DNA of 64,000 nt from Paenibacillus sp. YPG26. GTDB taxonomy: Bacteria; Bacillota; Bacilli; Paenibacillales; Paenibacillaceae. The DNA lies in assembly GCF_023704175.1 (NCBI RefSeq), contig NZ_CP084530.1:82501-146500 (forward strand), given 5' to 3'. Positions 1-64,000 of the stretch are shown in pieces; the stretch's first letter is position 1, and every line of letters starts with the position of its first letter. Position numbers and translations under genes: made by a program. The notes beneath the pieces were generated by a model that made no database searches, was not told where the DNA came from, and saw only the letters and a program-made list of their open reading frames with translations.

Positions 1-825
<825 letters not shown>

Positions 826-991
826 CACAGCTTCACGAAGTGTAACTTCGGAAGAGACACAATCTAACACGCACAATTCGTTTCGTATCTAGTTTTCAGG
901 TGATCAAGCCTGAGGAGAAGATGTGGGTTTTTATTAAGGCCAGATATTTTCTCGCAGCGATTTCGAGAAGCGAAAGCTTCGAAAAATCATG

Positions 992-1108
992 TTTGGTGGC
1001 GATGGCGGAGGGGTTCCACGCGTACCCATCCCGAACACGACCGTTAAGCCCTCCAGCGCCAATGGTACTTGGACCGCAGGGTCCTGGGAGAGTAGGACGC
1101 CGCCAAGC
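992..1108 (+). rRNA. 5S ribosomal RNA
   Basis: About 117 nt beginning TTTGGTGGCGATGGCGGAGG and ending CGCCGCCAAGC, with complementary 5' and 3' ends (TGGTGGCG pairs with CGCCGCCA) and the conserved CCCATCCCGAACACG loop. It lies about 165 nt after the 23S end with no tRNA between, so the operon order is 16S-23S-5S at least from 23S on. Confidence 0.96.
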
Positions 1109-1116
1109 AAAGAGTA

Positions 1117-1148
1117 AGAGCATTACCATTATGGTAATGCTCTTTTTG
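1117..1148 (+). terminator. rRNA operon terminator
   Basis: Perfect stem AGAGCATTACCA / TGGTAATGCTCT with a two-to-three-base loop followed by TTTTT, nine bases after the end of 5S rRNA. Classic intrinsic terminator. Confidence 0.93.
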
Positions 1149-1274
1149 TTTATATTCTGCTCGTAATGCAGATATTAGCTATGTTGAGAATCGGGCATTT
1201 GTTGATTTAAGGTGGATATGGCAGCGGATGGAAAGCCGGGGTAGCAGCTATACTCGGAGGATTGCCTTTACGTG

Positions 1275-1303
1275 TTGACAGCCTATATCCCCTTTGCTAA
1301 GAT
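1275..1303 (+). promoter_or_regulatory. sigma-A promoter of guaB
   Basis: TTGACA at 1275-1280, a 17-bp spacer, and TAAGAT at 1298-1303. It is 91 bp upstream of the guaB start codon. No purine riboswitch or other known leader is apparent in the remaining untranslated region. Confidence 0.75.
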
Positions 1304-1324
1304 GGTACAAATATATTCCCGTAA

Positions 1325-2851
<1,527 letters not shown>

Positions 2852-2878
2852 TTTTCGGAAATGGGTAGTAAATCCAGG

Positions 2879-2918
2879 GACAGGCGGGACGATTTTCGTT
2901 CTGCCTGTCTTTTTTTGC
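2879..2918 (+). terminator. guaB terminator
   Basis: Stem GACAGGC / GCCTGTC with an inner ACGA-TTTT-TCGT hairpin, then a run of T. It sits 27 bases after the guaB stop codon. Confidence 0.9.
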
Positions 2919-2983
2919 TGCATACCCTGTGTTAGAATAGAACAAGTAATTGATTGAGATCATGAGGGGAGCTTAAAGGTAAT

Positions 2984-4369
2984 TTGAAACCGATAGAAAT
3001 GAACACAACGAAACCTAAACGGCGTATCCTTCGCAAAAGTGTAACGTCGCTTTTGATGATTAATATGTTGTGCTTGTCCGTTATTCCTGCTATAACTCTA
3101 GCCGAAGGACAAGCCATCGCTGCGCCAAGCACTAAATCTACTACAGAAGCAAAGGCAGCTGCAGATAAATTAGGACTAAATGTAAAATCAGCCATTCTAA
3201 TTGAAGCAACTACCGGACAGGTCTTGTACTCTGTAAATGGGGACGAAGCTATGCCACCGGCAAGCATGACCAAGATGATGACGGAATATATTGTTGCCGA
3301 GCAGGTGAAACAGGGCAAGCTTAAATGGACCGACGTTGTTACTGTTAAAGACAACGCAGCAAAGCAGATCGGTTCACGTGTCTTCCTTGCAGAAGGAGAC
3401 CAGCACACCGTGGAAGAGCTCTATATCGCCATGGCTATCGCTTCCGCCAATGACGCCACTGTTGCACTTGCAGAGCGTGTAGGGGGCACAGAGCAAGAGT
3501 TCGTTAAGATGATGAATGCAGAAGCGAAGCGTATGGGCATGAAGACAGCCTATTTTGCCAATTCCACAGGTCTTAATGTAGGGGATATGCCGGAGGGCTA
3601 CCGCCCGGAGAATCCGGAGGAGACGGTTATGTCTGCTCAGGACGCGGCAACGCTGGCTAAATATATCGTAACGGATCACCCGGATTTCACTCGATTTACT
3701 ACGCTGCAATCATATAAATTCCGCGAACGCGATAAGACTCCATTGGTGAATCTGGATTGGATGCTGGAAGCAAATAAGTCGAATATTAACTTCAAGCAGT
3801 ATGCCTACCCCGGGTTGGATGGGCTGAAGACAGGGCATACCGAGAGTGCAGGGAACTGCTTCACAGGTACTGCGGTACGAAATGGTGTCCGTCTTATTAG
3901 TGTAGTTATGGGGACGGATGCGAAATCGCAGAAATCCCGTTTTGTAGAGACCAAGAAGCTGCTGGATTATGGCTTTGATAACTTTGAGGTCAAACAAGTC
4001 ATTGCTCCAAAAACCACAGTTAAAGGTGCCGAGCAAGTTAGTGTGAAGAAGGCAACCAATTCTGATGTTCCTGTAGTTACAGACCAGGCTGTAAGCTTTG
4101 TCGTACAGAAGGGTGCTGACCTTAAAGGAATTAAATCTACCGTAAAATGGCTCGATAAGGACAAGCTGACGGCTCCACTGCCAAAAGGCACTAAAGTTGG
4201 GACCGTAACCTATACCTACAAAGCCGACGACGCCTCGGCTCCGGCAGAGAAGACCGTTAATCTGATCACTGCTGAGGAAGCAGAGAAGGCAGGCTGGTTC
4301 AAGCTGCTGCTTCGGGCAATTGGCCAATTCTTTGTAGATCTGTTCAATGCGATCAAGAATTTGTTCTAG
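2984..4369 (+). CDS. dacA: D-alanyl-D-alanine carboxypeptidase, PBP5/DacA type
   Basis: Low-molecular-weight penicillin-binding protein that removes the terminal D-Ala of peptidoglycan pentapeptides outside the membrane. A basic N terminus and hydrophobic stretch ending in ALA-like sites near residues 35-45 form the signal peptide. The serine-peptidase motifs are all present: SMTK (SxxK), SAN (SxN) and KTG in DGLKTGHT. A PBP5 C-terminal beta domain follows, and the last 24 residues are an aromatic, amphipathic membrane anchor. Start TTG 2984 follows AAAGG; ATG at 2999 is an alternative. Its place between guaB and pdxS matches Bacillus dacA. Confidence 0.95.
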   Translation: MKPIEMNTTKPKRRILRKSVTSLLMINMLCLSVIPAITLAEGQAIAAPSTKSTTEAKAAADKLGLNVKSAILIEATTGQVLYSVNGDEAMPPASMTKMMTEYIVAEQVKQGKLKWTDVVTVKDNAAKQIGSRVFLAEGDQHTVEELYIAMAIASANDATVALAERVGGTEQEFVKMMNAEAKRMGMKTAYFANSTGLNVGDMPEGYRPENPEETVMSAQDAATLAKYIVTDHPDFTRFTTLQSYKFRERDKTPLVNLDWMLEANKSNINFKQYAYPGLDGLKTGHTESAGNCFTGTAVRNGVRLISVVMGTDAKSQKSRFVETKKLLDYGFDNFEVKQVIAPKTTVKGAEQVSVKKATNSDVPVVTDQAVSFVVQKGADLKGIKSTVKWLDKDKLTAPLPKGTKVGTVTYTYKADDASAPAEKTVNLITAEEAEKAGWFKLLLRAIGQFFVDLFNAIKNLF

Positions 4370-4549
4370 AGTCCATAAGCTGATCTAGGGACGTGTGATC
4401 ATAAGAATGATGCATGTGCTGGCGTATTTCAGATCAATCCTTGTAGTTGTGTAATTTAAGCATATCTTGTAAAATAACAAGTTAGATTAAAGCACGACTG
4501 TTGAGTGATAGGAATTAGAAATTTGTATATATATTCGGGAGGTATGGAC

Positions 4550-5431
4550 ATGGAAACTGGAACATCTCGTGTAAAAAGAGGTATGGCTGAAATGCAAAAA
4601 GGTGGCGTCATTATGGACGTCATGAACGCTGAGCAAGCTAAGATTGCCGAGGCTGCTGGCGCAACAGCAGTTATGGCGCTTGAGCGTGTACCATCTGATA
4701 TTCGCGCTGCTGGCGGGGTTGCCCGTATGGCTGATCCTACCATTGTGGAAGAGGTTATGAAGGTGGTAACCATTCCGGTTATGGCCAAGGCGCGTATTGG
4801 ACACTTCGTTGAAGCTAAGGTACTTGAGTCCCTTGGCGTTGACTATCTCGATGAGAGTGAAGTGCTTACTCCGGCTGATGAAGTATATCACATCGACAAG
4901 CGCGAGTTCACAGTTCCATTTGTATGTGGAGCTAAAGACCTTGGAGAGGCTCTTCGCCGTATTGGAGAAGGTGCATCCATGATCCGTACCAAAGGTGAAC
5001 CGGGAACAGGCAACATCGTTGAAGCGGTACGTCACATGCGTCTGATCAATAGCCAAATCCGCAAGATTACCAATATGTCGAAGGACGAGCTGTATGCAGA
5101 AGCCAAGAACCTTGGCGTAGCTTATGACCTCCTGCTTGAAGTTCACCAGAACGGTAAGCTTCCAGTCGTTAACTTTGCTGCCGGTGGTGTGGCTACTCCT
5201 GCAGATGCAGCCTTGATGATGCACTTAGGCGCAGACGGCGTATTCGTAGGCTCTGGTATTTTCAAATCCGAGTATCCAGAGAAATTCGCACGCGCTATTG
5301 TTGAAGCGACAACTCATTATACAGACTACAAATTGATTGCTGAAGTCTCCAAGAACATCGGTACTCCGATGAAAGGGATCGAAATCTCCAAATTGACTGC
5401 TGCTGAGCGAATGAGTGACCGGGGCTGGTAA
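4550..5431 (+). CDS. pdxS: Pyridoxal 5'-phosphate synthase subunit PdxS
   Basis: Forms PLP from ribose 5-phosphate, glyceraldehyde 3-phosphate and ammonia delivered by PdxT; twelve PdxS barrels assemble with twelve PdxT. The 293-residue protein is collinear with Bacillus Pdx[27 protein letters not shown], Lys80 in VMAKARIGH, and phosphate-binding [12 protein letters not shown] and [14 protein letters not shown] 4550 is preferred over ATG 4544 because the CGGGAGG site at 4536-4542 is correctly spaced only from 4550. It is followed after 57 bases by pdxT, forming the usual operon. Confidence 0.98.
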
Positions 5432-5488
5432 GCCCTGGTTCTTCGGCAGATCCAATATTCGGCTTGATATAGAAGGATGATGAATGTA

Positions 5489-6061
5489 ATGAAAATAGGA
5501 GTCTTGGCGCTGCAAGGCGCCGTTGCCGAGCATATCAGAAGTATTGAACGTACTGGTGCAGAGGGCGTCGTTGTGAAGCACACGCATCAGCTGAAGGATA
5601 TTCAAGGTCTGATCATTCCCGGCGGAGAGTCTACGACAATCGGCAAGCTCATGAGAAGATATGAGTTCATCGATCCGATACGTGAATTTTCAGCTGAAGG
5701 GAAGCCCCTCTTCGGAACATGTGCAGGACTTATTGTGCTTGCCAAAGAGATTGAGGGCGGAGAGGAAGCACATCTTGGTGTGATGGATATTCGAGTCTCC
5801 AGGAATGCTTTCGGACGTCAGCGCGAGAGTTTTGAGACCGATCTGGATGTTAAAGGAATTGATGATCCCGTACGGGCTGTATTCATTCGTGCGCCTTTGA
5901 TTACTTCGGTCGGCAAGGGTGTGGATGTGCTCTCGACCTATCAAGATGAGATTGTCACAGCCCGGGAAGGGCATATGCTCGTTAGCTCCTACCATCCTGA
6001 GCTTACGGATGATTTCTCGCTTCATCAATATTTCGCTGATATGGTAAGACAATATAATTAA
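5489..6061 (+). CDS. pdxT: Pyridoxal 5'-phosphate synthase glutaminase PdxT
   Basis: Class I-type glutaminase that channels ammonia from glutamine to PdxS. The protein (about 190 residues) begins MKIGVLALQGAVAEH as in Bacillus and shows GGESTT, the nucleophile Cys78 in FGTCAGL, and the His/Glu pair of YHPEL near the C terminus. In-frame ATG codons also exist at 5477 and 5480, but the AAGG site overlaps or nearly touches them, so 5489 is favoured. Same strand and operon as pdxS. Confidence 0.97.
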   Translation: MKIGVLALQGAVAEHIRSIERTGAEGVVVKHTHQLKDIQGLIIPGGESTTIGKLMRRYEFIDPIREFSAEGKPLFGTCAGLIVLAKEIEGGEEAHLGVMDIRVSRNAFGRQRESFETDLDVKGIDDPVRAVFIRAPLITSVGKGVDVLSTYQDEIVTAREGHMLVSSYHPELTDDFSLHQYFADMVRQYN

Positions 6062-6074
6062 AAATCCGAAACTA

Positions 6075-6117
6075 GCTACATCTGGTCTGGAATGCGATAA
6101 TTCCGTCCGGATGTAGT
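6075..6117 (+). terminator. Hairpin after pdxT
   Basis: Long imperfect stem: CTACATCTGG..GGAAT pairs with ATTCCGTCCGGATGTAG around a GCGATA loop. The T-run after it is weak (TTCAATTTT), so it may be a terminator or a 3'-end stabiliser of the pdxST message. Confidence 0.6.
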
Positions 6118-6266
6118 TCAATTTTAGCCGATAATTGGCGTCCTGTTCGGACTGAACTGAATAGTTATGTGTCATTTGTGTTATGTTCCTATTGGAGGGC
6201 ATGTGGTGTGGCTCTCATTGTGATCAATCTGTACAGTCAAGGCTGCTGCCCTAGGAGGGACTAGTT

Positions 6267-7550
6267 ATGTTAGATGTGAAGATATTAAGAAATGAATACA
6301 GCCGGGTTGAAGAAGCTCTTCAGAAGCGTGGCAAGTCACTTGATCTGATCTCTGGCTTCCCGCAGCTGGATGAGAAGCGCCGTGAGCTTCTCCAAGAGAG
6401 TGAACAGCTGAAGAACCGACGTAACGTCGTCTCGGCAGAGGTAGCCAAGCGGAAGAAGAATCGGGAAGACGCAGATGAGCTCATTACAGAGATGCGTGAT
6501 GTGGGTGATCGGATCAAGGCCTTGGATGATGAGGTGCGAGCACTTGAAGCCCAAATCGACGAGCTTACACTGGCTATCCCGAATATTCCTAATGAGAGCG
6601 TGCCTGTTGGTGCATCTGAGGAGGATAATGTAGAGATCCGCCGCTGGAGCGAACCGCGTAAGTTTGCTTTCACGCCTAAGGCTCATTGGGAGCTTGGGGT
6701 GGAGCTGAACATTCTTGATTTTGAAGCGGCTGGCAAAGTAACGGGTTCCCGGTTCACCTTCTACAAAGGGCTCGGTGCCCGCTTGGAGCGTGCTCTGATC
6801 AGCTTCATGATGGACCTGCACAGCAATGAGCATGGTTATGAGGAGATGCTTCCTCCGTACATTGTGAATCGGGACAGCTTATACGGCACAGGACAGCTTC
6901 CTAAATTTGAAGAGGATCTCTTCAAGCTGCGGGATACCGAATATTACATGATTCCTACTGCCGAAGTGCCGGTCACCAACTATCACCGTGATGAGATTCT
7001 GAGTGCCGAGGATCTACCCCGCAATTATGTTGCGTACAGCTCATGCTTCCGCTCCGAGGCAGGTGCGTCTGGACGCGACACCCGAGGATTGATTCGCCAA
7101 CATCAATTCAATAAGGTTGAGATGATTAAAATTGTCCATCCTGAGCAATCCTATGAAGAGCTTGAGAAGATGACTCAAAATGCAGAGCGGGTGCTTCAGC
7201 TCCTTAACCTGCCATACCGTGTTCTGACGCTCTGTACAGGCGATATGGGCTTCACTGCAGCCAAGACCTATGATCTTGAAGTATGGCTGCCTGAGAGCGG
7301 GATGTACCGCGAGATTTCCTCCTGTTCGAATGTCGAGGACTTCCAGGCGCGCCGGGCTAATATCAGATTCCGTCCTGAAGCTAAAGCCAAGCCTGAATTT
7401 GTGCATACACTGAATGGATCGGGACTCGCTGTCGGTCGTACAGTGGCGGCAATACTTGAGAATTACCAGCAAGAGGATGGCAGTATCGAGATTCCTGAGG
7501 TTCTTCGTCCATACATGGGAAATATAAATTATATTTCTCCAAAGAAGTAG
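6267..7550 (+). CDS. serS: Seryl-tRNA synthetase
   Basis: Charges tRNA-Ser (and tRNA-Sec) with serine. The 427-residue product has the N-terminal coiled-coil arm (about 30-105, rich in Lys/Glu/Leu heptads) that contacts the long variable arm of tRNA-Ser. The class II core follows: motif 2 [14 protein letters not shown] with the preceding FRSEAGASG, the SSCSN serine-site segment, and motif 3 [19 protein letters not shown] 6267 follows CTAGGAGGG. No T-box sequence was recognised in the 205-base leader. A serine tRNA lies 70 bases downstream. Confidence 0.98.
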
Positions 7551-7620
7551 TTGCATACTAAGAATATTCATGATATAATCTAATTTGTCACGTGTTAAGC
7601 GTGAGAAATTAGATTGATTT

Positions 7621-7709
7621 GGAGAGGTACCGAAGCGGTCATAACGGGGCGGTCTTGAAAACCGTTAGGGGGCAACTCCACGTGGGTTCGAATCCCACCC
7701 TCTCCGCCA
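7621..7709 (+). tRNA. tRNA-Ser (anticodon TGA)
   Basis: Acceptor stem GGAGAGG pairs with CCTCTCC, followed by discriminator G and an encoded CCA. The anticodon stem-loop GGTCTTGAAAACC gives anticodon TGA at 7656-7658. A long variable arm (TAGGGGGCAACTCCACG) identifies a class II serine tRNA. The T arm is GTGGGTTCGAATCCCAC. Confidence 0.97.
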
Positions 7710-7741
7710 TAATTTTACCAATATCAATTACAGTAAGTACA

Positions 7742-7775
7742 CAAGGCTTATTCCTTAGGGAATAGGCCTTTTTGG
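7742..7775 (+). terminator. tRNA-Ser terminator
   Basis: Stem AAGGCTTATTCC / GGAATAGGCCTT with a TTAG loop followed by TTT, 33 bases after the tRNA. Confidence 0.85.
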
Positions 7776-7876
7776 TTGTCTTATTCCAGTAATGAGGCTG
7801 AATAATGAGGGCAGGATCTCGGTAAATTAACTGTGCGGTATGCCGCTATAATGAGATCAGCTTAGGAGGGACAACA

Positions 7877-8032
7877 ATGAGCAAACCAAAAACTGTGGCT
7901 GTGCCCGGGGTACAGCCGGACACGGGAAGACGACGCAAGGAGGAGGGCGCAAGGGGACCTGAGCCTCTCTCGGGATCGAAGAAAGTGAAGAACCGCAATC
8001 ACGTTGACCATCATAACCGTCAAGGAGGTTAA
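7877..8032 (+). CDS. sspP: Small acid-soluble spore protein P (SspP)
   Basis: A 51-residue basic, hydrophilic protein. The central PEPLSGSKKVKNRNH is the signature of SspP (also called CotL), a minor spore protein made in the forespore. ATG 7877 follows AGGAGG at 7864-7869 with good spacing. Product length agrees with the family (about 48 residues). A strong terminator follows directly. The gene supports an endospore former. A forespore promoter is expected but was not confidently located. Confidence 0.88.
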   Translation: MSKPKTVAVPGVQPDTGRRRKEEGARGPEPLSGSKKVKNRNHVDHHNRQGG

Positions 8033-8039
8033 TACTCCA

Positions 8040-8075
8040 AATTTGCCCGTTTTCGGGCAAATTAAGTCTTTTTTG
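8040..8075 (+). terminator. sspP terminator
   Basis: Perfect ten-base stem AATTTGCCCG / CGGGCAAATT with a TTTT loop, followed by AAGTCTTTTTT. Confidence 0.88.
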
Positions 8076-8210
8076 CGAGAATATCAGAATAAAACAAGAC
8101 ATGAGTCCGAATTAATGGCATAATAAAGATAGGATTACTGAAGACCAGTGGGATAGTATTCTAGGAAATGGAGAGATGAGACAAAAGATACTTGAAAGGA
8201 AAGTGATGCA

Positions 8211-9134
8211 ATGAATGAAATTACAAATGATCTGATGCATGACCAATCCCTCGGAATGATGCCACGGCCTAACCGGCAGCATAATAAGCGCCCTCTGGGA
8301 ACTGTCCTTCTTAGATGTATGTTTATCATTATAGGAGCTGTGTGCTACGCTGTTGCACTTGAACTATTCCTGGTTCCTAACCATATTACAGACGGTGGAG
8401 TCACCGGTATCTCGGTTATCGCTTCTTACTTAACAAGTCTGCCCCTGGGCTTATTCCTGTTTTTGCTTAACCTCCCTTTTCTCATCGTAGGATACAAACA
8501 AATCGGGAAGACCTTCGCCTTCTCCACCCTTCTTGGTATTATTGTTATGTCAGTAACTACCTTCCTTCTTCATTCCGTACAGGCTTTTAGTCAGGAGACT
8601 ACGCTGGCCTTTGTGTTCGGCGGTATTCTTCTCGGGTTAGGTACGGGTATTGTTATCCGTTCAGGTGGATCGCTGGATGGGACGGAGATCATTGCTATTC
8701 TAATCTCCCGTAAGACCCCGTTCTCTGTAGGCGAGATCATTATGATTATCAACGTGTTCATTCTGGGAGGCGCCGGCTTTGTATTTGGCTGGGATTCGGC
8801 CTTATTCTCCATTCTTGCTTACTATATTGCTTTTAAGGTTATTGATATTACGATTGACGGGCTTAATGAATCGAAGTCGGTCTGGATCATTAGTAACAAC
8901 ATTGACGAGATCGGTGATGCAATTATCAGCCGTTTAGGGCGCGGTGTTACTTATCTGTCGGGTGAGGGCGGATTCTCGGGTGATCCGAAGAAAGTTATTT
9001 TCTGCGTAATTACGCGTTTGGAAGAAGCTAAGCTCAAAGAGATTGTGAATCACTTTGACGAGCGTGCTTTTCTGGCAGTTGGCAACATCCATGACGTTAA
9101 GGGCGGCCGTTTCAAGAAAAAAGATATCCACTAA
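8211..9134 (+). CDS. YitT family membrane protein (DUF161/DUF2179)
   Basis: Integral membrane protein of unknown transport or signalling role, 307 residues. A cytoplasmic N terminus (about 30 residues) is followed by five to six hydrophobic segments between about 30 and 205, including the family motif PNHITDGGVTGIS and the glycine-rich GIVIRSGGSLDGTEI. The soluble C-terminal DUF2179 domain (about 215-300) contains SGEGGFSGDPKKVIFCVITR, typical of the family. ATG 8211 follows GAAAGGAAAG. Confidence 0.9.
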   Translation: MNEITNDLMHDQSLGMMPRPNRQHNKRPLGTVLLRCMFIIIGAVCYAVALELFLVPNHITDGGVTGISVIASYLTSLPLGLFLFLLNLPFLIVGYKQIGKTFAFSTLLGIIVMSVTTFLLHSVQAFSQETTLAFVFGGILLGLGTGIVIRSGGSLDGTEIIAILISRKTPFSVGEIIMIINVFILGGAGFVFGWDSALFSILAYYIAFKVIDITIDGLNESKSVWIISNNIDEIGDAIISRLGRGVTYLSGEGGFSGDPKKVIFCVITRLEEAKLKEIVNHFDERAFLAVGNIHDVKGGRFKKKDIH

Positions 9135-9226
9135 TTCTAGAAAAGGGTTTATCTCCCAGACGAAATGGTTTATCATATTAATTGTATTTGTCACAATATA
9201 TAGGGGAATAAAGAGGGGAGAACTTC

Positions 9227-10297
9227 ATGCGTAAGATTATGGGATTGACTCTGACATTACTGTTGTCAGTGGTACTAGTATTGTCAGGGTGCAGCAGCAA
9301 AAAGGATCCGAAAGAGGCCCTTCAAGGTGCGGCTGCCAATGCACTCAAGATGGATTCATATGTTCTTAAAAATGAGATCAAGATCAAAGATCTGTCCGTG
9401 AACATGGCTCAAAGTAACGAGCAGGTGGGATCTGTCGTTAATATGCTGAAAGATGCTGAGATCAACATCAACCAGATCTATCAAAAGGCTCCTATGCAGA
9501 CTGAGTCTACACTTGAGATCAAGCTTAAAGGTGATGTAGCAACAACTATTACAATTCCTTTTGTACTTACAAAAGAGAAGATGTATGTGAAAATTCCTAA
9601 GGTGCCATTCTTCCCGATTCCAGACAGCATTGTAGGTAAGTTCCTGGTTCTTGACTTCAAAGAGCTGGCTGAGCAAAGCGGCAACGAATTCAATGTGAAC
9701 TCCTTGGATCCTGCCAAATCACAAAAGCTTGGTCTGGAAATAGCCAATGCAGTATTTGCTGAGTATGATTCTGCTAAATACTTCAAAGATGTAGATTCCA
9801 AGGATGCTGCTCTTCCTGAAGGCTTCAATGCGAAGCAAGTGGTTCAGTTCAATATTACGAACGACAATGTTAAAGAAGCAGTAACTATCTTTGTGAACAA
9901 AGCACTTCCTAAAATCTTGGATATCATCAGCAAAGATGAGTACCGCGAACTGTTGCAACTGACGAAGGAAGAAATCGATCAGGCGAAGAAAGATATTCAA
10001 TCCGGCAGCCAAGCTGAGCTTAACAAGGCAATCGATGATATGAAGAATCACTTGAAGATCAATCAATTCACAGTGAATACAGCAATTGACAAGAATGATT
10101 TCCCGGCTTACCAGAACCTGAATACTAACCTGGAAATCAACAATCCGGATACAAAAGATAATGTGAAGGTTGCTGTTGAAGCAAAAAGCACATTTACCAA
10201 GATCAATGAGAAGCAGAATTTTGTAATTGGTATCCCAACGGATGTCATTACAATGGATGAGCTGCAACAGCAATTCGGAGCTGCAGGTCTTCAATAA
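9227..10297 (+). CDS. Lipoprotein, function unknown
   Basis: A 356-residue protein with a 20-residue signal peptide and lipobox LSGC followed by SSKKD, so it is predicted to be lipid-modified and tethered outside the membrane. The rest is soluble, rich in Lys, Asn and Asp, without transmembrane helices or a catalytic motif I can name. It resembles Firmicutes lipoproteins annotated only as hypothetical (DUF6612/LppX-like folds are possible). RBS GAGGGGAG precedes ATG 9227. It converges on tadA across a shared terminator. Confidence 0.8.
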   Translation: MRKIMGLTLTLLLSVVLVLSGCSSKKDPKEALQGAAANALKMDSYVLKNEIKIKDLSVNMAQSNEQVGSVVNMLKDAEININQIYQKAPMQTESTLEIKLKGDVATTITIPFVLTKEKMYVKIPKVPFFPIPDSIVGKFLVLDFKELAEQSGNEFNVNSLDPAKSQKLGLEIANAVFAEYDSAKYFKDVDSKDAALPEGFNAKQVVQFNITNDNVKEAVTIFVNKALPKILDIISKDEYRELLQLTKEEIDQAKKDIQSGSQAELNKAIDDMKNHLKINQFTVNTAIDKNDFPAYQNLNTNLEINNPDTKDNVKVAVEAKSTFTKINEKQNFVIGIPTDVITMDELQQQFGAAGLQ

Positions 10298-10316
10298 GAT
10301 TACAGAGATAAAGTAC

Positions 10317-10346
10317 AAAACCCGTGCCATTGGCACGGGTTTTTTG
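10317..10346. terminator. Bidirectional terminator between lipoprotein gene and tadA
   Basis: AAAACCCGTGCCA / TGGCACGGGTTTTTT stem, with an A-run on one side and a T-run on the other. It sits exactly between two converging genes and can end transcription both ways. Confidence 0.9.
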
Positions 10347-10838
<492 letters not shown>

Positions 10839-10912
10839 TCACCTTTAATTATTCTGCGAACAGGCATTCGTTTGTGAACAGCCTGTGTGTAAATTTGTGT
10901 ATAAGTTCATTG

Positions 10913-10933
10913 TTATCAACAGAGTTATGCACA
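10913..10933 (+). promoter_or_regulatory. Two DnaA-box-like nonamers
   Basis: TTATGCACA at 10925-10933 fits the DnaA consensus TTATNCACA exactly. TTATCAACA at 10913-10921 differs at one position. They lie three bases apart in the gap between the divergent genes tadA and the kinase. Two nonamers alone do not define an origin; a DnaA-responsive control region is possible. Confidence 0.4.
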
Positions 10934-11053
10934 GGTGTGTATTTTTTGGGTATAACTAAAGTCAATCTGTGGGTAACTATAAGTAAGTGATGCACTTAAA
11001 CCGTCTCCGCTTTAGACCGGAATGTCTTTGCAAAAAGTGTCGTTAAAGGTATT

Positions 11054-13429
11054 ATGATAGGAGAGATATCCCAGATTTCGGCAATCCACTTAGGCCGAGG
11101 AGTGAACAGCGAATTGTCCATAAAAACAAAATTATCCATCATCATATCTTTTCTGGCAGTAGTGCTTTTATCCTTGAATATTATCCTCAGCTACTTTACC
11201 ACGCAGGAAAATCTGCGTAAAGATAGTGAGAATAAAATCATGCTTACCGCCAAGCAAATTGCAATCGCTGTTGAACAGAGCGGATTCAGTTCTGAATATG
11301 TAGAAAGGCAAATGACCGAGAAGCTGAGGATGGCCTCTCTATTGGCTGCCAAGGAGCTGAATCCCGATATCCGCAAGGTGACCAATGAGCAGCTGGCCCA
11401 GTTGGCGAAGAAGGCAGGTGTCACAGGCATTTCCTTATTCGTAAAAACCGATAACGACATCGTGGTCTCCAAATCATCGGAGTCTAAGGAAATCGGGTTG
11501 TCCACGAACAAATGGGGTTATTGGTATGCCGCATTTCATCAGCTGTTCAATCTAGAGCCGGTTACAGTACAGGCGGGTCAGGCATCCGAGCATTTCTGGT
11601 CAGGCCCATTTGATTATTCCGCTTCATTCCCCGGCAGTCTCGTAAAGTGGGGTTATTATTATGACGGAACACGTGACTACATTATAGATCCTTATATTCG
11701 GAAGACGGAAATGGATAATTTTTTTGAAGTCCTGGATCCGGAGAGAATTATAGCGAAGACCCGGGATGCCAATACAAGTGTACTTGATATCACAGGTATA
11801 AATTTAAGCCGCTTTGAAGAGGCTGTTACCCAGGGACTTCCGCTTCAAAATGACATTTCGGTAGAGATGAAGGACCGTCCTCTAACATTCGGCAAGTATA
11901 ACTACCCCAGTCCTGAAGCGGACCTGCAGGTACTAAAGGAAGCTATTCGTAACGGACAAAGTGCCCAGTACGACGTTAAAATTGGTGGGAAAAGAGTAAT
12001 TAAAAGCTTTATCCCGATTAAGGAAAACTCCAATTATACGTATGTAATCCGGATTATCTCCAGCTATGATCCCATTTATTCTGTATTATCCAAACAGATG
12101 ATCAGCCAGATTTCCATATCTCTGGTTCTATTGGAGGTTGTCATTTTTGCAAGCTATATCCTTGCGGGGCTTCTCATTAGGCCAATCCAGGACATCCTGC
12201 TTAAGGTGAATGGGATGGCAGACGGCAACTTTGAGACCCAGCTGGAGGTTTCACGCAAGGATGAGCTTGGCCTGCTGGCAGCCAGAATTAATGCTATGGG
12301 CGGGAACCTGGCCCAGTATACACGGGATCTCAGGGAAATGATTGATGAGAACCGCTCTGTTAAGGAGCACCTGGAGTCCATTATCCGGCAAACGGCAGAT
12401 GCCATTCATCTGACTGATCCTGAGGGCAAGATTATACGTGTAAATAAGGCCTTTGAACAGCTGTATGGCTGGACAAGTGAAGAGATCCAAGGGGTGTGTC
12501 TGTTCAATACCCCTGAATCGCTTCGCGAGGAGGAGTCCCTGTGGAAGAAGAAGCTGAGTGAAGGAATACCCATCTTCTCAGCAGAGACGGTGCGCCTGAC
12601 GAAGGCGGGGGCGGAGGTCCGGGTCAGCGTCAGTGAGTCTCCGATCTTTGACGAGGATGGGCGGATTACCGCTTATGTGATCATTTCCAGGGATATGACA
12701 GAACGCAACAAGATGGAGGAGCTGCTGCGCCGTTCCGAGAAGCTGACTACGGTAGGACAGCTTGCAGCGGGAGTAGCCCATGAAATACGGAATCCCTTGA
12801 CGACGCTAAAAGGGTTCCTGCAGCTCCAGCTGCAGACTAAAAAGCTCAATACCCAGCATACGGATCTAATGCTGTCAGAGCTGGATCGCATTAATCTGAT
12901 CGTTAGTGAATTCCTGATATTGGCCAAGCCGCAAGCGGTTCACTTCCAGGTGAAGGATATCCGCTATATCCTAGGGGATGTTATCTCTCTCCTGGACAGT
13001 CAGGCACACCTTCACAGCATAGAGTTCTCAACAGATTTCTCGGCAGAAGCTCTGCTCGTTCACTGTGAAGAGAACCAGCTGAAGCAAGTATTCATTAACC
13101 TGCTCAAGAATGCTATGGAGGCTATGCCAAATGGAGGTATCATTCATATGCAGACTTGGCGCAAGGAACCGGATCGCGTAATGATTCGCATCAGGGACGA
13201 GGGCGTAGGTATCTCCAAAGCGACCTTGGCCAAGCTCGGAGAGCCCTTCTTCACGAACAAGGAGACCGGCACGGGACTTGGGCTCATGGTTAGCCAGCGG
13301 ATTATTGAGACCCACAGGGGCATCATGGAGATTGAGAGCGAGCTGGACAAAGGAACAACGGTGACTGTCGCCTTGCCGGTTGGTGGCAGCCAAGGTAACA
13401 TGGAGGACAAGATACAGCCAGATGAGTAA
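11054..13429 (+). CDS. Sensor histidine kinase with HAMP and PAS domains
   Basis: Membrane kinase of 791 residues. TM1 (about 25-48) and TM2 (about 350-375) flank a roughly 300-residue extracellular sensor region. They are followed by a HAMP linker (RPIQDILLKVNGMADGNFE), a PAS domain (about 440-560, ending in ISRDMTERNK), and the HisKA site AAGVAHEIRNPLTTLKGF. An ATPase domain has N box NLLKNAMEA, G1 DEGVGIS and GTGLGL. This layout resembles the sporulation kinases KinB/KinC/ResE-like. No response regulator is adjacent, so a phosphorelay partner elsewhere is inferred. ATG 11054 is used; TTG 11114 after GAGGAG is an alternative that removes an atypical N-terminal stretch. Confidence 0.9.
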   Translation: MIGEISQISAIHLGRGVNSELSIKTKLSIIISFLAVVLLSLNIILSYFTTQENLRKDSENKIMLTAKQIAIAVEQSGFSSEYVERQMTEKLRMASLLAAKELNPDIRKVTNEQLAQLAKKAGVTGISLFVKTDNDIVVSKSSESKEIGLSTNKWGYWYAAFHQLFNLEPVTVQAGQASEHFWSGPFDYSASFPGSLVKWGYYYDGTRDYIIDPYIRKTEMDNFFEVLDPERIIAKTRDANTSVLDITGINLSRFEEAVTQGLPLQNDISVEMKDRPLTFGKYNYPSPEADLQVLKEAIRNGQSAQYDVKIGGKRVIKSFIPIKENSNYTYVIRIISSYDPIYSVLSKQMISQISISLVLLEVVIFASYILAGLLIRPIQDILLKVNGMADGNFETQLEVSRKDELGLLAARINAMGGNLAQYTRDLREMIDENRSVKEHLESIIRQTADAIHLTDPEGKIIRVNKAFEQLYGWTSEEIQGVCLFNTPESLREEESLWKKKLSEGIPIFSAETVRLTKAGAEVRVSVSESPIFDEDGRITAYVIISRDMTERNKMEELLRRSEKLTTVGQLAAGVAHEIRNPLTTLKGFLQLQLQTKKLNTQHTDLMLSELDRINLIVSEFLILAKPQAVHFQVKDIRYILGDVISLLDSQAHLHSIEFSTDFSAEALLVHCEENQLKQVFINLLKNAMEAMPNGGIIHMQTWRKEPDRVMIRIRDEGVGISKATLAKLGEPFFTNKETGTGLGLMVSQRIIETHRGIMEIESELDKGTTVTVALPVGGSQGNMEDKIQPDE

Positions 13430-13447
13430 AGAAAAGGTGTGAGATGG

Positions 13448-14149
13448 GTGCGGATTAATAAATTCATCAGTGAGTCAGGTTACTGCTCCCGGCGGGAGGC
13501 TGACAAGCTCGTGGAAGCAGGCAAGGTGACTATCAATGGCATCGTAGCGCTTCTGGGAAGTCAGGCCGAAGAAGGCGATGATGTGCGTGTGAACGGTCAG
13601 CCTTTGACGGATAAGGAGAAGCATGTATATATAGCCCTGTATAAGCCGGTAGGGATCACAAGCACAACCGAGCGGCATATTAAGGGCAACATTGTAGACT
13701 TCGTGGGGCATGAGAAAAGGATCTTTCCGATTGGCCGTCTCGATAAAGATTCGGAAGGACTTATCCTTATGACCAATGACGGAGATATCGTTAATCGGAT
13801 TCTTCGTGCTGAGGGGAAGCATGAGAAGGAATACATCGTGACCGTGGACAAGGCGATCAGCCCGCATTTCATAAGAGCCATGTCAGAAGGGGTAAGGATT
13901 CTGGGGGAAATGACACTTCCTTGTACAGTTACCCGGATGTCAGACCGGGTGTTCCGTATCATATTAACTGAGGGGAAGAACAGGCAGATCCGGCGTATGT
14001 GCAGCGCTTTGGGATATGAAGTAAGGCGCCTGCAGCGGATCCGGATTATGAATATTCATCTGGGCAGCCAGAGAAGCGGTACATGGCGTGACTTGACTCC
14101 TCAGGAGAAGCAGGATTTAGGGCGGCAGCTGAACTACACCCTTATATAA
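13448..14149 (+). CDS. rluF: 23S rRNA pseudouridine synthase, RluF/RluB type
   Basis: Isomerises a uridine of 23S rRNA domain V. The N-terminal S4 domain (INKFISESGYCSRREADKLV) binds RNA. The catalytic aspartate lies in IGRLDKDSEGL. The C-terminal signature EGKNRQIRRMCSALGYEVRRLQRIRIMN is shared with E. coli RluF, to which the whole protein aligns by eye. GTG 13448 has AAAGG eight to ten bases upstream; GTG 13439 in the same frame overlaps that site. It lies 18 bases after the kinase, probably cotranscribed. Confidence 0.93.
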   Translation: MRINKFISESGYCSRREADKLVEAGKVTINGIVALLGSQAEEGDDVRVNGQPLTDKEKHVYIALYKPVGITSTTERHIKGNIVDFVGHEKRIFPIGRLDKDSEGLILMTNDGDIVNRILRAEGKHEKEYIVTVDKAISPHFIRAMSEGVRILGEMTLPCTVTRMSDRVFRIILTEGKNRQIRRMCSALGYEVRRLQRIRIMNIHLGSQRSGTWRDLTPQEKQDLGRQLNYTLI

Positions 14150-14205
14150 AACCCAACCCCAGCCAGATCCATCGTACAAGCTGACCGCTGTAGGATTGAG
14201 ACAGC

Positions 14206-14246
14206 ACAAAGGCCCCATCAGCTCAGATGAGCTACGGGGCCTTTTG
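14206..14246. terminator. Bidirectional terminator between rluF-like gene and motB
   Basis: AAAGGCCCC at 14209-14217 pairs with GGGGCCTTTT at 14236-14245; the loop holds a smaller AGCTCA/TGAGCT hairpin. It serves two converging transcripts. Confidence 0.9.
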
Positions 14247-14249
14247 TGT

Positions 14250-15056
14250 TTAGGGTGTGGAAGTGATGCTCTTCTGGGCATCACTTTGATATTTACGAAG
14301 AATGGAGACTTCTACACGGCGGTTCTTCGCCCGGCCCTCCGCCGTATTATTTGGAGCAACAGGACGATACTCACCATAACCTGTGCTGACAAATTTCCTC
14401 GGGTCCAGCTTACCGTTAATAAGCAGAATTTTCATGAAATTAAGTGCTCTTCCCGAGCTGAGGTCCCAGTTCGAGTCGAACTGCTGGTTAGAGATGGGGA
14501 CATTATCCGTATGACCGGATACAATAATGTCGTAATCCGGGAAGCCCTGGAGCATGACCGAGATGGCTTTGGCCAGCTTTCTGGAATCGGGCTTGACCGT
14601 ATCATCCCCGGAAGCGAACAGAGCCTTGTCGCTAATGGTCACCGTTAACTGCGACTGGTTCAGCTTCGTATCCAGTTGGGAGGACAGTCCGTTAACTTTG
14701 ATGTAATTATCCATTTGCTTCTTCAGCTTCTCCAGATCTTCCTGCTCCTGACGCATAAGCTCACTGCGCTTCTTGTTCATCGACATATTCTGGGTGCTTT
14801 GCTGAGGTGAACTGTCTTTGGGCGCATTTGTACTAGACCCTTCAATGGAGGGGCTCTTGTCCATTACGCCTACCCCGCCATTTAAAGCGATGCTGAAAGC
14901 CTTGCTCATCTGTTCGAATTTCTTGGCGTCCGTAGAGCTCATTCCATAAAGTACGATAAATAAAGCAAGCAGCAAGGTGAGAAGGTCAGCATAAGGAATC
15001 AGCCAGGATTCATCGGCATGTTCCTCATGCGGTTCGTGTCTATTCTTTTTGCTCAC
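14250..15056 (-). CDS. motB: Flagellar motor stator protein MotB
   Basis: Stator subunit that anchors the MotA4-MotB2 proton channel to peptidoglycan. The short cytoplasmic tail is followed by one transmembrane helix with the proton-accepting Asp in WLIPYADLLTLLLALFIVLYG. The OmpA-like peptidoglycan-binding domain comes last (VSGHTDNVPISNQQFDSNWDLSSGRA, with NRRVEV at the end). GTG 15056 follows GGAGGAG and overlaps the end of motA by 17 bases, showing translational coupling. A longer reading frame begins upstream but would start inside motA without a ribosome site. Confidence 0.95.
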   Translation of the reverse strand: MSKKNRHEPHEEHADESWLIPYADLLTLLLALFIVLYGMSSTDAKKFEQMSKAFSIALNGGVGVMDKSPSIEGSSTNAPKDSSPQQSTQNMSMNKKRSELMRQEQEDLEKLKKQMDNYIKVNGLSSQLDTKLNQSQLTVTISDKALFASGDDTVKPDSRKLAKAISVMLQGFPDYDIIVSGHTDNVPISNQQFDSNWDLSSGRALNFMKILLINGKLDPRKFVSTGYGEYRPVAPNNTAEGRAKNRRVEVSILRKYQSDAQKSITSTP

Positions 15057-15843
15057 CGGTCGTCTCCTCCTTATCCTGAAGCTGGGCACGTTCAGTTGGA
15101 GTTAGGAAGACCGCCAGCTTCTGCTGAATGGCAATAGTGGAGACCCCAGATTGGATGGAGAGAAGTCCCTCCACCATCATCAGACGGATTTCAATTTCGC
15201 GCTTGGAGATACGTTTGAGCTTATTAGCTATAGGATGCCATAAGACGTAACCTGTGAATATACCGAGCATGGTCGCCACGAAGGCTCCGGCGATCGCATG
15301 TCCCAGCTTCTCCATATCGGTCATATCAGCCAATGCCGCAATCAGACCGATAACGGCACCGAGAACCCCGAGCGTAGGCGCGTACATTCCGGCTTGGGAG
15401 AAGATTAACGCACCAGCACGGTGACGCTCTTCGGTAGCCGCGATGTCCTCCGCGAGCACATCACTGACAAATTCCTGGTCATTACCATCAATAATCATCC
15501 GCATTCCACCGCGGAGGAAGTCATCATCAATCTCCTCCACCTTGCTCTCCAGAGCAAGAAGTCCTTCACGACGGGTGATGGAGGCCCAATCCATGAACAG
15601 CGCGATTAATTCAGGCTTGGTGACCATTTTGGGTTTAACAAACAGCAATTTTAGAAGCTTCGGAAATTTCTTCAGTTCTGAAGCAGGGAAGCCGACAAAG
15701 AGTGATGCTGCAGTACCTACAAAAATAATGATATAAGCCGCCGGGTTATTAACCAGGTTGATGATGGGTGCGCCCTTGAGCATCATACCCACGACAATGG
15801 CCACAATACCCATTACTAATCCTAATATCGTTGATATTTCCAT
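15040..15843 (-). CDS. motA: Flagellar motor stator protein MotA
   Basis: Four-helix stator subunit that transmits ion flow to the FliG rotor. The 267-residue protein begins MEISTILGLVMGIVAIVVGM. It shows the cytoplasmic loop with the conserved charged region (EGLLALESKVEEIDDDFLRGGMRM) and the last two helices (GVLGAVIGLIAAL and FVATMLGIFTGYVLWHPIANKLK). ATG 15843 follows GAGGTG. It forms a two-gene operon with motB. Presence implies a flagellated cell, though other flagellar genes are not here. Confidence 0.96.
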   Translation of the reverse strand: MEISTILGLVMGIVAIVVGMMLKGAPIINLVNNPAAYIIIFVGTAASLFVGFPASELKKFPKLLKLLFVKPKMVTKPELIALFMDWASITRREGLLALESKVEEIDDDFLRGGMRMIIDGNDQEFVSDVLAEDIAATEERHRAGALIFSQAGMYAPTLGVLGAVIGLIAALADMTDMEKLGHAIAGAFVATMLGIFTGYVLWHPIANKLKRISKREIEIRLMMVEGLLSIQSGVSTIAIQQKLAVFLTPTERAQLQDKEETTGEQKE

Positions 15844-16069
15844 TAATACACCTCGTCCATGAGATAGAATTGAATCCTTTCGGTCTTTCGGGCATCCTTC
15901 CGTCAAGACAGTTTGCAGACAGAAACTACAGGAACCTTGCAGCCTTTGTTCTGTAAGAAACGGTTTACCTATTTTATCGACAGATTTCCCTTTTTTTTTA
16001 AGATGAATTTTCAGTTATAATGAAAAAGACGGGTTCTTAAGATGAGATCAAGGAAGGCGGAGAATATAG

Positions 16070-16363
16070 ATGGGCGTAAAACACGCAAGAGATTACGGAG
16101 ATATTCTAGCTGAATTAACAGCTGCAGTAGGTTTGATCGAGGATAGTTATGTGTTTTTTGAAATGGAAGCTGATGATTGGGAAAGGCTTGGTGAGGCGGA
16201 TAGACGTGAGGTTCATGAGGCCTTGGCGGAGGACCTATTCTATGGTCTGGGGACAGAGCCGGTAATCCGTGTAGGCAGTGGGATGCTCATGCTGGATTCC
16301 AACCTGCACCGGATCAACATCCTGGTTGGGGATACAGAACTGGCTACCGTACTTCTGGTCTAG
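16070..16363 (+). CDS. Conserved hypothetical protein, 97 aa
   Basis: Small acidic, soluble protein with no transmembrane helix or recognised motif. It starts at an ATG after GGCGGAG, and a TATAAT hexamer lies at 16016-16021, giving a plausible promoter (the -35 is poor). The N-terminal half looks helical (DILAELTAAVGLIEDSYVFFEM). The C-terminal half is strand-like (PVIRVGSGMLMLDSNLHRINILVG). I do not recognise a family. Divergent from motAB. Confidence 0.7.
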   Translation: MGVKHARDYGDILAELTAAVGLIEDSYVFFEMEADDWERLGEADRREVHEALAEDLFYGLGTEPVIRVGSGMLMLDSNLHRINILVGDTELATVLLV

Positions 16364-16585
16364 GCGTCCACTTTAAGCGAAATGTGGATTTAAGTCCGAG
16401 TCTCATGGTAATATATCCTGAGAAGCATTATCGTTTAGGTACTTAAGTTCTGTTCTGGGTATTTAGTGGGAAGAGGAGAACTGCTGTACAGGCGGTATAC
16501 GGGTCATAAGAAGATGTGAAGGATAGCCGGTTCTAAAGTCCCTCCAGGACAGTTCGGACGTTGTAAAGAATAGGGAGGAAATAGA

Positions 16586-16885
16586 ATGCCATTTACACCT
16601 CAGGAAGTGGAAGCGCACTTAGTTAGTCTGGAAGGATGGGAGATGGAAGAAGAGAGATGGATTGTGCGCAAGTATGTATTCTCGAACTTCATGAAGGGCA
16701 TTGCCTTTGTAGATGAAGTTGCGGCCATCTCGGAAGCCTTCAACCACCATCCATTTATCACTATAGACCATAAGACCGTGACGCTCCGTCTAACCTCTTG
16801 GGAAGCCGGCGGGATTACTGCCGTGGATATCAAGGAAGCCCAGCAGTACAACGAGGCCTTCGAGAAGACCCGCTCGGCTGAGTAG
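16586..16885 (+). CDS. 4a-hydroxytetrahydrobiopterin dehydratase (PCD/DCoH)
   Basis: Dehydrates 4a-hydroxy-tetrahydropterin during recycling of the pterin cofactor of aromatic amino-acid hydroxylases. The 99-residue length is right for the family. The motif NHHPFITIDHKTVTLRLTSWEAGGIT contains the catalytic histidines and the substrate-contacting Trp. ATG 16586 follows AGGGAGGAAA. No hydroxylase is adjacent, so its partner cannot be named. Confidence 0.9.
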   Translation: MPFTPQEVEAHLVSLEGWEMEEERWIVRKYVFSNFMKGIAFVDEVAAISEAFNHHPFITIDHKTVTLRLTSWEAGGITAVDIKEAQQYNEAFEKTRSAE

Positions 16886-17108
16886 AACTCGCATTAGTAA
16901 GAGAGATGGCTTGTAGGAAGCTCGCCACCCTCGCAGCTATCACAACTCGTACAGGAAGCCTCAAGCTTAGAGGAAGCCGAAGAACTTAAGTCCAAATGCG
17001 GACCTCGTGCCAGATATGGCGATGGAACAGGCAGAGGTGCCTGCATACTTCTAGAAGCATGTTCCTCATCATAGTAGAGGAACTATGAAAGCAGTCTTGA
17101 ATCGAACA

Positions 17109-17157
17109 AAGCACGCCCTCTGGAATACGCTTACAGCGTACTAGAGGGCGTGCTTTA
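17109..17157. terminator. Terminator upstream of cytochrome c stop
   Basis: AAAGCACGCCCTCT pairs with AGAGGGCGTGCTTT around an irregular loop, an extended hairpin between the converging pterin dehydratase and cytochrome c genes. A-rich and T-rich flanks are short. Confidence 0.8.
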
Positions 17158-17163
17158 GTTGAT

Positions 17164-17520
17164 CTATTTTTTTGCGGCGAGCCATTCGGCTACTTGGGCA
17201 ATCTCTTCGGGCTGCAGCTTGTCTTTGAATGACGGCATGGTGCCCTTACCTTTGGTAACTACGGTGAAGATTTGTTCATTGGTCAACTGCGCGCCAATCT
17301 TCTGCAGACTAGGTCCAACTTTACCTTCAAGCTGATCACCATGACAGCTGATACAGTTGGCCTTAACAGCCGCTTCTGCCTTGGTCGCATCCAACGTAAC
17401 CTTCGGCATGGTAGGCTTATTCTCCTGTGCCACCTGTTCTTTACCCGGCAGGGTGAAGATGAGCACGATGGCCAATGCGCATGCAATGAAGAACAGACCG
17501 CTCATGATCCACTTTTGCAT
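17164..17520 (-). CDS. Membrane-anchored c-type cytochrome (CccA/CccB-like)
   Basis: A 118-residue protein with one N-terminal transmembrane helix (about 5-24), acting outside the membrane in electron transfer. It has a single covalent haem site CISCH and the distal methionine in GKGTMPSFKDKL, the layout of small class I cytochromes c-550/c-551. ATG 17520 follows AGGAGGG. Whether the anchor is a helix or a processed signal is not decidable; no lipobox cysteine is seen. Confidence 0.92.
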   Translation of the reverse strand: MQKWIMSGLFFIACALAIVLIFTLPGKEQVAQENKPTMPKVTLDATKAEAAVKANCISCHGDQLEGKVGPSLQKIGAQLTNEQIFTVVTKGKGTMPSFKDKLQPEEIAQVAEWLAAKK

Positions 17521-17623
17521 TCCAATCGTCCCTCCTATGTAAGATACCTTCTCCCATTATAACGGAACATCCTGTTTGATCATAGCATTTGTGACAAAAA
17601 AACAAACAAGTTATTCGTGCTGA

Positions 17624-18133
17624 CTAAGTTTCATCAATGGGGTGAGATTTATCATTGTGGTAGACCATACAGTAAAAGGGCATCTTCCCTTCAGGAGTCC
17701 GCAGCTCGTATTGATCTGTAATCCGGAATCCCGCTTTCTCATAGGTACGTATGGCCCGTTCATTCCAAATAAGTACCTCTAGATCCACTTCATGCCCAGG
17801 ATAACGGCGCAGGGCCTCTTGGACTATAGTCTGCACCAAAGACTTACCCAGTCCCTGACCACACCAATCGGGCCGCATTCCGATCCCTAAGCGGGATACC
17901 CCCTCCATAGGGAAGATTTGTGCGAATCCGGCCAGTTCCCCAGCAGGCGTAAGAACGGATAGGTACTGTTCCCGGCGAAGCTGAGGATCGCCGAACTCAA
18001 TCTCAAGGGATTTCATCCGTTCCCAAGGGGGGAACTTGTAGATGTCATAGGGCGGGGGATAGACCCAGCTGCAGATAACCTGGGCGTGGGATTCTTCCAT
18101 GGGAATAGCCTTAAATGCTGGAGGGTTATTCAT
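17624..18133 (-). CDS. GNAT family N-acetyltransferase
   Basis: Acetyl-CoA dependent acyltransferase of unknown substrate, about 169 residues. The acetyl-CoA loop is GMRPDWCGQGLGKSLVQ (R/Q-x-x-G-x-G/A form). A typical C-terminal strand LEVLIWNERAIRTYEKAGF follows. The N-terminal WVYPPPYDIYKFPPW is common in a Firmicutes subfamily. ATG 18133 is preceded by an in-frame TTG at 18136. Confidence 0.87.
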   Translation of the reverse strand: MNNPPAFKAIPMEESHAQVICSWVYPPPYDIYKFPPWERMKSLEIEFGDPQLRREQYLSVLTPAGELAGFAQIFPMEGVSRLGIGMRPDWCGQGLGKSLVQTIVQEALRRYPGHEVDLEVLIWNERAIRTYEKAGFRITDQYELRTPEGKMPFYCMVYHNDKSHPIDET

Positions 18134-18332
18134 CAACTGGCGTACCTCATTTCGTGTCGGATATAGATTAAAAAAAAGAAAAAAATATATATTTTTGTAC
18201 GTTTAAGCCCAGTGGCAGTGGGTAAATATAGGATAAGCAAATATATGGAATTAAATTAGATATTTGTTCTGGAAGGTTGAAACCTTTGGCAGATATCTAA
18301 CGTTTTAGAAGTAGGTACTAAGATAGCAAAAA

Positions 18333-18372
18333 GAAGACCGCAGGCGATTCCGGCAAGAATCGTGCGGTCCAC
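18333..18372 (-). terminator. Terminator of the first NlpC/P60 gene
   Basis: On the minus strand, GACCGCACGATTC pairs with GAATCGCCTGCGGTC around TTGCCG, followed by TTCTTTTTGC. It lies about 35 bases after the stop codon. The loop sequence CGGCAAGAAT recurs in the terminator of the second copy. Confidence 0.88.
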
Positions 18373-18404
18373 TCGGATGTAAATTCCATTTGAGGGAATG
18401 GAGT

Positions 18405-18878
18405 TTACAGGTTCACAGCATATTTAGTGTATTTGGCTTTGCTAAGAACACGCTTAGCTCCAAGGTAGCGTTTGCTGTAGTAGCTGCTGCTGAGACGGTC
18501 AATGTGAATGCCTTTTGAGGAAGAGGCGTGTGCGAATTGGCCGTTTCCAAGGAATACTCCGACATGAGATACACCGGAACCGAAAGTATTAAAGAAGACA
18601 AGATCTCCGGCCTTCAATTGGCTCTTCGCCATAACTGGAGAACCCTGATGGAATTGAGCTTTGGATTGACGGGCAAGGGATACGCCCATTTTCTTGAACA
18701 CATAAGATGTAAATCCGGAACAATCAAACCCACTTGAAGTTACGCCGCCCCATTTATAAGGAGTACCGTATACACTCTTCACCGTGTTAGTTAATGTGGA
18801 ATCTGCGAATGCGCTGCCTGTTCCTAGTGTGAACAATAATGCCAAGCTCGTTGCCGCTGCTGCTAGTTTCTTTCTCAA
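18405..18878 (-). CDS. Secreted NlpC/P60 peptidoglycan hydrolase, copy 1
   Basis: Exported D,L-endopeptidase that cuts peptidoglycan stem peptides. A signal peptide covers about residues 1-25 (ends SAFADS). The NlpC/P60 domain has catalytic Cys in FDCSGFTSYVF, His in SGVSHVGVFLG and a polar third residue in FAHASSSKG. There is no separate cell-wall binding domain. TTG start follows AAGGAG. The leader carries a c-di-AMP riboswitch, so expression is expected to fall when c-di-AMP is high. It is a close paralogue of the gene at 19364-19846. Confidence 0.93.
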   Translation of the reverse strand: MRKKLAAAATSLALLFTLGTGSAFADSTLTNTVKSVYGTPYKWGGVTSSGFDCSGFTSYVFKKMGVSLARQSKAQFHQGSPVMAKSQLKAGDLVFFNTFGSGVSHVGVFLGNGQFAHASSSKGIHIDRLSSSYYSKRYLGAKRVLSKAKYTKYAVNL

Positions 18879-18895
18879 GTTGTTATGCTCCTTCC

Positions 18896-19020
18896 AATGC
18901 CTGCGAGGTTAGCTTGAGGATTCGGTTGAAGGTTCCCTATGACCCCTCTGATGCAAGATCAATTCACCCATAACTGGTTCCCCCGTTTCCCAGGTGCGTG
19001 GGAATTCGGCTGGTTTGTTG
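18896..19020 (-). promoter_or_regulatory. c-di-AMP riboswitch (ydaO/yuaA class), copy 1
   Basis: On the minus strand the leader reads ACGGGGGAACC, GGGTGAATT, AGGGAACC, CGAATCC and CAGCTAACCTCG-like blocks (here AAGCTAACCTCGCAGGC). These are the conserved pieces of the ydaO/yuaA riboswitch, in the right order and immediately upstream of a cell-wall hydrolase, its commonest target. The aptamer ends about 18 bases before the TTG start, so control may act on terminator formation or ribosome access. Confidence 0.88.
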
Positions 19021-19181
19021 GTTTAGTGCACCTGTGCTGAAAATCCGCAAGATACGGGATTTCAGGACCCAGCGTTCACGGGAAGCGATAGTATGACTTT
19101 CGTATGATCATCATATACAGACTTCGTGACGCTCCGACATAGGACAGTAATAATTACAAAGTTGTTACTAATTACTTGCCT

Positions 19182-19210
19182 ATTGTACCAAAGGGCCCAA
19201 GCTTTGGCAA
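19182..19210 (-). promoter_or_regulatory. Promoter of NlpC/P60 copy 1
   Basis: On the minus strand TTGCCA, 17-bp spacer, TACAAT. The same hexamers with the same spacing precede copy 2 (20081-20109). The predicted leader to the riboswitch is about 150 nt. Confidence 0.7.
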
Positions 19211-19297
19211 GTTTGTTTTACACTTTTTTTGTCAAGATAACGGTTTATTTGTCGAAAAATTGGCTAATACTATATTATTAGTCTAATTATATACAGA

Positions 19298-19338
19298 CAA
19301 AAGCCCGCATCGATTCCGGCAAGAATCAATACGGGCGA
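19298..19338 (-). terminator. Terminator of the second NlpC/P60 gene
   Basis: On the minus strand CGCCCGTATTGATTC pairs with GAATCGATGCGGGC around TTGCCG, followed by TTTTGT. The loop and placement mirror the terminator of copy 1. Confidence 0.85.
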
Positions 19339-19363
19339 TGCCAAGGGAACTGCTTATCTTACA

Positions 19364-19846
19364 TCAATTGTTGTCTTTGGAGGAATCGGCAACAGATTGA
19401 AATACTTCGTTGCTCATAATACGCTTAGCTCCAACGTAGCGGTTGGTGTAGTAGCTGTCACTCAGCTTGCTGATGGTAACGCCTTTTGAGGAAGAGGCGT
19501 GTGCGAATTTGCCATTACCTACAAATACACCTACGTGTGACACACCATTACCAAAAGTATTGAAGAATACCAGATCTCCGGCTTTCAGTTCATCTTTCGA
19601 TACGGCCTTACCCATCTTGAATTGGGCGCCCGATTGGTGAGGAAGGTCTATTCCCAGTTTGTCAAATACATACATCGTAAAGCCTGAGCAATCGAAGCCA
19701 TTCGTGGAGGTTCCACCTGACTTATAATCTGTGCCAATCACTTTGTCCACGACTTTGTCCAGCTTGGAGTCAGCGAAAACGCTTCCAGTCCCAAGGGTGA
19801 ATAAAATGGACATTGATACTGCTGCAACCACAAGTTTCTTCTTCAA
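19364..19846 (-). CDS. Secreted NlpC/P60 peptidoglycan hydrolase, copy 2
   Basis: Paralogue of the gene at 18405-18878, same length and layout: signal peptide to about residue 26 (SVFADS), Cys in FDCSGFTMYVF, His in NGVSHVGVFVGNG, and FAHASSSKG. It differs in having a hydrophilic tail (QSVADSSKDNN) and more acidic surface loops. TTG start follows GGAAGGAG. It has its own c-di-AMP riboswitch and promoter, so the entire transcription unit, not only the coding part, was duplicated. Confidence 0.93.
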   Translation of the reverse strand: MKKKLVVAAVSMSILFTLGTGSVFADSKLDKVVDKVIGTDYKSGGTSTNGFDCSGFTMYVFDKLGIDLPHQSGAQFKMGKAVSKDELKAGDLVFFNTFGNGVSHVGVFVGNGKFAHASSSKGVTISKLSDSYYTNRYVGAKRIMSNEVFQSVADSSKDNN

Positions 19847-19861
19847 AAGCGGTTAAACTCC

Positions 19862-19980
19862 TTCCAATGCCTGCGAGGTTAGCTTAAGGATTCGGTTGAA
19901 GGTCCCCTATGATCCCTCTGTTGCGAGATCAATTCACCCAAGATGGTTCCCCCGTTTCCCGGTGCTGGGAATTCGGCTTG
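19862..19980 (-). promoter_or_regulatory. c-di-AMP riboswitch (ydaO/yuaA class), copy 2
   Basis: Same ordered blocks as copy 1 on the minus strand: ACGGGGGAACC, GGGTGAATT, GGGGACC, CGAATCC, AAGCTAACCTCGCAGGC. Differences from copy 1 are concentrated in loops, which keeps the aptamer intact. Confidence 0.88.
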
Positions 19981-20080
19981 ATATCTGTGCACCTATAACA
20001 AGAATACGACATTAAAGTCGAATCTCCTGCTTGTGACAAAAAAATAATTACAATGTTGTTACTGTCTGTTCATAATTCAC

Positions 20081-20109
20081 ATTGTAGCAAGGCAGGTATC
20101 TTTTGGCAA
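20081..20109 (-). promoter_or_regulatory. Promoter of NlpC/P60 copy 2
   Basis: TTGCCA, 17-bp spacer, TACAAT on the minus strand, matching the promoter of copy 1. A shared block (AGTAACAAC, A or T, TTGTAATTATT) follows within the early transcribed region of both. Confidence 0.7.
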
Positions 20110-20148
20110 TGGTTACTTGCGAGATTTCCAGGCCGGTTGAAACAGGAA

Positions 20149-20176
20149 AGGCCTCCGCAGATCTGCGGAGGTCTTG
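20149..20176 (-). terminator. Terminator of the membrane-protein/M1-peptidase operon
   Basis: Near-perfect palindrome GACCTCCGCAGATCTGCGGAGG followed on the minus strand by CCTTTCC. It lies about 35 bases after the stop of the gene at 20210-21025. Confidence 0.75.
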
Positions 20177-20209
20177 GGGGGCGTAGAGTTAGAGGAGACC
20201 GAAGGAGAT

Positions 20210-21025
20210 TCAATTCTTCTCATTCCAAAGGTGATATTGGGAGGAAATATGCCAAATACTGAGAAGTGAACGGATGAAAGGATAGGATTGCTGAAGGATA
20301 AGTGCCAGAAATCCGGTCCAGATCCAGGAGACGGTACTAAAAGCGCCGAACAGGAGCAGGGTTACCCCGCCCAGGCAGAGGGATATGCCTATAACGGTAA
20401 GCAGCTGCCGCAAGCAGCTTAGCATAGAGGGGAGCATTCCCCGGCCAAAAATATAACCGAACTTGGCGTACAGAAGAAGCTGATGAATCAAATAGCCATA
20501 AATCAGCCATCCCAGAATATATATAGCCGTATAGAGAAGTGGATATCCGCCAGACTGTATGCCCTGTACAAGGAGATCCAGCAGCTTGGGTCCGAGCCAG
20601 TAAGCGGGACCAAGTACGAGAAGGAGCTCTATCAGGTAAAAGACGGTGACCGGCTTCCACAGCCTGCCGATCCCCTGGAAGAATACCAGACCGGCCCCGT
20701 CCGGGGTTAATGGACGAAGTCCATAGAGAATTCCGGCCTGAATGAGCGGGGTCAGCAGCATGCGCAGAATGAACATGCCGGCCAGAAGCCAGAAATACAG
20801 ATGAACCTCGGAGCTGTATTTGAGCTCCAGCTGACCTTCAATCAGAAATAGAATGCGGCTTAGCTCGCCCGGCGCCGGATCCGGGTAGCGCTGCAGCAGC
20901 GGTATAATGGCAGAATTGATCAGCCGGTAGAGAAATACACCCCAGAGCAGCTGATAGAGGAACAGGATAATGACGACCGGGAACTGATCTTTGGTACTTT
21001 GCCATCCGTTACGAATGTATCTCAC
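20210..21025 (-). CDS. Multi-pass membrane protein, function unknown
   Basis: A 271-residue protein with about six hydrophobic helices (near 18-40, 80-105, 125-150, 170-195, 210-235 and 240-255) and no enzymatic motif. It begins at a GTG after GAGGTGA, 12 bases downstream of the M1 peptidase stop, so the two are likely one operon. It may assist or anchor the peptidase's process, which is inference only. Confidence 0.78.
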   Translation of the reverse strand: MRYIRNGWQSTKDQFPVVIILFLYQLLWGVFLYRLINSAIIPLLQRYPDPAPGELSRILFLIEGQLELKYSSEVHLYFWLLAGMFILRMLLTPLIQAGILYGLRPLTPDGAGLVFFQGIGRLWKPVTVFYLIELLLVLGPAYWLGPKLLDLLVQGIQSGGYPLLYTAIYILGWLIYGYLIHQLLLYAKFGYIFGRGMLPSMLSCLRQLLTVIGISLCLGGVTLLLFGAFSTVSWIWTGFLALILQQSYPFIRSLLSIWHISSQYHLWNEKN

Positions 21026-21037
21026 TCTATTGTCACC

Positions 21038-23014
21038 TCACCATGAGAGCAATCCAAGTAGGGACTCCACTACTTTGGTTATGCCCAGATTCCACCGCGT
21101 TCCGGTCTTCTCTTCCACTTCTGCTTTCAGATAATTGTTAATATGCTTGTTCTCCAGCACCAGGGTGTAGCGGGGATCGATCATTGCCCAGGCCAGCGGC
21201 TCCTTGTACTGCAGCTTGTAGACAATCTGGTTCTCATCACCCTTCCAGATCTTGCGCACAAGATGTCCGTCTTTGTAGCTGAACAGGACGGGAACCTCCG
21301 GATAGCTGCCGCCGAGTCGGCTGATCTTCACGACAGACTCATATAGGGGGCCGGGAGTCTTCTGTACTTGGTTCACGGTGATGGAATCAACCGAGTAATT
21401 TATCATTTGCCCGCTGTATACATACTGATTGAAATAATCCTTCCAGGACTGCCCGGTCACCTGCTCCACGACTCTTTGGAAATCCGAGGTTGTCGGGTGC
21501 TTGAAGCGGTATTTGCTGCTGTAGCGGGCCAGGATCTTGTTCATGGTTCCTGCTCCAACCTGCCGTTCAATGCCGAGCAGTACGAGCTTGCCGCGGGTAT
21601 AGACATTTTGGGCATAGATATCGGAGGATCCGTATTTCCAGGATTCCAGAGGCAGCGCGGCTGGATGGTTCACGAAGCTGGCCTGAACAGGCAGATTGGG
21701 CTGAATTCCATAGGCGCTCTCCATGAGTTTGTCTTCAGCGTAAGAAGTGAATCCCTCATCCAGCCAGGCTTCTTCGAATTCGTTACTTGCGATCATGCCG
21801 TAAAAATATTGGTGTCCGATCTCGTGCACCACGGTTCTCTCCAGCTCATACCCAGGTGAGAGCGAAGTCGCTCCAAAGGCAGTTACGAGGGTCGGATACT
21901 CCATTCCGCCTGCCCCATTGCCGCTTGCCGGGGGAACCACGATGGACAGGGTCGAGTAAGGATAACGGCCATACCATTTGCTGTAGGAAGACAAGGCAGC
22001 CTTAGCCGCATAGAAATAGCGGTCCTTAAGGTCCTTATGCAGCGGATCGAGATACAGCTTGATCCGGACACCCGGGACCTCGGCCGAGGAGAATGGCTCC
22101 TCCGCATAGACAAAGTCCGGGGAAGCCGCCCAGGCAAAGTCATGCACATCATCGGCATAGAACTGGTAGATCTTGCGATTCTGCTTGACCGCTGCGGTCT
22201 TGGTGGGAAAGCCGGTCGCTGCGACGATATAGGAGCTTGGCACATTGATCCGTACACTGAAGATCCCGAAGTCGGAGTAGAACTCCGAGCTTCCGTGGTA
22301 TTGATGCAGGTTCCAGCCTTCGGAGGCGCGGCCGCGGGTTCCGGCTGGCTCATACACACTTATTTTGGGGAACCACTGCCCGGCCATCACGAAGTTATCC
22401 GCGGTGCCCATGCGGGCGAATACCTTGGGAAGCTGGACCTCAAAGCTCATGAGAATAGTTATGCTCTCTCCGCCCTGAACGGGGCGGGGAAGCCGAACCT
22501 TGACCAGAGTCTGGTCTTTCGTATTGCCATCATCAGGCTGTACATACTGAAGACGGTGAATCAGGGAGATCCCATCGGTGGTCCGGATTCCAGTCAGCTT
22601 CATGGAGCCCCATCCATCCTTTGGCATAGAGTCGCCCCGAAGCTTGCCTCCGGACTCCTTCATGAAGGTAGTATCCTTGGAGGCGAAGGCGTTCGGATAC
22701 AGGTGAAGGTAGAGCTCGCTCACGGGCTGTCTGCCCGGGTGCTTCCAGGTTATACTCTCGGTGCCGGTTAAGGTGCGGTCCTTCTCATTCAAATGGACAT
22801 CAATGTGATATTCGGCAATGCGGTCACTAAGCTGCTCCGTACCGGGTGTGCCGATACTCTCGGGTGTCTTGGGCTGATCCTGCGGAGGCTTGCCCATTTC
22901 CGGAGCAAATGAGGTCTGGGCAGGGGCGGGTGTCAGGCTGAACCATACAGCGCCGCCAATAACGATAAGGCTGAGAATTGAGATAAGTATAATTTTGATC
23001 CGTGGTGGGGTCAT
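21038..23014 (-). CDS. M1 family zinc metallopeptidase, membrane-anchored
   Basis: Aminopeptidase-fold protein of about 658 residues. One N-terminal transmembrane or signal helix (IILISILSLIVIGGAVWFSL) places it outside the membrane. The zinc site is HEIGHQYFYG (about residue 396) with the third ligand in NEFEEAWLDEGFTSYAED, the HExxH-(18)-E pattern of family M1. The exopeptidase motif appears as GGMEYPTL. ATG 23014 follows GGGAGGT; an upstream in-frame ATG lacks a ribosome site. Confidence 0.92.
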   Translation of the reverse strand: MTPPRIKIILISILSLIVIGGAVWFSLTPAPAQTSFAPEMGKPPQDQPKTPESIGTPGTEQLSDRIAEYHIDVHLNEKDRTLTGTESITWKHPGRQPVSELYLHLYPNAFASKDTTFMKESGGKLRGDSMPKDGWGSMKLTGIRTTDGISLIHRLQYVQPDDGNTKDQTLVKVRLPRPVQGGESITILMSFEVQLPKVFARMGTADNFVMAGQWFPKISVYEPAGTRGRASEGWNLHQYHGSSEFYSDFGIFSVRINVPSSYIVAATGFPTKTAAVKQNRKIYQFYADDVHDFAWAASPDFVYAEEPFSSAEVPGVRIKLYLDPLHKDLKDRYFYAAKAALSSYSKWYGRYPYSTLSIVVPPASGNGAGGMEYPTLVTAFGATSLSPGYELERTVVHEIGHQYFYGMIASNEFEEAWLDEGFTSYAEDKLMESAYGIQPNLPVQASFVNHPAALPLESWKYGSSDIYAQNVYTRGKLVLLGIERQVGAGTMNKILARYSSKYRFKHPTTSDFQRVVEQVTGQSWKDYFNQYVYSGQMINYSVDSITVNQVQKTPGPLYESVVKISRLGGSYPEVPVLFSYKDGHLVRKIWKGDENQIVYKLQYKEPLAWAMIDPRYTLVLENKHINNYLKAEVEEKTGTRWNLGITKVVESLLGLLSW

Positions 23015-23167
23015 TCTTGGATACCTCCCGTTGACAAGCATCTAAGGCATGTATATGTTTGCATCTGGGGGATTATTAGTTAAAATTAAAATATACAGAG
23101 CCTGTTGTTATGGAGGGCACTCCGAATCATCAGCAAGCAAGGCTGCGGCTCATTAATGGAGGGGAAT

Positions 23168-23683
23168 ATGGACAATCTGAACAAGACTGGCAAGAAGCAA
23201 ATTGCCTTAAATATTATCAGCGGGAATGAGAAAAGCAGCAAACACAAGGGCTTTGGCGCGGGTTCCATTGACCTGAACAGCGTATCGCCGATCATTATTG
23301 ATAGCGGGGAAGCGAAGATCGACATCGGTGCCATGCATGCGAAGAGTAAAGTGGAGCGGGGAATCAAGTTCTCTGCGAATAAAGAGGACGTGCCGAACGG
23401 GCGTCAAGTATGGCTGGTATGGGTTGCGGTGGACCGCACGCCGGAAGGCCAGCTGTATGGCGGAGCGACTGCGTGTGAGATGCTGATCGACACCGAGGCG
23501 AAGCGCGGATGGAAGATTCTCGCCGACCACGTAAATAAGCTGGATTACGCGATTAAACGCCGCATTATGCTGGATGAGCTGGGCCCGGCAGATAAGCAGG
23601 CACTGCGTACACTGCTGGTCACGCATAACGAAGAATGGTGGAACCGCTCATCCAGCGAGCTGAAAAATGCCCTGGAAGGGTAA
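23168..23683 (+). CDS. ywhD: YwhD family protein
   Basis: A 171-residue soluble protein that aligns by eye with Bacillus YwhD: HKGFGAGSIDLNSVSP, IDIGAMHAKSKVERGIKF, GGATACEMLID and LKRRIMLDEL. Its biochemical role is unknown. ATG 23168 follows GGAGGGG. The gene stands alone and is divergent from the M1 peptidase operon. Confidence 0.9.
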   Translation: MDNLNKTGKKQIALNIISGNEKSSKHKGFGAGSIDLNSVSPIIIDSGEAKIDIGAMHAKSKVERGIKFSANKEDVPNGRQVWLVWVAVDRTPEGQLYGGATACEMLIDTEAKRGWKILADHVNKLDYAIKRRIMLDELGPADKQALRTLLVTHNEEWWNRSSSELKNALEG

Positions 23684-23813
23684 AGAGCTGCAGGAAAAGT
23701 GGGTATATAATAGGAGGGGCCGTTCCATGAGCAAGTATGGGACGGCTTCTTTGTCCATGGATAAGGGGAACGGGTGATTGAAGCTTGTTAATCGGACGCT
23801 TCGAGCGTCATTC

Positions 23814-24191
23814 CTATTCAGCCGGGGGATTCTCACTCTGGAATAGAAGCAGCCGGGATGCCTTGGGCATCTTGGCGACAACTAGCTGGTAGGATTCCTG
23901 CAGCATGGCGGCAATGACCTCGTCCGGTACTTGTCCATTCAGCAGTACGGTATTCCAGTGGCGCTTATTCATATGGTAGCCGGGGATCACGGCGCCAGGG
24001 TAGCTTTCGCGCTGAATCCAGGCCTCCTCTGGATTGGTCTTAAGATTGACGGATGGAACGTCAAGATGATTGGTCAGCAGAGCGAACATTTTGCTGCCGA
24101 CGTAGAGTACTGGAAGACTTGGGTCAAAAGGGTAGTCTAGGCGGGTTCCCGGGTAGCCAAGACCAAGCTCGATAAGTTCCTGATGCTTCAT
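23814..24191 (-). CDS. MmcQ/YjbR family protein
   Basis: A 125-residue single-domain protein of the YjbR/CyaY-like fold, often annotated as a DNA-binding protein without firm evidence. Family features: PGTRLDYPFDPSLPVLYVGSK, LKTNPEEAWIQRESYPGAVIPGYHMNKRHWNTV, ending in a helical SYQLVVAKMPK. ATG 24191 lies after GAAAGGAAAG. Confidence 0.88.
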   Translation of the reverse strand: MKHQELIELGLGYPGTRLDYPFDPSLPVLYVGSKMFALLTNHLDVPSVNLKTNPEEAWIQRESYPGAVIPGYHMNKRHWNTVLLNGQVPDEVIAAMLQESYQLVVAKMPKASRLLLFQSENPPAE

Positions 24192-24461
24192 AAAGGGTCA
24201 CTTTCCTTTCGTAACAGGTGTTGGAATATGTAGACCTCTGTCTGGGTGAGAGGGGATTAGGCAGGTAAGTAAAGGCCAGGCTATTCCTTCTTAGTGTATA
24301 TTGAGCCTGTTCGCAATTCAATGGATGGACGGCTATAGTTAATCGGGTTGGAGAGGGAGAAGGCCCACTCCAAATAGGCAGGTATCCCGCGAATAATGCG
24401 CGCCTTGATGAGGGAGCGGATTTCACCGACCAGTACGACCAGTATATGCCTGTCATATGAC

Positions 24462-24508
24462 AAAAGGCAGTTCAGACCTCGCGCGGGTGCCTGAACTGCC
24501 TTTTGTAT
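24462..24508 (-). terminator. cadCA terminator
   Basis: CAAAAGGCAGTTCAGG pairs with CTGAACTGCCTTTTG around a GC-rich loop, about 45 bases after the cadA stop codon. The rest of the gap (24192-24461) shows no gene with a ribosome site on either strand. Confidence 0.85.
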
Positions 24509-24550
24509 GCTGTATGGGGTGTAGTGTACAGGTTCCTGCTGATGTGGAGC

Positions 24551-27046
24551 TTAAGCTTCCTTATCTCTGCCAAGCAGGATGGTCAGTCCAAGCAGGGTGA
24601 CTATAATGGTTGCGCCCATATCGGACATGACAGCGATCCAGAGGGTAAGCAGGCCTGGAATCGTTAGCAGCAGGGCGATCAGCTTAAGGCCCAGACTGAT
24701 GCCGATATTCCAGCGGATAATCCGGTTCGCCAGACGGGCGATCCTGATCGCTGCCGGCAGCTTGCCGAGATGATCCTGCATCAGGACGATGTCGGCGGTC
24801 TCGACGGCACTGTCGGTGCCCTTACCCATCGCAATGCCCAGCTGGGCTGTGGCCAGTGCGGGGGCATCGTTAATGCCATCGCCAACCATAGCGACCTGCC
24901 CTCTAGCTGCCAGCTCCTTGATCTTGTCGACCTTCTGCTCCGGCAGGAGGCCGGCGTACCAATCTGTGACACCTGTGGCCTGGGCCACAGATTTGGCTGT
25001 ACCGGCATGGTCACCGGTCAGCATGACGGTATGTTCAATCCCGGCTTGGTGCAGCCGGGCAATTACGCCGCGGCTCTCGGCGCGAATCTGGTCCGCGAGT
25101 CCGGCAATGCCCAGCACATGCGCCGCATCGGCTACCAGGACAATCGTCAGTCCGGCTTCCTTCATCCGGTGAAGATCCGCTTCTATCCGCTCTCTATCCG
25201 AGGCGGACAGAGAGACGTGCTTAAGCAGCTGCTCATTGCCTGCCCAGTAGCGAACCCCCTCGATATCCCCTTGAATCCCTTGACCAGGGAGGGTAACCAG
25301 GTTATCAACCGGGGCAAAATGGGTGATTCCTGACTCTTTGGCCTTGCGGACTACCGCTTCAGCAAGCGGGTGAAGAGAGGATTGCTCCATAGCCCCCGCT
25401 GCGGCGTAGAACCGCCCCGGATCGTATACGGCTTCTTGAATAACGGCAGGACGCCCTTCCGTGAGCGTTCCCGTCTTGTCGAAAGCGATCATGTTGATGC
25501 GGCCAAGCTGCTCCAAATGAACACCGCCCTTGATTAACACGCCGCTGCGGGCACTGCGGGTCATTCCACTTACAAGCGCAATCGGTGAGGACAGCACGAG
25601 CGCGCAAGGACAGCCAACGATCAGAATAGCAAGCCCTTCATATACCCATTTCATCCAGGGCGCTCCAAAGAGCAGGGGCGGTATCAGTACAACAAGCGCG
25701 GCAATAATCATAATTGCGGGTGTGTAGTATCTCGCGAATTTATCAATAAAGAGCTCGGTAGGCGTCTTGGTGTCCTGTGCTTCTTGCACCAGATGCATGA
25801 TCTTCGAGAGGGAAGAGTCCTGGTAGGCCTTCTCAATCTTTACCTTGAGAAGACCCTCTGTGTTCACGCTGCCGCCAAACACACTGTCCCCGGCGTGCTT
25901 CGAGACGGGAATGGATTCCCCCGTAATTGCCGCTTCATTCACCGCGCTGTTCCCTTCGGTAACCGTTCCGTCTGAAGGGATCTTTTCTCCGGCACGGACA
26001 ATAACAATGTCATTCACCTGCAGAAGTTCGGTAGGAATAGTCTCTGTACGGCCTTCGGCGCGAAGGACTACAGCCTGCTTAGGAGCGGCGCTGAGCAGTG
26101 CCTCCATAGATTTGCGGGCCCGGTTCATGCCATAGCCTTCAAGCAGCTCGTTAAGCCCGAACAAAATCGCGACCAAAGTGGCCTCTTCCCATTCCCCGAT
26201 CACAACAGCACCAGCCAACGCTACGGTCATCAGTGTATCCATGTTGAATTTCAATTTAAGCAGATTCTTCAGGCCCCGCCAAAAGGTGGAGTAGCCGCTT
26301 AACAGGGTGGCTGCCGCGTAGAACAAGATCAATGCCGCTGACGGCAGCACATTTCCCAGTGCAAAGGTGGCTAAGTACAAGATCGCGGCTGCGCTGAGCA
26401 GCCACTTGATCAGCTGGCCACCGTGTCCGCCATGATCATGGTCATGGGAGTGGCTGCCCGCATGATCATGCGCGTGGCCTTGATGGACGGGAGGGTGATC
26501 GTGTCCGTTGGGGTCGTGGCTATGGGAGTGGCTGTCCGCGTGATCATGTGTATGGCCTTGATGGACGTGAGGGTGATCATGCCCGCCGCCTTGGTGGTTG
26601 TCTGCATGGGAGTGACTGCGGGCAGCATGGCCATGAGCGGCCGGGCCGCTTGCGGCAGCTGAGACTGCCGAGCTCGCTGGGCCTACTGAACCTACTGAAC
26701 CCAGGGAACCCACGGAACCGACGGAACTCACATGGGAGGGGTCGCGGTCTGTTTTTGCAGCTGCGACTTCATCGGCTACAGCAGTAAACTCAGCATTAGC
26801 TGGCGAGACGCCTGAATGGGTGTCTGCGGGAAGGACGAGGGTCGCCCCGTCGCTCTTGAGGATTTTGCGGACACGGGTGAGGTCCACCTTAGGATTCACA
26901 ATCAGCCTGCTGCTGTTATAGTGAAGCGCGGCGTCCCCGCCATGTTCCAGCTTGCGGATCTCGTCCTGCAGCTCCCGGGCACAATTAGCACAGGAGAGTC
27001 CTTGTACTTTGTATTCGGCTTTGGAACTTGCGGATGAGTTACTCAT
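24551..27046 (-). CDS. cadA: Heavy-metal P1B-type ATPase (Cd/Zn/Pb exporter, CadA-like)
   Basis: ATP-driven metal efflux pump in the plasma membrane, 831 residues. A heavy-metal binding domain comes first (LSCANCAREL, Cys19 and Cys22). An unusual insert follows: a Ser/Val/Gly-rich stretch (about 105-125) and a histidine-rich segment (about 140-213) built from HQGHxHDHAxSHSH repeats. The pump core has transmembrane CPC in VGCPCALVLSSP, phosphorylation site DKTGTLTEG, TGES loop and hinge MVGDGINDAPALA. The CPC plus CadC partner point to Zn/Cd/Pb rather than Cu. The start codon overlaps the cadC stop by eight bases. Confidence 0.95.
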   Translation of the reverse strand: MSNSSASSKAEYKVQGLSCANCARELQDEIRKLEHGGDAALHYNSSRLIVNPKVDLTRVRKILKSDGATLVLPADTHSGVSPANAEFTAVADEVAAAKTDRDPSHVSSVGSVGSLGSVGSVGPASSAVSAAASGPAAHGHAARSHSHADNHQGGGHDHPHVHQGHTHDHADSHSHSHDPNGHDHPPVHQGHAHDHAGSHSHDHDHGGHGGQLIKWLLSAAAILYLATFALGNVLPSAALILFYAAATLLSGYSTFWRGLKNLLKLKFNMDTLMTVALAGAVVIGEWEEATLVAILFGLNELLEGYGMNRARKSMEALLSAAPKQAVVLRAEGRTETIPTELLQVNDIVIVRAGEKIPSDGTVTEGNSAVNEAAITGESIPVSKHAGDSVFGGSVNTEGLLKVKIEKAYQDSSLSKIMHLVQEAQDTKTPTELFIDKFARYYTPAIMIIAALVVLIPPLLFGAPWMKWVYEGLAILIVGCPCALVLSSPIALVSGMTRSARSGVLIKGGVHLEQLGRINMIAFDKTGTLTEGRPAVIQEAVYDPGRFYAAAGAMEQSSLHPLAEAVVRKAKESGITHFAPVDNLVTLPGQGIQGDIEGVRYWAGNEQLLKHVSLSASDRERIEADLHRMKEAGLTIVLVADAAHVLGIAGLADQIRAESRGVIARLHQAGIEHTVMLTGDHAGTAKSVAQATGVTDWYAGLLPEQKVDKIKELAARGQVAMVGDGINDAPALATAQLGIAMGKGTDSAVETADIVLMQDHLGKLPAAIRIARLANRIIRWNIGISLGLKLIALLLTIPGLLTLWIAVMSDMGATIIVTLLGLTILLGRDKEA

Positions 27047-27422
27047 GGTCGCTCTTCTCCCTCTGATGCTCCAGCGTCATGGCGATCAGCGTCTGGATAT
27101 GATGGTCTTTCAGCGAATAATAGACGTTCTTGCCTTCTTTGCGCGATTTCGTAATATGGGAGGACTTCAGCTGCCTTAGATGATGAGAGGCCGTGGCTAC
27201 AGAACAATCCAGCAGCGCCGCAATGTCACATACACACAGCTCCTTGCCCTGATCGAGCAGAAAAGCGATTTTTACACGGTTAGGATCGGATAACGCCTTG
27301 AAAATTTGGGCCATGCCCACGATCTCCTCTTCCTGCAGCAGTTCGCGCAGCTTAGAGGTAATCTCTTCATGTTCACAGTTCGTCTCACATACTTCGAGTT
27401 GGGTGTTGGTCTGCGTTGTCAT
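27039..27422 (-). CDS. cadC: ArsR/SmtB metal-sensing repressor CadC
   Basis: Winged-helix repressor that leaves the operator when Cd, Pb or Zn binds. The 127-residue protein keeps the CadC metal thiols: an N-terminal CETNC and the LCVCD pair in helix 4. The recognition helix is ALLDCSVATASHHLRQLKSS. It is translationally coupled to cadA. Two operator-like palindromes lie just upstream (27451-27522). Confidence 0.94.
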   Translation of the reverse strand: MTTQTNTQLEVCETNCEHEEITSKLRELLQEEEIVGMAQIFKALSDPNRVKIAFLLDQGKELCVCDIAALLDCSVATASHHLRQLKSSHITKSRKEGKNVYYSLKDHHIQTLIAMTLEHQREKSDHE

Positions 27423-27450
27423 GGCATATCGCTTCCTTTCACATTATCAT

Positions 27451-27522
27451 TCAAACGTTCATTTGATTGTTATAGAGCTAGTATATCCCATTTCGATAAC
27501 ATATTCAAACATTGGTTTGAAT
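27451..27522 (-). promoter_or_regulatory. cad operator palindromes
   Basis: ATTCAAACATTGGTTTGAAT at 27503-27522 is a palindrome of two perfect 8-base arms around ATTG. TCAAACGTTCATTTGA at 27451-27466 is a near copy (TCAAA-type arms). Both resemble the TCAAAT/ATTTGA operators bound by ArsR/SmtB repressors, and they bracket the expected cadCA promoter. Confidence 0.8.
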
Positions 27523-27577
27523 GTTAAAAGGAAATTGTCCTAAATATAAGTTAACCCTTATTGAGGAGGTCTAACTA

Positions 27578-27743
27578 GACAAATAATTGAAGAGATGCAA
27601 TAGGACAAGTAAATGAAGAGATGTGATAGGGCAAGTGAATGAAGGGATATAACAGGACAAGTGAATGAAGAGATGCAATAGGGCAAGTGAATGAAGAGAT
27701 ATAGCAGGATAAGCAACTGAAGAGATGTAGCAGGACAAGTAAA
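27578..27743. repeat. 26-bp tandem repeat, about 6.4 copies
   Basis: Six full units, starting at 27578, 27604, 27630, 27656, 27682 and 27708, plus a partial seventh. Consensus GACAAGTGAATGAAGAGATG followed by CAATAG, with scattered substitutions between units. The unit length is not a multiple of three and no ribosome site precedes it, so a coding role is unlikely. Confidence 0.9.
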
Positions 27744-27745
27744 AA

Positions 27746-27787
27746 ACCCGGGAGAAGGGTCCAGGGAATTGGAACCTTCTCCCGGGC
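27746..27787 (-). terminator. mpg terminator
   Basis: CCCGGGAGAAGG with TCC pairs with GGA and CCTTCTCCCGGG; on the minus strand it is followed by TTTTTACTTG. It lies directly after the glycosylase stop codon. Confidence 0.88.
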
Positions 27788-27794
27788 CTTGCGG

Positions 27795-28556
27795 CTAGCG
27801 CAGCTGCAGCCCCTGAAATGTCCCGCAGATCGGGGCATGTTTGGCTTTGACCGATACAAAAGGATGGTCCTTGATGTTGAACCGCCAAGGCTTAGCCGCA
27901 TACTCCTCGGCGTAATCAATGTTAATGCGGGGGGACTCCACGATATCGAAGTCCTGATGCTCATCGCCGGCTTCCAGCCAGATCGGCCCGCCGGGAGCGC
28001 GCAGGTCCAGTCCGTTCAGGGAGCGGTCGATACGCAGGGCTCGGCACAGCTTGCCGGGACCATTGCTCAGATCAGCGGGCTTGCGGGACTGGATGTCGCG
28101 GTACTTGGCCATGATCAGCCTGTCCACTTCCGTTAGCGGCTCAGTTGCCCGGATGAGCACGGCTTGCGGATCGCCCTCCCGGCCGGTAACGACGTTCAGA
28201 CAGCTGTACATGCCGTAGATCAAATACACATACGCGCTGCCTCCCTCCCCGAACATAATGGAGGTTCTATTGGTGCGGCGGCCTCCAAAGGCATGGCTTC
28301 CCTTGTCTTCAACTCCTCCGTACGCCTCGGTCTCAATGATCCGTGAACGAATCTCTCCGTCCTCCGTCCGGCGGACAAGTGTATGTCCGAGCAGGCGCGG
28401 CGCCGCTTCCAGCGCAGTCACCTGGTAGATGGAAGAAGGGAGAAGGCGGGGAGGCGGGATCCGCTGTTCATCATGCTGCCTCGCGGGAGATTCTGACGCA
28501 GTCATCTCCGTGATCCTGTCGTCTGTATTAGGGTTGGACATGTGCTCGTCGTTCAT
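27795..28556 (-). CDS. mpg: 3-methyladenine DNA glycosylase (AAG/MPG family)
   Basis: Monofunctional glycosylase that removes alkylated and deaminated purines from DNA. Family landmarks: RIIETEAYGGVEDKGSHAFGG with the catalytic Glu, MFGEGGSAYVYLIYGMYSCLNVVTG with the nucleotide-flipping Tyr, LIRATEPL, and SNGPGKLCRAL. The N terminus carries about 40 extra polar residues compared with Bacillus AAG. ATG 28556 follows AAGGAGG. Confidence 0.95.
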   Translation of the reverse strand: MNDEHMSNPNTDDRITEMTASESPARQHDEQRIPPPRLLPSSIYQVTALEAAPRLLGHTLVRRTEDGEIRSRIIETEAYGGVEDKGSHAFGGRRTNRTSIMFGEGGSAYVYLIYGMYSCLNVVTGREGDPQAVLIRATEPLTEVDRLIMAKYRDIQSRKPADLSNGPGKLCRALRIDRSLNGLDLRAPGGPIWLEAGDEHQDFDIVESPRINIDYAEEYAAKPWRFNIKDHPFVSVKAKHAPICGTFQGLQLR

Positions 28557-28650
28557 GATTGCTGCCTCCTTACTGAAACCGGTTCAAGTGGGTTACCTTC
28601 ATGTTATATAACCCGGCCCATGGAGGCAAATCAGGAACAGAACAACCTTA

Positions 28651-30714
28651 TTACTTGTTCATCCACCAGCGCTTGAGGTCGCCCCACCACGAGCTGTCTT
28701 TGGACTTTCCGTCCTTGGCCTCCGCCGGTGCGGGGGTGCCTTTGCCGCCATGATCACTGCAATACTCCTTCGGCTCGGTTCCCTTGATGAACATCTCAAG
28801 GCGCTGGTTCGCCGCGCATTCCGCTGTGGCCAGCTTGCCGGACTGCGGGTCAACATACACACTAACGACCCCATCGGGGATAGGAAAAATCTTCGGCGGC
28901 ACCTTCTCCAGCGCCTTCTCCGTGAACTGGGCGAAGATCGGCGCGGCTTTGCGCGACTCTGCGGTCTCCAGGATTTTGCCCTTGTCATAACCGACCCAGA
29001 CCGCGGTGGACAGCTCGGGCGTGAAGCCGACGAGCCAGGCGTCGGTGTGGGTTGTGCCTGTTTTGCCGGCGACCGGACGCTTCATTACTGCGGATACGCG
29101 GCTGCCCGTTCCTCCGGTCTCGAACACGCTCTCCATCAGATGCGTCATCACATAAGCGGCGGCGGGCTCGACAATCTGCTCCGGCGAAGGAGGCGTGTGC
29201 TCGTAGAGGATGTCGCCGCCGCTGTCGGTGATTTTTATAATAGCGGTGGGCTCGACGCTCCGGCCCTGGTTGCTGATGACGGCGAAGGCCGACGCCATCT
29301 CAAAAGGGCTCACCGGCGAAGTCCCAAGCGCGAGCGAGGGAACGGGCGCAAGCGGGCTGTCGATGCCCATGCGGCGCGCCATGTCGATGACATGATTCGT
29401 CCCGACGGTCATGATCGTATTGACCGCGTAAATATTGTCGGATGCCGCGATCGCTTGGCGCATGTCGATCTCGCCGAAATACTTTTCCCCGAAGTTGCGC
29501 GGACTGTACGTCTTGCGGTTCCCGTCGTAGTGGAACAGGGTCGGCTCGCTGTTGAACATGCTGGCTTCGGTCATTTTGCGGGAAGAGAGGGCGGTCAGGT
29601 ACATAATCGGCTTGAACGAGGAGCCGGGCTGCCGCGTCTTGGCCAGGACATGGTTGTACTGGTTCTGTGTGTAATTCGTTCCACCGACAAAAGCCTTGAT
29701 ATACCCGTTACGCGGGTCGATCGACACCAGGGCGGCCTGCAGATCCGGGCTTCCGATGGTGCCTTCGGTGACGGCGGCTTCGGCGGCTTTTTGCGCCTCC
29801 ATATCCAGGGTGGAGTAGATCGTCAGGCCCCCGTGCTCCAGCAGACTCTCCTCAATGCCCAGCTGATTGATCACCATACTCCGGACATAATCGCGGAAAT
29901 AGGGAGCGTCATCCCCCGTGGTACGCTGGGAAGGCGATTTGAAGCTGAGCAGCTGCGCGTACGCATCATCGGCCTGCTGCCGGGTAATCGCGCCGGTCTC
30001 GACCATTGTCTTCAGCACGATACGCTGGCGGTCCTTGGCATTTTTCATAGAATTATACGGTGAATAGTAGGTCGGTCCCTTCGGGATTCCAGCAAGCATA
30101 GCACTCTCAGCAAGTGTTAAGGACTTGGCCGGCTTGCCAAAATACATCTCAGACGCCGCCTCAACGCCATACGCGCCGTGCCCGTAATACACTTCATTCA
30201 GATACATCTGGAGGATTTCGTCCTTGCTGTATTTCATCTCAAGCTGGGCGGTATACATTGCTTCCTTCGCCTTGCGGGTCCACGTCCGTTCGTGGGACAG
30301 ATACAGGTTGCGCGCAAGCTGCTGGGTCAGGGTGCTGGCTCCCTGAACGGTGTCCAGGTGCTCAATATTGACAAGCACGGCACGGGCCATGCCTTTGATA
30401 TCGAATCCGATATGGTTATAAAAATTGCGGTCCTCCACAGCCAAGGTGGCGTGAATGAGATCCGGCGCAATCTGATCCAGCTTCACGCTGATGCGGTTCT
30501 TCGCCCCGGAGGAAAAAGTCGCAATCGTCTCCCCGCTGATATCCACAAGCCGTGAATTCCGGTCGGAATCCGCTGTCGGCAGCGGCGTATTGGCAAGGTA
30601 GATCAAGGTTCCTGCGACAGCACAGATGCCCAGGACGGCAGTGATCAGGGAGATTCTAAGGAACAGCCGTAAGCCCTGGCGGGGTCTGCGGCCGCTTCGT
30701 GATAGTCGCTCCAT
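28651..30714 (-). CDS. Class A penicillin-binding protein (PBP1a/2c family)
   Basis: Bifunctional peptidoglycan glycosyltransferase and transpeptidase, 687 residues. A cytoplasmic basic tail and one transmembrane helix (about 18-42) come first. The GT51 domain has EDRNFYNHIGFD with the catalytic Glu and GASTLTQQLARNL. The transpeptidase domain has SxxK in PGSSFKPIMY, SDN in AASDNIYAVN and KTG in AGKTGTTHT. The C-terminal tail is hydrophilic, rich in Lys, Asp and Trp, without a PASTA domain. Alone in its unit and divergent from the repeat tract at 30782. Confidence 0.95.
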   Translation of the reverse strand: MERLSRSGRRPRQGLRLFLRISLITAVLGICAVAGTLIYLANTPLPTADSDRNSRLVDISGETIATFSSGAKNRISVKLDQIAPDLIHATLAVEDRNFYNHIGFDIKGMARAVLVNIEHLDTVQGASTLTQQLARNLYLSHERTWTRKAKEAMYTAQLEMKYSKDEILQMYLNEVYYGHGAYGVEAASEMYFGKPAKSLTLAESAMLAGIPKGPTYYSPYNSMKNAKDRQRIVLKTMVETGAITRQQADDAYAQLLSFKSPSQRTTGDDAPYFRDYVRSMVINQLGIEESLLEHGGLTIYSTLDMEAQKAAEAAVTEGTIGSPDLQAALVSIDPRNGYIKAFVGGTNYTQNQYNHVLAKTRQPGSSFKPIMYLTALSSRKMTEASMFNSEPTLFHYDGNRKTYSPRNFGEKYFGEIDMRQAIAASDNIYAVNTIMTVGTNHVIDMARRMGIDSPLAPVPSLALGTSPVSPFEMASAFAVISNQGRSVEPTAIIKITDSGGDILYEHTPPSPEQIVEPAAAYVMTHLMESVFETGGTGSRVSAVMKRPVAGKTGTTHTDAWLVGFTPELSTAVWVGYDKGKILETAESRKAAPIFAQFTEKALEKVPPKIFPIPDGVVSVYVDPQSGKLATAECAANQRLEMFIKGTEPKEYCSDHGGKGTPAPAEAKDGKSKDSSWWGDLKRWWMNK

Positions 30715-30781
30715 TGTGGGTAGTGCCTCCTTCTCTTTGGGACTTGGTGTGCGAAGCGGGACATAGGGTGATGGCTTCTGG

Positions 30782-31056
<275 letters not shown>

Positions 31057-31298
31057 CATGTCTGGTGGTAGATAGTTAACAAGTAGTGGCTGACCCTGTC
31101 AGGTCTATTTTCTAGTATGGGAAAGTTTGGAGGAGTTATTCACTTTGTTTAACCGAGGACCGGGAAGAACGGGAAAGATCGGGAACTCTTTTTTGACGCA
31201 AAAGGTTGATAAGGGCGCAACTAGTGGGAGGTTTTTCCTGGGGGAATATAGAAGATTACACCTAGGGAGTGCAGCTAAGACTTGAGGAGTTGGAAGAA

Positions 31299-31646
31299 AT
31301 GAGTGAACGATTAAGCAAAGCCAGGCGCAGACTGATTGTGACGGCAAGATGGGTGCTGAATTATTGGGCTTACCTGCTCATACCTTATATTGCGGCGGGA
31401 ATCGGTTTGTATTATTGGGCTAACAACTACCTGGATGTGATCGTGTGGGTATCGGGGGCGGATGCAAGCGGGGGATGGAAGCATTTTATGTTATCTTTTG
31501 TGGGCATTCCTGTTCTGCTGCTGGCAGTTGCGTACTGGTTCGTGCCGCTGGTGGCCGTGGTTATTATGTATGCGGCTTGGAGGATCTCGGGAAGGAAGTC
31601 CGGAAGCCTGAGCATGAAAGGGTACCTGGATAAGTTATCTCAGTAG
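31299..31646 (+). CDS. Small membrane protein, function unknown
   Basis: About 115 residues, starting MSERLSKARRRLIV at an ATG preceded by GAGGAG. The basic N terminus is followed by two or three hydrophobic helices (near 20-38 and 58-100) and a basic C-terminal tail. No family recognised. It is followed after 42 bases by another small gene on the same strand. Confidence 0.65.
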   Translation: MSERLSKARRRLIVTARWVLNYWAYLLIPYIAAGIGLYYWANNYLDVIVWVSGADASGGWKHFMLSFVGIPVLLLAVAYWFVPLVAVVIMYAAWRISGRKSGSLSMKGYLDKLSQ

Positions 31647-31688
31647 CAGAGAGTCATGGACAAATTTATTTGAGCAGGGGGATATTTT

Positions 31689-31892
31689 ATGAAGAAGAAC
31701 GAATTTATTGAATTCACAGCCCTTATTAACTATCTCAAAGAACTTGGCATCAATCCAGCAGAGTATCTGAGTCGGGAGGAATTGAAGAGATACACGGAGT
31801 TTGGAGCGGCATATGTAGGCATGCCAGGTGAGACGTTTAGAGATGAGCTGAAAGCCGTGATTATGGGGATGGCGGAGAGGCATTTGAGATAA
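31689..31892 (+). CDS. Hypothetical protein, 67 aa
   Basis: Short soluble protein, mostly predicted helical, containing LINYLKELGINPAEYLSREEL. ATG 31689 follows AGGGGG. No family recognised. Probably transcribed with the preceding membrane protein. Confidence 0.6.
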   Translation: MKKNEFIEFTALINYLKELGINPAEYLSREELKRYTEFGAAYVGMPGETFRDELKAVIMGMAERHLR

Positions 31893-31913
31893 TTGTTGTA
31901 ATTTATTCTATGG

Positions 31914-32045
31914 ATGGGACGGAGAGGAGCCATCGAGCCATTCACTGGCTCACACGGAGGCTGGGAGTTCAAGAGCGCATGTATTCAGAATCCAGATGGA
32001 TATATTCTTGTGTTGGGTGCTATGCGTGTGATTAGCGCGGAATAG
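31914..32045 (+). pseudogene. Remnant resembling the C terminus of a VOC/glyoxalase-type protein
   Basis: Open stretch of 43 codons reading IEPFTGSHGGWEFKSACI and then NPDGYILVLG, like the last strand of VOC proteins (compare FKDPDGNQLMV in the cassette gene at 41012). There is no ribosome site and nothing upstream in frame. The rest of the gap 32046-32167 holds no recognisable gene. Confidence 0.35.
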
Positions 32046-32167
32046 GCCAATTATTTTAACAAGTATTGCTCTATTGTTAGCATGGGTTGAATGTTAGGCT
32101 CCTCCTCAAGCGAAAGGTTATTGGTATTTGGCATAGGACAACTGAAATGATTAGGACCAAAGGCATT

Positions 32168-32208
32168 GGGACAGATTCTCCGGGGGAGAACTGTCTCTTT
32201 TTTTGTTA
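32168..32208 (+). terminator. Terminator upstream of the recombinase gene
   Basis: GGGACAGATTCTCC pairs with GGAGAACTGTCTC around GGG, followed by TTTTTTT. It would insulate the recombinase from upstream transcription. Confidence 0.85.
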
Positions 32209-32325
32209 GGCATAAGTGAAAGTTTGTGTTTTGTATAAATATGGAAGGTACTGAGCTGAGGCACATAGAAATATATAAGGAGTATGGTGTAATTGCTAAG
32301 GATAAGCAGAGTTCAGGAACATTTA

Positions 32326-33426
32326 ATGGTAAAAACAGACGGGTATCAAGCAGCGACCGTAGGGAAGCTCCGCAAAATCCCTGGGCGCTGCTGGATACAG
32401 GCCGAACTCGCCTGGAAGCTCCCGTATTGTGAGGAATCTGTGCGAATGCTGAGCGACATGTTCCCGGTAGAAGAAGTAGATATAGACCCACCGCTGCGCA
32501 AAGAGGAAAGGTTTCGAAGGTATTTTCCGTATGATGCTTCTGTGGCAAAGGAGATACGGGAATCTCAGAAGCTGTTCAGCCAACTGCTGACGCTTAAGGG
32601 GTTAAGTCCACAAACGAAGAAGGCTTACGAAGGGCATGTAAGGCGATTCTGCGAAGATGTGGCCGATGACTTTCTTGAATTGCAGACCAGGCATGTCCGG
32701 GACTATCTTCTTCAGCTCTTTAAGCTGGAGCGTTCTCATTCGTATATCAATCAAGCGATGAGCGCAATGAAGCTTTTTCTAAGTCAAGCTTATAAAAGAC
32801 CTGATCTGATCGTGAACCTTCCCAGACCGAGAAAGGAAAAGAAGCTGCCTCCCGTATTGTCTATGGAGGAGTTGAGGCTGATTTTTGGATCACTAAGCAA
32901 TTTGAAACACAGGATGATTCTTATGCTGACTTATTCAGCTGGGCTCCGTGTCGGGGAGGTTGTACGGCTGCGCCTGAACGATCTCGATCAGCAGCGGATG
33001 CTCGTTCATGTGCGGCAGGGGAAGGGCAAAAAAGACCGTATGACCCTGTTGTCGCACACAACTGGTGAATGTCTAGTACGTTATTTAGAGCGAGAACGGC
33101 CTTATGAGTGGCTCTTCCCAGGCGCTGAGCGGGATCGACCAATTACCGTGAGGAGTGTACAGCGGATATTTGAACGTGCTCTGCAGTCGGCCGGTATCCG
33201 GAAGCATGCAACCGTGCATACCTTAAGACATTCCTTCGCCACCCATCTGCTGGAGGCCGGGACGGATCTTCGCTACATTCAGGAGCTGCTGGGCCATGAG
33301 GACATCAAGACGACTCAGATCTACACCCACGTCTCCTCCAAGGAGGCCCGCCGTATCCAGAGCCCTCTGGATCGGTTGTATCCGGGCGGGATAGGTGACG
33401 CAGATACCCAAGGGAATGGGGATTAG
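32326..33426 (+). CDS. Tyrosine recombinase, probable integrase of the cassette array
   Basis: Site-specific recombinase of 366 residues. Residues 1-60 form an extension with an IPGRCWIQAELAWKLPY motif. The core-binding SAM-like domain spans about 75-165 (LSPQTKKAYEGHVRRF). The catalytic domain has Arg208 (AGLRVGEV), a lysine in GKGKKDRM, His298/Arg301 (HTLRHSFATHLLEAG), His324 (LLGHED) and nucleophile Tyr333 (QIYTHVSS). The tail RIQSPLDRL resembles the SPLDAL end of IntI1. The insertion that marks classical IntI before the second catalytic box is absent (YEWLFPGAERDRPITVRSVQ runs straight through). ATG 32326 follows AGGA; TTG 32293 is possible. It is collinear with, and 25 bp from, the array's first core site. 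Confidence 0.92.
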   Translation: MVKTDGYQAATVGKLRKIPGRCWIQAELAWKLPYCEESVRMLSDMFPVEEVDIDPPLRKEERFRRYFPYDASVAKEIRESQKLFSQLLTLKGLSPQTKKAYEGHVRRFCEDVADDFLELQTRHVRDYLLQLFKLERSHSYINQAMSAMKLFLSQAYKRPDLIVNLPRPRKEKKLPPVLSMEELRLIFGSLSNLKHRMILMLTYSAGLRVGEVVRLRLNDLDQQRMLVHVRQGKGKKDRMTLLSHTTGECLVRYLERERPYEWLFPGAERDRPITVRSVQRIFERALQSAGIRKHATVHTLRHSFATHLLEAGTDLRYIQELLGHEDIKTTQIYTHVSSKEARRIQSPLDRLYPGGIGDADTQGNGD

Positions 33427-33450
33427 GGCGACAGGTGTCGTGGATTTAGT

Positions 33451-33458
33451 GTTATACG
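33451..33458 (+). repeat. Candidate primary attachment site (attI-like)
   Basis: GTTATACG stands 25 bp after the recombinase stop codon, without the palindromic partner half that accompanies every later core site. The bases after it (GTTATACGCAATTGCCCT) are complementary at 17 of 18 positions to the end of the first cassette (GGGCAACTGCGTATAAC, ending at 33891). It therefore marks the left end of cassette 1. Confidence 0.7.
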
Positions 33459-33535
33459 CAATTGCCCTTGAACCCCTGAAGAAGCCAACCCCATGAAATC
33501 GAATATTCGCTATGAAGCAGAATCATAGAAGAAAG

Positions 33536-33607
33536 AATCATAGTTTACTTCGTATTTAGAACGGCCGAGATCGGCACTAGGATCGAATTAACTATGATTT
33601 TTTTAGT
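33536..33607 (+). terminator. Terminator-like hairpin in cassette 1
   Basis: AATCATAGTT at 33535-33544 pairs with AACTATGATT followed by TTTTT; the loop contains an inner GCCGA/TCGGC hairpin. It could stop transcription leaving the recombinase gene. Confidence 0.7.
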
Positions 33608-33639
33608 GCATATGCGGATATCCGGGTGATTTCATGGGG

Positions 33640-33860
33640 CCGACCGATTCGCTAGACTTTCCTAATCCTTACTTGAATTCCTCAACCACTTTAACGGCGA
33701 AGCGTCCCGAGGAACATCGAAGAAGAAGGTTACTGGAGGTTCGAAGAAAGGGTTGGCAGGTAACCTGCATAGGGACGATCACGCCAACCGAGTGGTTTTG
33801 AAAGGCAGGAATTCAAGTTCAAAGCCAAGAAGGGATTAGGAAAGGCGAATCCGTTGGGGC
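33640..33860 (+). ncRNA. Candidate structured noncoding RNA forming cassette 1
   Basis: No plausible gene lies between 33459 and 33883. Instead, nested complementary blocks occur: 33647-33652 with 33845-33850, 33657-33668 with 33833-33844 (12 of 12), 33671-33682 with 33807-33818 (12 of 12) and 33684-33690 with 33791-33797. Inside them, 33703-33708 pairs with 33772-33777 and 33728-33733 with 33760-33765. 33751-33757 (GGTTGGC) matches 33783-33789 (GCCAACC), which would make a pseudoknot. I do not recognise an RNA family, and no reverse transcriptase or nuclease is adjacent. Strand is assumed from array direction. Confidence 0.6.
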
Positions 33861-33883
33861 AAACTCGAAGAAGAGGGCAACTG

Positions 33884-34043
33884 CGTATAACACCACATTC
33901 ACGCTGCGGGGCATACGCCCCTTGGTCTGCCGGGGAATCACAAGGAAGTATGTCCAGGCAGACAACTCTGCGAGACTAAGTCTTCGACCCGGCGCTAACG
34001 CGCCTTAAGCCTCTCGGGTTCGCGAATGCAAGAACGTTATACG
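33884..34043 (+). repeat. attC-like site A
   Basis: R'' CGTATAAC and R' GTTATACG are perfect complements bounding 160 bp. Inside are L'' CATTCACGCTGC and L' TCGCGAATG with unpaired spacers ACCA and CAAGAAC. The central part has GGGGC/GCCCC and CCCGGCGC/GCGCC-type stems. Confidence 0.85.
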
Positions 34044-34077
34044 ACATGGACGTAAAAAATGAAATTAGGTGAATTCG

Positions 34078-34440
34078 ATGAAGATTAAGGACCAGCAAAA
34101 TCTACTTTTTCAAAACTTATCAAATATCAAAAACTATTGGGTAAGCGAATCAACTAGCAGCTTATTACCTGAAGCCGATTTGATATGGTGTAATAACCCT
34201 GAACAAGTTCAAAGTTTAAGTGAAGTTCTAAATAATGATGAACTTCTCAATGCATTTAAAGACTATCAGAAAGAAATTATACAAGGTGTAATACATTCAA
34301 TACTTGTAATGTTTGATGGTGGGGATGCATTAGCTGAGAAGCTTAGAATTGAATTGATAAATGCTGAAACAAAAGAAATATTAAATGAGAATATAGCATT
34401 GCACGAAGATTTTATAGAGTTTTTAATTGACAATGAATGA
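34078..34440 (+). CDS. Cassette 2: hypothetical protein, about 120 aa
   Basis: Acidic soluble protein without a recognised domain (ends ALHEDFIEFLIDNE; central SILVMFDGGDALAEKL). ATG 34078 follows TTAGGTG; GTG 34069 is possible. The gene begins 35 bases after core site A and stops 33 bases before site B, so it fills the cassette. Its base composition is visibly more A+T-rich than the flanking chromosome. The look is that of a small immunity- or antitoxin-like protein, which is only an impression. Confidence 0.75.
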   Translation: MKIKDQQNLLFQNLSNIKNYWVSESTSSLLPEADLIWCNNPEQVQSLSEVLNNDELLNAFKDYQKEIIQGVIHSILVMFDGGDALAEKLRIELINAETKEILNENIALHEDFIEFLIDNE

Positions 34441-34472
34441 AATTGTAAGTTATTCGAAGTAGTCGTCCACGT

Positions 34473-34657
34473 CATATAACACCGCATTACCGCAGCGGGC
34501 CTAACGGCCCTTGGTCGCTGGGGGAATTTACAGGGAAGCATATTCAGCGACACACCCGCACCACCTAAGCACAGTCGCGCCCATTCGGGAGCCAGGACAC
34601 CTGGCTCCATGCTACCTTTAAGGTTGTGGGGCGTCGGGAATGCAACAACGTTATAAG
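34473..34657 (+). repeat. attC-like site B
   Basis: R'' CATATAAC, R' GTTATAAG, 185 bp. L'' CGCATTACCG; L' TCGGGAATG with spacer CAACAAC. Inner stems GGGCC/GGCCC and GAGCCAGG/CCTGGCTC. The cassette-2 ends match: GTTATACGACATGGACG against the complement of CGTCCACGTCATATAAC, 15 of 17. Confidence 0.85.
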
Positions 34658-34717
34658 AAATTGGGGCAAACCCGATAGAAATCAAATTCAAATAAACACT
34701 AACAAGAGGTGGTACCC

Positions 34718-35194
34718 TTGTCACATGTCAGAGTTAGGTGTAGCGGTTTAATAATTAAAGATAATTCAATTCTTTTAGTTGAGTATGATGACAATGGAAT
34801 TCATTACAATCTACCAGGCGGAGGATTAGAACGTGGAGAAACAATAGTTGATGGTGTTACTCGAGAAGTCTATGAGGAAACTCGCTCGGAAGTCGAAGTC
34901 GGTGAATTAGCTCTAATTTATGAGTTTGCGCCCCATAAACAGTCAGGCGACTATAGTGTAAATGAAAGCCATGGATTACATCTTATATTTGAATGCAAAT
35001 TGATAAATAGTTCAATCCCCAAGCTTCCTCCGCAACCAGATCCTCACCAAGTCGCAGTTAAGTGGATTCCAGTGGATAAGTTAGAATCGATACTTTTAAT
35101 ACCGAATATCTCGGAACAAATAAAAGAATATGTAAACAATAGAAGAACTATAGCTCTGATTGAAGATCATCAATTAGAAAGATTGAAGTTATAA
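34718..35194 (+). CDS. Cassette 3: NUDIX hydrolase
   Basis: Hydrolase of nucleoside diphosphates linked to another moiety; substrate unknown. Nudix box reads GGGLERGETIVDGVTREVYEE followed by TRSEV, keeping the catalytic REVxEE core but with Arg where the box usually has Gly. TTG 34718 is favoured because AGAGGTGG lies seven bases upstream; the frame extends to GTG 34709. About 158 residues. Single gene between sites B and C. Confidence 0.9.
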   Translation: MSHVRVRCSGLIIKDNSILLVEYDDNGIHYNLPGGGLERGETIVDGVTREVYEETRSEVEVGELALIYEFAPHKQSGDYSVNESHGLHLIFECKLINSSIPKLPPQPDPHQVAVKWIPVDKLESILLIPNISEQIKEYVNNRRTIALIEDHQLERLKL

Positions 35195-35234
35195 GAAGAG
35201 TAGAGAGTGAGTATTTCAAGGAAGGCCCCAACTT

Positions 35235-35397
35235 CTTATAACACCATATTCATGCATCGGGCCATCCGGCCCTCGGTCCGACAGAGGGATTTCAGGGAAG
35301 TGGGGACAGCCGGACAACCCTGCACTGGCTAAGTCCGTCGGACCCGCGCTTGCGCGCTTAAGCCAGTGAGGGTTCGTGAATACAAGAGAGTTAGCTG
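35235..35397 (+). repeat. attC-like site C
   Basis: R'' CTTATAAC, R' GTTAGCTG, 163 bp. L'' CATATTCATGCATCGGG; L' GGTTCGTGAATAC. Cassette-3 ends match at 17 of 18 positions (GTTATAAGAAATTGGGGC against the complement of GCCCCAACTTCTTATAAC). Confidence 0.85.
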
Positions 35398-35435
35398 AAA
35401 TTGCTGAAATTTATCAAAAAGAGAGAAGGTAAAAA

Positions 35436-36620
35436 ATGAAAGGAATAATAAAGATAATAGAAGCAGTTCGATCAGAGAGTCCACTTTTGGAATTTTTTAG
35501 AGCAGGAATAAAACCGGAAGAAATAAAAGAACAAATTATTAGTGATTTCGATCAGTATTTTAGGAATAAAGATAACCTTTCCAAATATTCTATGACTTAT
35601 TTAGTCTCAGATTGGATTCTTTATAATAAATATCGTGATAATAGTTGGTTCAAACAAAAGTTATTAGAGTCATTGAATATGTATAGAGATGCTTCTAAAC
35701 GTGATGCATTTGCATGTCATGATATTTTTAAGCAATTAATTGATGACCAAATTGAGACAGGGAACCGATTTTGGAGTTTTGTTTTTACAGAGACTAATAA
35801 AAAAGATTTAGAAATATATGAATTTACTCAAATGACAATGAATGATATCGGTCGAATAGTCGAAGGATTGTTTAAGACATTGTTATTAGAATATATCTCT
35901 ATGTACAGATTATCAAAAGGTAAGAAGGTTGTTATAAGTGATATCAAAAAGTTGGATCTTGGAATAATAAATAATGAACTCATTCAAACCTCTGCTTTTC
36001 TCGATTTATTCTCAATTAGATCGTTAAAGCTATCTGATTGGAGAAACATTGCTTATCACCATAATTACTCAATTGAAAGCGATAAAATTAAATGTACTTA
36101 TGGTCCAAAAGATAATCGAAACACTATATTGCTAGAGAAAGATGAATTATGGGCTGTTTTGCTTGAAATATCAAGAATACTTGATTTGCTTAACCTCACC
36201 CATAAATTCTATTTTTATGATAATGACACTGAAATACTTCAGGGGTTTGATCCTGACTCTATTAGGGGAGAAGCAAGAACGGAAATTTGGTTTTTAACGT
36301 TCGCATCTGCGTTAGTTGCTCAAGGATTTGACATTATTTCATTTGAAACTAGCAAAGAAATTACAAAATTGATAGTTAGAGAAACTATTATTGATTCTGA
36401 TAAAAGAACTAGAGCGATACATTCTTCACAATTTACATACAATTTATGGTACTATACATCCTCGGTTAAATTGGAAGTTGAATATAGGGATTTAGAAAAC
36501 GTCCCATACTTAAGAGCATCTACAACAAATGAAATATGTGAAAAGATAGGAAGTAAAGAGAAGCCTTTCACTTATCTTGCTGAGTTTATTAACTTAGAGA
36601 TTTTAGAGAATGATGCTTGA
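35436..36620 (+). CDS. Cassette 4: hypothetical protein with HEPN-like motif
   Basis: A 394-residue, lysine- and isoleucine-rich soluble protein. The segment around residues 198-212 (LKLSDWRNIAYHHNYSIE) contains R203-x4-H208, the RNase motif of HEPN domains, in a helical setting with a polar residue after the arginine. That would suit a toxin or defence ribonuclease, but the rest is unrecognised. ATG 35436 follows GAGAGAAGG. It is the largest cassette gene before 41 kb and very A+T-rich. No partner gene is present in the same cassette. Confidence 0.75.
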   Translation: MKGIIKIIEAVRSESPLLEFFRAGIKPEEIKEQIISDFDQYFRNKDNLSKYSMTYLVSDWILYNKYRDNSWFKQKLLESLNMYRDASKRDAFACHDIFKQLIDDQIETGNRFWSFVFTETNKKDLEIYEFTQMTMNDIGRIVEGLFKTLLLEYISMYRLSKGKKVVISDIKKLDLGIINNELIQTSAFLDLFSIRSLKLSDWRNIAYHHNYSIESDKIKCTYGPKDNRNTILLEKDELWAVLLEISRILDLLNLTHKFYFYDNDTEILQGFDPDSIRGEARTEIWFLTFASALVAQGFDIISFETSKEITKLIVRETIIDSDKRTRAIHSSQFTYNLWYYTSSVKLEVEYRDLENVPYLRASTTNEICEKIGSKEKPFTYLAEFINLEILENDA

Positions 36621-36640
36621 AGGTTTTTCATGGATGTCAT

Positions 36641-36664
36641 TGATGAATACAAAACCGTTAGGTG
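36641..36664 (+). repeat. Truncated attC-like site (3' half only)
   Basis: GATGAATACAAAACCGTTAGG keeps L' (TGAATAC), the spacer and R' GTTAGGTG, but no R''/L'' half exists between the preceding stop codon and here. The left half appears deleted. The core still starts cassette 5, whose far end is complementary to it (CCTTGG with CCAAGG, plus the core). Confidence 0.65.
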
Positions 36665-36718
36665 AAACCTTGGAAAGCTTGTTAAAAACCAATTCGTTGC
36701 AAGTTCAAGGAGCAAATC

Positions 36719-37189
36719 ATGGATAAAGACGCATATTTTAAAAACCTTGAAGAAATCATAACTGACCCAATATTTATCGCCTCTTCAAAGGAAGATATTG
36801 ATGAAGATATCAGTAACAATATGTGGTGCATTTCATTAGAACAAGAATTGGCAAGTCAAATAAATATTAATGATTTTGTGAACTTCCTTAGTTCGGTAAT
36901 AGATAATCGACAAAACCAAATAAGAGCATTAAATGGACAGAATGGAATGACTTTTTATCTTTGGTTTGACTGGATGGCAAGCCAATTGAGGTTTAATTTA
37001 ATTTCTAATATTTATGATAAGCTACCTTTTTGGTGCGAACTTGAATTACTGGATAGAATGGAACCGATAATTGAGGAATTCTTGGCATATCCATTCTTGA
37101 ATGGGCTTCCAAGTGGAGGCTATTCTGATGGATCAGAAGAGAAACCGTATGTATTAAAAGTCTATATAAAGATATTGAATGTGGAGTAA
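36719..37189 (+). CDS. Cassette 5: hypothetical protein, 156 aa
   Basis: Acidic soluble protein with aromatic motifs (TFYLWFDWMASQLRFNL) and no family I can name. ATG 36719 follows CAAGGAGC with good spacing. Single gene between the truncated site at 36641 and site D. Confidence 0.75.
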   Translation: MDKDAYFKNLEEIITDPIFIASSKEDIDEDISNNMWCISLEQELASQININDFVNFLSSVIDNRQNQIRALNGQNGMTFYLWFDWMASQLRFNLISNIYDKLPFWCELELLDRMEPIIEEFLAYPFLNGLPSGGYSDGSEEKPYVLKVYIKILNVE

Positions 37190-37207
37190 TCAGGATGTCC
37201 AAGGCAT

Positions 37208-37354
37208 CCCATAACACCGTATTTACGCTGCAGGGCTATCGCCCCTCGGTTCCCGGATGTATAATAATGGAATAAGCTCAGACAACAAACGCCCCAGCCG
37301 AAGATAAGAGCTATCTAAGGCTGGGGCGTTTTGTGAATACAAGAACGATAATGA
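37208..37354 (+). repeat. attC-like site D with long internal hairpin
   Basis: R'' CCCATAAC; L'' CGTATTTACGCTGCAGG; L' TTGTGAATAC; R' degenerate (CGATAATG). The centre has a near-perfect stem, AACGCCCCAGCC with GGCTGGGGCGTT (37267-37332 region), around AAGATAAGAGCTATCT. The same hairpin recurs in sites N and O. A TGTATAAT hexamer-like block precedes it. Confidence 0.75.
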
Positions 37355-37388
37355 AACCCACTATAACTTACCTTTTGGAGAGCATCCA

Positions 37389-37781
37389 ATGATAAATAGT
37401 CTAGTTGAACTAAGGAATAACGATGAGTGTATTCAAGGAAGCTTTATTTATGCATTACATGAAGAAGATTGTTTTGATGAAAGATTGTATTGGAAATTCT
37501 ATAACTCTGTTTTGGAATTATCTATTTATTTTGGGGACAAGGAGCACGATCCCCAGATCACTAGAATGATAATTCATACACACAACTACTTTTTGAAGTC
37601 GTTGATATGGAGTTATTCGCCTAATGATGCAAGTCGTATTAAGAACTTACCGCATGACAAGTTACATCTTTATGTTGAGAGACTTTGTGTAAGGGTGGAG
37701 TATGGCTATTTTGAAAGACAGATTGTTGACGAAGAAGGTCTTAATGAAGATCTTATGAACCCGTATTACGAACTTAATTGA
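37389..37781 (+). CDS. Cassette 6: hypothetical protein, possibly Imm41-like
   Basis: A 130-residue acidic protein containing GSFIYALHEEDCFDERLYWKF and later SYSPNDASRIKNLP. The combination reminds me of Imm41-type immunity proteins, but I hold that weakly. ATG 37389, with TTTTGGAGAGC just upstream. Single gene between sites D and E. A free-standing immunity gene would fit a cassette array that collects protective functions. Confidence 0.65.
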   Translation: MINSLVELRNNDECIQGSFIYALHEEDCFDERLYWKFYNSVLELSIYFGDKEHDPQITRMIIHTHNYFLKSLIWSYSPNDASRIKNLPHDKLHLYVERLCVRVEYGYFERQIVDEEGLNEDLMNPYYELN

Positions 37782-37807
37782 AAGCATATTCTAAGAAGAG
37801 TAAACAT

Positions 37808-37910
37808 CAGATAACCCCCGCACTCACACTGCGGGCCGCTGTCACATCTCTTGGTCCGCCCCATTGGGGCTTAAGGTTCTCGGCTCCGCGAACACCCAGA
37901 AAGTTACCCC
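37808..37910 (+). repeat. attC-like site E
   Basis: R'' CAGATAAC, R' GTTACCCC, 103 bp. L'' CACTCACACTGCGGGC; L' CCGCGAACACC. Inner GGGGC/GCCCC arms. The R boxes are poorly complementary, so it is more diverged than A-C. Confidence 0.65.
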
Positions 37911-37959
37911 GAAAGCAAGGCAAGTTCTTTCTAATTAATAAATACTGGGAGGGATTACA

Positions 37960-38514
37960 ATGAAGATAGAAGATATATTTAGTGACCTACCTACCCTGGA
38001 AACCGAGCGAACAATTCTCAGGAAGATTGATCTTGAGGATATTCAAGATATTTATGCTTACTGTAGTGATGAAGAAGTATCAAAGTACACAACGTGGGAA
38101 GTTCACAGGAAAATAGAAGATACTAAAGGATTTGTTAATTATGTTCTAGGCAAGTACACCAACTGTCAACTCAGTCCCTGGGGAATCCAAGATAAGAATA
38201 CAGGTAAATTAATAGGCACTTGCGACTATGTGAATTGGGATATTGATAATTATAAGGCTGAAATTGGGTATGCATTGTCTAGGAAACATTGGGGACAGGG
38301 GTATATGACAGAATGCGTAAAAAAATTAATTGAATTTGGATTTGTAAGCATGAATCTGAATCGCATTGAAGCTAAATGTATTCTGGACAATATTGGTTCA
38401 TCCAGAGTTATGGAGAAATCAGGGATGAGACTAGAAGGGATTTTAAAAGAGTACATTTTTAATAAAGGAAATTTTCATGACATAAAAATATACTCCATAA
38501 TTAGGGAAAAGTAA
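37960..38514 (+). CDS. Cassette 7: GNAT acetyltransferase, RimJ/RimL-like
   Basis: A 184-residue acetyltransferase of the subfamily that includes RimJ/RimL: LETERTILRKIDLEDIQDIY at the N terminus, IGYALSRKHWGQGYMTECVK for the acetyl-CoA loop, and CILDNIGSSRVMEKSGMRLEG at the end. Substrate cannot be told. ATG 37960 follows GGGAGGG. Fills the cassette between E and F. Confidence 0.9.
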   Translation: MKIEDIFSDLPTLETERTILRKIDLEDIQDIYAYCSDEEVSKYTTWEVHRKIEDTKGFVNYVLGKYTNCQLSPWGIQDKNTGKLIGTCDYVNWDIDNYKAEIGYALSRKHWGQGYMTECVKKLIEFGFVSMNLNRIEAKCILDNIGSSRVMEKSGMRLEGILKEYIFNKGNFHDIKIYSIIREK

Positions 38515-38546
38515 GTTTAACTGATTAGTTTGAGAAGTCCTTGCCA

Positions 38547-38674
38547 TCGATAACATCGCATTCCCCAGAAGGCCTAACGGCACCTTCGCGTGATAAATTA
38601 CCGGTGAAGCGTATTTGAGCAGCTCACCACCTAACCATAGTACCAACTAGTCGGGAGTGCAGCTACGTTATGTG
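38547..38674 (+). repeat. attC-like site F
   Basis: R'' TCGATAAC, R' GTTATGTG, 128 bp. L'' CGCATTCC; L' GGGAGTGCAG. Cassette-7 ends share GCAAGG with CCTTGC just outside the core. Confidence 0.7.
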
Positions 38675-38726
38675 TAATTTGCAGATCCTTTTCTTTAATG
38701 CTTTTCCTAAGAAAGGTAGACATCGA

Positions 38727-39257
38727 ATGTTATCCTTATTACTAATTGTAGTTATTCTAATTATTCTTATGATTAAAAGACCTATATCGATTAAATCTTC
38801 TAAAATATTTTTATATTTGTCTAAATTATCATGGTATCAGAATCCATTCCTATGTGGTCTATTTGTTTCACTCGTGAATTTAATTCTATTTATATCTGTA
38901 ATCGGGTTATCTCTTTTATCAGTATTACTAAGTCTTGGATTTGTATGGATGCTTTTTCCTATTTTGGGTGTCGTAATAAATATATGGTTCTGGATACAGG
39001 TAGGAATGACATGGGGAGACCAAAATGAGGGAAGAATAGTAACTGCGTTAATTGGAGGTGCATTTTATTGGGTCGTATTTTTATTTTTTATTTATAGGTA
39101 TGTTACGCTAACTCCCCAATTTGAAGGTGACGATACTTTTATGACGGCTATTGGCTTATTTATGGGGATACTTATTTCTTTTATAGCTGGGGTATTATGC
39201 ATTTGGGCAATATTATATTGTTCAAGATTAATCAATAAAGACAGTAACTATGCCTAA
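38727..39257 (+). CDS. Cassette 8: multi-pass membrane protein
   Basis: About 176 residues with four to five strongly hydrophobic segments (near 3-16, 42-62, 66-85, 100-120 and 140-165). No family recognised. ATG 38727 after AAGAAAGG is preferred to upstream ATG 38670, which falls inside the attC-like site F. The stop codon is immediately next to site G. Confidence 0.7.
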   Translation: MLSLLLIVVILIILMIKRPISIKSSKIFLYLSKLSWYQNPFLCGLFVSLVNLILFISVIGLSLLSVLLSLGFVWMLFPILGVVINIWFWIQVGMTWGDQNEGRIVTALIGGAFYWVVFLFFIYRYVTLTPQFEGDDTFMTAIGLFMGILISFIAGVLCIWAILYCSRLINKDSNYA

Positions 39258-39320
39258 CATCATATTCATGTATCGCAAACTTACGGGAGTGAGAATTGTT
39301 ATATACAACAACGTTAAGTG
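39251..39320 (+). repeat. attC-like site G (short)
   Basis: R'' TGCCTAAC, R' GTTAAGTG, only 70 bp. L'' CATATTCATGTATCGC; L' GTTATATACAACAAC. The variable central stem is nearly missing. Confidence 0.6.
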
Positions 39321-39406
39321 AAATTTGATTTAGTGAAAGAAAGTGGTAATTGGTCTAGGAAAAGCGGGATTTGTAATTGAGAGAATGATTGAGCAAACTG
39401 ATGAGA
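39321..39406 (+). other. Gene-less mini-cassette or cassette remnant
   Basis: About 90 bp between R' of site G and R'' of site H. A short open frame reads VVIGLGKAGFVIERMIEQTD and runs on into the site, but lacks a ribosome site. It may be a decayed cassette. Confidence 0.4.
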
Positions 39407-39588
39407 CGATAACAGCGATATGGCCAAGAGAGCTAAGATGATACCTGTAACTTCCGTTCGGCAGAGGTATCTCGGAGGAAGCGGTAGCAACCGGATAACC
39501 CTGCACTGGCTAAGTCCTCGTGGGTCTTGCAATCCATAAGCAAGTGAAAGTTCATGGATACAACAACGTTAGACGAAATCGTTAGACA
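39407..39588 (+). repeat. attC-like site H with doubled core
   Basis: R'' ACGATAAC; L' GTTCATGGATAC; R' GTTAGACG at 39568-39575, with a second GTTAGACA 13 bases later at 39581-39588. The doubling of GTTAGAC-AAATC could record a tandem insertion or slippage. Confidence 0.6.
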
Positions 39589-39611
39589 AAATCAGAAGAA
39601 AGGCTTAAAAA

Positions 39612-40181
39612 ATGAAATCAGAACACCATTTCACAGATAGTCTCGAATACTTGTCTCATGGGAGTACAAGACAGAAGGAAGTATATCAAATACTTACTGA
39701 GCTTAATATCTACGAAATGCTTAGCGACTTCTCACCAATTCTTGTTGGGACGATCCCTATACAAATAGATATTCCTGATAGTGATCTAGACATCATCTGT
39801 GAAGTTTATGACTTCAAAAGCTTTGGAGATCTACTGGATAGACATTTTAAGTCAATGAATCAATATAGTTCTTCGATTAAGACGGTAAATGAAGTGCCAA
39901 GAATCGTATGTAACTTCGAGTATAAGGGTTGGTTGATTGAAATATTTGGTCAACCAGTACCAACTCAAATGCAGAATGGATATAGGCATATGATAGTCGA
40001 GAATCGTATACTTGCCATTTGTGGGGACAAATGCAGACTTAAAATAAGAAACTTGAAAAAGTTAGGATTAAAGACTGAACCAGCATTTGGTGTATATCTA
40101 AATCTCAATGGTAATCCATATGATGTTCTCTTAGAAATGTACGAATGGAATGAGCAAAAACTAAAAAAATATTTGAGATGA
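39612..40181 (+). CDS. Cassette 9: DUF4269 nucleotidyltransferase-fold protein
   Basis: A 189-residue protein with the DUF4269 hallmarks: LVGTIPIQIDIPDSDLDIIC (S-D-L-D acidic pair of the nucleotidyltransferase fold), WLIEIFGQPVPTQMQNGYRHM, and KKLGLKTEPAFGVYLNLNGNPYDVLLEM. Function unknown; likely transfers a nucleotide or is a relic of such an enzyme. ATG 39612 follows AGAAAGG. Confidence 0.88.
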   Translation: MKSEHHFTDSLEYLSHGSTRQKEVYQILTELNIYEMLSDFSPILVGTIPIQIDIPDSDLDIICEVYDFKSFGDLLDRHFKSMNQYSSSIKTVNEVPRIVCNFEYKGWLIEIFGQPVPTQMQNGYRHMIVENRILAICGDKCRLKIRNLKKLGLKTEPAFGVYLNLNGNPYDVLLEMYEWNEQKLKKYLR

Positions 40182-40190
40182 TTGCAGATA

Positions 40191-40277
40191 CACATTAGCA
40201 CCACCCAACTGCATCGCGGCCATTCACTACGTTTGCTTAAGGTGGTGGAGACGTCGTGAACACGAAAAAGTAGCTGA
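40191..40277 (+). repeat. attC-like site I (degenerate)
   Basis: ACATTAGCACCACCC on the left and GTAGCTGAAATG on the right, with L'' CTGCATCGCGG and L' CGTCGTGAACAC. R'' and R' have lost the AAC/GTT identity. GCTTAAGGTGGTGG pairs loosely with CACCACC. Confidence 0.5.
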
Positions 40278-40340
40278 AATGTGACAGGTCAAGTCTACGA
40301 AAACTATAAAAGAAGAATGAAAAGCGTAGGAGAGTGAATC

Positions 40341-40727
40341 ATGAAGGTTGCACATATAACAAGTATTATATGTAGTTTAATAATTGGTACTTCGTTAATC
40401 ATAGGTTGTTTGATAATTTCAACGAAAGATGTAACGGAAACTAAACAGGAATTAACTATTGCAAAAGAACAAGAGAAGTTCACTAACTCACCTTTACTTA
40501 ATATAAAACAAGCAGCTGAGTATCTTAATCTTAAAGAAGAACAAGTAACATATATTATCCAATCGGAACAGAATACATTAAATACGATGGGATCATTTAC
40601 AGGTGAGAGGTTTCCATATTTTAAAATCAATAACGAAATATTTATTAGTAAAACTGATTTGACAAAATGGTTAAAGGACGTTACTACACAGAGAAGAGAA
40701 TATACGGAAGGACTCGCAGTACATTAA
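40341..40727 (+). CDS. Cassette 10: membrane-anchored protein with excisionase-like HTH
   Basis: A 128-residue protein. One N-terminal transmembrane helix (about 5-28) is followed by a short linker and then an HTH_17-like domain: LLNIKQAAEYLNLKEEQVTYIIQSE, then FPYFKINNEIFISKTDLTKWLKD. Such domains usually bind DNA in excisionases, and a membrane tether is unexpected. ATG 40341 follows AGGAGAG. Possible roles are sensing or anchoring of DNA; neither is shown. Confidence 0.75.
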   Translation: MKVAHITSIICSLIIGTSLIIGCLIISTKDVTETKQELTIAKEQEKFTNSPLLNIKQAAEYLNLKEEQVTYIIQSEQNTLNTMGSFTGERFPYFKINNEIFISKTDLTKWLKDVTTQRREYTEGLAVH

Positions 40728-40764
40728 AAAGTTCTGTAAAAGTTGATTCGAGAGGATCGCACAT

Positions 40765-40914
40765 CACATAACACCATATTCACGCATCGGCAAACGGGCC
40801 CCGTAACACCAGGTTGTTTCTGAGGAATTAGAAGCAGCCGGACAACCCTGAACTGGCTAAGTCCTTCGGACATGGGGCATGCGGTGAGGATTAGTGATAC
40901 AACAAAGTTAGAGG
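40765..40914 (+). repeat. attC-like site J
   Basis: R'' CACATAAC, R' GTTAGAGG, 150 bp. L'' CATATTCACGCATCGG; L' GGATTAGTGATAC. Inner ACCCTGAACTGGCTAAGTCC block is shared with sites C and H. Confidence 0.75.
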
Positions 40915-41011
40915 AAGCCATCGCAGAATAAATTCCTAGAAACATTTAAAAATAGTTAATCAATAATACTGATGGGTACAAAAACCAATAAGTCACTGGA
41001 GGCAAACTATA

Positions 41012-41362
41012 ATGACCCCTATTTTAAACCAAATCGGTACTGTATTTATACCTGTAAGCAACATCGAGAAGGCACGTGATTGGTATTGTGATATATTGGG
41101 ACTTCCTGTCGACAGAGAGATACTATATGGACATTTGTATGTGGTGCCTATGAATGGAACTGGGATTGTTTTAGATAGCAAAATCTATTCAGAAGATAAT
41201 ATATTTAGGACTCCCGCATTTCACTTGAACACTAATAATATTGAAGAAGCTTATGAGTTTATGAAGTCAAAGAATGTGAACCTAACTACACAAATAGAAC
41301 ACAATCAGTGGTTTAACTTTAAAGACCCAGATGGAAATCAGTTAATGGTATGTAAGTGCTAA
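41012..41362 (+). CDS. Cassette 11: VOC family protein (glyoxalase fold)
   Basis: A 116-residue single-module VOC protein: IGTVFIPVSNIEKARDWYCDILGLPV at the N terminus and WFNFKDPDGNQLMVCKC at the C terminus. The family includes metal-dependent dioxygenases, isomerases and drug-binding proteins; the metal ligands cannot be assigned securely. ATG 41012 follows TGGAGG. Confidence 0.9.
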   Translation: MTPILNQIGTVFIPVSNIEKARDWYCDILGLPVDREILYGHLYVVPMNGTGIVLDSKIYSEDNIFRTPAFHLNTNNIEEAYEFMKSKNVNLTTQIEHNQWFNFKDPDGNQLMVCKC

Positions 41363-41426
41363 AACAATTTGATAGAAGTGTAAATAGATAAATTAGTTTT
41401 CATAAGTAATTAGAAGGCGATGGCAA

Positions 41427-41599
41427 CATCCAATACCGTATTCACGCATCGGGCCGACTTCGTCGACCTTTGGTCCGCCAGATAGATTTAGGGGAAGTGG
41501 AATCAGGCGGATACACCTATGGGTTAACTGCACTGACGCACAGCCGACCACTCTGTGAGCTCAAGTCTCTCGGCGTCGTGAATACGGTAACGTTGGATG
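41427..41599 (+). repeat. attC-like site K
   Basis: R'' CATCCAAT, R' GTTGGATG, 173 bp. L'' CGTATTCACGCATCGGG; L' GTCGTGAATACGG. Cassette-11 ends share GCCATCGC with GCGATGGC, eight bases beyond the core. Confidence 0.8.
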
Positions 41600-41623
41600 A
41601 AATGACGGAATTTTATCTGAAAG

Positions 41624-42628
41624 TTGGTGCTCCTTTCGTTGTTTGAATTTAGTAGAATCAATACTAATGCTTTTGATGATCTTAATGAATACGTTATGAA
41701 GATTAAGAAGATTATATCTGCAACAGCAGCTTCAACCTATATTATCCATCATGATCGGATCGTGAATGAATGGTATTCCGGACTTCATGATACTAGCACA
41801 AACAGTCGGTTGGTTGATGAGAAATCCCAATTTAACATTGCTTCTATAAGAAAGACTTATTTGGGTTTTGCGGTAAGTCTAGCAATTTATGAAGGAAGAA
41901 TAAAAAGTCTAGATGACCCTGTTAGTGCTTATTGGAATGATATTGATAGCACGGTAACTATTCGCCATTTGTTAACACATACTCATGGTTTGGACAGCCA
42001 AAACAAATGTTTGTTTCCTCCGGGAACTTCGTGGAGCTATAACAATTCCGGTGTGAGTCTGCTAATAAAAATCATTCAAAAGTTATATGGAATACCATTA
42101 TCTGAATTATTAGAAGAACGGGTATTTTCACCTTGTGGATTTACGAGCACAGGTTGGAGAAAGAAAGAATCTGAACGGTTGGTTTGGATAAATGAAGAAT
42201 ATGTTGATGATCAAGGCAACGAGCCGAACTTATTTGTAAGTACGAAGGAACTGGCTTACTGGGGTTATTTACATATGAATAAAGGTTCCTTTAATGGTAA
42301 GCAAATCATTCCTCAAGGTGTATTTGAGCAAGCAACTACAATCATCAGTCCCCAAAGCTTAACGAAAGAATTGCCTCGTAGTGGATTTTTCTGGTCTGTA
42401 CAGGATGAACCGCGCTTAAAGGCAGAATTAGGTGATAAGTTGCCGAGAGGCTCGTATCAGTCTTTAGGTATAACTGGCTGTGTATGTCTTGTTATCCCTA
42501 CATATAAAACTGTTGCAATCAGAATGTATAATCAGATTGAACCGAATCCCAATAATTACGATTATATAACTGATATAAAAACATTTGGCAACCTATTATG
42601 CAGATGTATAGAAAAGTTTCGCATGTGA
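41624..42628 (+). CDS. Cassette 12: beta-lactamase-fold serine hydrolase
   Basis: A 334-residue protein of the class C beta-lactamase/esterase/DD-peptidase superfamily (PF00144). Motifs: SIRK (SxxK) in FNIASIRKTYLGFAV, YNN (YxN-type) in SWSYNNSGVSLL, and RHLLTHTHGL. No signal peptide is evident, so a cytosolic esterase-like role is more likely than antibiotic hydrolysis. The TTG start at 41624 has no strong ribosome site; later in-frame starts are possible. Confidence 0.88.
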   Translation: MVLLSLFEFSRINTNAFDDLNEYVMKIKKIISATAASTYIIHHDRIVNEWYSGLHDTSTNSRLVDEKSQFNIASIRKTYLGFAVSLAIYEGRIKSLDDPVSAYWNDIDSTVTIRHLLTHTHGLDSQNKCLFPPGTSWSYNNSGVSLLIKIIQKLYGIPLSELLEERVFSPCGFTSTGWRKKESERLVWINEEYVDDQGNEPNLFVSTKELAYWGYLHMNKGSFNGKQIIPQGVFEQATTIISPQSLTKELPRSGFFWSVQDEPRLKAELGDKLPRGSYQSLGITGCVCLVIPTYKTVAIRMYNQIEPNPNNYDYITDIKTFGNLLCRCIEKFRM

Positions 42629-42648
42629 TTGTAGGATGTCGATTACTT

Positions 42649-42785
42649 CAGCTAACGATGCATTCACGCTGCGGGGCTTACGCCCTTTGGTCGTCCGAGT
42701 ATAATTACCGACTAACCGCATCGCTTCCTGCTCCTGATGGAGCCTTAAGACGGGGGACATCGGGAGTAGAAGAGCATTATATGCA
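42649..42785 (+). repeat. attC-like site L
   Basis: R'' CAGCTAAC; L'' TGCATTCACGCTGCGGGGC; R' altered to CATTATATGC (GTT to ATT). Inner GGAGCCTTAAGACGGGGGAC arm. Cassette-12 ends pair with G-U tolerance (GTTGGATGAAATGA against the complement of TTACTTCAGCTAAC). Confidence 0.7.
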
Positions 42786-42828
42786 ATACCCCGAAACCCT
42801 TTTATTGTGGGAACAGAGGAGTGGTGAA

Positions 42829-43479
42829 TTGATTAAAGCAGTAGTCTTCGATCTCGATGGAACACTATTGGACCGAGATACCTCTCTAAAACAATTTGTT
42901 TTGAATCAACACGATCGAATAGAAGCTTTACACTCAGTCGATAAAGTTGAATATGCAGCTCGATTTATTGAGTTGGACAGCAAAGGCTATATCTGGAAGG
43001 ACAAGGTGTACTTTTCTCTTATTAATGAATATAGAATTAGTGGAGTTTCTGCGGATGATCTGTTAGCAGATTATATAAAGAATTTTAGGTATCATTGTAC
43101 TCCGTTTCCAAATCTAAAGCAGTTGTTAGACTTTATTACTTCCAAAGAGGTTAGGATAGCTATGATTACGAATGGGTTTGGTGATTTTCAACTAGGCAAT
43201 GTTGACGCTTTAGGGATCAGTGACTATTTTGAGTTCATCATGGTATCGGAGCTTGAGGGAATCAGGAAACCGGATGAAGAGATTTTTAGGAGAGCGCTTA
43301 GCAGGCTAGGTATTAAAGCTTCTGAAGCCATCTATGTAGGAGATCATCCTGATAACGATGTAAAAGCAAGTATGCGTGCCGGGATGAAGGGAATCTGGAA
43401 GTCAGATTCGTATTATAAGGACGATTTTAATCGTGATGGGGTTATATACGATTTACTGGACTTAAAGAGTCTCTTGTAG
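42829..43479 (+). CDS. Cassette 13: HAD-superfamily hydrolase
   Basis: A 216-residue phosphatase-like protein. Motif I is VVFDLDGTLLDRDT, motif II ITNGFGDFQ, motif III Lys in GIRKPDEEIF, and motif IV VGDHPDNDVKA. A helical cap of about 70 residues places it in subfamily I. TTG 42829 follows GAGGAGTGG; the frame extends upstream through site L, where no start is credible. Confidence 0.9.
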   Translation: MIKAVVFDLDGTLLDRDTSLKQFVLNQHDRIEALHSVDKVEYAARFIELDSKGYIWKDKVYFSLINEYRISGVSADDLLADYIKNFRYHCTPFPNLKQLLDFITSKEVRIAMITNGFGDFQLGNVDALGISDYFEFIMVSELEGIRKPDEEIFRRALSRLGIKASEAIYVGDHPDNDVKASMRAGMKGIWKSDSYYKDDFNRDGVIYDLLDLKSLL

Positions 43480-43504
43480 GTTGATTTGGTGAAGTGGGGT
43501 GCAT

Positions 43505-43651
43505 CATATAAGGCCGCATTCACGCATCGGGCTGCAGTTACGTCTCTTAGTCCGCATACAGGAATTTCAAAGAGGTTGAACCAGACCCTGCACTGGTTAA
43601 ACACACTGTGGCCGTTCTCTTCGGCCCTTGAAACTGCAGCAACATTATACG
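43505..43651 (+). repeat. attC-like site M
   Basis: R'' CATATAAG (AAC changed to AAG), R' CATTATACG, 147 bp. L'' CGCATTCACGCATCGGG; L' AAACTGCAGCAAC. Cassette-13 ends share TTATATG and ACCCC with GGGGT. Confidence 0.7.
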
Positions 43652-43724
43652 ACATACTTCTAATGCCTTTCAGTGCTTAAATATAAAAGAACCGTGATAT
43701 ACTTTTATTGGAGGTGGAAAGTTA

Positions 43725-44015
43725 ATGTCAATTCATTCATTGATTGAATCGAATCATAATACAATACTTAATATAGCCAAATCGAATGGGGCAAAGAAAA
43801 TTAGCTTATTCGGTTCTGCTGCTCGAGGAGAAGATCATGCAGAGAGTGATATTGACTTTTTAATTGAATTTGAGGAGAATAGGTCTCTTTTTGACTTAAT
43901 AAGGCTTAAGAATCAACTAGAGGATCTTTTAAATAAACCAGTAGACATCGTAACGGAGAATTCAGTCCATTGGAAGATGAAGGATCATATTTTAAGCGAG
44001 GCCATACAATTATGA
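43725..44015 (+). CDS. mntA: Cassette 14a: MntA-type nucleotidyltransferase antitoxin
   Basis: A 96-residue minimal nucleotidyltransferase: FGSAARGEDHAESDIDFLI with Gly30-Ser31 and Asp42/Asp44. In characterised HepT/MntA pairs this enzyme adds AMP to a tyrosine of the HEPN toxin. ATG 43725 follows GGAGGTGG. Its stop overlaps the start of the toxin gene (ATGA), giving coupled translation. Confidence 0.92.
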   Translation: MSIHSLIESNHNTILNIAKSNGAKKISLFGSAARGEDHAESDIDFLIEFEENRSLFDLIRLKNQLEDLLNKPVDIVTENSVHWKMKDHILSEAIQL

Positions 44016-44341
44016 GGGATGATAAAGTCTATCTAACCCATGTGCTAGAATGCATTCAGTATATATTTGAATATACACAAACGGGGAAAGAAGAGTTTTT
44101 TAAACAAAGAATAATTCAGGACGCAGTAGTCAGAAATCTTGAGATTATTGGAGAAGCAACAAAGAATATTTCAAAAGAATTTAGAAGTCAAAATCCAGAC
44201 ATCCCGTGGCGTGAAATGGCAGGCTTACGGGATGTTTTAATTCATGACTATTTTGGCGTAGATAACCATATTGTATGGAGCGTTGTAAAGAACGAATTGC
44301 CTGGATTACTAAAACAAATTGAAGAGCTTTTGAAAGCATAA
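44012..44341 (+). CDS. hepT: Cassette 14b: HepT-type HEPN RNase toxin
   Basis: A 109-residue HEPN protein with the active motif R73-x4-H78-x-Y80 in LRDVLIHDYFGV; Tyr80 is the residue AMPylated by MntA in studied systems. It starts at ATG 44012 overlapping the mntA stop by one reading step. Toxin-antitoxin pairs are common in cassette arrays and are thought to limit cassette loss. Confidence 0.92.
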   Translation: MRDDKVYLTHVLECIQYIFEYTQTGKEEFFKQRIIQDAVVRNLEIIGEATKNISKEFRSQNPDIPWREMAGLRDVLIHDYFGVDNHIVWSVVKNELPGLLKQIEELLKA

Positions 44342-44371
44342 CTCGAAGAAGAGAGGTACATCGTGCATCGC

Positions 44372-44608
44372 GGTCGCCCTTCGTGCTTAAGGGGGGAGTA
44401 GCGTAAACACAAAAAACCGTATTCACGCTGCAGGCTATCACCTCTCGATTACGAAGTGTATAATCATGGAAGAAGCTCAGACAACAAACGACCCAGCCTA
44501 AGATAAGAGCTATCTAAGGCTGGGTCGTTTGTTGATGGCATTTTACAAGAAATCGGTGAGAGAAAGTTAAGATCCACTTGGACATTGTGAATTTGATAAC
44601 GTTATACG
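44372..44608 (+). repeat. Composite attC-like site N with long hairpin
   Basis: Two site fragments are fused. A left piece (GTGCATCGCGGTCGCCC to GTAAACACAAAA, 44364-44416) lacks R''. A second piece has L'' CGTATTCACGCTGCAGG, the repeated hairpin AACGACCCAGCC/GGCTGGGTCGTT (about 44484-44533) and R' GTTATACG at 44601-44608. A TGTATAAT block precedes the hairpin. This fills the gap 44342-44642. Confidence 0.65.
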
Positions 44609-44642
44609 CTATACCTGAAACTGAAGGAGGAAAGCGATATAC

Positions 44643-45068
44643 ATGAACATAAAATTCTATGATAATCTCTTGTCCGCAGATGATTATTTATTTATCCATC
44701 AAGCAATGAACTATGATCTTGAACCCAGGGAGCAGATAGAGCAAGCATTATCAAGAAGTATACGTACAGTCACAGCTAAAGACGGCGATAAAATAGTTGG
44801 AATGGGCCGGCTAGTGGGTGATGGTCTTATGTACTGTTATATTCAAGATGTTCGTGTCTTGCCGTACTATCAAAATAAAGGTATAGGAAAGGCCATAATT
44901 AACAGAATGATAGAGTATGCTCGCCAAAATGGATTGCCTAACACAGTTATAACTATTGGTTTATCATCAGCAAAAGGGGCTGAGCGCTTTTATGAAAACT
45001 TGGGTTTTATCAAACAACCATGCCATGATATGGGCCATGGGATGTATATAGATATGGAAATTGATTAG
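44643..45068 (+). CDS. Cassette 15a: GNAT acetyltransferase
   Basis: A 141-residue acetyltransferase: IQDVRVLPYYQNKGIGKAIINRMI forms the acetyl-CoA site and ITIGLSSAKGAERFYENLGF the C-terminal strand and helix. ATG 44643 lies after GGAGGAAAG. It is followed by the remnant of an attC-like site at about 45081-45122. Confidence 0.9.
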   Translation: MNIKFYDNLLSADDYLFIHQAMNYDLEPREQIEQALSRSIRTVTAKDGDKIVGMGRLVGDGLMYCYIQDVRVLPYYQNKGIGKAIINRMIEYARQNGLPNTVITIGLSSAKGAERFYENLGFIKQPCHDMGHGMYIDMEID

Positions 45069-45080
45069 TAATTGATTAGA

Positions 45081-45122
45081 GAATGCTTCACCCGATGCAG
45101 TAACAGTTGGTTACGTTGGATA
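45081..45122 (+). repeat. attC-like remnant between two cassette genes
   Basis: CACCCGATGCAGTAACAG and then TTACGTTGGATATG, a core-like R' at 45115-45122 without a matching R''. It suggests that the GNAT and the next NUDIX gene were once separate cassettes. Confidence 0.45.
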
Positions 45123-45157
45123 TGTAATATTCAACTGAAAAAAAGGGGAGATATCGT

Positions 45158-45631
45158 GTGGGAATGTCAGATTATTATAAGAAACTTCGAGAGAAGATTG
45201 GAAATCAGTTGCTTTTTATGCCAGCAGTAGCAGGTATCATAAGAAATGAACAAGGTGAAATTCTTTTTGGTAGGAAGCACAAAGAAGAAAACTGGGGCTT
45301 AATCGCCGGGGCTATCGAGATTGGAGAAACTCCTGCCCAAGCTATGATAAGAGAAGCATGGGAGGAGACTGGACTCAGAATTGAACCTGAAAGAATCATT
45401 GGGGTATATGGGGGAGAAGAGAGGCGTTTTACATATAGGAATGGTCACCAAGTTGAGTACTTAACAATCGTGTTTGATTGCAAAATCATGGAAGGGCGGC
45501 TAAACCCAAATAATGAAGAGATGAAGGATCTAAAATTCTTTTTTGAAGACCAAATACCATATATTTCAAACAAATACCCGAAAAACATATTTAGTTCAGA
45601 GCAAGGAGATAGAGCACATTTCGAAAGATGA
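45158..45631 (+). CDS. Cassette 15b: NUDIX hydrolase
   Basis: A 157-residue NUDIX protein with box GAIEIGETPAQAMIREAWEE followed by TGL, fully canonical. The upstream FMPAVAGIIRNEQGEILFGRK strand and later VEYLTIVFDCKI fit the fold. GTG 45158 follows AGGGGAG. Substrate unknown. Confidence 0.92.
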   Translation: MGMSDYYKKLREKIGNQLLFMPAVAGIIRNEQGEILFGRKHKEENWGLIAGAIEIGETPAQAMIREAWEETGLRIEPERIIGVYGGEERRFTYRNGHQVEYLTIVFDCKIMEGRLNPNNEEMKDLKFFFEDQIPYISNKYPKNIFSSEQGDRAHFER

Positions 45632-45647
45632 ATTGAAGAGGCTAGTT

Positions 45648-45799
45648 TACATTATATAGCCCTATACTCAAATCTAAAGGCTATCGTCCCTCGATTGCGA
45701 AGTGTATAATCATGGAAGAAGCTCAGATAACAAACGACCCAGCCTAAGATAAGAGCTTTCTAAGGCTGGGTCGTTTCGTGAATGCAAAGACGTTATAAG
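45648..45799 (+). repeat. attC-like site O with long internal hairpin
   Basis: The left half is degraded (CATTATATAGCCC). It keeps GGCTATCGTCCCTCGATTGC, the third copy of the hairpin (AACGACCCAGCC/GGCTGGGTCGTT, about 45732-45777), L' TTCGTGAATGC and R' GTTATAAG at 45792-45799. Confidence 0.7.
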
Positions 45800-45865
45800 A
45801 AATTGGATTTTACATATTATAGATAATCGCAATCTCCATTGATTGTGAGTGAGGGAGAAATGTAA

Positions 45866-46753
45866 ATGAAACCAGTACTTAGAACATATGACCATACTTA
45901 TTATGACATTGTTTGTGATTTTCTAATCGAATTGTCCAAAGAAAATAGTAAATATATCAATTGGAACTGGGCACGTTGGGAATGGATGATGTATCATCCT
46001 GAGTTTAATAATGACTTGATTGATAATATAGGATTATGGTTCTGTAATGATGAATTGGTTGGTATGGCAACCTTTGACCACTACTTTGGAGAAGCATGTA
46101 TTGCTGTTAAGAGTGGTCATATAGAACTTGAGAAAGAAGCATTAGAATATGCTCTTTCTACTTTTAGCGACGAGAATGGTCTAGGCATTGCAATAAATGA
46201 TGCTGATATACATTCTATTGAGTTATTACGTAACTATGGCTTTGTAAAAAAGGAGGGAAATATCGAAAATATACTTGAACTTAATCTTGAGGAAATCAGC
46301 TTCGACTATACTCTTCCACCAGAAATTATAATAAAAAGTCTAAATCCAGAGACGGATTTGCATAAACATCACAGAACTTTATGGAAAGGATTCGATAACG
46401 GCGGTGATGCGGATCTTCCCTGTGATGAAATCACCATGAATAAGCAGAAAAGAATGCTGTCAGCACCACATTTAAATACATACCTGCACACGGTTGCAGA
46501 AAATGAAGAAGGTGAGTATGTTGCCTACTGTGGATGCTGGTACAATGCGAAAACGGATTATGCTTATGTGGAACCCATCTGTACAATTCCTTCCTATCGA
46601 GGAAAGGGACTGGGTAAAGCGGTGCTTTTGGAAGCACTGAAGAGATGCAATGATCTAGGTGCTAAAAAGACATATGTTATTTCTGACTCCGCTTTTTATA
46701 AGGCATTAGGCTTTAATCAATATTCACGGTATACATTCTACTGGCATCAATAG
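45866..46753 (+). CDS. Cassette 16: double-domain GNAT acetyltransferase
   Basis: A 295-residue protein of two GNAT-like halves. The N-terminal half (about 1-135) has lost a clear acetyl-CoA loop. The C-terminal half has VEPICTIPSYRGKGLGKAVLLEAL and TYVISDSAFYKALGF, a complete site. ATG 45866 follows GAGGGAG. Substrate unknown. Confidence 0.88.
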   Translation: MKPVLRTYDHTYYDIVCDFLIELSKENSKYINWNWARWEWMMYHPEFNNDLIDNIGLWFCNDELVGMATFDHYFGEACIAVKSGHIELEKEALEYALSTFSDENGLGIAINDADIHSIELLRNYGFVKKEGNIENILELNLEEISFDYTLPPEIIIKSLNPETDLHKHHRTLWKGFDNGGDADLPCDEITMNKQKRMLSAPHLNTYLHTVAENEEGEYVAYCGCWYNAKTDYAYVEPICTIPSYRGKGLGKAVLLEALKRCNDLGAKKTYVISDSAFYKALGFNQYSRYTFYWHQ

Positions 46754-46793
46754 GATGTTGAGCTAACTAGCAACCCGTAGAAGGCGCAGACAT

Positions 46794-46858
46794 CTAATAA
46801 CACTGCCTTCTCGCATCGGGCCCGGTGAAGGTTTCGTTGAATGCAAGAACGCTAACTG
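46794..46858 (+). repeat. attC-like site P (short)
   Basis: R'' CTAATAAC, R' GCTAACTG, 65 bp. L'' TTCTCGCATCGGG; L' TCGTTGAATGCAAGAAC. Central stem reduced to GCCTTC/GAAGG. Confidence 0.6.
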
Positions 46859-46895
46859 CGATTGCTGCAAAAAAAATTCTATGTGAGGTGTATCA

Positions 46896-47489
46896 ATGAA
46901 GTCAGTCTCTCCGATGGATGCTTACCTTCAGGCATCCGAGCACATTGATTACTATGATGATCAAATTCAAGCTCTTATTCGCTCATTTAATCAAAATAAT
47001 GAAATCGAAAAAGTTACAGCAGTATTTCATTTTGTACGGGACAAGATTCATCATTCATATGACATTGATTCCACGAACGTAACTAGGACAGCATCGGAAG
47101 TTCTACAACAAGGACATGGGATCTGTTATGCTAAATCGCATTTGTTTGCGGCTCTTTTGCGGGGAATGGGCATACCCTCCGGGATTTGTTATCAGAGACT
47201 GACACTTTATGATCAACCGGAAGACGGCCACTGCATACATGCGTTGAACACTGTATATCTAAGGGATCTGAACAAATGGATAAGACTTGATGCAAGGGGT
47301 AACAAGAAAGGGATAGATGCTCAGTTTTCTATTGATGAAGAGAAATTAGCTTTTCCCATCAGGGAGGAATGTGGCGAGAGAGACTATTGGATCAACTATG
47401 CCGAACCCCATCCGGAAATTATCAAGACACTTGCAACCTATTCAGACTGTATTGAGATGTACCAACAAGGATTACCGGATCAATTGTAA
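46896..47489 (+). CDS. Cassette 17: transglutaminase-like protein
   Basis: A 197-residue cysteine-protease/transglutaminase-fold protein. The likely triad is Cys in GHGICYAKSHLFAALLRGMG, His in HCIHALNTVYL and Asp in WIRLDARGN. Bacterial members can be amidases or proteases; the target is unknown. ATG 46896 follows GTGAGGTG. No signal peptide. Confidence 0.87.
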   Translation: MKSVSPMDAYLQASEHIDYYDDQIQALIRSFNQNNEIEKVTAVFHFVRDKIHHSYDIDSTNVTRTASEVLQQGHGICYAKSHLFAALLRGMGIPSGICYQRLTLYDQPEDGHCIHALNTVYLRDLNKWIRLDARGNKKGIDAQFSIDEEKLAFPIREECGERDYWINYAEPHPEIIKTLATYSDCIEMYQQGLPDQL

Positions 47490-47515
47490 GAGCAGTTCAG
47501 GAAAGGCTGCAGCAT

Positions 47516-47651
47516 CTGATAAAAAAATATGTGCACGCCTGGGTGGATCAGCTGCCTCGCCCTGCCCCACCTAACCGGGAGTCTTAGATAAGGTTATCTG
47601 TGCTTCCCTCACCCTTGAGGGGGAAGATTCGTGAATGCAAGAATTTTGCTG
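47516..47651 (+). repeat. attC-like site Q (last clear site)
   Basis: R'' CTGATAAA and R' TTTTGCTG are both decayed, but L' TTCGTGAATGCAAG and inner CCCTCACCC/GAGGGGG arms persist. Cassette-17 ends still share TGCTGCA with TGCAGC(A). Confidence 0.55.
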
Positions 47652-47683
47652 AAAGAACCGGAATCTAAAAGGGGCTGCTGTAA

Positions 47684-48301
47684 ATGAACAATATGTTCCT
47701 ACAACACGTTACTAATTATTTAATAAATAAATATAAGTGTCATACCCTTATTTTGTATGGATCCTATGTTACTGGAGACTTTACTGAGGATAGTGACTTA
47801 GACGTAGTTGGTTTTACAGATAAAGTTAGTAGTCCAAATGATAACCATGTGCTGAACAACGTTCAACTAGATGCATGGATATACAATACGAATGAAATGA
47901 ACGATCCAGAGAAATTCTTGCACATTAGAGATGGATATATACTTTTGGATGAAAGAGACTCGGGGAAGCTGCTGCTTGAAAGAATTGATCATGTATACAA
48001 CAAAGGCCCAGTAAAAACTGATTTGCTTGAAATTGAATTTTTGAAGAAATGGCTGATCAAGATGCAAGACCGCTCATTAAAAGGTGGTATTGAAGGGGAT
48101 TTTAGATATCACTGGTTGCTAAATGACAGCCTGGAGATTTACTTTAAAATAATAAATAAATGGTATCTAGGCCCTAAGAAGTCACTTCAATGGCTTAAAA
48201 CAGAGGATCCAAAGGCGTATGAGCTGTTCTCTAGGGCATTAAATAGAAGCGCAAAAAATAAAGATGTTGAGAATCTGATAAAGCATATCACAGAGAGCTG
48301 A
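47684..48301 (+). CDS. Nucleotidyltransferase domain protein
   Basis: A 205-residue protein with the pol-beta-type nucleotidyltransferase motif LYGSYVTGDFTEDSDLDVVGF, then a helical C-terminal part. The fold is shared with aminoglycoside adenylyltransferases and MntA-like proteins, but no resistance-specific motif is seen. ATG 47684. It directly follows the last clear site and is read in the array direction. Confidence 0.85.
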   Translation: MNNMFLQHVTNYLINKYKCHTLILYGSYVTGDFTEDSDLDVVGFTDKVSSPNDNHVLNNVQLDAWIYNTNEMNDPEKFLHIRDGYILLDERDSGKLLLERIDHVYNKGPVKTDLLEIEFLKKWLIKMQDRSLKGGIEGDFRYHWLLNDSLEIYFKIINKWYLGPKKSLQWLKTEDPKAYELFSRALNRSAKNKDVENLIKHITES

Positions 48302-48418
48302 ATGGTTATATCTGTCGCAAGCAGCTGGAGAGGAAAAGGCATAGGCAAGGAACTGTTGAAACAAGGCATTGAATGGGCGAGAACAAGAGAAGGCGATCTT
48401 TTGGTATTACAACTTTGA
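48302..48418 (+). pseudogene. GNAT acetyltransferase fragment
   Basis: Thirty-eight codons reading SSWRGKGIGKELLKQGIEWA, the acetyl-CoA loop and following helix of a GNAT, abutting the stop of the previous gene. The N-terminal half and the last strand are missing, so it is a deletion remnant. Confidence 0.7.
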
Positions 48419-48505
48419 AGAGAAAGTATGAAGGCAGCGCTAGACGACTTTCAAGTTGAACAACTCGCAAGTTTTATATCCTAGTTACTGACAGGAGAGA
48501 GAAGC

Positions 48506-49159
48506 TTGATTAACGCCGTTATTTTCGATATGGATGGAACACTGTTTCAGACTAATAAAATCTTGGAATTACCACTAGAGGAGACATTTTCCATATTAAG
48601 GGCGCGCGATGAGTGGTCGTGTAAAACGCCAACCGAAAAGTATCGTGACATTATGGGAGTGCCTTTGTCTGTTGTATGGGAAACGTTAATGCCGGACCAT
48701 TCCACCGAGATCAGACGGAGTGCGAACGAGATCTTCCTGAGAAAATTAGTTATAAATATTAATCTTGGGAAGGGTGCGCTGTATCCCCATGTCAAAGAAA
48801 TCTTTGATTATCTGAAAGGAAAGGGCTGCTCCATATATATTGCAAGCAACGGATTAATTGAGTATCTCAATGCCATAGTAGATTACTATAAATTAGATAG
48901 TTGGGTGACAGAGACTTTTAGTATCCAGCAGATAGAGACTCAAGATAAGGCTGACTTAGTAAGTCATATCCTAGAAAGACATCATATTATCAGTGCTGCA
49001 GTAATTGGTGACAGGCTCTCTGATATCAATGCTGCAAAAAGTAATGGTTTAAAATCTGTTGGTTGCCGATTTGACTTTGCTAAGGAAGATGAGCTTGCAC
49101 AAGCGGATGTTATCATTAATGACTTACTTGAATTAAAGACTATATTGAAGTTTGGTTAG
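48506..49159 (+). CDS. HAD-superfamily hydrolase
   Basis: A 217-residue phosphatase-like protein: AVIFDMDGTLFQTNK, then IYIASNGLIEYL, a lysine near TQDKADL, and VIGDRLSDINAAKSNG. TTG 48506 follows AGGAGAG. It resembles nucleotidase/phosphoglycolate-phosphatase-type HADs and is a distant relative of the cassette gene at 42829. Confidence 0.9.
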   Translation: MINAVIFDMDGTLFQTNKILELPLEETFSILRARDEWSCKTPTEKYRDIMGVPLSVVWETLMPDHSTEIRRSANEIFLRKLVININLGKGALYPHVKEIFDYLKGKGCSIYIASNGLIEYLNAIVDYYKLDSWVTETFSIQQIETQDKADLVSHILERHHIISAAVIGDRLSDINAAKSNGLKSVGCRFDFAKEDELAQADVIINDLLELKTILKFG

Positions 49160-49175
49160 GAAAGGTGAATCCCAG

Positions 49176-49664
49176 ATGCAAATAGTCAAAGTAGAGACAA
49201 CTCAAAAATTGATACTAAAACATTTGATAGCACTCTTTCTTCATGATTTATCCGAATTTAATCCGGGTCAAGAACTCAATCAGAAGAATGGATTGTTTGA
49301 ATTTGATGAATTTGAGTGGTTTTTTGAGAAGGATGGATTAACACCTTATTTTATAATTTATGATAATCATATAGTTGGTTTTATACTGATTCAAAGTGAT
49401 CCATTTATAAATCCTGAGCTGTATGATTATCTGGTTAATTCCTTTTTTATTCTCAAGAAATATCGTAAAAGAGGTATAGGCAAACAAGCGGCACATCAGT
49501 TATTCCAACGGTTACCTGGAAGATATGTCATTGGCCAACTTTCTAATAATGATCCTGCTATAGCATTTTGGAAGAGTGTATATCATCATTACGGCGTCGA
49601 ATATGAGGAAAAAGAAGAGTTAGATGAAGGTCTCATTGTGAAATATCAGTATTTCAGTGTTTAA
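49176..49664 (+). CDS. GNAT acetyltransferase
   Basis: About 162 residues, with FFILKKYRKRGIGKQAAHQLFQ as the acetyl-CoA loop and VIGQLSNNDPAIAFWKSVY at the end. ATG 49176 after AAAGGTG is favoured; an upstream TTG would overlap the HAD gene. Confidence 0.88.
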   Translation: MQIVKVETTQKLILKHLIALFLHDLSEFNPGQELNQKNGLFEFDEFEWFFEKDGLTPYFIIYDNHIVGFILIQSDPFINPELYDYLVNSFFILKKYRKRGIGKQAAHQLFQRLPGRYVIGQLSNNDPAIAFWKSVYHHYGVEYEEKEELDEGLIVKYQYFSV

Positions 49665-49703
49665 TTTGAAAGAACAATAAATCAAAAAGAGAGGTGAGTT
49701 CAA

Positions 49704-49811
49704 CTGACCTTTTCAATATCGATAGCTGTCATTCAACTGATAAGCATTGGATTAGTGATTTTGGCAGGGTACATCGTGTACAAAGTTATCAAAGCATTTA
49801 ACAAGAGATAG
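49704..49811 (+). CDS. Possible 35-aa small membrane protein with CTG start
   Basis: AGAGAGGTGA lies about seven bases before CTG 49704. It opens 35 codons reading LTFSISIAVIQLISIGLVIL and then AGYIVYKVIKAFNKR, one transmembrane helix and a basic tail. There is no ATG, GTG or TTG at the start. Either CTG initiates or the start codon was lost by mutation. Confidence 0.4.
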   Translation: MTFSISIAVIQLISIGLVILAGYIVYKVIKAFNKR

Positions 49812-49910
49812 TAGGGACAAAGCTAATCAAAGCCATGAGCAGCAACCACATTAATTCGTTCAAGGTATATCAAATAGTGAAATTTCTACATTTACTTCTG
49901 AGGTGTCACC

Positions 49911-50474
49911 ATGATAATTGGATTGGTAAGACATTATAAGGTGCTTATTAATACACCAGGTTACTGGATGACATCCGCTGAATTTCGTGAGTGGATTGAT
50001 CTGTACAACAATTCAAGTATCGATTGCACAACCCCTACGAATACGGATGTTAGCTGGGATGCTTGTTATTCCAGTAATATGACAAGGGCAATACATACGG
50101 CGGGGACTATTCACCAAGGTGACATCATTATAACCGAAGAGTTAAGGGAAATAGATATTAGACCTTTTTTTAATCGAAACCTAAAGCTGCATCTAAATAT
50201 GTGGTTGATCTTGGGGAGAGTAGGTTGGATACTTAGACACCGCTCTCAGGAAGATAAAATACTCACCATGGATAGGGCGAAGAAGATAATTACTATGATT
50301 GAGGATAGACACGAGAAAAATGAGAAGGTGTTGATAGTAACACATGGGGCCTTTATGACGGTGCTCAGACGTGAGCTCATAAATAGGGGTTACAAAGGCG
50401 GCAGCTTCACAAAACCGGTAAATGGCAAGATATATAAATTCTCAAAGAGAAGAAATTCGGTGACAAAGTCTTGA
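49911..50474 (+). CDS. Histidine phosphatase family protein
   Basis: A 187-residue protein of the phosphoglycerate-mutase-like superfamily: IIGLVRHYKV (RHG-like with Tyr in place of Gly), CYSSNMTRAIHTA, and the second catalytic His in VLIVTHGAFMTVL. The changed RHG box makes its activity uncertain. ATG 49911 follows TGAGGTG. Confidence 0.85.
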   Translation: MIIGLVRHYKVLINTPGYWMTSAEFREWIDLYNNSSIDCTTPTNTDVSWDACYSSNMTRAIHTAGTIHQGDIIITEELREIDIRPFFNRNLKLHLNMWLILGRVGWILRHRSQEDKILTMDRAKKIITMIEDRHEKNEKVLIVTHGAFMTVLRRELINRGYKGGSFTKPVNGKIYKFSKRRNSVTKS

Positions 50475-50528
50475 GGGGTTCGTGAATGACCTGGCACATT
50501 CGCACTATTACTTTGAGAAAGTATGTAA
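50475..50528 (+). other. attC-like fragment
   Basis: GGGGTTCGTGAATGACC near 50475-50491 matches the L' arm of sites A-Q, but no R box follows. Interpreted as a decayed cassette junction. Confidence 0.35.
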
Positions 50529-50546
50529 GTGGAGAGGACTGTTACT

Positions 50547-51071
50547 TTGATTAATTCAGCAGAGTTATTGTGGAGAAACATTATCACAAAGGGAACACGC
50601 AGCAATGAGCATTTTAAAGATCAATTGTGCTTACAACCAGGTGCTAGTGATGAAGACTTCCAGCTCATCGAAACAACTATGGACATAACGATCCCCAAGG
50701 AAATGAAAGAGTTCTATAAGATTTATAATGGACAGGAGTGGAAAATAGGGGGAGAGTGTTTTGCGAGGAATTTAACGCTCTCTCCAATAAGGAAGATTAT
50801 TGATGACTGGCTGTTTTTACAGGAGGAATTTGAGCCCGATGATCTGGAACCCGAGATTGATCGTGAGATCAAGCCTTATCTCTGGAATCCGAGGTGGATT
50901 CCGATTGCTGACAATGGTGCCGGGGATTATCTTTGCTTGGATACAGATCCATCGGATGTAGGAAGGATAGGGCAAGTGTTATATTTTTGGCATGACTGGG
51001 GACAACGTTCTGTTGAAGCACAGAGTTTTTTTGAATTTCTCCAGATTTGTTTGGAGGAAGACGACAACTGA
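50547..51071 (+). CDS. SMI1/KNR4 family protein
   Basis: About 174 residues with SMI1/KNR4 features: GASDEDFQLIETTMDITIPKEMKEFYKIYNGQEW and WIPIADNGAGDYLCLDTDP. Bacterial members often act as immunity proteins for contact-dependent toxins. TTG 50547 is used; GTG 50529 in the same frame is an alternative. Confidence 0.9.
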   Translation: MINSAELLWRNIITKGTRSNEHFKDQLCLQPGASDEDFQLIETTMDITIPKEMKEFYKIYNGQEWKIGGECFARNLTLSPIRKIIDDWLFLQEEFEPDDLEPEIDREIKPYLWNPRWIPIADNGAGDYLCLDTDPSDVGRIGQVLYFWHDWGQRSVEAQSFFEFLQICLEEDDN

Positions 51072-51193
51072 ATGTAAAGGGTATCGCCCGAACATGACGA
51101 AATGTATAAGGGTGAATTTTACTTAATAAAACCTGCCAGGAGCAAGACTGGGCCGTGTTCAATAGTTCATACATAATTAATAGGAGCGGGATC

Positions 51194-51595
51194 ATGAATA
51201 TCACAATCAAAGAAACAAAGGATATCGATAAGCAAGCCATACAGGAACTGTTCCACTCCGTGGACTGGAAGTCAGGGGATTATCCAGAAGATCTTAGACA
51301 AGCCATGGCTAACTCACATTCGGTGATCACGGCATGGGATAATAACAAGTTAGTGGGTCTGATCAATGCTCTGTCTGACGGCGTCATGACGGTATACTTC
51401 CATTACATGTTAGTTCATCGGGATTATCAATCATCAGGGATTGGGAAAAGGATGATGGAAGCCATGCTTCAGCGGTATTCCAGTATCAAGACCAAAGTGC
51501 TTATTTCCTATGAGAGTGCGGAAGAATTCTATCATATATTCGGATTTAAGCCGGAGGCGGGAACTACAGCTATGTTCATATCAGATGTGGTGTAG
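51194..51595 (+). CDS. GNAT acetyltransferase
   Basis: About 133 residues: YMLVHRDYQSSGIGKRMMEAML is the acetyl-CoA loop, followed by VLISYESAEEFYHIFGFKPEAG. ATG 51194 follows AGGAGCGG. It is the last gene of the collinear run; the next gene is on the opposite strand. Confidence 0.88.
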   Translation: MNITIKETKDIDKQAIQELFHSVDWKSGDYPEDLRQAMANSHSVITAWDNNKLVGLINALSDGVMTVYFHYMLVHRDYQSSGIGKRMMEAMLQRYSSIKTKVLISYESAEEFYHIFGFKPEAGTTAMFISDVV

Positions 51596-51762
51596 ACTTC
51601 TCATAAACGAAAGAAAATAAACCCGCTCCCAGGCTAAAACCAAGGGCGGGTGGTGTGCCTACGCGACTTAGAGGGAAATGAGACATCCAAGCCAGTTACA
51701 TTGATCAAGTGTTCGCAGCCTTTGGCTCCTCTACTACGTGCCAAGCCCCAACAATATCGTAT

Positions 51763-52887
51763 CTACTCCAGCGCCAAATAGCTCTTCGCCTTGCCGAACA
51801 GCCTCTTGAGCCGGGGGCCTGGGCTCACATCCAGTTCCTGCCGGAGCATCATCTCCAGGTCGTAGTAATGCCGGACTGCCTCGCTGAGCCGTCCGAGCTG
51901 TAAGTAAATCTTGATCACTTCACACGAAATGTCTTCCCGTAGAGGCTCTGTCTTCACGATTTCGTTGAAATAATAGAGGGCCTCCCGGGGCTGATGCTGC
52001 TCCAAATGGAACTTGGCAGCTTGTTCAAGCACCTCGATATACTGAAGCTCAAGCTGTCTGGCCTTGCCAATCGACCACTCGTAGCCCTTTCCTTTCAATA
52101 AAGGACCTGTATACAGGGAGGCCGCCTTTCTAAACAATTCCGCTCCATATTCCTTCGGTCCCAGCCGGACTTGGCTGACCAGCGCTTCAAACTCGTACAA
52201 ATCGCAGCAGAGGCCGCTCCTCTCAATCCGGATCTGGGTCCGGTCCGCGTGAAAACGGTTACCATCCCCGGCAGCATTCATCGCTTTGCGGATATAATAC
52301 AGGGTTGAGTTCAAGTTCTTCCATGCTTTCTCAGGCTCCAGCCCATCCCAGAACGTATCAATGACCTCATCGCGGCTGACTGTGCCTTGGCAGACAAGAA
52401 AGGCAAATAGCTCCTCCGTTTTGGGGCTCCTCAGCTTCAATACTTCCCGGTCAGCCTGGTTGCCGTTGCCGTAGACTTTCAGTCCATCAAATAGCCGGAT
52501 GGCGAGTCCCTGTTTAGCCGGATGAGTACCCTTTCGCTTATGGAACTTATCTAATGTTTTTGCGACTCGCTCAGAGGTAACAGGTTTCAGGAGATAGTCA
52601 AGCGCGCCCCGCTCAAATGCCTGAACCGCATAATGATCATACTCGGTAACGAACACCACTTCCAAATCCTCGTCCAGTCGTTGCAGCAGTTCGGATAGCT
52701 CCATCCCGCTGATCTCCGGCATTGTGATGTCCAGAAAGGCGATATCGACTTTGTTGTTGTGGGCATATTCATAAGCTTCGTAGGGGTTCAAAAAGGTATG
52801 GCAGCCTTCGATCTCCCCGCTTTCCTGCAGAATCCTACACAGTCGTCTGCCCGCCAAAGCTTCATCGTCTACGATCATGGCTCTCAT
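51763..52887 (-). CDS. Response regulator with BTAD (SARP-like) output domain
   Basis: A 374-residue two-component regulator. The receiver domain (1-120) has IVDDE, the phospho-acceptor Asp in IAFLDITMPEISG, and Lys in YLLKPV. A winged-helix OmpR-type DNA-binding part (about 130-215) and a bacterial transcriptional activation domain of helical repeats (about 225-370) follow. No histidine kinase is adjacent, so its partner is unknown. A single ATG start at 52887. Confidence 0.92.
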   Translation of the reverse strand: MRAMIVDDEALAGRRLCRILQESGEIEGCHTFLNPYEAYEYAHNNKVDIAFLDITMPEISGMELSELLQRLDEDLEVVFVTEYDHYAVQAFERGALDYLLKPVTSERVAKTLDKFHKRKGTHPAKQGLAIRLFDGLKVYGNGNQADREVLKLRSPKTEELFAFLVCQGTVSRDEVIDTFWDGLEPEKAWKNLNSTLYYIRKAMNAAGDGNRFHADRTQIRIERSGLCCDLYEFEALVSQVRLGPKEYGAELFRKAASLYTGPLLKGKGYEWSIGKARQLELQYIEVLEQAAKFHLEQHQPREALYYFNEIVKTEPLREDISCEVIKIYLQLGRLSEAVRHYYDLEMMLRQELDVSPGPRLKRLFGKAKSYLALE

Positions 52888-52917
52888 TCGATCATCATCT
52901 CCAGTCGGGCTTGGTAG

Positions 52918-53100
52918 CTATACGATTCCCCTGCTCAGAGTGCTCATTAAGCCAAGCAATATCGCATTCTCATCAAGAGGGCGAATCGCCATAACGGGAT
53001 GGGACTCAATAACATATTGTACCAAATCCGGGCTCCCGAAACGGGAATCACAGCAAGGATGCGGACAAGAGTTGGCTTTTTGACGAAATATCCATTTCCG
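52918..53100 (-). pseudogene. Open remnant upstream of the response regulator
   Basis: About 60 codons without a start reading CPHPCCDSRFGSPDLVQYVI and then SHPVMAIRPLDENAILLGLM, ending TAG at 52918. It looks like the C terminus of a lost protein; I do not recognise the family. It occupies most of the gap 52888-53124. Confidence 0.35.
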
Positions 53101-53126
53101 TCATTGAATCTGCCGTGTTATGTATA

Positions 53127-53160
53127 AAGCCCGCCTTGTCCAGGACAAGACGGGCTTAGA
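53127..53160 (-). terminator. Terminator of the SLH protein gene
   Basis: AAGCCCGCCTTGTCC pairs with GGACAAGACGGGCTT around a single A; strong GC-rich stem about 35 bases after the stop codon. Confidence 0.85.
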
Positions 53161-53195
53161 GCTAAGATGTAACTTGAACCTGGTAACAGGTCACT

Positions 53196-56100
53196 CTAGA
53201 TCAAACCGGATTTCTGAAGCAGCCGCTGTAAAATCTGAGCTACCTCGGCCCGGGTAATCTCGGACGTTGGTGCCAGCTCGGCAGCGCTTCTTCCTGTAAC
53301 TACGCCGGCTTGAAGGGAATCCGCCACGCCCTTCTTAGCCCATGCAGCTATCTTATCCGCATCACGGTACGCAGCTAATGCTTGTGATGCATCCTGGGAC
53401 GGGAGCTTCTTATCCAGTGCCGTAATCTTCATGGCTTTGGCTAAGATCGTCATGGCCTGTTCCCGGGTGATGGCATCGTTAGGGCGGAAATTGCCGTCCT
53501 CGAAGCCTTGGATCAGGTTGTTGGTGTACGCTGTCTGAATAACACCACTGTACCAGTCCGTATTTTTCACATCCTTGAAGGAAGCGCTAGAAGCTTCTGG
53601 AGCCAGCCCAAGGCCGCGGACCATGATAGCTGCGAATTCAGCCCGGGTAATACTTTGATTTGGACTAAACTTGCCATCGCCCTTACCTTCGATTACCATC
53701 CGGGAGCCCATGTCATTGACTGCATTCTTCGCCCAGTGATTGACCACATCGCTGAACTCGCGCGGGTGCCATACCACAGAGTACGTGCTGTTGGTCAAGC
53801 TGTTAATGACCGCATAGTATTTGCCGCTAACTTGTGTGACCCGAGTCGGTACATGACGTACCGTACCGTCTGGATCGACGATGACCCCTGTCGTAATCTT
53901 GTTCGGATCTACACCGTCCGGAAGTGCAACCCTTCTCTCCACATAAGCATCAAAATCTTCAACCTCAACCGTCTTGTTATCCAAAGTGGCTTGTACGGTA
54001 AAGTTGAGCGGAGGTGCTATAAGAGTGAAGGCGCCTTTCGCAGCCGCACTCTCTACGGTACGTGTCATTTCGGTTGTTGGAGCCGCCACTTCAATTCTCA
54101 ATTTGATGGCCGCAAGGTCGATAGCTTGACCAAATTGTTTTGAAATCGCATCGATATTGATCTGATTCGCAGGGAGAGTGTATTCCGCTCGCTCGGTCTG
54201 AAGCTTAAGGACAGCCTGCAGGTTCTCCATGTTTTTGACCATCCGTCCGTTCAATTCGCCCACGATCACATCGCTCTTCGAATTTACAGGAATGGTTACG
54301 ACTGCACCGCGTCCTTCGGAAGCGAGTCGTTCTTCAAGCTTTTTCTGATCCACTTCAATTGTGGTGACCGTCTGGCTGCTGCGTTTGCTTTCTGTTGCAG
54401 TTCCGGCTTGCTCAGCTTTTCCATTCACCAGTACGCTCACGCCACTGGAACCTGTGTTGCCACCGGAATTGCCGGTGCTTCCACCGTTATTGCCGCCAGT
54501 GTTCCCTCCGTTGTTGCCGCCAGTGTTCCCGCCGTTGTCACCACCAGTGTTCCCGCCGTTGTCACCACCTGAGGAACCATCTTCCGTCATCGAACGGGCG
54601 ATAATGATATTTTGGTCATTGCGATTTTGCTGCATCACATAAATAGTTTGGCCGCTCACTGCCAATTCTCTAGGATAAATAAACTTGTAGGAATCGTCGA
54701 GATTCGTCCAGTCGAACGTTTGCTGGTTGTTGATTACACCCTGCCAGACAAAGCCGTTATTATCTGGGGAATTACCCGCCAGTAAGTAAATTTCATTCTT
54801 CGCTCCCAAAGCTATTGTTGCTTCATACTTGACATCTGGTGTAGAGCCTCCCGTCAGTTCTTGACGCGCTAAAGTCGTAGTTCCGTCACTAACGATGAGC
54901 TCCCCGTTATATTTATCATTTAAGCCGATAAGATAAATCTTTCCGTCACGCACCGTAAAATCCGTTATACCTAATATTGCAACGTTAGGCGTTACGTCGC
55001 TCCACTGCGTACCATTCCATTTCAGTAACAAATCTCTTGTAGCTGAGCCTCTCTCCCCACCGCTATAGACCGCCGTCACTTTTTGATAGATGGTCCCATT
55101 GTCCACTGCGATTTTACTATATTCGTATCCGGTGAATTCGCCCAGCTGCTCAGAATTGGCCGGGGCCAGTTCCTCAGGGACCGGAGCTGTGCTGATGACC
55201 TCCCACTGCGTACCATTCAGCTTTAATACCTGGTGGAGAGTCTCGCTATCGTTACCCTCTAGCCAATATTGTCTATATACATAAACGTTATCTTTATCCA
55301 CCTCGAAATTAACAATCCTGCTGTATTCTAGATTTTCGATTTCAGGAAATGACGGTAAAGCTGTGAACGCAGTGTCCTTTGTTCCTATCTTTTCAAGGAC
55401 TTCGCCAGTTTCAGATTCACCAAGGGTGTAGATCGTTCCGTCAGTTCCAACCCGGAAGCTATGTGCACGGAACGGATTCTCTTCCGATCCAGACCAAATC
55501 TGCTGCCATGCCGATTGCTTCTTGACGACGAGGTCGATTTGGCGATTTTTATCAACCTCGTTGCGCTTGCCTGCTACGGTCAGCTTAACAGCGGTATCGG
55601 AGCCTGACTTTGGCGCACGCTGTACAGTGGCTTCTCCTTTAGAGGCGTCCAGCTTAACTGCTTGGTTGTTGCTCGTCCAAGTCAGGCTTGTCCCGAAGTC
55701 CCCTGCAACATTCACCCCGAAATCACCGGTGACCCATTGCAGATAATCATCCTCTGCCGTGAAATTGATCACAGGATCGTAAATGGCTTCAGTTACTGCT
55801 TCCTCATCTGACATGATGCCCGGATGGAACACAGCAACATCGGACTCACCCTTGTAGATATTTTCCGTTACTGAACTGCTATTGGAGATGCTCCCCACAC
55901 CCAGCCAATGTCCAGGTGTCCCGGCCAGATTAAACAACCAATCCAAGTTGAATGGAGCGGATTCGTCAGTTACCTGTAGGTTAGACGGAGTTACGGCATT
56001 AATAGTATAAATGGAGGTCTGCTCCCCATTCATCCCAATGGAGTACACATTAGGAGATGACTCAACAATGTTGCTTGCCGGGTTGGCGTCACTAGGCCCA

Positions 56101-57176
56101 AAGCGGGTGGCCCAGAGGAAGTCGCTGTTTTGGTCGTATTTTGCCAAAAAGGTTGTACCTTCTCCAGCAGCTAACTGTCCTGAATCAGAGCCCGTGGTGC
56201 CTAGGACTACAAATCCACCATTTGATGGGGAAATGTTGACCAAATCCTCCCGTTCTACGTCTCCCAAGGATTGCGGAGTATCCATAAGTTGCCCTGTAGT
56301 CTTATTAATTTCTGCCAGGAACAAATCATAGCTGCTGCTGTTGTCAACACTATGGAAATTGAATTGATTAAAGTCATTTTGGGTTGAAGCGGTGCCCCCC
56401 GCTACTACATACCTGTCCTCCAGTTCAACCACGCCTCGAGCGAACTCTCGGGTATTGCCGTCAATCACATTCGTCCACTCGATCTCTCCATTATCAGCAT
56501 TCAGCTTCATAACGAAGGCGCTCGAATTTTGGTCCAAACGAATGTTGTTCTCAGGCTTGTATTTATTTAAGCCTGCGAAGTCTCCATCGTTCGATTGGGT
56601 CTCCCCGACAATGATCAGGCCGGTGTGATCAGCACTCTCGATGACCTGGTTAATGGCATCTAGACCCGTTCCGCCAATGGCCACGCTCCATTTCTTGTTA
56701 CCGTCCGCATCTAGTTTGAGAACAGTACCATCGTCGCTCTCTGAACTGGAGCCAACATTTCCTGAACTAACGATCACATACCCACCGTCAGAGGTAGGTT
56801 TAATAGCTTTATTACTATATGAGCTTCGAATATGAGTTGATTTGGCCCACTGCAACACATGACTGGAGTTATACTTAACCAGGACGTCCACCTTATCATC
56901 ATCATCTATCTCTTTCTTGGAAAGAACACCTGTTAGATTGCGGTCATACGAACCTGATCCCAACAGCACAGCATAACTGCCATCCTTATTCACAGCGGTA
57001 TCCACAATCCGCTCCTCACCCGAACCGCCGAATGTCTTGATCGTATTTTGCACCTCGATCTCACCGGATGGGGACAAGTCCTCAGACTGGGCAAAGGCCG
57101 ACACCGGAGCCAATCCCTGCAGCGGCAGCGCCAGTCCCATTGCCAGGCACAATGATAGTACTTTCTTACTTTTCAT
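53196..57176 (-). CDS. Large SLH-domain cell-surface protein
   Basis: Secreted surface protein of about 1326 residues. A signal peptide is followed by two repeat-rich regions with Trp/Gly strand motifs typical of beta-propellers (about 45-420 and 555-850), one with DGTVLKLDADGNKKW-like blades, and an Ig-like stretch between them. A low-complexity GGDNGGNTGG linker comes near 860. A strand-rich region then leads to three C-terminal SLH domains (NHWAKNAVNDMGSR; FKDVKNTDWYSG; AAWAKKGVADSL with ITRAE repeats) that bind pyruvylated wall polymer. ATG 57176 is six bases after GGAGG. Confidence 0.92.
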   Translation of the reverse strand: MKSKKVLSLCLAMGLALPLQGLAPVSAFAQSEDLSPSGEIEVQNTIKTFGGSGEERIVDTAVNKDGSYAVLLGSGSYDRNLTGVLSKKEIDDDDKVDVLVKYNSSHVLQWAKSTHIRSSYSNKAIKPTSDGGYVIVSSGNVGSSSESDDGTVLKLDADGNKKWSVAIGGTGLDAINQVIESADHTGLIIVGETQSNDGDFAGLNKYKPENNIRLDQNSSAFVMKLNADNGEIEWTNVIDGNTREFARGVVELEDRYVVAGGTASTQNDFNQFNFHSVDNSSSYDLFLAEINKTTGQLMDTPQSLGDVEREDLVNISPSNGGFVVLGTTGSDSGQLAAGEGTTFLAKYDQNSDFLWATRFGPSDANPASNIVESSPNVYSIGMNGEQTSIYTINAVTPSNLQVTDESAPFNLDWLFNLAGTPGHWLGVGSISNSSSVTENIYKGESDVAVFHPGIMSDEEAVTEAIYDPVINFTAEDDYLQWVTGDFGVNVAGDFGTSLTWTSNNQAVKLDASKGEATVQRAPKSGSDTAVKLTVAGKRNEVDKNRQIDLVVKKQSAWQQIWSGSEENPFRAHSFRVGTDGTIYTLGESETGEVLEKIGTKDTAFTALPSFPEIENLEYSRIVNFEVDKDNVYVYRQYWLEGNDSETLHQVLKLNGTQWEVISTAPVPEELAPANSEQLGEFTGYEYSKIAVDNGTIYQKVTAVYSGGERGSATRDLLLKWNGTQWSDVTPNVAILGITDFTVRDGKIYLIGLNDKYNGELIVSDGTTTLARQELTGGSTPDVKYEATIALGAKNEIYLLAGNSPDNNGFVWQGVINNQQTFDWTNLDDSYKFIYPRELAVSGQTIYVMQQNRNDQNIIIARSMTEDGSSGGDNGGNTGGDNGGNTGGNNGGNTGGNNGGSTGNSGGNTGSSGVSVLVNGKAEQAGTATESKRSSQTVTTIEVDQKKLEERLASEGRGAVVTIPVNSKSDVIVGELNGRMVKNMENLQAVLKLQTERAEYTLPANQINIDAISKQFGQAIDLAAIKLRIEVAAPTTEMTRTVESAAAKGAFTLIAPPLNFTVQATLDNKTVEVEDFDAYVERRVALPDGVDPNKITTGVIVDPDGTVRHVPTRVTQVSGKYYAVINSLTNSTYSVVWHPREFSDVVNHWAKNAVNDMGSRMVIEGKGDGKFSPNQSITRAEFAAIMVRGLGLAPEASSASFKDVKNTDWYSGVIQTAYTNNLIQGFEDGNFRPNDAITREQAMTILAKAMKITALDKKLPSQDASQALAAYRDADKIAAWAKKGVADSLQAGVVTGRSAAELAPTSEITRAEVAQILQRLLQKSGLI

Positions 57177-57425
57177 CATCTTCCTCCTATTCGTAGATGT
57201 TGATATGGGCAGAAGGGATATGGAAATACCCTCCATACATGTACCGATTATACAAACCAGCAATAAACAAAAAATAAACAAATACAGAAAAATAGAGCAT
57301 TTTTGACAAAAAGATCGCCGCCGGGTATGCATCAGCAGTGGATACACGGTCAATCTGCGATTGTACGTAGATGTAAATAAAGGTAAAATATTACTGACTA
57401 TAAGTACACCAACGGAGGGGTTAAC

Positions 57426-57773
57426 GTGTCTAAACCGAAGGACTCGATCAGATCAGGCTGGGCGTGGATACTGGTATGTTTAGGTTTACTGATATTAGGA
57501 TGTAATCATCTGTATGGATATTCGCTGTTAGATAGCTTTTTGGAGCTAGTCGGGATTGGCAGTTGGACTAAGGCAGGACAGACGGGGTGGCACATCACAT
57601 CGCTTATAATACTTCCCCTGTTATTACTAAGCATGATCCAGGCTTCCCGATGCTTGCGAGAGCGATATCCCGGGATATTCAACGTATTGTTTATTTCCTC
57701 ACTGCTGTGGAATGCGGCGTACCCCGCGCTAACCAAGGGAATTATCAATGTAAGTGAGCTCATCGCAAATTAG
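57426..57773 (+). CDS. Small membrane protein, function unknown
   Basis: A 115-residue protein with about three hydrophobic helices (12-30, 55-72 and 84-100). GTG 57426 follows GGAGGGG. No family recognised. Divergent from the SLH protein gene. Confidence 0.7.
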   Translation: MSKPKDSIRSGWAWILVCLGLLILGCNHLYGYSLLDSFLELVGIGSWTKAGQTGWHITSLIILPLLLLSMIQASRCLRERYPGIFNVLFISSLLWNAAYPALTKGIINVSELIAN

Positions 57774-57833
57774 CCGGGGAGAGTAACTCAAATAATAGAG
57801 GTTCTTGCAAGCTCATGAACGAGGGAGATAGGT

Positions 57834-58424
57834 ATGTACCGTAAAATCCTAGGTTGGTCAATAGCCCTGATAGCAGTGCTAATGCTGATAACTTACTTTT
57901 TGATGAACAACTCAGGGTTCTATATTACAGAAGATAGGGCTCTTAGAGGTTCCTATCCCTATACAGAGGGTGAAGTGGTATTCAAGAAAGCATACAAAGA
58001 TAAAAATATAATAGTCTGGAAGACTCCCAGCGGCAGCTTCGCTAAAGTAATAGAACCCATGTGGGGAATCTTCTACTATGTATCTCAATCAGCTCAGTTA
58101 TCTCCCATAAGATCAATGACGTGGAGAGAAGGGGACTTGGAACGGACCTGGTCGGCAAGTCTAAATTCCAATGAAAAGTATGAAACCGTACTGGCGGCGC
58201 GGTCGGATAACCCTGAGATTAAGAGAGTAGTTGTAAGCAATGATAATATTGACAATGCATCTGAAGATCTTGAAGAGATAAAAAAGAACTCTACGGTATT
58301 TATCGAATTGAAACTGGAAAATGGCACTGCGGCTTCTTGGGTAGAATTAGATCCACAGAATACTGGAGAATTTGTATTTAGAGGTATTAATGAGAAGGGG
58401 AAAATAGTTACTTTGGTGAGATAA
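57834..58424 (+). CDS. Membrane-anchored hypothetical protein
   Basis: A 196-residue protein: one N-terminal transmembrane helix (about 7-25), then an extracytoplasmic domain of strands and polar loops (VFKKAYKDKNIIVWKTPSG). No motif recognised. ATG 57834 with GAGGGAGATAGGT upstream. Confidence 0.7.
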   Translation: MYRKILGWSIALIAVLMLITYFLMNNSGFYITEDRALRGSYPYTEGEVVFKKAYKDKNIIVWKTPSGSFAKVIEPMWGIFYYVSQSAQLSPIRSMTWREGDLERTWSASLNSNEKYETVLAARSDNPEIKRVVVSNDNIDNASEDLEEIKKNSTVFIELKLENGTAASWVELDPQNTGEFVFRGINEKGKIVTLVR

Positions 58425-58487
58425 GAGCTCTTGCCGCAACTAAGAATAGAACGCTTGGGAAAATCATAACAAAACAGGAGAGCTGAG

Positions 58488-58940
58488 ATGTTTAGGAATC
58501 CTTTTTTCCATAATAAGTATATAAACATAGTGATCTTTGCAGGTTGTTTGGTTTACGCATTGATCATGATTAAATTACTGTTTTTACGTGGTGATTCGTA
58601 CTATTACAGAACTGCATACAGGTATAACCTGGTGCCTTTTGAGACCATTCAGCAGTATGTGCTCCACCGGCAAGATTATAACCCAGACACATGGGTGAAA
58701 AATCTGCTTGGTAACATTATTTTATTCATACCGTTGGGTGTAATATTTCCGCTGCTAAGCCGAAGGTACCTTAGAGTCCTTCCCTTCACCCGAATTGTAG
58801 TCCTTGTCTTATTGACAGTTGAGCTGATCCAGCTATTTACGAGGGTTGGGAGCTTCGATGTGGACGACATAATATTGAATACATTCGGTGCACTAATTGG
58901 ATTCGGAGCAACGGCAACATTGGTGAGTATCCCTATTTAA
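58488..58940 (+). CDS. VanZ family membrane protein
   Basis: A 150-residue protein with four transmembrane helices and VanZ landmarks: NLVPFETIQQYVLHR, NLLGNIILFIPLGVIFPLL, ELIQLFTRVGSFDVDDIILNTFGALIG. VanZ proteins can raise teicoplanin or lipoglycopeptide tolerance, but most members have unknown roles. ATG 58488. Confidence 0.93.
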   Translation: MFRNPFFHNKYINIVIFAGCLVYALIMIKLLFLRGDSYYYRTAYRYNLVPFETIQQYVLHRQDYNPDTWVKNLLGNIILFIPLGVIFPLLSRRYLRVLPFTRIVVLVLLTVELIQLFTRVGSFDVDDIILNTFGALIGFGATATLVSIPI

Positions 58941-59031
58941 AGACAAGTCTTCCTTAGAGGGTTAGCCCGTTCACCGATTGGATCATGGACAAGAAGCTCA
59001 AGGGATAGAATTCGAGGTATAAGGGTGAAGT

Positions 59032-59451
59032 ATGAAGATCAAAAATAGTGTCGAGTGCTGGATTGTATCCAACAATCAAGTATTACTACTAGAAGTAGAT
59101 AAAGGAAAAGGGCACCCAAAGTTTTTACAACCGGTCACTGGCGGGATTGAACCTGGTGAGAACAGCTTGATTGCTGTGTGTAGAGAGATTTATGAAGAGA
59201 CAGGATTACATGTAAGGCCAAATGAGTTGGAGCAGATAATAAATGGATACCAAGTATATATTCAAGAAGAACTCCTGAAGATTATTAAAGATGTATTTAT
59301 TCTAAGATTGGAAAAGCCATTTGAGGTTTGTATTTCAAGCGAGCATACAGGATACAGTTGGGTACATTCCACTAAAGTGAACAAACTACTATATTGGGAT
59401 AGCAATAAAGAGACATATACAATCATAGAAAGCCGATTGCAGGGGAATTAG
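59032..59451 (+). CDS. NUDIX hydrolase
   Basis: A 139-residue NUDIX protein with box GGIEPGENSLIAVCREIYEE followed by TGL. The strand SVECWIVSNNQVLLLEV precedes it. The family resembles dihydroneopterin-triphosphate-type NUDIX enzymes in length, but substrate is unknown. ATG 59032 with GGTATAAGGGTG upstream. Confidence 0.92.
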   Translation: MKIKNSVECWIVSNNQVLLLEVDKGKGHPKFLQPVTGGIEPGENSLIAVCREIYEETGLHVRPNELEQIINGYQVYIQEELLKIIKDVFILRLEKPFEVCISSEHTGYSWVHSTKVNKLLYWDSNKETYTIIESRLQGN

Positions 59452-59489
59452 GGGGCCTGAGAAGTAATATTAGAAGGGACTGAGGAGCA

Positions 59490-59915
59490 GTGAAACGAGT
59501 CGATGTAGTGTACTCTTTAATAACAGACCAATCCCAATCTAAGATTCTAGCGGTCAATAACATAGAACGTTCGAGCTGGTCTCTCCCTGGGGGAGCCGTT
59601 GAACCAAATGAGTCATTAGAGCAAGCGGCTGTTCGGGAGGCGAAGGAAGAGACAGGGCTCGATGTCAGGGTCCACGGTATTGTGGCCGTTAATGAGTGTA
59701 GATTTCTAGAGTTGGGAGAACATGCTGTTTTTATCACATTCAGAGCCGAAATTATAGGTGGGAACGAGGAAATATTAAGGCCAGACGAAATCTCTGAGAT
59801 TGCTTGGATAGATATTGAGCGGGCCGATGAGCTCATGTCCTATTATAGGGGCGGCTTTAGAAGCTTGATTAACGGCAATGAAATTACATACTTTAATCAA
59901 GGCGACAGGCTCTAA
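59490..59915 (+). CDS. NUDIX hydrolase
   Basis: A 141-residue NUDIX protein with box GGAVEPNESLEQAAVREAKE followed by ETGL, canonical. It begins at GTG 59490 after GGACTGAGGAG. Next to another NUDIX gene but of a different subfamily by eye. Confidence 0.92.
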   Translation: MKRVDVVYSLITDQSQSKILAVNNIERSSWSLPGGAVEPNESLEQAAVREAKEETGLDVRVHGIVAVNECRFLELGEHAVFITFRAEIIGGNEEILRPDEISEIAWIDIERADELMSYYRGGFRSLINGNEITYFNQGDRL

Positions 59916-60285
59916 TTTATCCGCAAGGGAGGGGAGCACCATACGCAAATTCACTCTAATAACTAGCGTTACCGTGTTTATTGTGGCAGCTTTATTCTAT
60001 TTCGGAATAGTAATCAATCATAAGAACCTGGGTGAAGTTAAGGCACTGATGGAGGAGCATATAATTGACAAGGGGAATTCAAAGGGCGAGTTCAATGTGG
60101 AGGTTGAACACCATTGGGAGAATAAGCTGTTTGGATATAATCCTTACCGTATAAGTGTTAAATATATGGATGAGCAAGACGTCGATTATTACTACGAGTA
60201 TGATGAAGATGCGAATAAAGTCAATTCTAGCGGAATTGGGGCCATAAACGGCAAGGAAGATAAGAACTTCAAGCATATGGAATGA
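59878..60285 (+). CDS. DUF3139 domain protein
   Basis: Membrane-anchored protein of unknown function. The conserved part (IRKFTLITSVTVFIVAALFY, then INHKNLGEVKALMEEHIIDKG, then YNPYRISVKYMDE) begins at about 59941. There an ATA codon, not ATG, follows the strong site GGGAGGGGAGC. ATG 59878 lies in frame inside the previous gene. Either an ATA (isoleucine) codon starts translation or the longer form is made. Confidence 0.8.
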   Translation: MKLHTLIKATGSNLSAREGSTIRKFTLITSVTVFIVAALFYFGIVINHKNLGEVKALMEEHIIDKGNSKGEFNVEVEHHWENKLFGYNPYRISVKYMDEQDVDYYYEYDEDANKVNSSGIGAINGKEDKNFKHME

Positions 60286-60306
60286 TATAAGGGAGTGTTT
60301 CCACCA

Positions 60307-60426
60307 ATGGGCAATAACTTTTACAAAATATTAGGTTCCCTATTCATGGCATTAAGCGCCATCCTGCACACGTTGGAGCGAATCACAGCGCATATATCCT
60401 CGGCTCTGATTATAGCTCTTGATTGA
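60307..60426 (+). CDS. Possible 39-aa small protein
   Basis: ATG 60307 follows AAGGGAG at 11 bases and opens MGNNFYKILGSLFMALSAIL and then HTLERITAHISSALIIALD. It is amphipathic and partly hydrophobic. No family recognised; coding is plausible but unproven. Confidence 0.4.
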   Translation: MGNNFYKILGSLFMALSAILHTLERITAHISSALIIALD

Positions 60427-60478
60427 TTTTGTGATTCTGGTATTCGGTTTCCCGAGAAGAAGCTAGGTCGGGCATGAG

Positions 60479-60934
60479 ATGAGGTTCTCTTTTAAAATCA
60501 GACTTGCCGCCGCTTGTCTCACTCCCATATTATTCTCACTGATCGCGAGCCTCTGCTTTATGAATGAAACGTATGACTTCAGATTTTATTTTATAGCTTT
60601 TTTAATTTATAGTACTCTGCCTATTCTTATCCTGGGTCTGGCCTTGTCTATCCTAATAGGGGCAGTAGTTGACCGACTGGGACTCAGGAGCAAGGCACTT
60701 CATATGGTGGTCATCCTCCTTGCCTATGCGGCTGCCGGGTTCATTGGGACATTTATTTATACTGCTGCTGTAATGCTGCCAAGGGGGCTGGCACCGGGTT
60801 GGGAGGATGTAAGGCCTCTGTCCGTGTTTGGAATCACCGCCGCTCTGTTATTTGCGATAATTGAGTATGTATTAGACTTGTTCACCAAGAACCAACAGGT
60901 CAAAAGAAGAGAGGGGGCTGAGCAGTGTGAATGA
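60479..60934 (+). CDS. Four-helix membrane protein, function unknown
   Basis: A 151-residue protein with hydrophobic helices near 10-27, 36-65, 76-98 and 115-135 and a charged tail. The stop codon overlaps the start of the next gene, so the pair is translationally coupled. Confidence 0.72.
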   Translation: MRFSFKIRLAAACLTPILFSLIASLCFMNETYDFRFYFIAFLIYSTLPILILGLALSILIGAVVDRLGLRSKALHMVVILLAYAAAGFIGTFIYTAAVMLPRGLAPGWEDVRPLSVFGITAALLFAIIEYVLDLFTKNQQVKRREGAEQCE

Positions 60935-61145
60935 GAACAAGACACATGCGTTTAATGATCTCCCAGCGGGCTTGGCCAAGCCTGCTATAAGGGCGCTCAC
61001 CCATGCGGGACTGCTGAACCTTGAACAGATCTCCAGAAGGAGCGAGAATGAGATTAAGCAATTGCACGGAATCGGGCCTAACGCGCTTAAGCTGATTCGT
61101 GCTGCCTTAGAGAACAAGGGGCTTGCCTTCTCTGAAGACAAGTGA
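60927..61145 (+). CDS. RpoA C-terminal-domain-like HhH protein
   Basis: A 72-residue protein that looks like a free-standing alpha-CTD/helix-hairpin-helix module: LPAGLAKPAIRALTHAGLLN, then LEQISRRSENEIKQLHGIGP and NALKLIRAAL. Such modules bind DNA or interact with regulators; its use here is unknown. GTG 60927 overlaps the preceding stop. Confidence 0.78.
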   Translation: MNENKTHAFNDLPAGLAKPAIRALTHAGLLNLEQISRRSENEIKQLHGIGPNALKLIRAALENKGLAFSEDK

Positions 61146-61202
61146 ACCTGTATATCCAGTTGAAATTGGCACCCTTATTTAAGACCCAAATAAGTACACT
61201 TG

Positions 61203-61243
61203 AACCAGCCTGGAATCCGAATAATCCTGAGGGCTGGTTTATT
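61203..61243 (+). terminator. Terminator after the HhH gene
   Basis: AACCAGCC pairs with GGCTGGTT, followed by TATTTCC. Moderate strength. Confidence 0.65.
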
Positions 61244-61317
61244 TCCTTAAAAAAACCGCCCCAACCCATTCAAGCAGGATTAATGGCATAGGCAGGGCGA
61301 AATCATAAGGAGGATCT

Positions 61318-61878
61318 ATGAAATTTGTCATTATTTTTGGGCCGCAGGCTGTCGGCAAAATGACCGTTGGACATGAACTGGAGCGACTGACAGGGCTGAA
61401 GCTTTTTCACAATCATATGACGATTGAGTTGGTGAATCCCTTCTTCGATTATGGTACGGCTGCAGGGGCACGTCTGGTCAGCTTGTTCCGCCGGGAGATA
61501 TTTGAGGAGATGGCCAAGAGCGGCCAGGCGGGTATGATTTTCACATATGTGTGGGCATTTGACCTGAAGTCTGATTGGGATTATGTCGAGGAGATTAGCC
61601 ATATCTTTGAATCCAGAGGCGGCACTGTGTATTTGGTTGAGCTTGAAGCGGATCTTGGGGCAAGGCTTGAGCGTAACAAGAGTCCACACCGATTGCTGCA
61701 TAAGCCAACCAAGCGGAACTTCGAGCGATCTGAACAGGATCTGATAACAACCGCCGAGAGATACAGGCTCAATTCCCGCGAAGGTGAGATTAATAAGGAG
61801 AATTACCTCAGAATCAACAACACGAGGATTAGCCCTGCGGAGACGGCTCAGATTATTAAGGATAAGTTCCAGCTATAG
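61318..61878 (+). CDS. P-loop kinase-like protein (shikimate-kinase-like AAA)
   Basis: A 186-residue protein with Walker A GPQAVGKMTVG and a kinase-like HNHMTIELV segment, typical of the SK-like P-loop family found near phosphotransferases. Substrate unknown. ATG 61318 follows AAGGAGG. Confidence 0.87.
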   Translation: MKFVIIFGPQAVGKMTVGHELERLTGLKLFHNHMTIELVNPFFDYGTAAGARLVSLFRREIFEEMAKSGQAGMIFTYVWAFDLKSDWDYVEEISHIFESRGGTVYLVELEADLGARLERNKSPHRLLHKPTKRNFERSEQDLITTAERYRLNSREGEINKENYLRINNTRISPAETAQIIKDKFQL

Positions 61879-62007
61879 CCGCAGCATGGATTCGCCTGAA
61901 TTCATCAAAATGACTTAATTTCAGATCGGTCTGTGGTCATTCTGGGGTCTGCGCTTCGCGCAGGCTCGTGTATAATCGTGGAAACTGATCAGGAAGAGGG
62001 TTATGGT

Positions 62008-62463
62008 ATGAATAATAAGAATAAGCAGCGGTCGGGATGGTTATCTGTTCTCCAACTAATTCTGGGAATCGGAGCCTTGTTCGGCGGGGCCTCGCTAATG
62101 ATTGATCCGACTGGGGCGCTTCTGGGAATGTCTCTCTCTATGCTGGATAGATCTCCTTTTCCGAACTATCTCATCCCGGGCGTTATGCTGCTCGCTGTCC
62201 TTGGGATCATGCCTATCATCATCTCGTTAGGTCTTATCATTCGATGGAAATGGAGGCTGGCCGACAAACTCAATGTTTTCCACAACATGCACTGGTCCTG
62301 GTCCTTTTCGTTATACTCAGGCTTCGCCCTCATTATATGGATTGCCATTCAGGTCTACATAATAAATGCATGTTCAATCATACATCTCGTCTATATTTTG
62401 CTAGGGCTGGTCATACAGGTAGTCACCTTGTTACCTGGAACACAGAGAAAGTATAGAATCTAG
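62008..62463 (+). CDS. Membrane protein, function unknown
   Basis: About 151 residues with four hydrophobic helices (LLSVLQLILGIGALFGGAS-type, then around 55-78, 96-118 and 122-140). ATG 62008 follows GGAAGAGGG. No family recognised. Confidence 0.7.
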   Translation: MNNKNKQRSGWLSVLQLILGIGALFGGASLMIDPTGALLGMSLSMLDRSPFPNYLIPGVMLLAVLGIMPIIISLGLIIRWKWRLADKLNVFHNMHWSWSFSLYSGFALIIWIAIQVYIINACSIIHLVYILLGLVIQVVTLLPGTQRKYRI

Positions 62464-62532
62464 AGCCGGCACCTATTCAGGGCCTTTCCAGAAGTAAAAG
62501 GGACACGAAGCAACTTTACCGGAGGTGGGTCC

Positions 62533-63264
62533 ATGAACCGAATTGCAATTATATCCGACATTCACGGGAATATTCCAGCCCTTCAGGCTGTTCTTGAAGA
62601 TATTCGTCAGCGCGGCGTCAGCACGATTTACTGCCTGGGCGATCTTATCGGGAAGGGGCCGGGCGGTCATGTGGCGGTGGATGTGATTAAGGCAAGCTGT
62701 GAACAGGTGGTGCGGGGGAACTGGGATGATTTTATTGGAAAAGAAACCACCAACGACGCATTAAAGTGGCATCAGGCTCAACTGGGACCGGAACGATTGG
62801 AATATCTGGGCACGCTCCCCTTCTCCATCGAATTCCTGATGAGCGGCAGATATGTTCGGCTGTTCCACGCCTCTCCAAGAAGTCTATATGAGCGCATCCA
62901 GCCTTGGGACAGCTACGAAAGCCGCCTCTCGCTGTGTGAAGGATCTGAGCTGTGCAAGGACCCGAGGGCGGCCGATGTGATCGGGTATGGGGACATCCAC
63001 AACGCCTATCTCCAGCATCTGAATGGGAAGACACTGTTCAATACCGGAAGCGTAGGGAATCCGCTGGATCTGACCAGTGCTTCCTATGTAATACTGGAAG
63101 GCGAGGTCGGCAGCCAGGATGCGGCCGATCTGAATATTCAGTTCATAAGGGTGACTTATGATATTGAGGCGGCTATTCAGGAGGCTGTTGATGCCGGGAT
63201 GCCGCTGCTGAATGAATATATTCAGGAGCTCAGAACTGCGAAGTACAGAGGGATTACCACATAA
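62533..63264 (+). CDS. Metallophosphoesterase (YfcE/MPP-type)
   Basis: A 243-residue calcineurin-like phosphoesterase: ISDIHGNIPALQAVL, YCLGDLIGKGP, VRGNWDD, GYGDIHNAYLQ and NTGSVGNPLDL carry the two-metal ligands. Substrate unknown; bacterial members include phosphodiesterases and Ap4A hydrolases. ATG 62533 follows CCGGAGGTGG. Confidence 0.93.
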   Translation: MNRIAIISDIHGNIPALQAVLEDIRQRGVSTIYCLGDLIGKGPGGHVAVDVIKASCEQVVRGNWDDFIGKETTNDALKWHQAQLGPERLEYLGTLPFSIEFLMSGRYVRLFHASPRSLYERIQPWDSYESRLSLCEGSELCKDPRAADVIGYGDIHNAYLQHLNGKTLFNTGSVGNPLDLTSASYVILEGEVGSQDAADLNIQFIRVTYDIEAAIQEAVDAGMPLLNEYIQELRTAKYRGITT

Positions 63265-63278
63265 TAGGAGTGCCGCCA

Positions 63279-63929
63279 ATGACGACCACCGAAATGCTTG
63301 ATATTTTTGATCAGGATATGAACCATCTGGGGACGGCCAGCCGCCAGGAAGCACATGCCCAGGGCTTGTGGCATCAGACTTTTCACTGCTGGGTTCTGAA
63401 TCCATCAGCCGAGCGGGGGCCGAGCCTTCTGCTGCAGCTGCGCCACAAGAATAAGGATACATTCCCGGGCATGCTTGATACCTCATGCGCCGGACATCTC
63501 TTGGCTGGGGAGACGATACAGGACGGGGTGCGGGAGCTGGAGGAGGAGCTTGGGCTGTCCGTCTCCCTGAGCGACCTCCTTTATTGCGGCCGTGTGGCCG
63601 AGGAATATGTGCTATCCGAACGGCTCATTGACCGCGAGTTCAATCACATTTTTGTATATGCATGTGATAAGCCGCTCCAGGAGTATCATTTTCAACTGAG
63701 TGAGATTTCGGGCCTGTTCATGGTCAATCTTCGGGAGTTCGAGAAGCTTCTGGCCGGTGGACGCACGACCATTTCGGCTGCAGGTGTCCTGCACGATGAG
63801 CTTGAGGGAGTGACTAGCCCGGTGGTGCGGGAGATCGGCAGAGAGGATATCGCACTGAATTCGCCGGAGTACTTCGAGCTGCTTTTTAACACGATTGATG
63901 AGCGCATTATCAAAAGTAGAGGACGCTAG
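63279..63929 (+). CDS. NUDIX hydrolase, isopentenyl-isomerase-like subfamily
   Basis: A 216-residue NUDIX protein similar to YfcD/IDI-like members: DMNHLGTASRQEAHAQGLWH, FHCWVLNP, and box GHLLAGETIQDGVRELEEEL followed by GL. ATG 63279 after AGGAG is preferred to GTG 63270. Very close to the preceding phosphoesterase, hence probably one operon. Confidence 0.9.
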   Translation: MTTTEMLDIFDQDMNHLGTASRQEAHAQGLWHQTFHCWVLNPSAERGPSLLLQLRHKNKDTFPGMLDTSCAGHLLAGETIQDGVRELEEELGLSVSLSDLLYCGRVAEEYVLSERLIDREFNHIFVYACDKPLQEYHFQLSEISGLFMVNLREFEKLLAGGRTTISAAGVLHDELEGVTSPVVREIGREDIALNSPEYFELLFNTIDERIIKSRGR

Positions 63930-63953
63930 ACTTTACAAGAAAGGAGCCGGACC

Positions 63954-64000
63954 ATGGGTATCTCCAAGCTGACCGAGGAACAAATCTACGAGTATGATGT
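63954..64000 (+). CDS. Start of a protein cut by the window edge
   Basis: ATG 63954 after AAGGAG opens MGISKLTEEQIYEYD, then the window ends. The opening resembles phytanoyl-CoA dioxygenase-family proteins (LTEEQI..Y), but 15 residues cannot settle it. Confidence 0.6.
   Translation, partial: MGISKLTEEQIYEYD

What the first reader, a model, noticed from the sequence alone, without database searches (positions are those of the whole stretch)
33451..47651. Integron-like gene-cassette array in a Paenibacillus-type chromosome
Seen: about 17 palindromic sites of 65-185 bp separate collinear one- or two-gene units directly downstream of a tyrosine recombinase. The sites share TAAC..., spacer, CATTCACGC..., variable stem, ...CGTGAATG, spacer, GTTAxxxG, the R''-L''-L'-R' plan of attC. 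Known: integrons are described mostly from Gram-negative phyla. Inference: this is a chromosomal integron or an independent look-alike in a Gram-positive host. It would be a mobile-cassette platform outside the usual range.
Basis: partly seen in the sequence, partly recalled or inferred. Interest (0 to 1): 0.95.

Follow-up and report, generated by a model that had tools for sequence, protein, structure and literature searches.

The report
Integron-like gene cassettes in Gram-positive bacteria
A Paenibacillus-type chromosome carries, behind a tyrosine recombinase that lacks the integron-specific domain, an array of about 18 gene cassettes, one of which recurs at another position in another species' array; the recombinase is predicted to capture and shuffle such cassettes as folded DNA circles, which would be an overlooked counterpart of the integron.

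Summary
About 18 cassette units (33451-47645) follow a 377-aa tyrosine recombinase. In this and related arrays the start of a unit is the reverse complement of its own end (about 17 nt), while the two flanks of a junction match only at random level, so units look like once-closed circles. Sites of this kind follow the recombinase in 20 of 20 further loci fetched from the same family (84 of 295 sampled genomes have the recombinase). Genomes with 96-99% identical recombinases share 0-1 cassettes in the stretches compared, and one window cassette recurs at another rank in another genome with sharp ends. An attI-like element precedes the first unit. Similar layouts occur in Nitrospirota, Bacteroidota, Spirochaetota and archaeal contigs. 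It is not a canonical integron: the roughly 40-residue IntI-specific insert is absent (91 of 91 measurable relatives), many relatives have an N-terminal HARP-like domain, and short sites from related arrays fold as a covarying cloverleaf. Inferred mechanism: folded sites, excision as circles, insertion at attI. Ten searches of one library (no preprints) showed no paper on it. Recombination itself is untested, and the distal half of the window's array looks decayed.

The parts
32293..33426 (+). tyrosine recombinase, 377 aa (P0001): N-terminal HARP-like domain, SAM-like core-binding domain, catalytic domain without the IntI-specific insert
32302..32500 (+). HARP-like N-terminal domain (W-x6-W motif)
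   Evidence: the window's own copy gives no Pfam hit, 17 of 30 domains in the alignment do
33427..33454 (+). attI-like element: TCGTGGATTTAGT|GTTA; related forms stand at the same place in relatives
33451..34035 (+). cassette 1 (no ORF of 80 aa on +), own ends 12/12 complementary; site 33888-34039
34036..34649 (+). cassette 2, ORF 34069-34440; own ends 10/12; site 34477-34653
34650..35389 (+). cassette 3, NUDIX 34709-35194; own ends 12/12; site 35239-35393; 84% identical cassette in L048 (G086) at another rank
35390..36656 (+). cassette 4, ORF 35436-36620; only the 3' half of its site remains (36639-36660)
36657..37346 (+). cassette 5, ORF 36719-37189; own ends 10/12; site 37212-37350
37347..37902 (+). 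cassette 6, ORF 37389-37781; site 37812-37906 degenerate
37903..38666 (+). cassette 7, GNAT 37960-38514; site 38551-38670
38667..39312 (+). cassette 8, ORF 38670-39257; short site 39255-39316
39313..39567 (+). unit 9, no ORF of 80 aa; 3' half site ends 39571, 5' arm uncertain (39410)
39568..40269 (+). cassette 10, DUF4269 39612-40181; site 40195-40273 degenerate
40270..40906 (+). cassette 11, ORF 40341-40727 (HTH_17, below Pfam cut-off); site 40769-40910
40907..41591 (+). cassette 12, glyoxalase 41012-41362; own ends 10/12; site 41431-41595
41592..42775 (+). cassette 13, beta-lactamase-fold protein 41624-42628; own ends 8/12; site 42653-42779
42776..43643 (+). cassette 14, HAD-like hydrolase ending 43479 (ORF listed from 42598; a start at 42829 is likely); own ends 9/12; site 43509-43647
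43644..44600 (+). cassette 15, MNT/HepT-type pair 43725-44341; site 44412-44604
44601..45791 (+). cassette 16, GNAT 44643-45068 and NUDIX 45158-45631; site about 45650-45795
45792..46850 (+). cassette 17, GNAT 45866-46753; own ends 6/12; site 46798-46854
46851..47644 (+). cassette 18, transglutaminase-like 46896-47489; degenerate site about 47517-47648

Best explanation
The locus is a recombinase gene, an attI-like element and an array of gene cassettes that together are predicted to work like an integron: the recombinase likely excises each cassette as a circle at its folded attC-like site and would insert it next to the attI-like element. Shown: units whose two ends are complementary to each other and not to their neighbours; a related element at the recombinase-proximal edge with a variable right side; cassettes shared between species at different ranks with sharp ends; near-complete cassette difference between genomes with nearly identical recombinases; covarying stems in short sites of related arrays. 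Inferred: that the folded single strand is the substrate, that the crossover is at the GTTA, that the N-terminal HARP-like domain (a fork-DNA binding domain in SMARCAL1, recalled) reads the folded site in place of IntI's missing insert. Untested: recombination itself, expression, strand choice.
For: (1) Own-end complementarity: at variable positions +4..+6 and +11..+16 after GTTA the two ends of one cassette agree in 68-88% (146 cassettes; +17: 48%), the two flanks of one junction in 24-50% (181), random pairs in 25-49%; agreement is gone at +18. (2) Folding: the circular-form site pairs 12.4 of 18 outer positions, the genomic junction 4.3; the circular form is more stable in 116 of 138, equal in 6, less in 16. 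(3) Sites downstream of the recombinase in 20 of 20 fetched loci of the family, nearly all on its strand. (4) A first unit behind an attI-like element in 27 of 30 Paenibacillales loci and 10 of 14 others picked for having units; unpicked named set: 9 of 10 Paenibacillales and 18 of 47 others against 7 of 637 upstream positions. (5) 37 of 221 cassettes have a relative in another genome's array; of 62 such pairs (both directions counted) 38 start exactly at a GTTA (site density 0.0006 per base), 34 of these at another rank; in eight such pairs flanks fall to about the random level. (6) Recombinase nucleotide identity 99.3, 98.2, 97.1 and 96.6% with 0, 0, 0 and 1 shared cassettes. (7) Cloverleaf of 23 sites: 96.2% of cells paired (shuffled 91.5), 12 of 29 pairs changed on both sides (shuffled 6.0, slid 1-3). 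(8) HARP: the profile of 30 N-domains finds SMARCAL1 HARP (4o66) at 4e-4, Pfam HARP hits 17 of the 30 at E up to 0.1.
Confidence: 0.86

Rival explanations
1. It is an ordinary integron whose integrase has merely drifted, so the system is a canonical member in a new host.
For: Same layout, GTTR/YAAC boundaries and R-L-L-R plan; TIGR02249 is matched with 205.6 bits; C-terminal SPLDR-like end as in IntI4.
Against: Score is below the 265-bit cut-off; the insert of about 40 residues is absent in 91 of 91 measurable relatives (55-63 residues against 100 in two IntI); IntI form their own clade (100/99) apart from the window's clade (97/94), though the IntI sample was narrow; HARP-like domain; extra stem at +11..+17 not seen in 15 class 1 cassettes, 12 distinct (0.31).
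Confidence: 0.2
2. Each unit is a small transposon with terminal inverted repeats, repeatedly inserted side by side.
For: Each intact unit has inverted ends of about 17 nt.
Against: The ends differ between units and agree only within one unit; a sequence-read TIR should be shared. Units abut, mostly in one orientation, next to one recombinase. Target duplications were not looked for.
Confidence: 0.04
3. The palindromes are RNA elements, terminators or REP-like repeats between genes of an ordinary variable region.
For: Covariation also fits RNA; three sites hold a terminator-like hairpin.
Against: Outer pairing joins the two far ends of a unit, hundreds of bases apart and across the gene, and not the two flanks of the palindrome; cassette swaps end at the GTTA; no Rfam family reached its gathering score in 30000-53000.
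Confidence: 0.04
4. The recombinase is a Xer-type dimer resolvase or phage integrase and the array beside it is unrelated.
For: Best-scoring curated family is NF040815 XerA (211.7 bits, below its cut-off 220).
Against: Units begin 28-291 nt behind the recombinase in several phyla; the genome has further Xer-like recombinases elsewhere.
Confidence: 0.05

Closest known systems
Canonical integrons (IntI, attI, attC), chromosomal and class 1
   Same: Recombinase-proximal attI-like element, array of mostly forward cassettes (longest ORF forward in 178, reverse in 34, none of 50 aa in 9 of 221), GTTR/YAAC ends, own ends complementary in the R box, cassette turnover; similar cargo such as GNAT, NUDIX and TA pairs is recalled.
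   Different: No IntI-specific insert, HARP-like domain added, gene and array co-oriented (in the class 1 loci fetched intI1 and cassettes face opposite ways), cloverleaf short sites, own-end stem of about 17 nt with fixed 2-nt mismatch, spacers 4/7 nt.
Archaeal integrons and CALINs (PMC9668308, outline with abstract and passages seen)
   Same: Arrays in archaeal contigs, mostly reported there without intI; our L111 (Altarchaeum) and L077 (Micrarchaeota) contigs hold a window-type recombinase with a unit behind it.
   Different: That survey took IntIs from IntegronFinder, which requires the IntI-specific profile; window-type recombinases would not be called. That they serve those CALINs is our guess.
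'Integron-like subgroup' of tyrosine recombinases (PMC8138268, passages seen)
   Different: It calls the insert essential for integron function; the passages seen name no arrays beside insert-less members, and 'HARP' has 0 occurrences in its text.
Limnochorda pilosa integron (PMC9024848, passages seen)
   Same: Bacillota.
   [quoted passage not shown] found by IntegronFinder.

Membership tests
Integron (canonical) | integrase with the IntI-specific domain around patch III | tested here: not met
   55-63 residues between GKGxKDR and HxLRHS in the 91 of 110 relatives measurable (19 not measurable); 100 in both IntI controls; window below TIGR02249 cut-off
Integron (canonical) | attI site next to the integrase, cassettes inserted there | tested here: met
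   related element left of GTTA (judged by eye) with variable right side, first unit in 27 of 30 Paenibacillales loci; insertion there is inferred
Integron (canonical) | array of cassettes each ending in an imperfectly palindromic R''-L''-L'-R' site | tested here: met
Integron (canonical) | sites match published attC covariance models (IntegronFinder, HattCI) | not testable with these tools
   those models are not held; own model R1 finds no site in 6 class 1 loci
Integron (canonical) | cassettes exchanged and reordered between lineages | tested here: met
   between genomes, not strains:
Integron (canonical) | recombination of the folded bottom strand of attC | not testable with these tools
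   needs conjugation assay; folding alone
Integron (canonical) | cassette promoter Pc | not tested
   -
Integron (canonical) | SOS (LexA) control of the integrase, common but not universal (recalled) | tested here: not met
   no GAAC-N4-GTTC within about 350 nt of the estimated start in 30 loci, 3 with one mismatch
HARP domain (PF07443) | profile match of the N-terminal domain | tested here: met
   17 of 30 N-domains at E up to 0.1, best 6e-7; 29 of 62 whole relatives at E up to 1, best 2e-5; profile finds 4o66 at 4e-4; the window copy alone has no hit
HARP domain (PF07443) | fold match | tested here: inconclusive
Xer dimer resolution recombinase | curated XerC, XerD or XerA score | tested here: not met
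   all below cut-off

The most novel reading that the evidence does not exclude
A second class of integron, built on a HARP-fused tyrosine recombinase instead of IntI, runs through Bacillota, Bacteroidota, Spirochaetota, Nitrospirota and archaea; it reads cloverleaf DNA whose outer stem exists only in the cassette circle, so that a free cassette and an inserted one differ in structure, which would favour insertion over excision. Many 'integrase-less' attC clusters would be its arrays.
Probability: 0.5. Interest if true: 0.97.

Novelty: new variant of a known kind. Interest (0 to 1): 0.92.

Why it matters
Integrons are taken to be extremely rare in Bacillota (PMC9024848, passages). Here a cassette platform follows a recombinase present in 84 of 295 sampled genomes of one Gram-positive family (own genome included) and in other phyla, probably missed because detection keys on the IntI-specific domain. 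It makes the origin of integrons testable (is the insert or the HARP domain the later gain?), opens a large unread gene pool, and offers the own-end stem as a sequence-only marker of past circles.

Tried and rejected
Canonical integron: rejected on the insert test. TIR transposon: rejected since ends agree only within a unit. RNA or terminator repeats: Rfam gave only sub-threshold hits on one hairpin. Plasmid or viral form: in the plasmid search (capped at 5000 records) the rows seen are distant integrases of Bacteroidota and rhizobia, then IntI1; nearest is a Chryseobacterium plasmid (H1, L172, 39% identity); phage records and viral contigs gave only more distant integrases among the rows kept. 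LexA control: no exact box. PADLOC on 10 cassette proteins: the MNT-type protein (PDC-S09 and weaker PDC-M05A models) and a weak mad1 hit only. The deep branching order of IntI and window-type recombinases is unresolved, three long Xer branches disturb it and most IntI rows are close to IntI1. A de novo repeat scan over 33 loci found clear downstream families in a minority. In one search cassette ends were chosen by best match at +4..+7 and some are probably misplaced; the 8 distinct cassettes with 4 of 4 there still give 17 of 56 at +11..+17. Some pairs span a missed site and so dilute the own-end signal. Foldseek and VIA-align with the whole recombinase model showed catalytic-domain matches and no HARP row among the 50 shown. 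Rows left out: 3 of 26 short sites before (two near-duplicates and one 72-nt site with fewer hairpins); 17 of 46 N-terminal segments before (near-duplicates, and several without the second or both tryptophans, among them L105, L116, L125, L128, L137, L138, L139).
Full report
Observation. The window (G000:C1:82501-146500 of a 3.97-Mb single-contig genome) has a 377-aa tyrosine recombinase at 32293-33426 and, downstream on the same strand, 18 junction sites up to 47648 (16 by PWM, 2 by eye). The arms are TAAC, 4 nt, TATTCACGC on the 5' side and CGTGAATA, 7 nt, GTTA on the 3' side. A covariance model built from other genomes finds 5 of the 18 window sites (E 6e-12 to 2e-5) and nothing in six class 1 integron loci or past the array (L059). 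In the whole own genome its three matches all lie in this array, but only 150 of 1562 first-look candidates were scored there.

Units. The key result is the own-end test. Over the window and 20 other loci (181 sites paired by PWM), the start of a unit is the reverse complement of the end of the same unit, over positions 0 to about +17, with a fixed mismatch at +9/+10. At the variable positions +4..+6 and +11..+16 the agreement is 68-88% (+17: 48%), while the two flanks of the same junction agree at the level of random pairs. Sites are thus chimeras of two units, and the partner of each flank is the other end of its own unit, as closed circles would leave behind. Folding agrees: 12.4 of 18 outer positions pair in the circular form and 4.3 in the genome; the circular form is more stable in 116 of 138 units, equal in 6, less in 16. 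Fifteen class 1 cassettes (12 distinct) agree at +11..+17 in 31%, the random level, though several extend their R box to about +11; so the difference to canonical attC is one of degree in the first dozen bases and of kind beyond. In the window itself 7 of 15 units keep at least 8 of 12 positions (units 1, 2, 3, 5: 12, 10, 12, 10; units 12, 13, 14: 10, 8, 9) and 8 do not, in part through small shifts; the units next to the recombinase are best kept, as expected if new units enter there.

Other genomes. Relatives at E up to 1e-60 occur in 84 of 295 genomes of the family, 51 of 198 of the order and 26 of 398 of the phylum; these samples overlap and include the own genome. I fetched 20 of the 84, mostly from long contigs; all 20 have at least 2 sites downstream (2 to 19 within the stretch), nearly all on the recombinase strand; L057 also has two strong ones on the other strand. 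A half-site pattern occurs in 35 of 40 genomes of the genus, its backward control in 2, also in genomes where no recombinase passed 1e-60. Canonical IntI above the curated cut-off was found in 1 of 299 genomes of the phylum.

Mobility. Of 221 cassettes from 30 arrays, 37 have a relative (at least 72% identity over at least 60%) in another genome's array. Of 62 such pairs, counted in both directions, 38 start exactly at a target GTTA, and 34 of those lie at another rank. In eight of these pairs, picked for aligned ends, identity is 0.84-0.96 inside and 0.5-0.8 outside (random 0.61), except one 30-nt site arm at 1.0. One window cassette was matched: number 3 (NUDIX; numbered 2, which count from the first site) is 84% identical to a cassette of G086 that stands at rank 9 there. 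Genomes with recombinases 99.3, 98.2, 97.1 and 96.6% identical share 0, 0, 0 and 1 cassettes of those counted in the fetched stretches (3 to 12 per array, so stretches are partial); a pair at 94.4% (L040, L057) shares 1.

attI. Behind the recombinase (28 to 291 nt after its match) a first unit begins in 37 of 44 loci: 27 of 30 Paenibacillales and 10 of 14 others that had been picked for having units. By eye, most Paenibacillales share TTTACGAAGTTCGTAAATAAGAC or a related form before GTTA, with variable sequence after it; a few (L049, the window) differ more. Others show a short dyad (Altarchaeum, Nitrospirae, Flavobacterium, Clostridium) at the same place.

Sites. Short sites (70-95 nt) from 12 loci, none from the window, fold as R stem, L stem and three hairpins. 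In 23 of the 26 collected (three left out: two near-duplicates and one 72-nt site with fewer hairpins) 96.2% of cells pair against 91.5% in shuffles, and 12 of 29 pairs change on both sides against 6.0 in shuffles and 1-3 when slid; the number of pair types equals the shuffles. The structure was read from these sequences. The model also hits a site of a Nitrospinae contig (L075 6284-6356) exactly at the junction that the own-end test had predicted, but no site in the 11 other loci from outside Paenibacillales that were searched.

Reach. Among 57 of 79 named relatives with at least 1.2 kb downstream, a first unit lies within 400 nt of the recombinase in 9 of 10 Paenibacillales, 13 of 24 others with the W-x6-W motif and 5 of 23 without it (some of these have truncated frames), against 7 of 637 upstream positions. 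Chains of two or more units follow in Brucepastera (6 in a row), Flavobacterium, Halanaerobacter, Atribacteria, Altarchaeum and Nitrospirae contigs; many are MAG contigs, so host names are as recorded. The 80 named relatives are the best kept of 585.

Literature. Ten searches of an open-licence library without preprints showed, among the titles listed, no paper on such arrays. PMC9024848 (passages) reports one complete Firmicutes integron and a few CALINs. PMC9668308 (outline with abstract, passages) defines IntI by its extra domain and finds mostly CALINs in archaea. [quoted passage not shown] this is the nearest prior hint. PMC8618304 and PMC3607928 were seen in passages. Treponema integrons are known; whether their integrases have the insert was not checked beyond L116 (Brucepastera), L133 and L139 (Treponema MAGs) here, which lack it.

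Verdict. It looks built to work like an integron and is not one by the defining domain test. Shown are anatomy, exchange between genomes and reach; inferred are circles as intermediates, folded single-strand substrate and the HARP role; nothing was tested at the bench. After the recount (7, not 8, window units with intact ends; most loci of other phyla not matched by the site model) I kept the odds, since the case rests on the 20 other loci.

Noticed in passing
window 30785-31065: Degenerate short-period repeat tract (AAGGCTA / AAGACAG units) upstream of the recombinase (family D1).
   Followed up: no
window 37233-37341, 44432-44540, 45678-45786: Three sites share a copy of about 109 nt (83-91% identity to the middle one) with a strong GC-rich hairpin like an intrinsic terminator; a sub-threshold Rfam mir-9457 hit falls on the middle one.
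   Followed up: partly
window 43725-44341: MNT/HepT-type toxin-antitoxin pair as one cassette; such pairs in large chromosomal integrons are recalled.
   Followed up: partly
window 47650-51600: Cassette-like genes (for example the nucleotidyltransferase at 47684-48301) without recognisable sites, perhaps a decayed tail; a site remnant near 50476 (by eye).
   Followed up: no
L058, L052: Recombinase frames match the query only in part; G090 (L052) matches carry stops. Some arrays may be stranded.
   Followed up: no
G152, G128, G238, G277: Clustered half sites in genomes where no recombinase passed the cut-off (G152, G128, G238) or none was listed (G277): possible integrase-less arrays.
   Followed up: no
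22 of 79 named relatives: Contig ends less than 1.2 kb behind the recombinase frame, often under 300 nt: arrays may break assemblies.
   Followed up: partly
L172 (Chryseobacterium plasmid): A plasmid-borne distant relative (39% identity) with mostly co-oriented small genes downstream; a possible mobile form.
   Followed up: no
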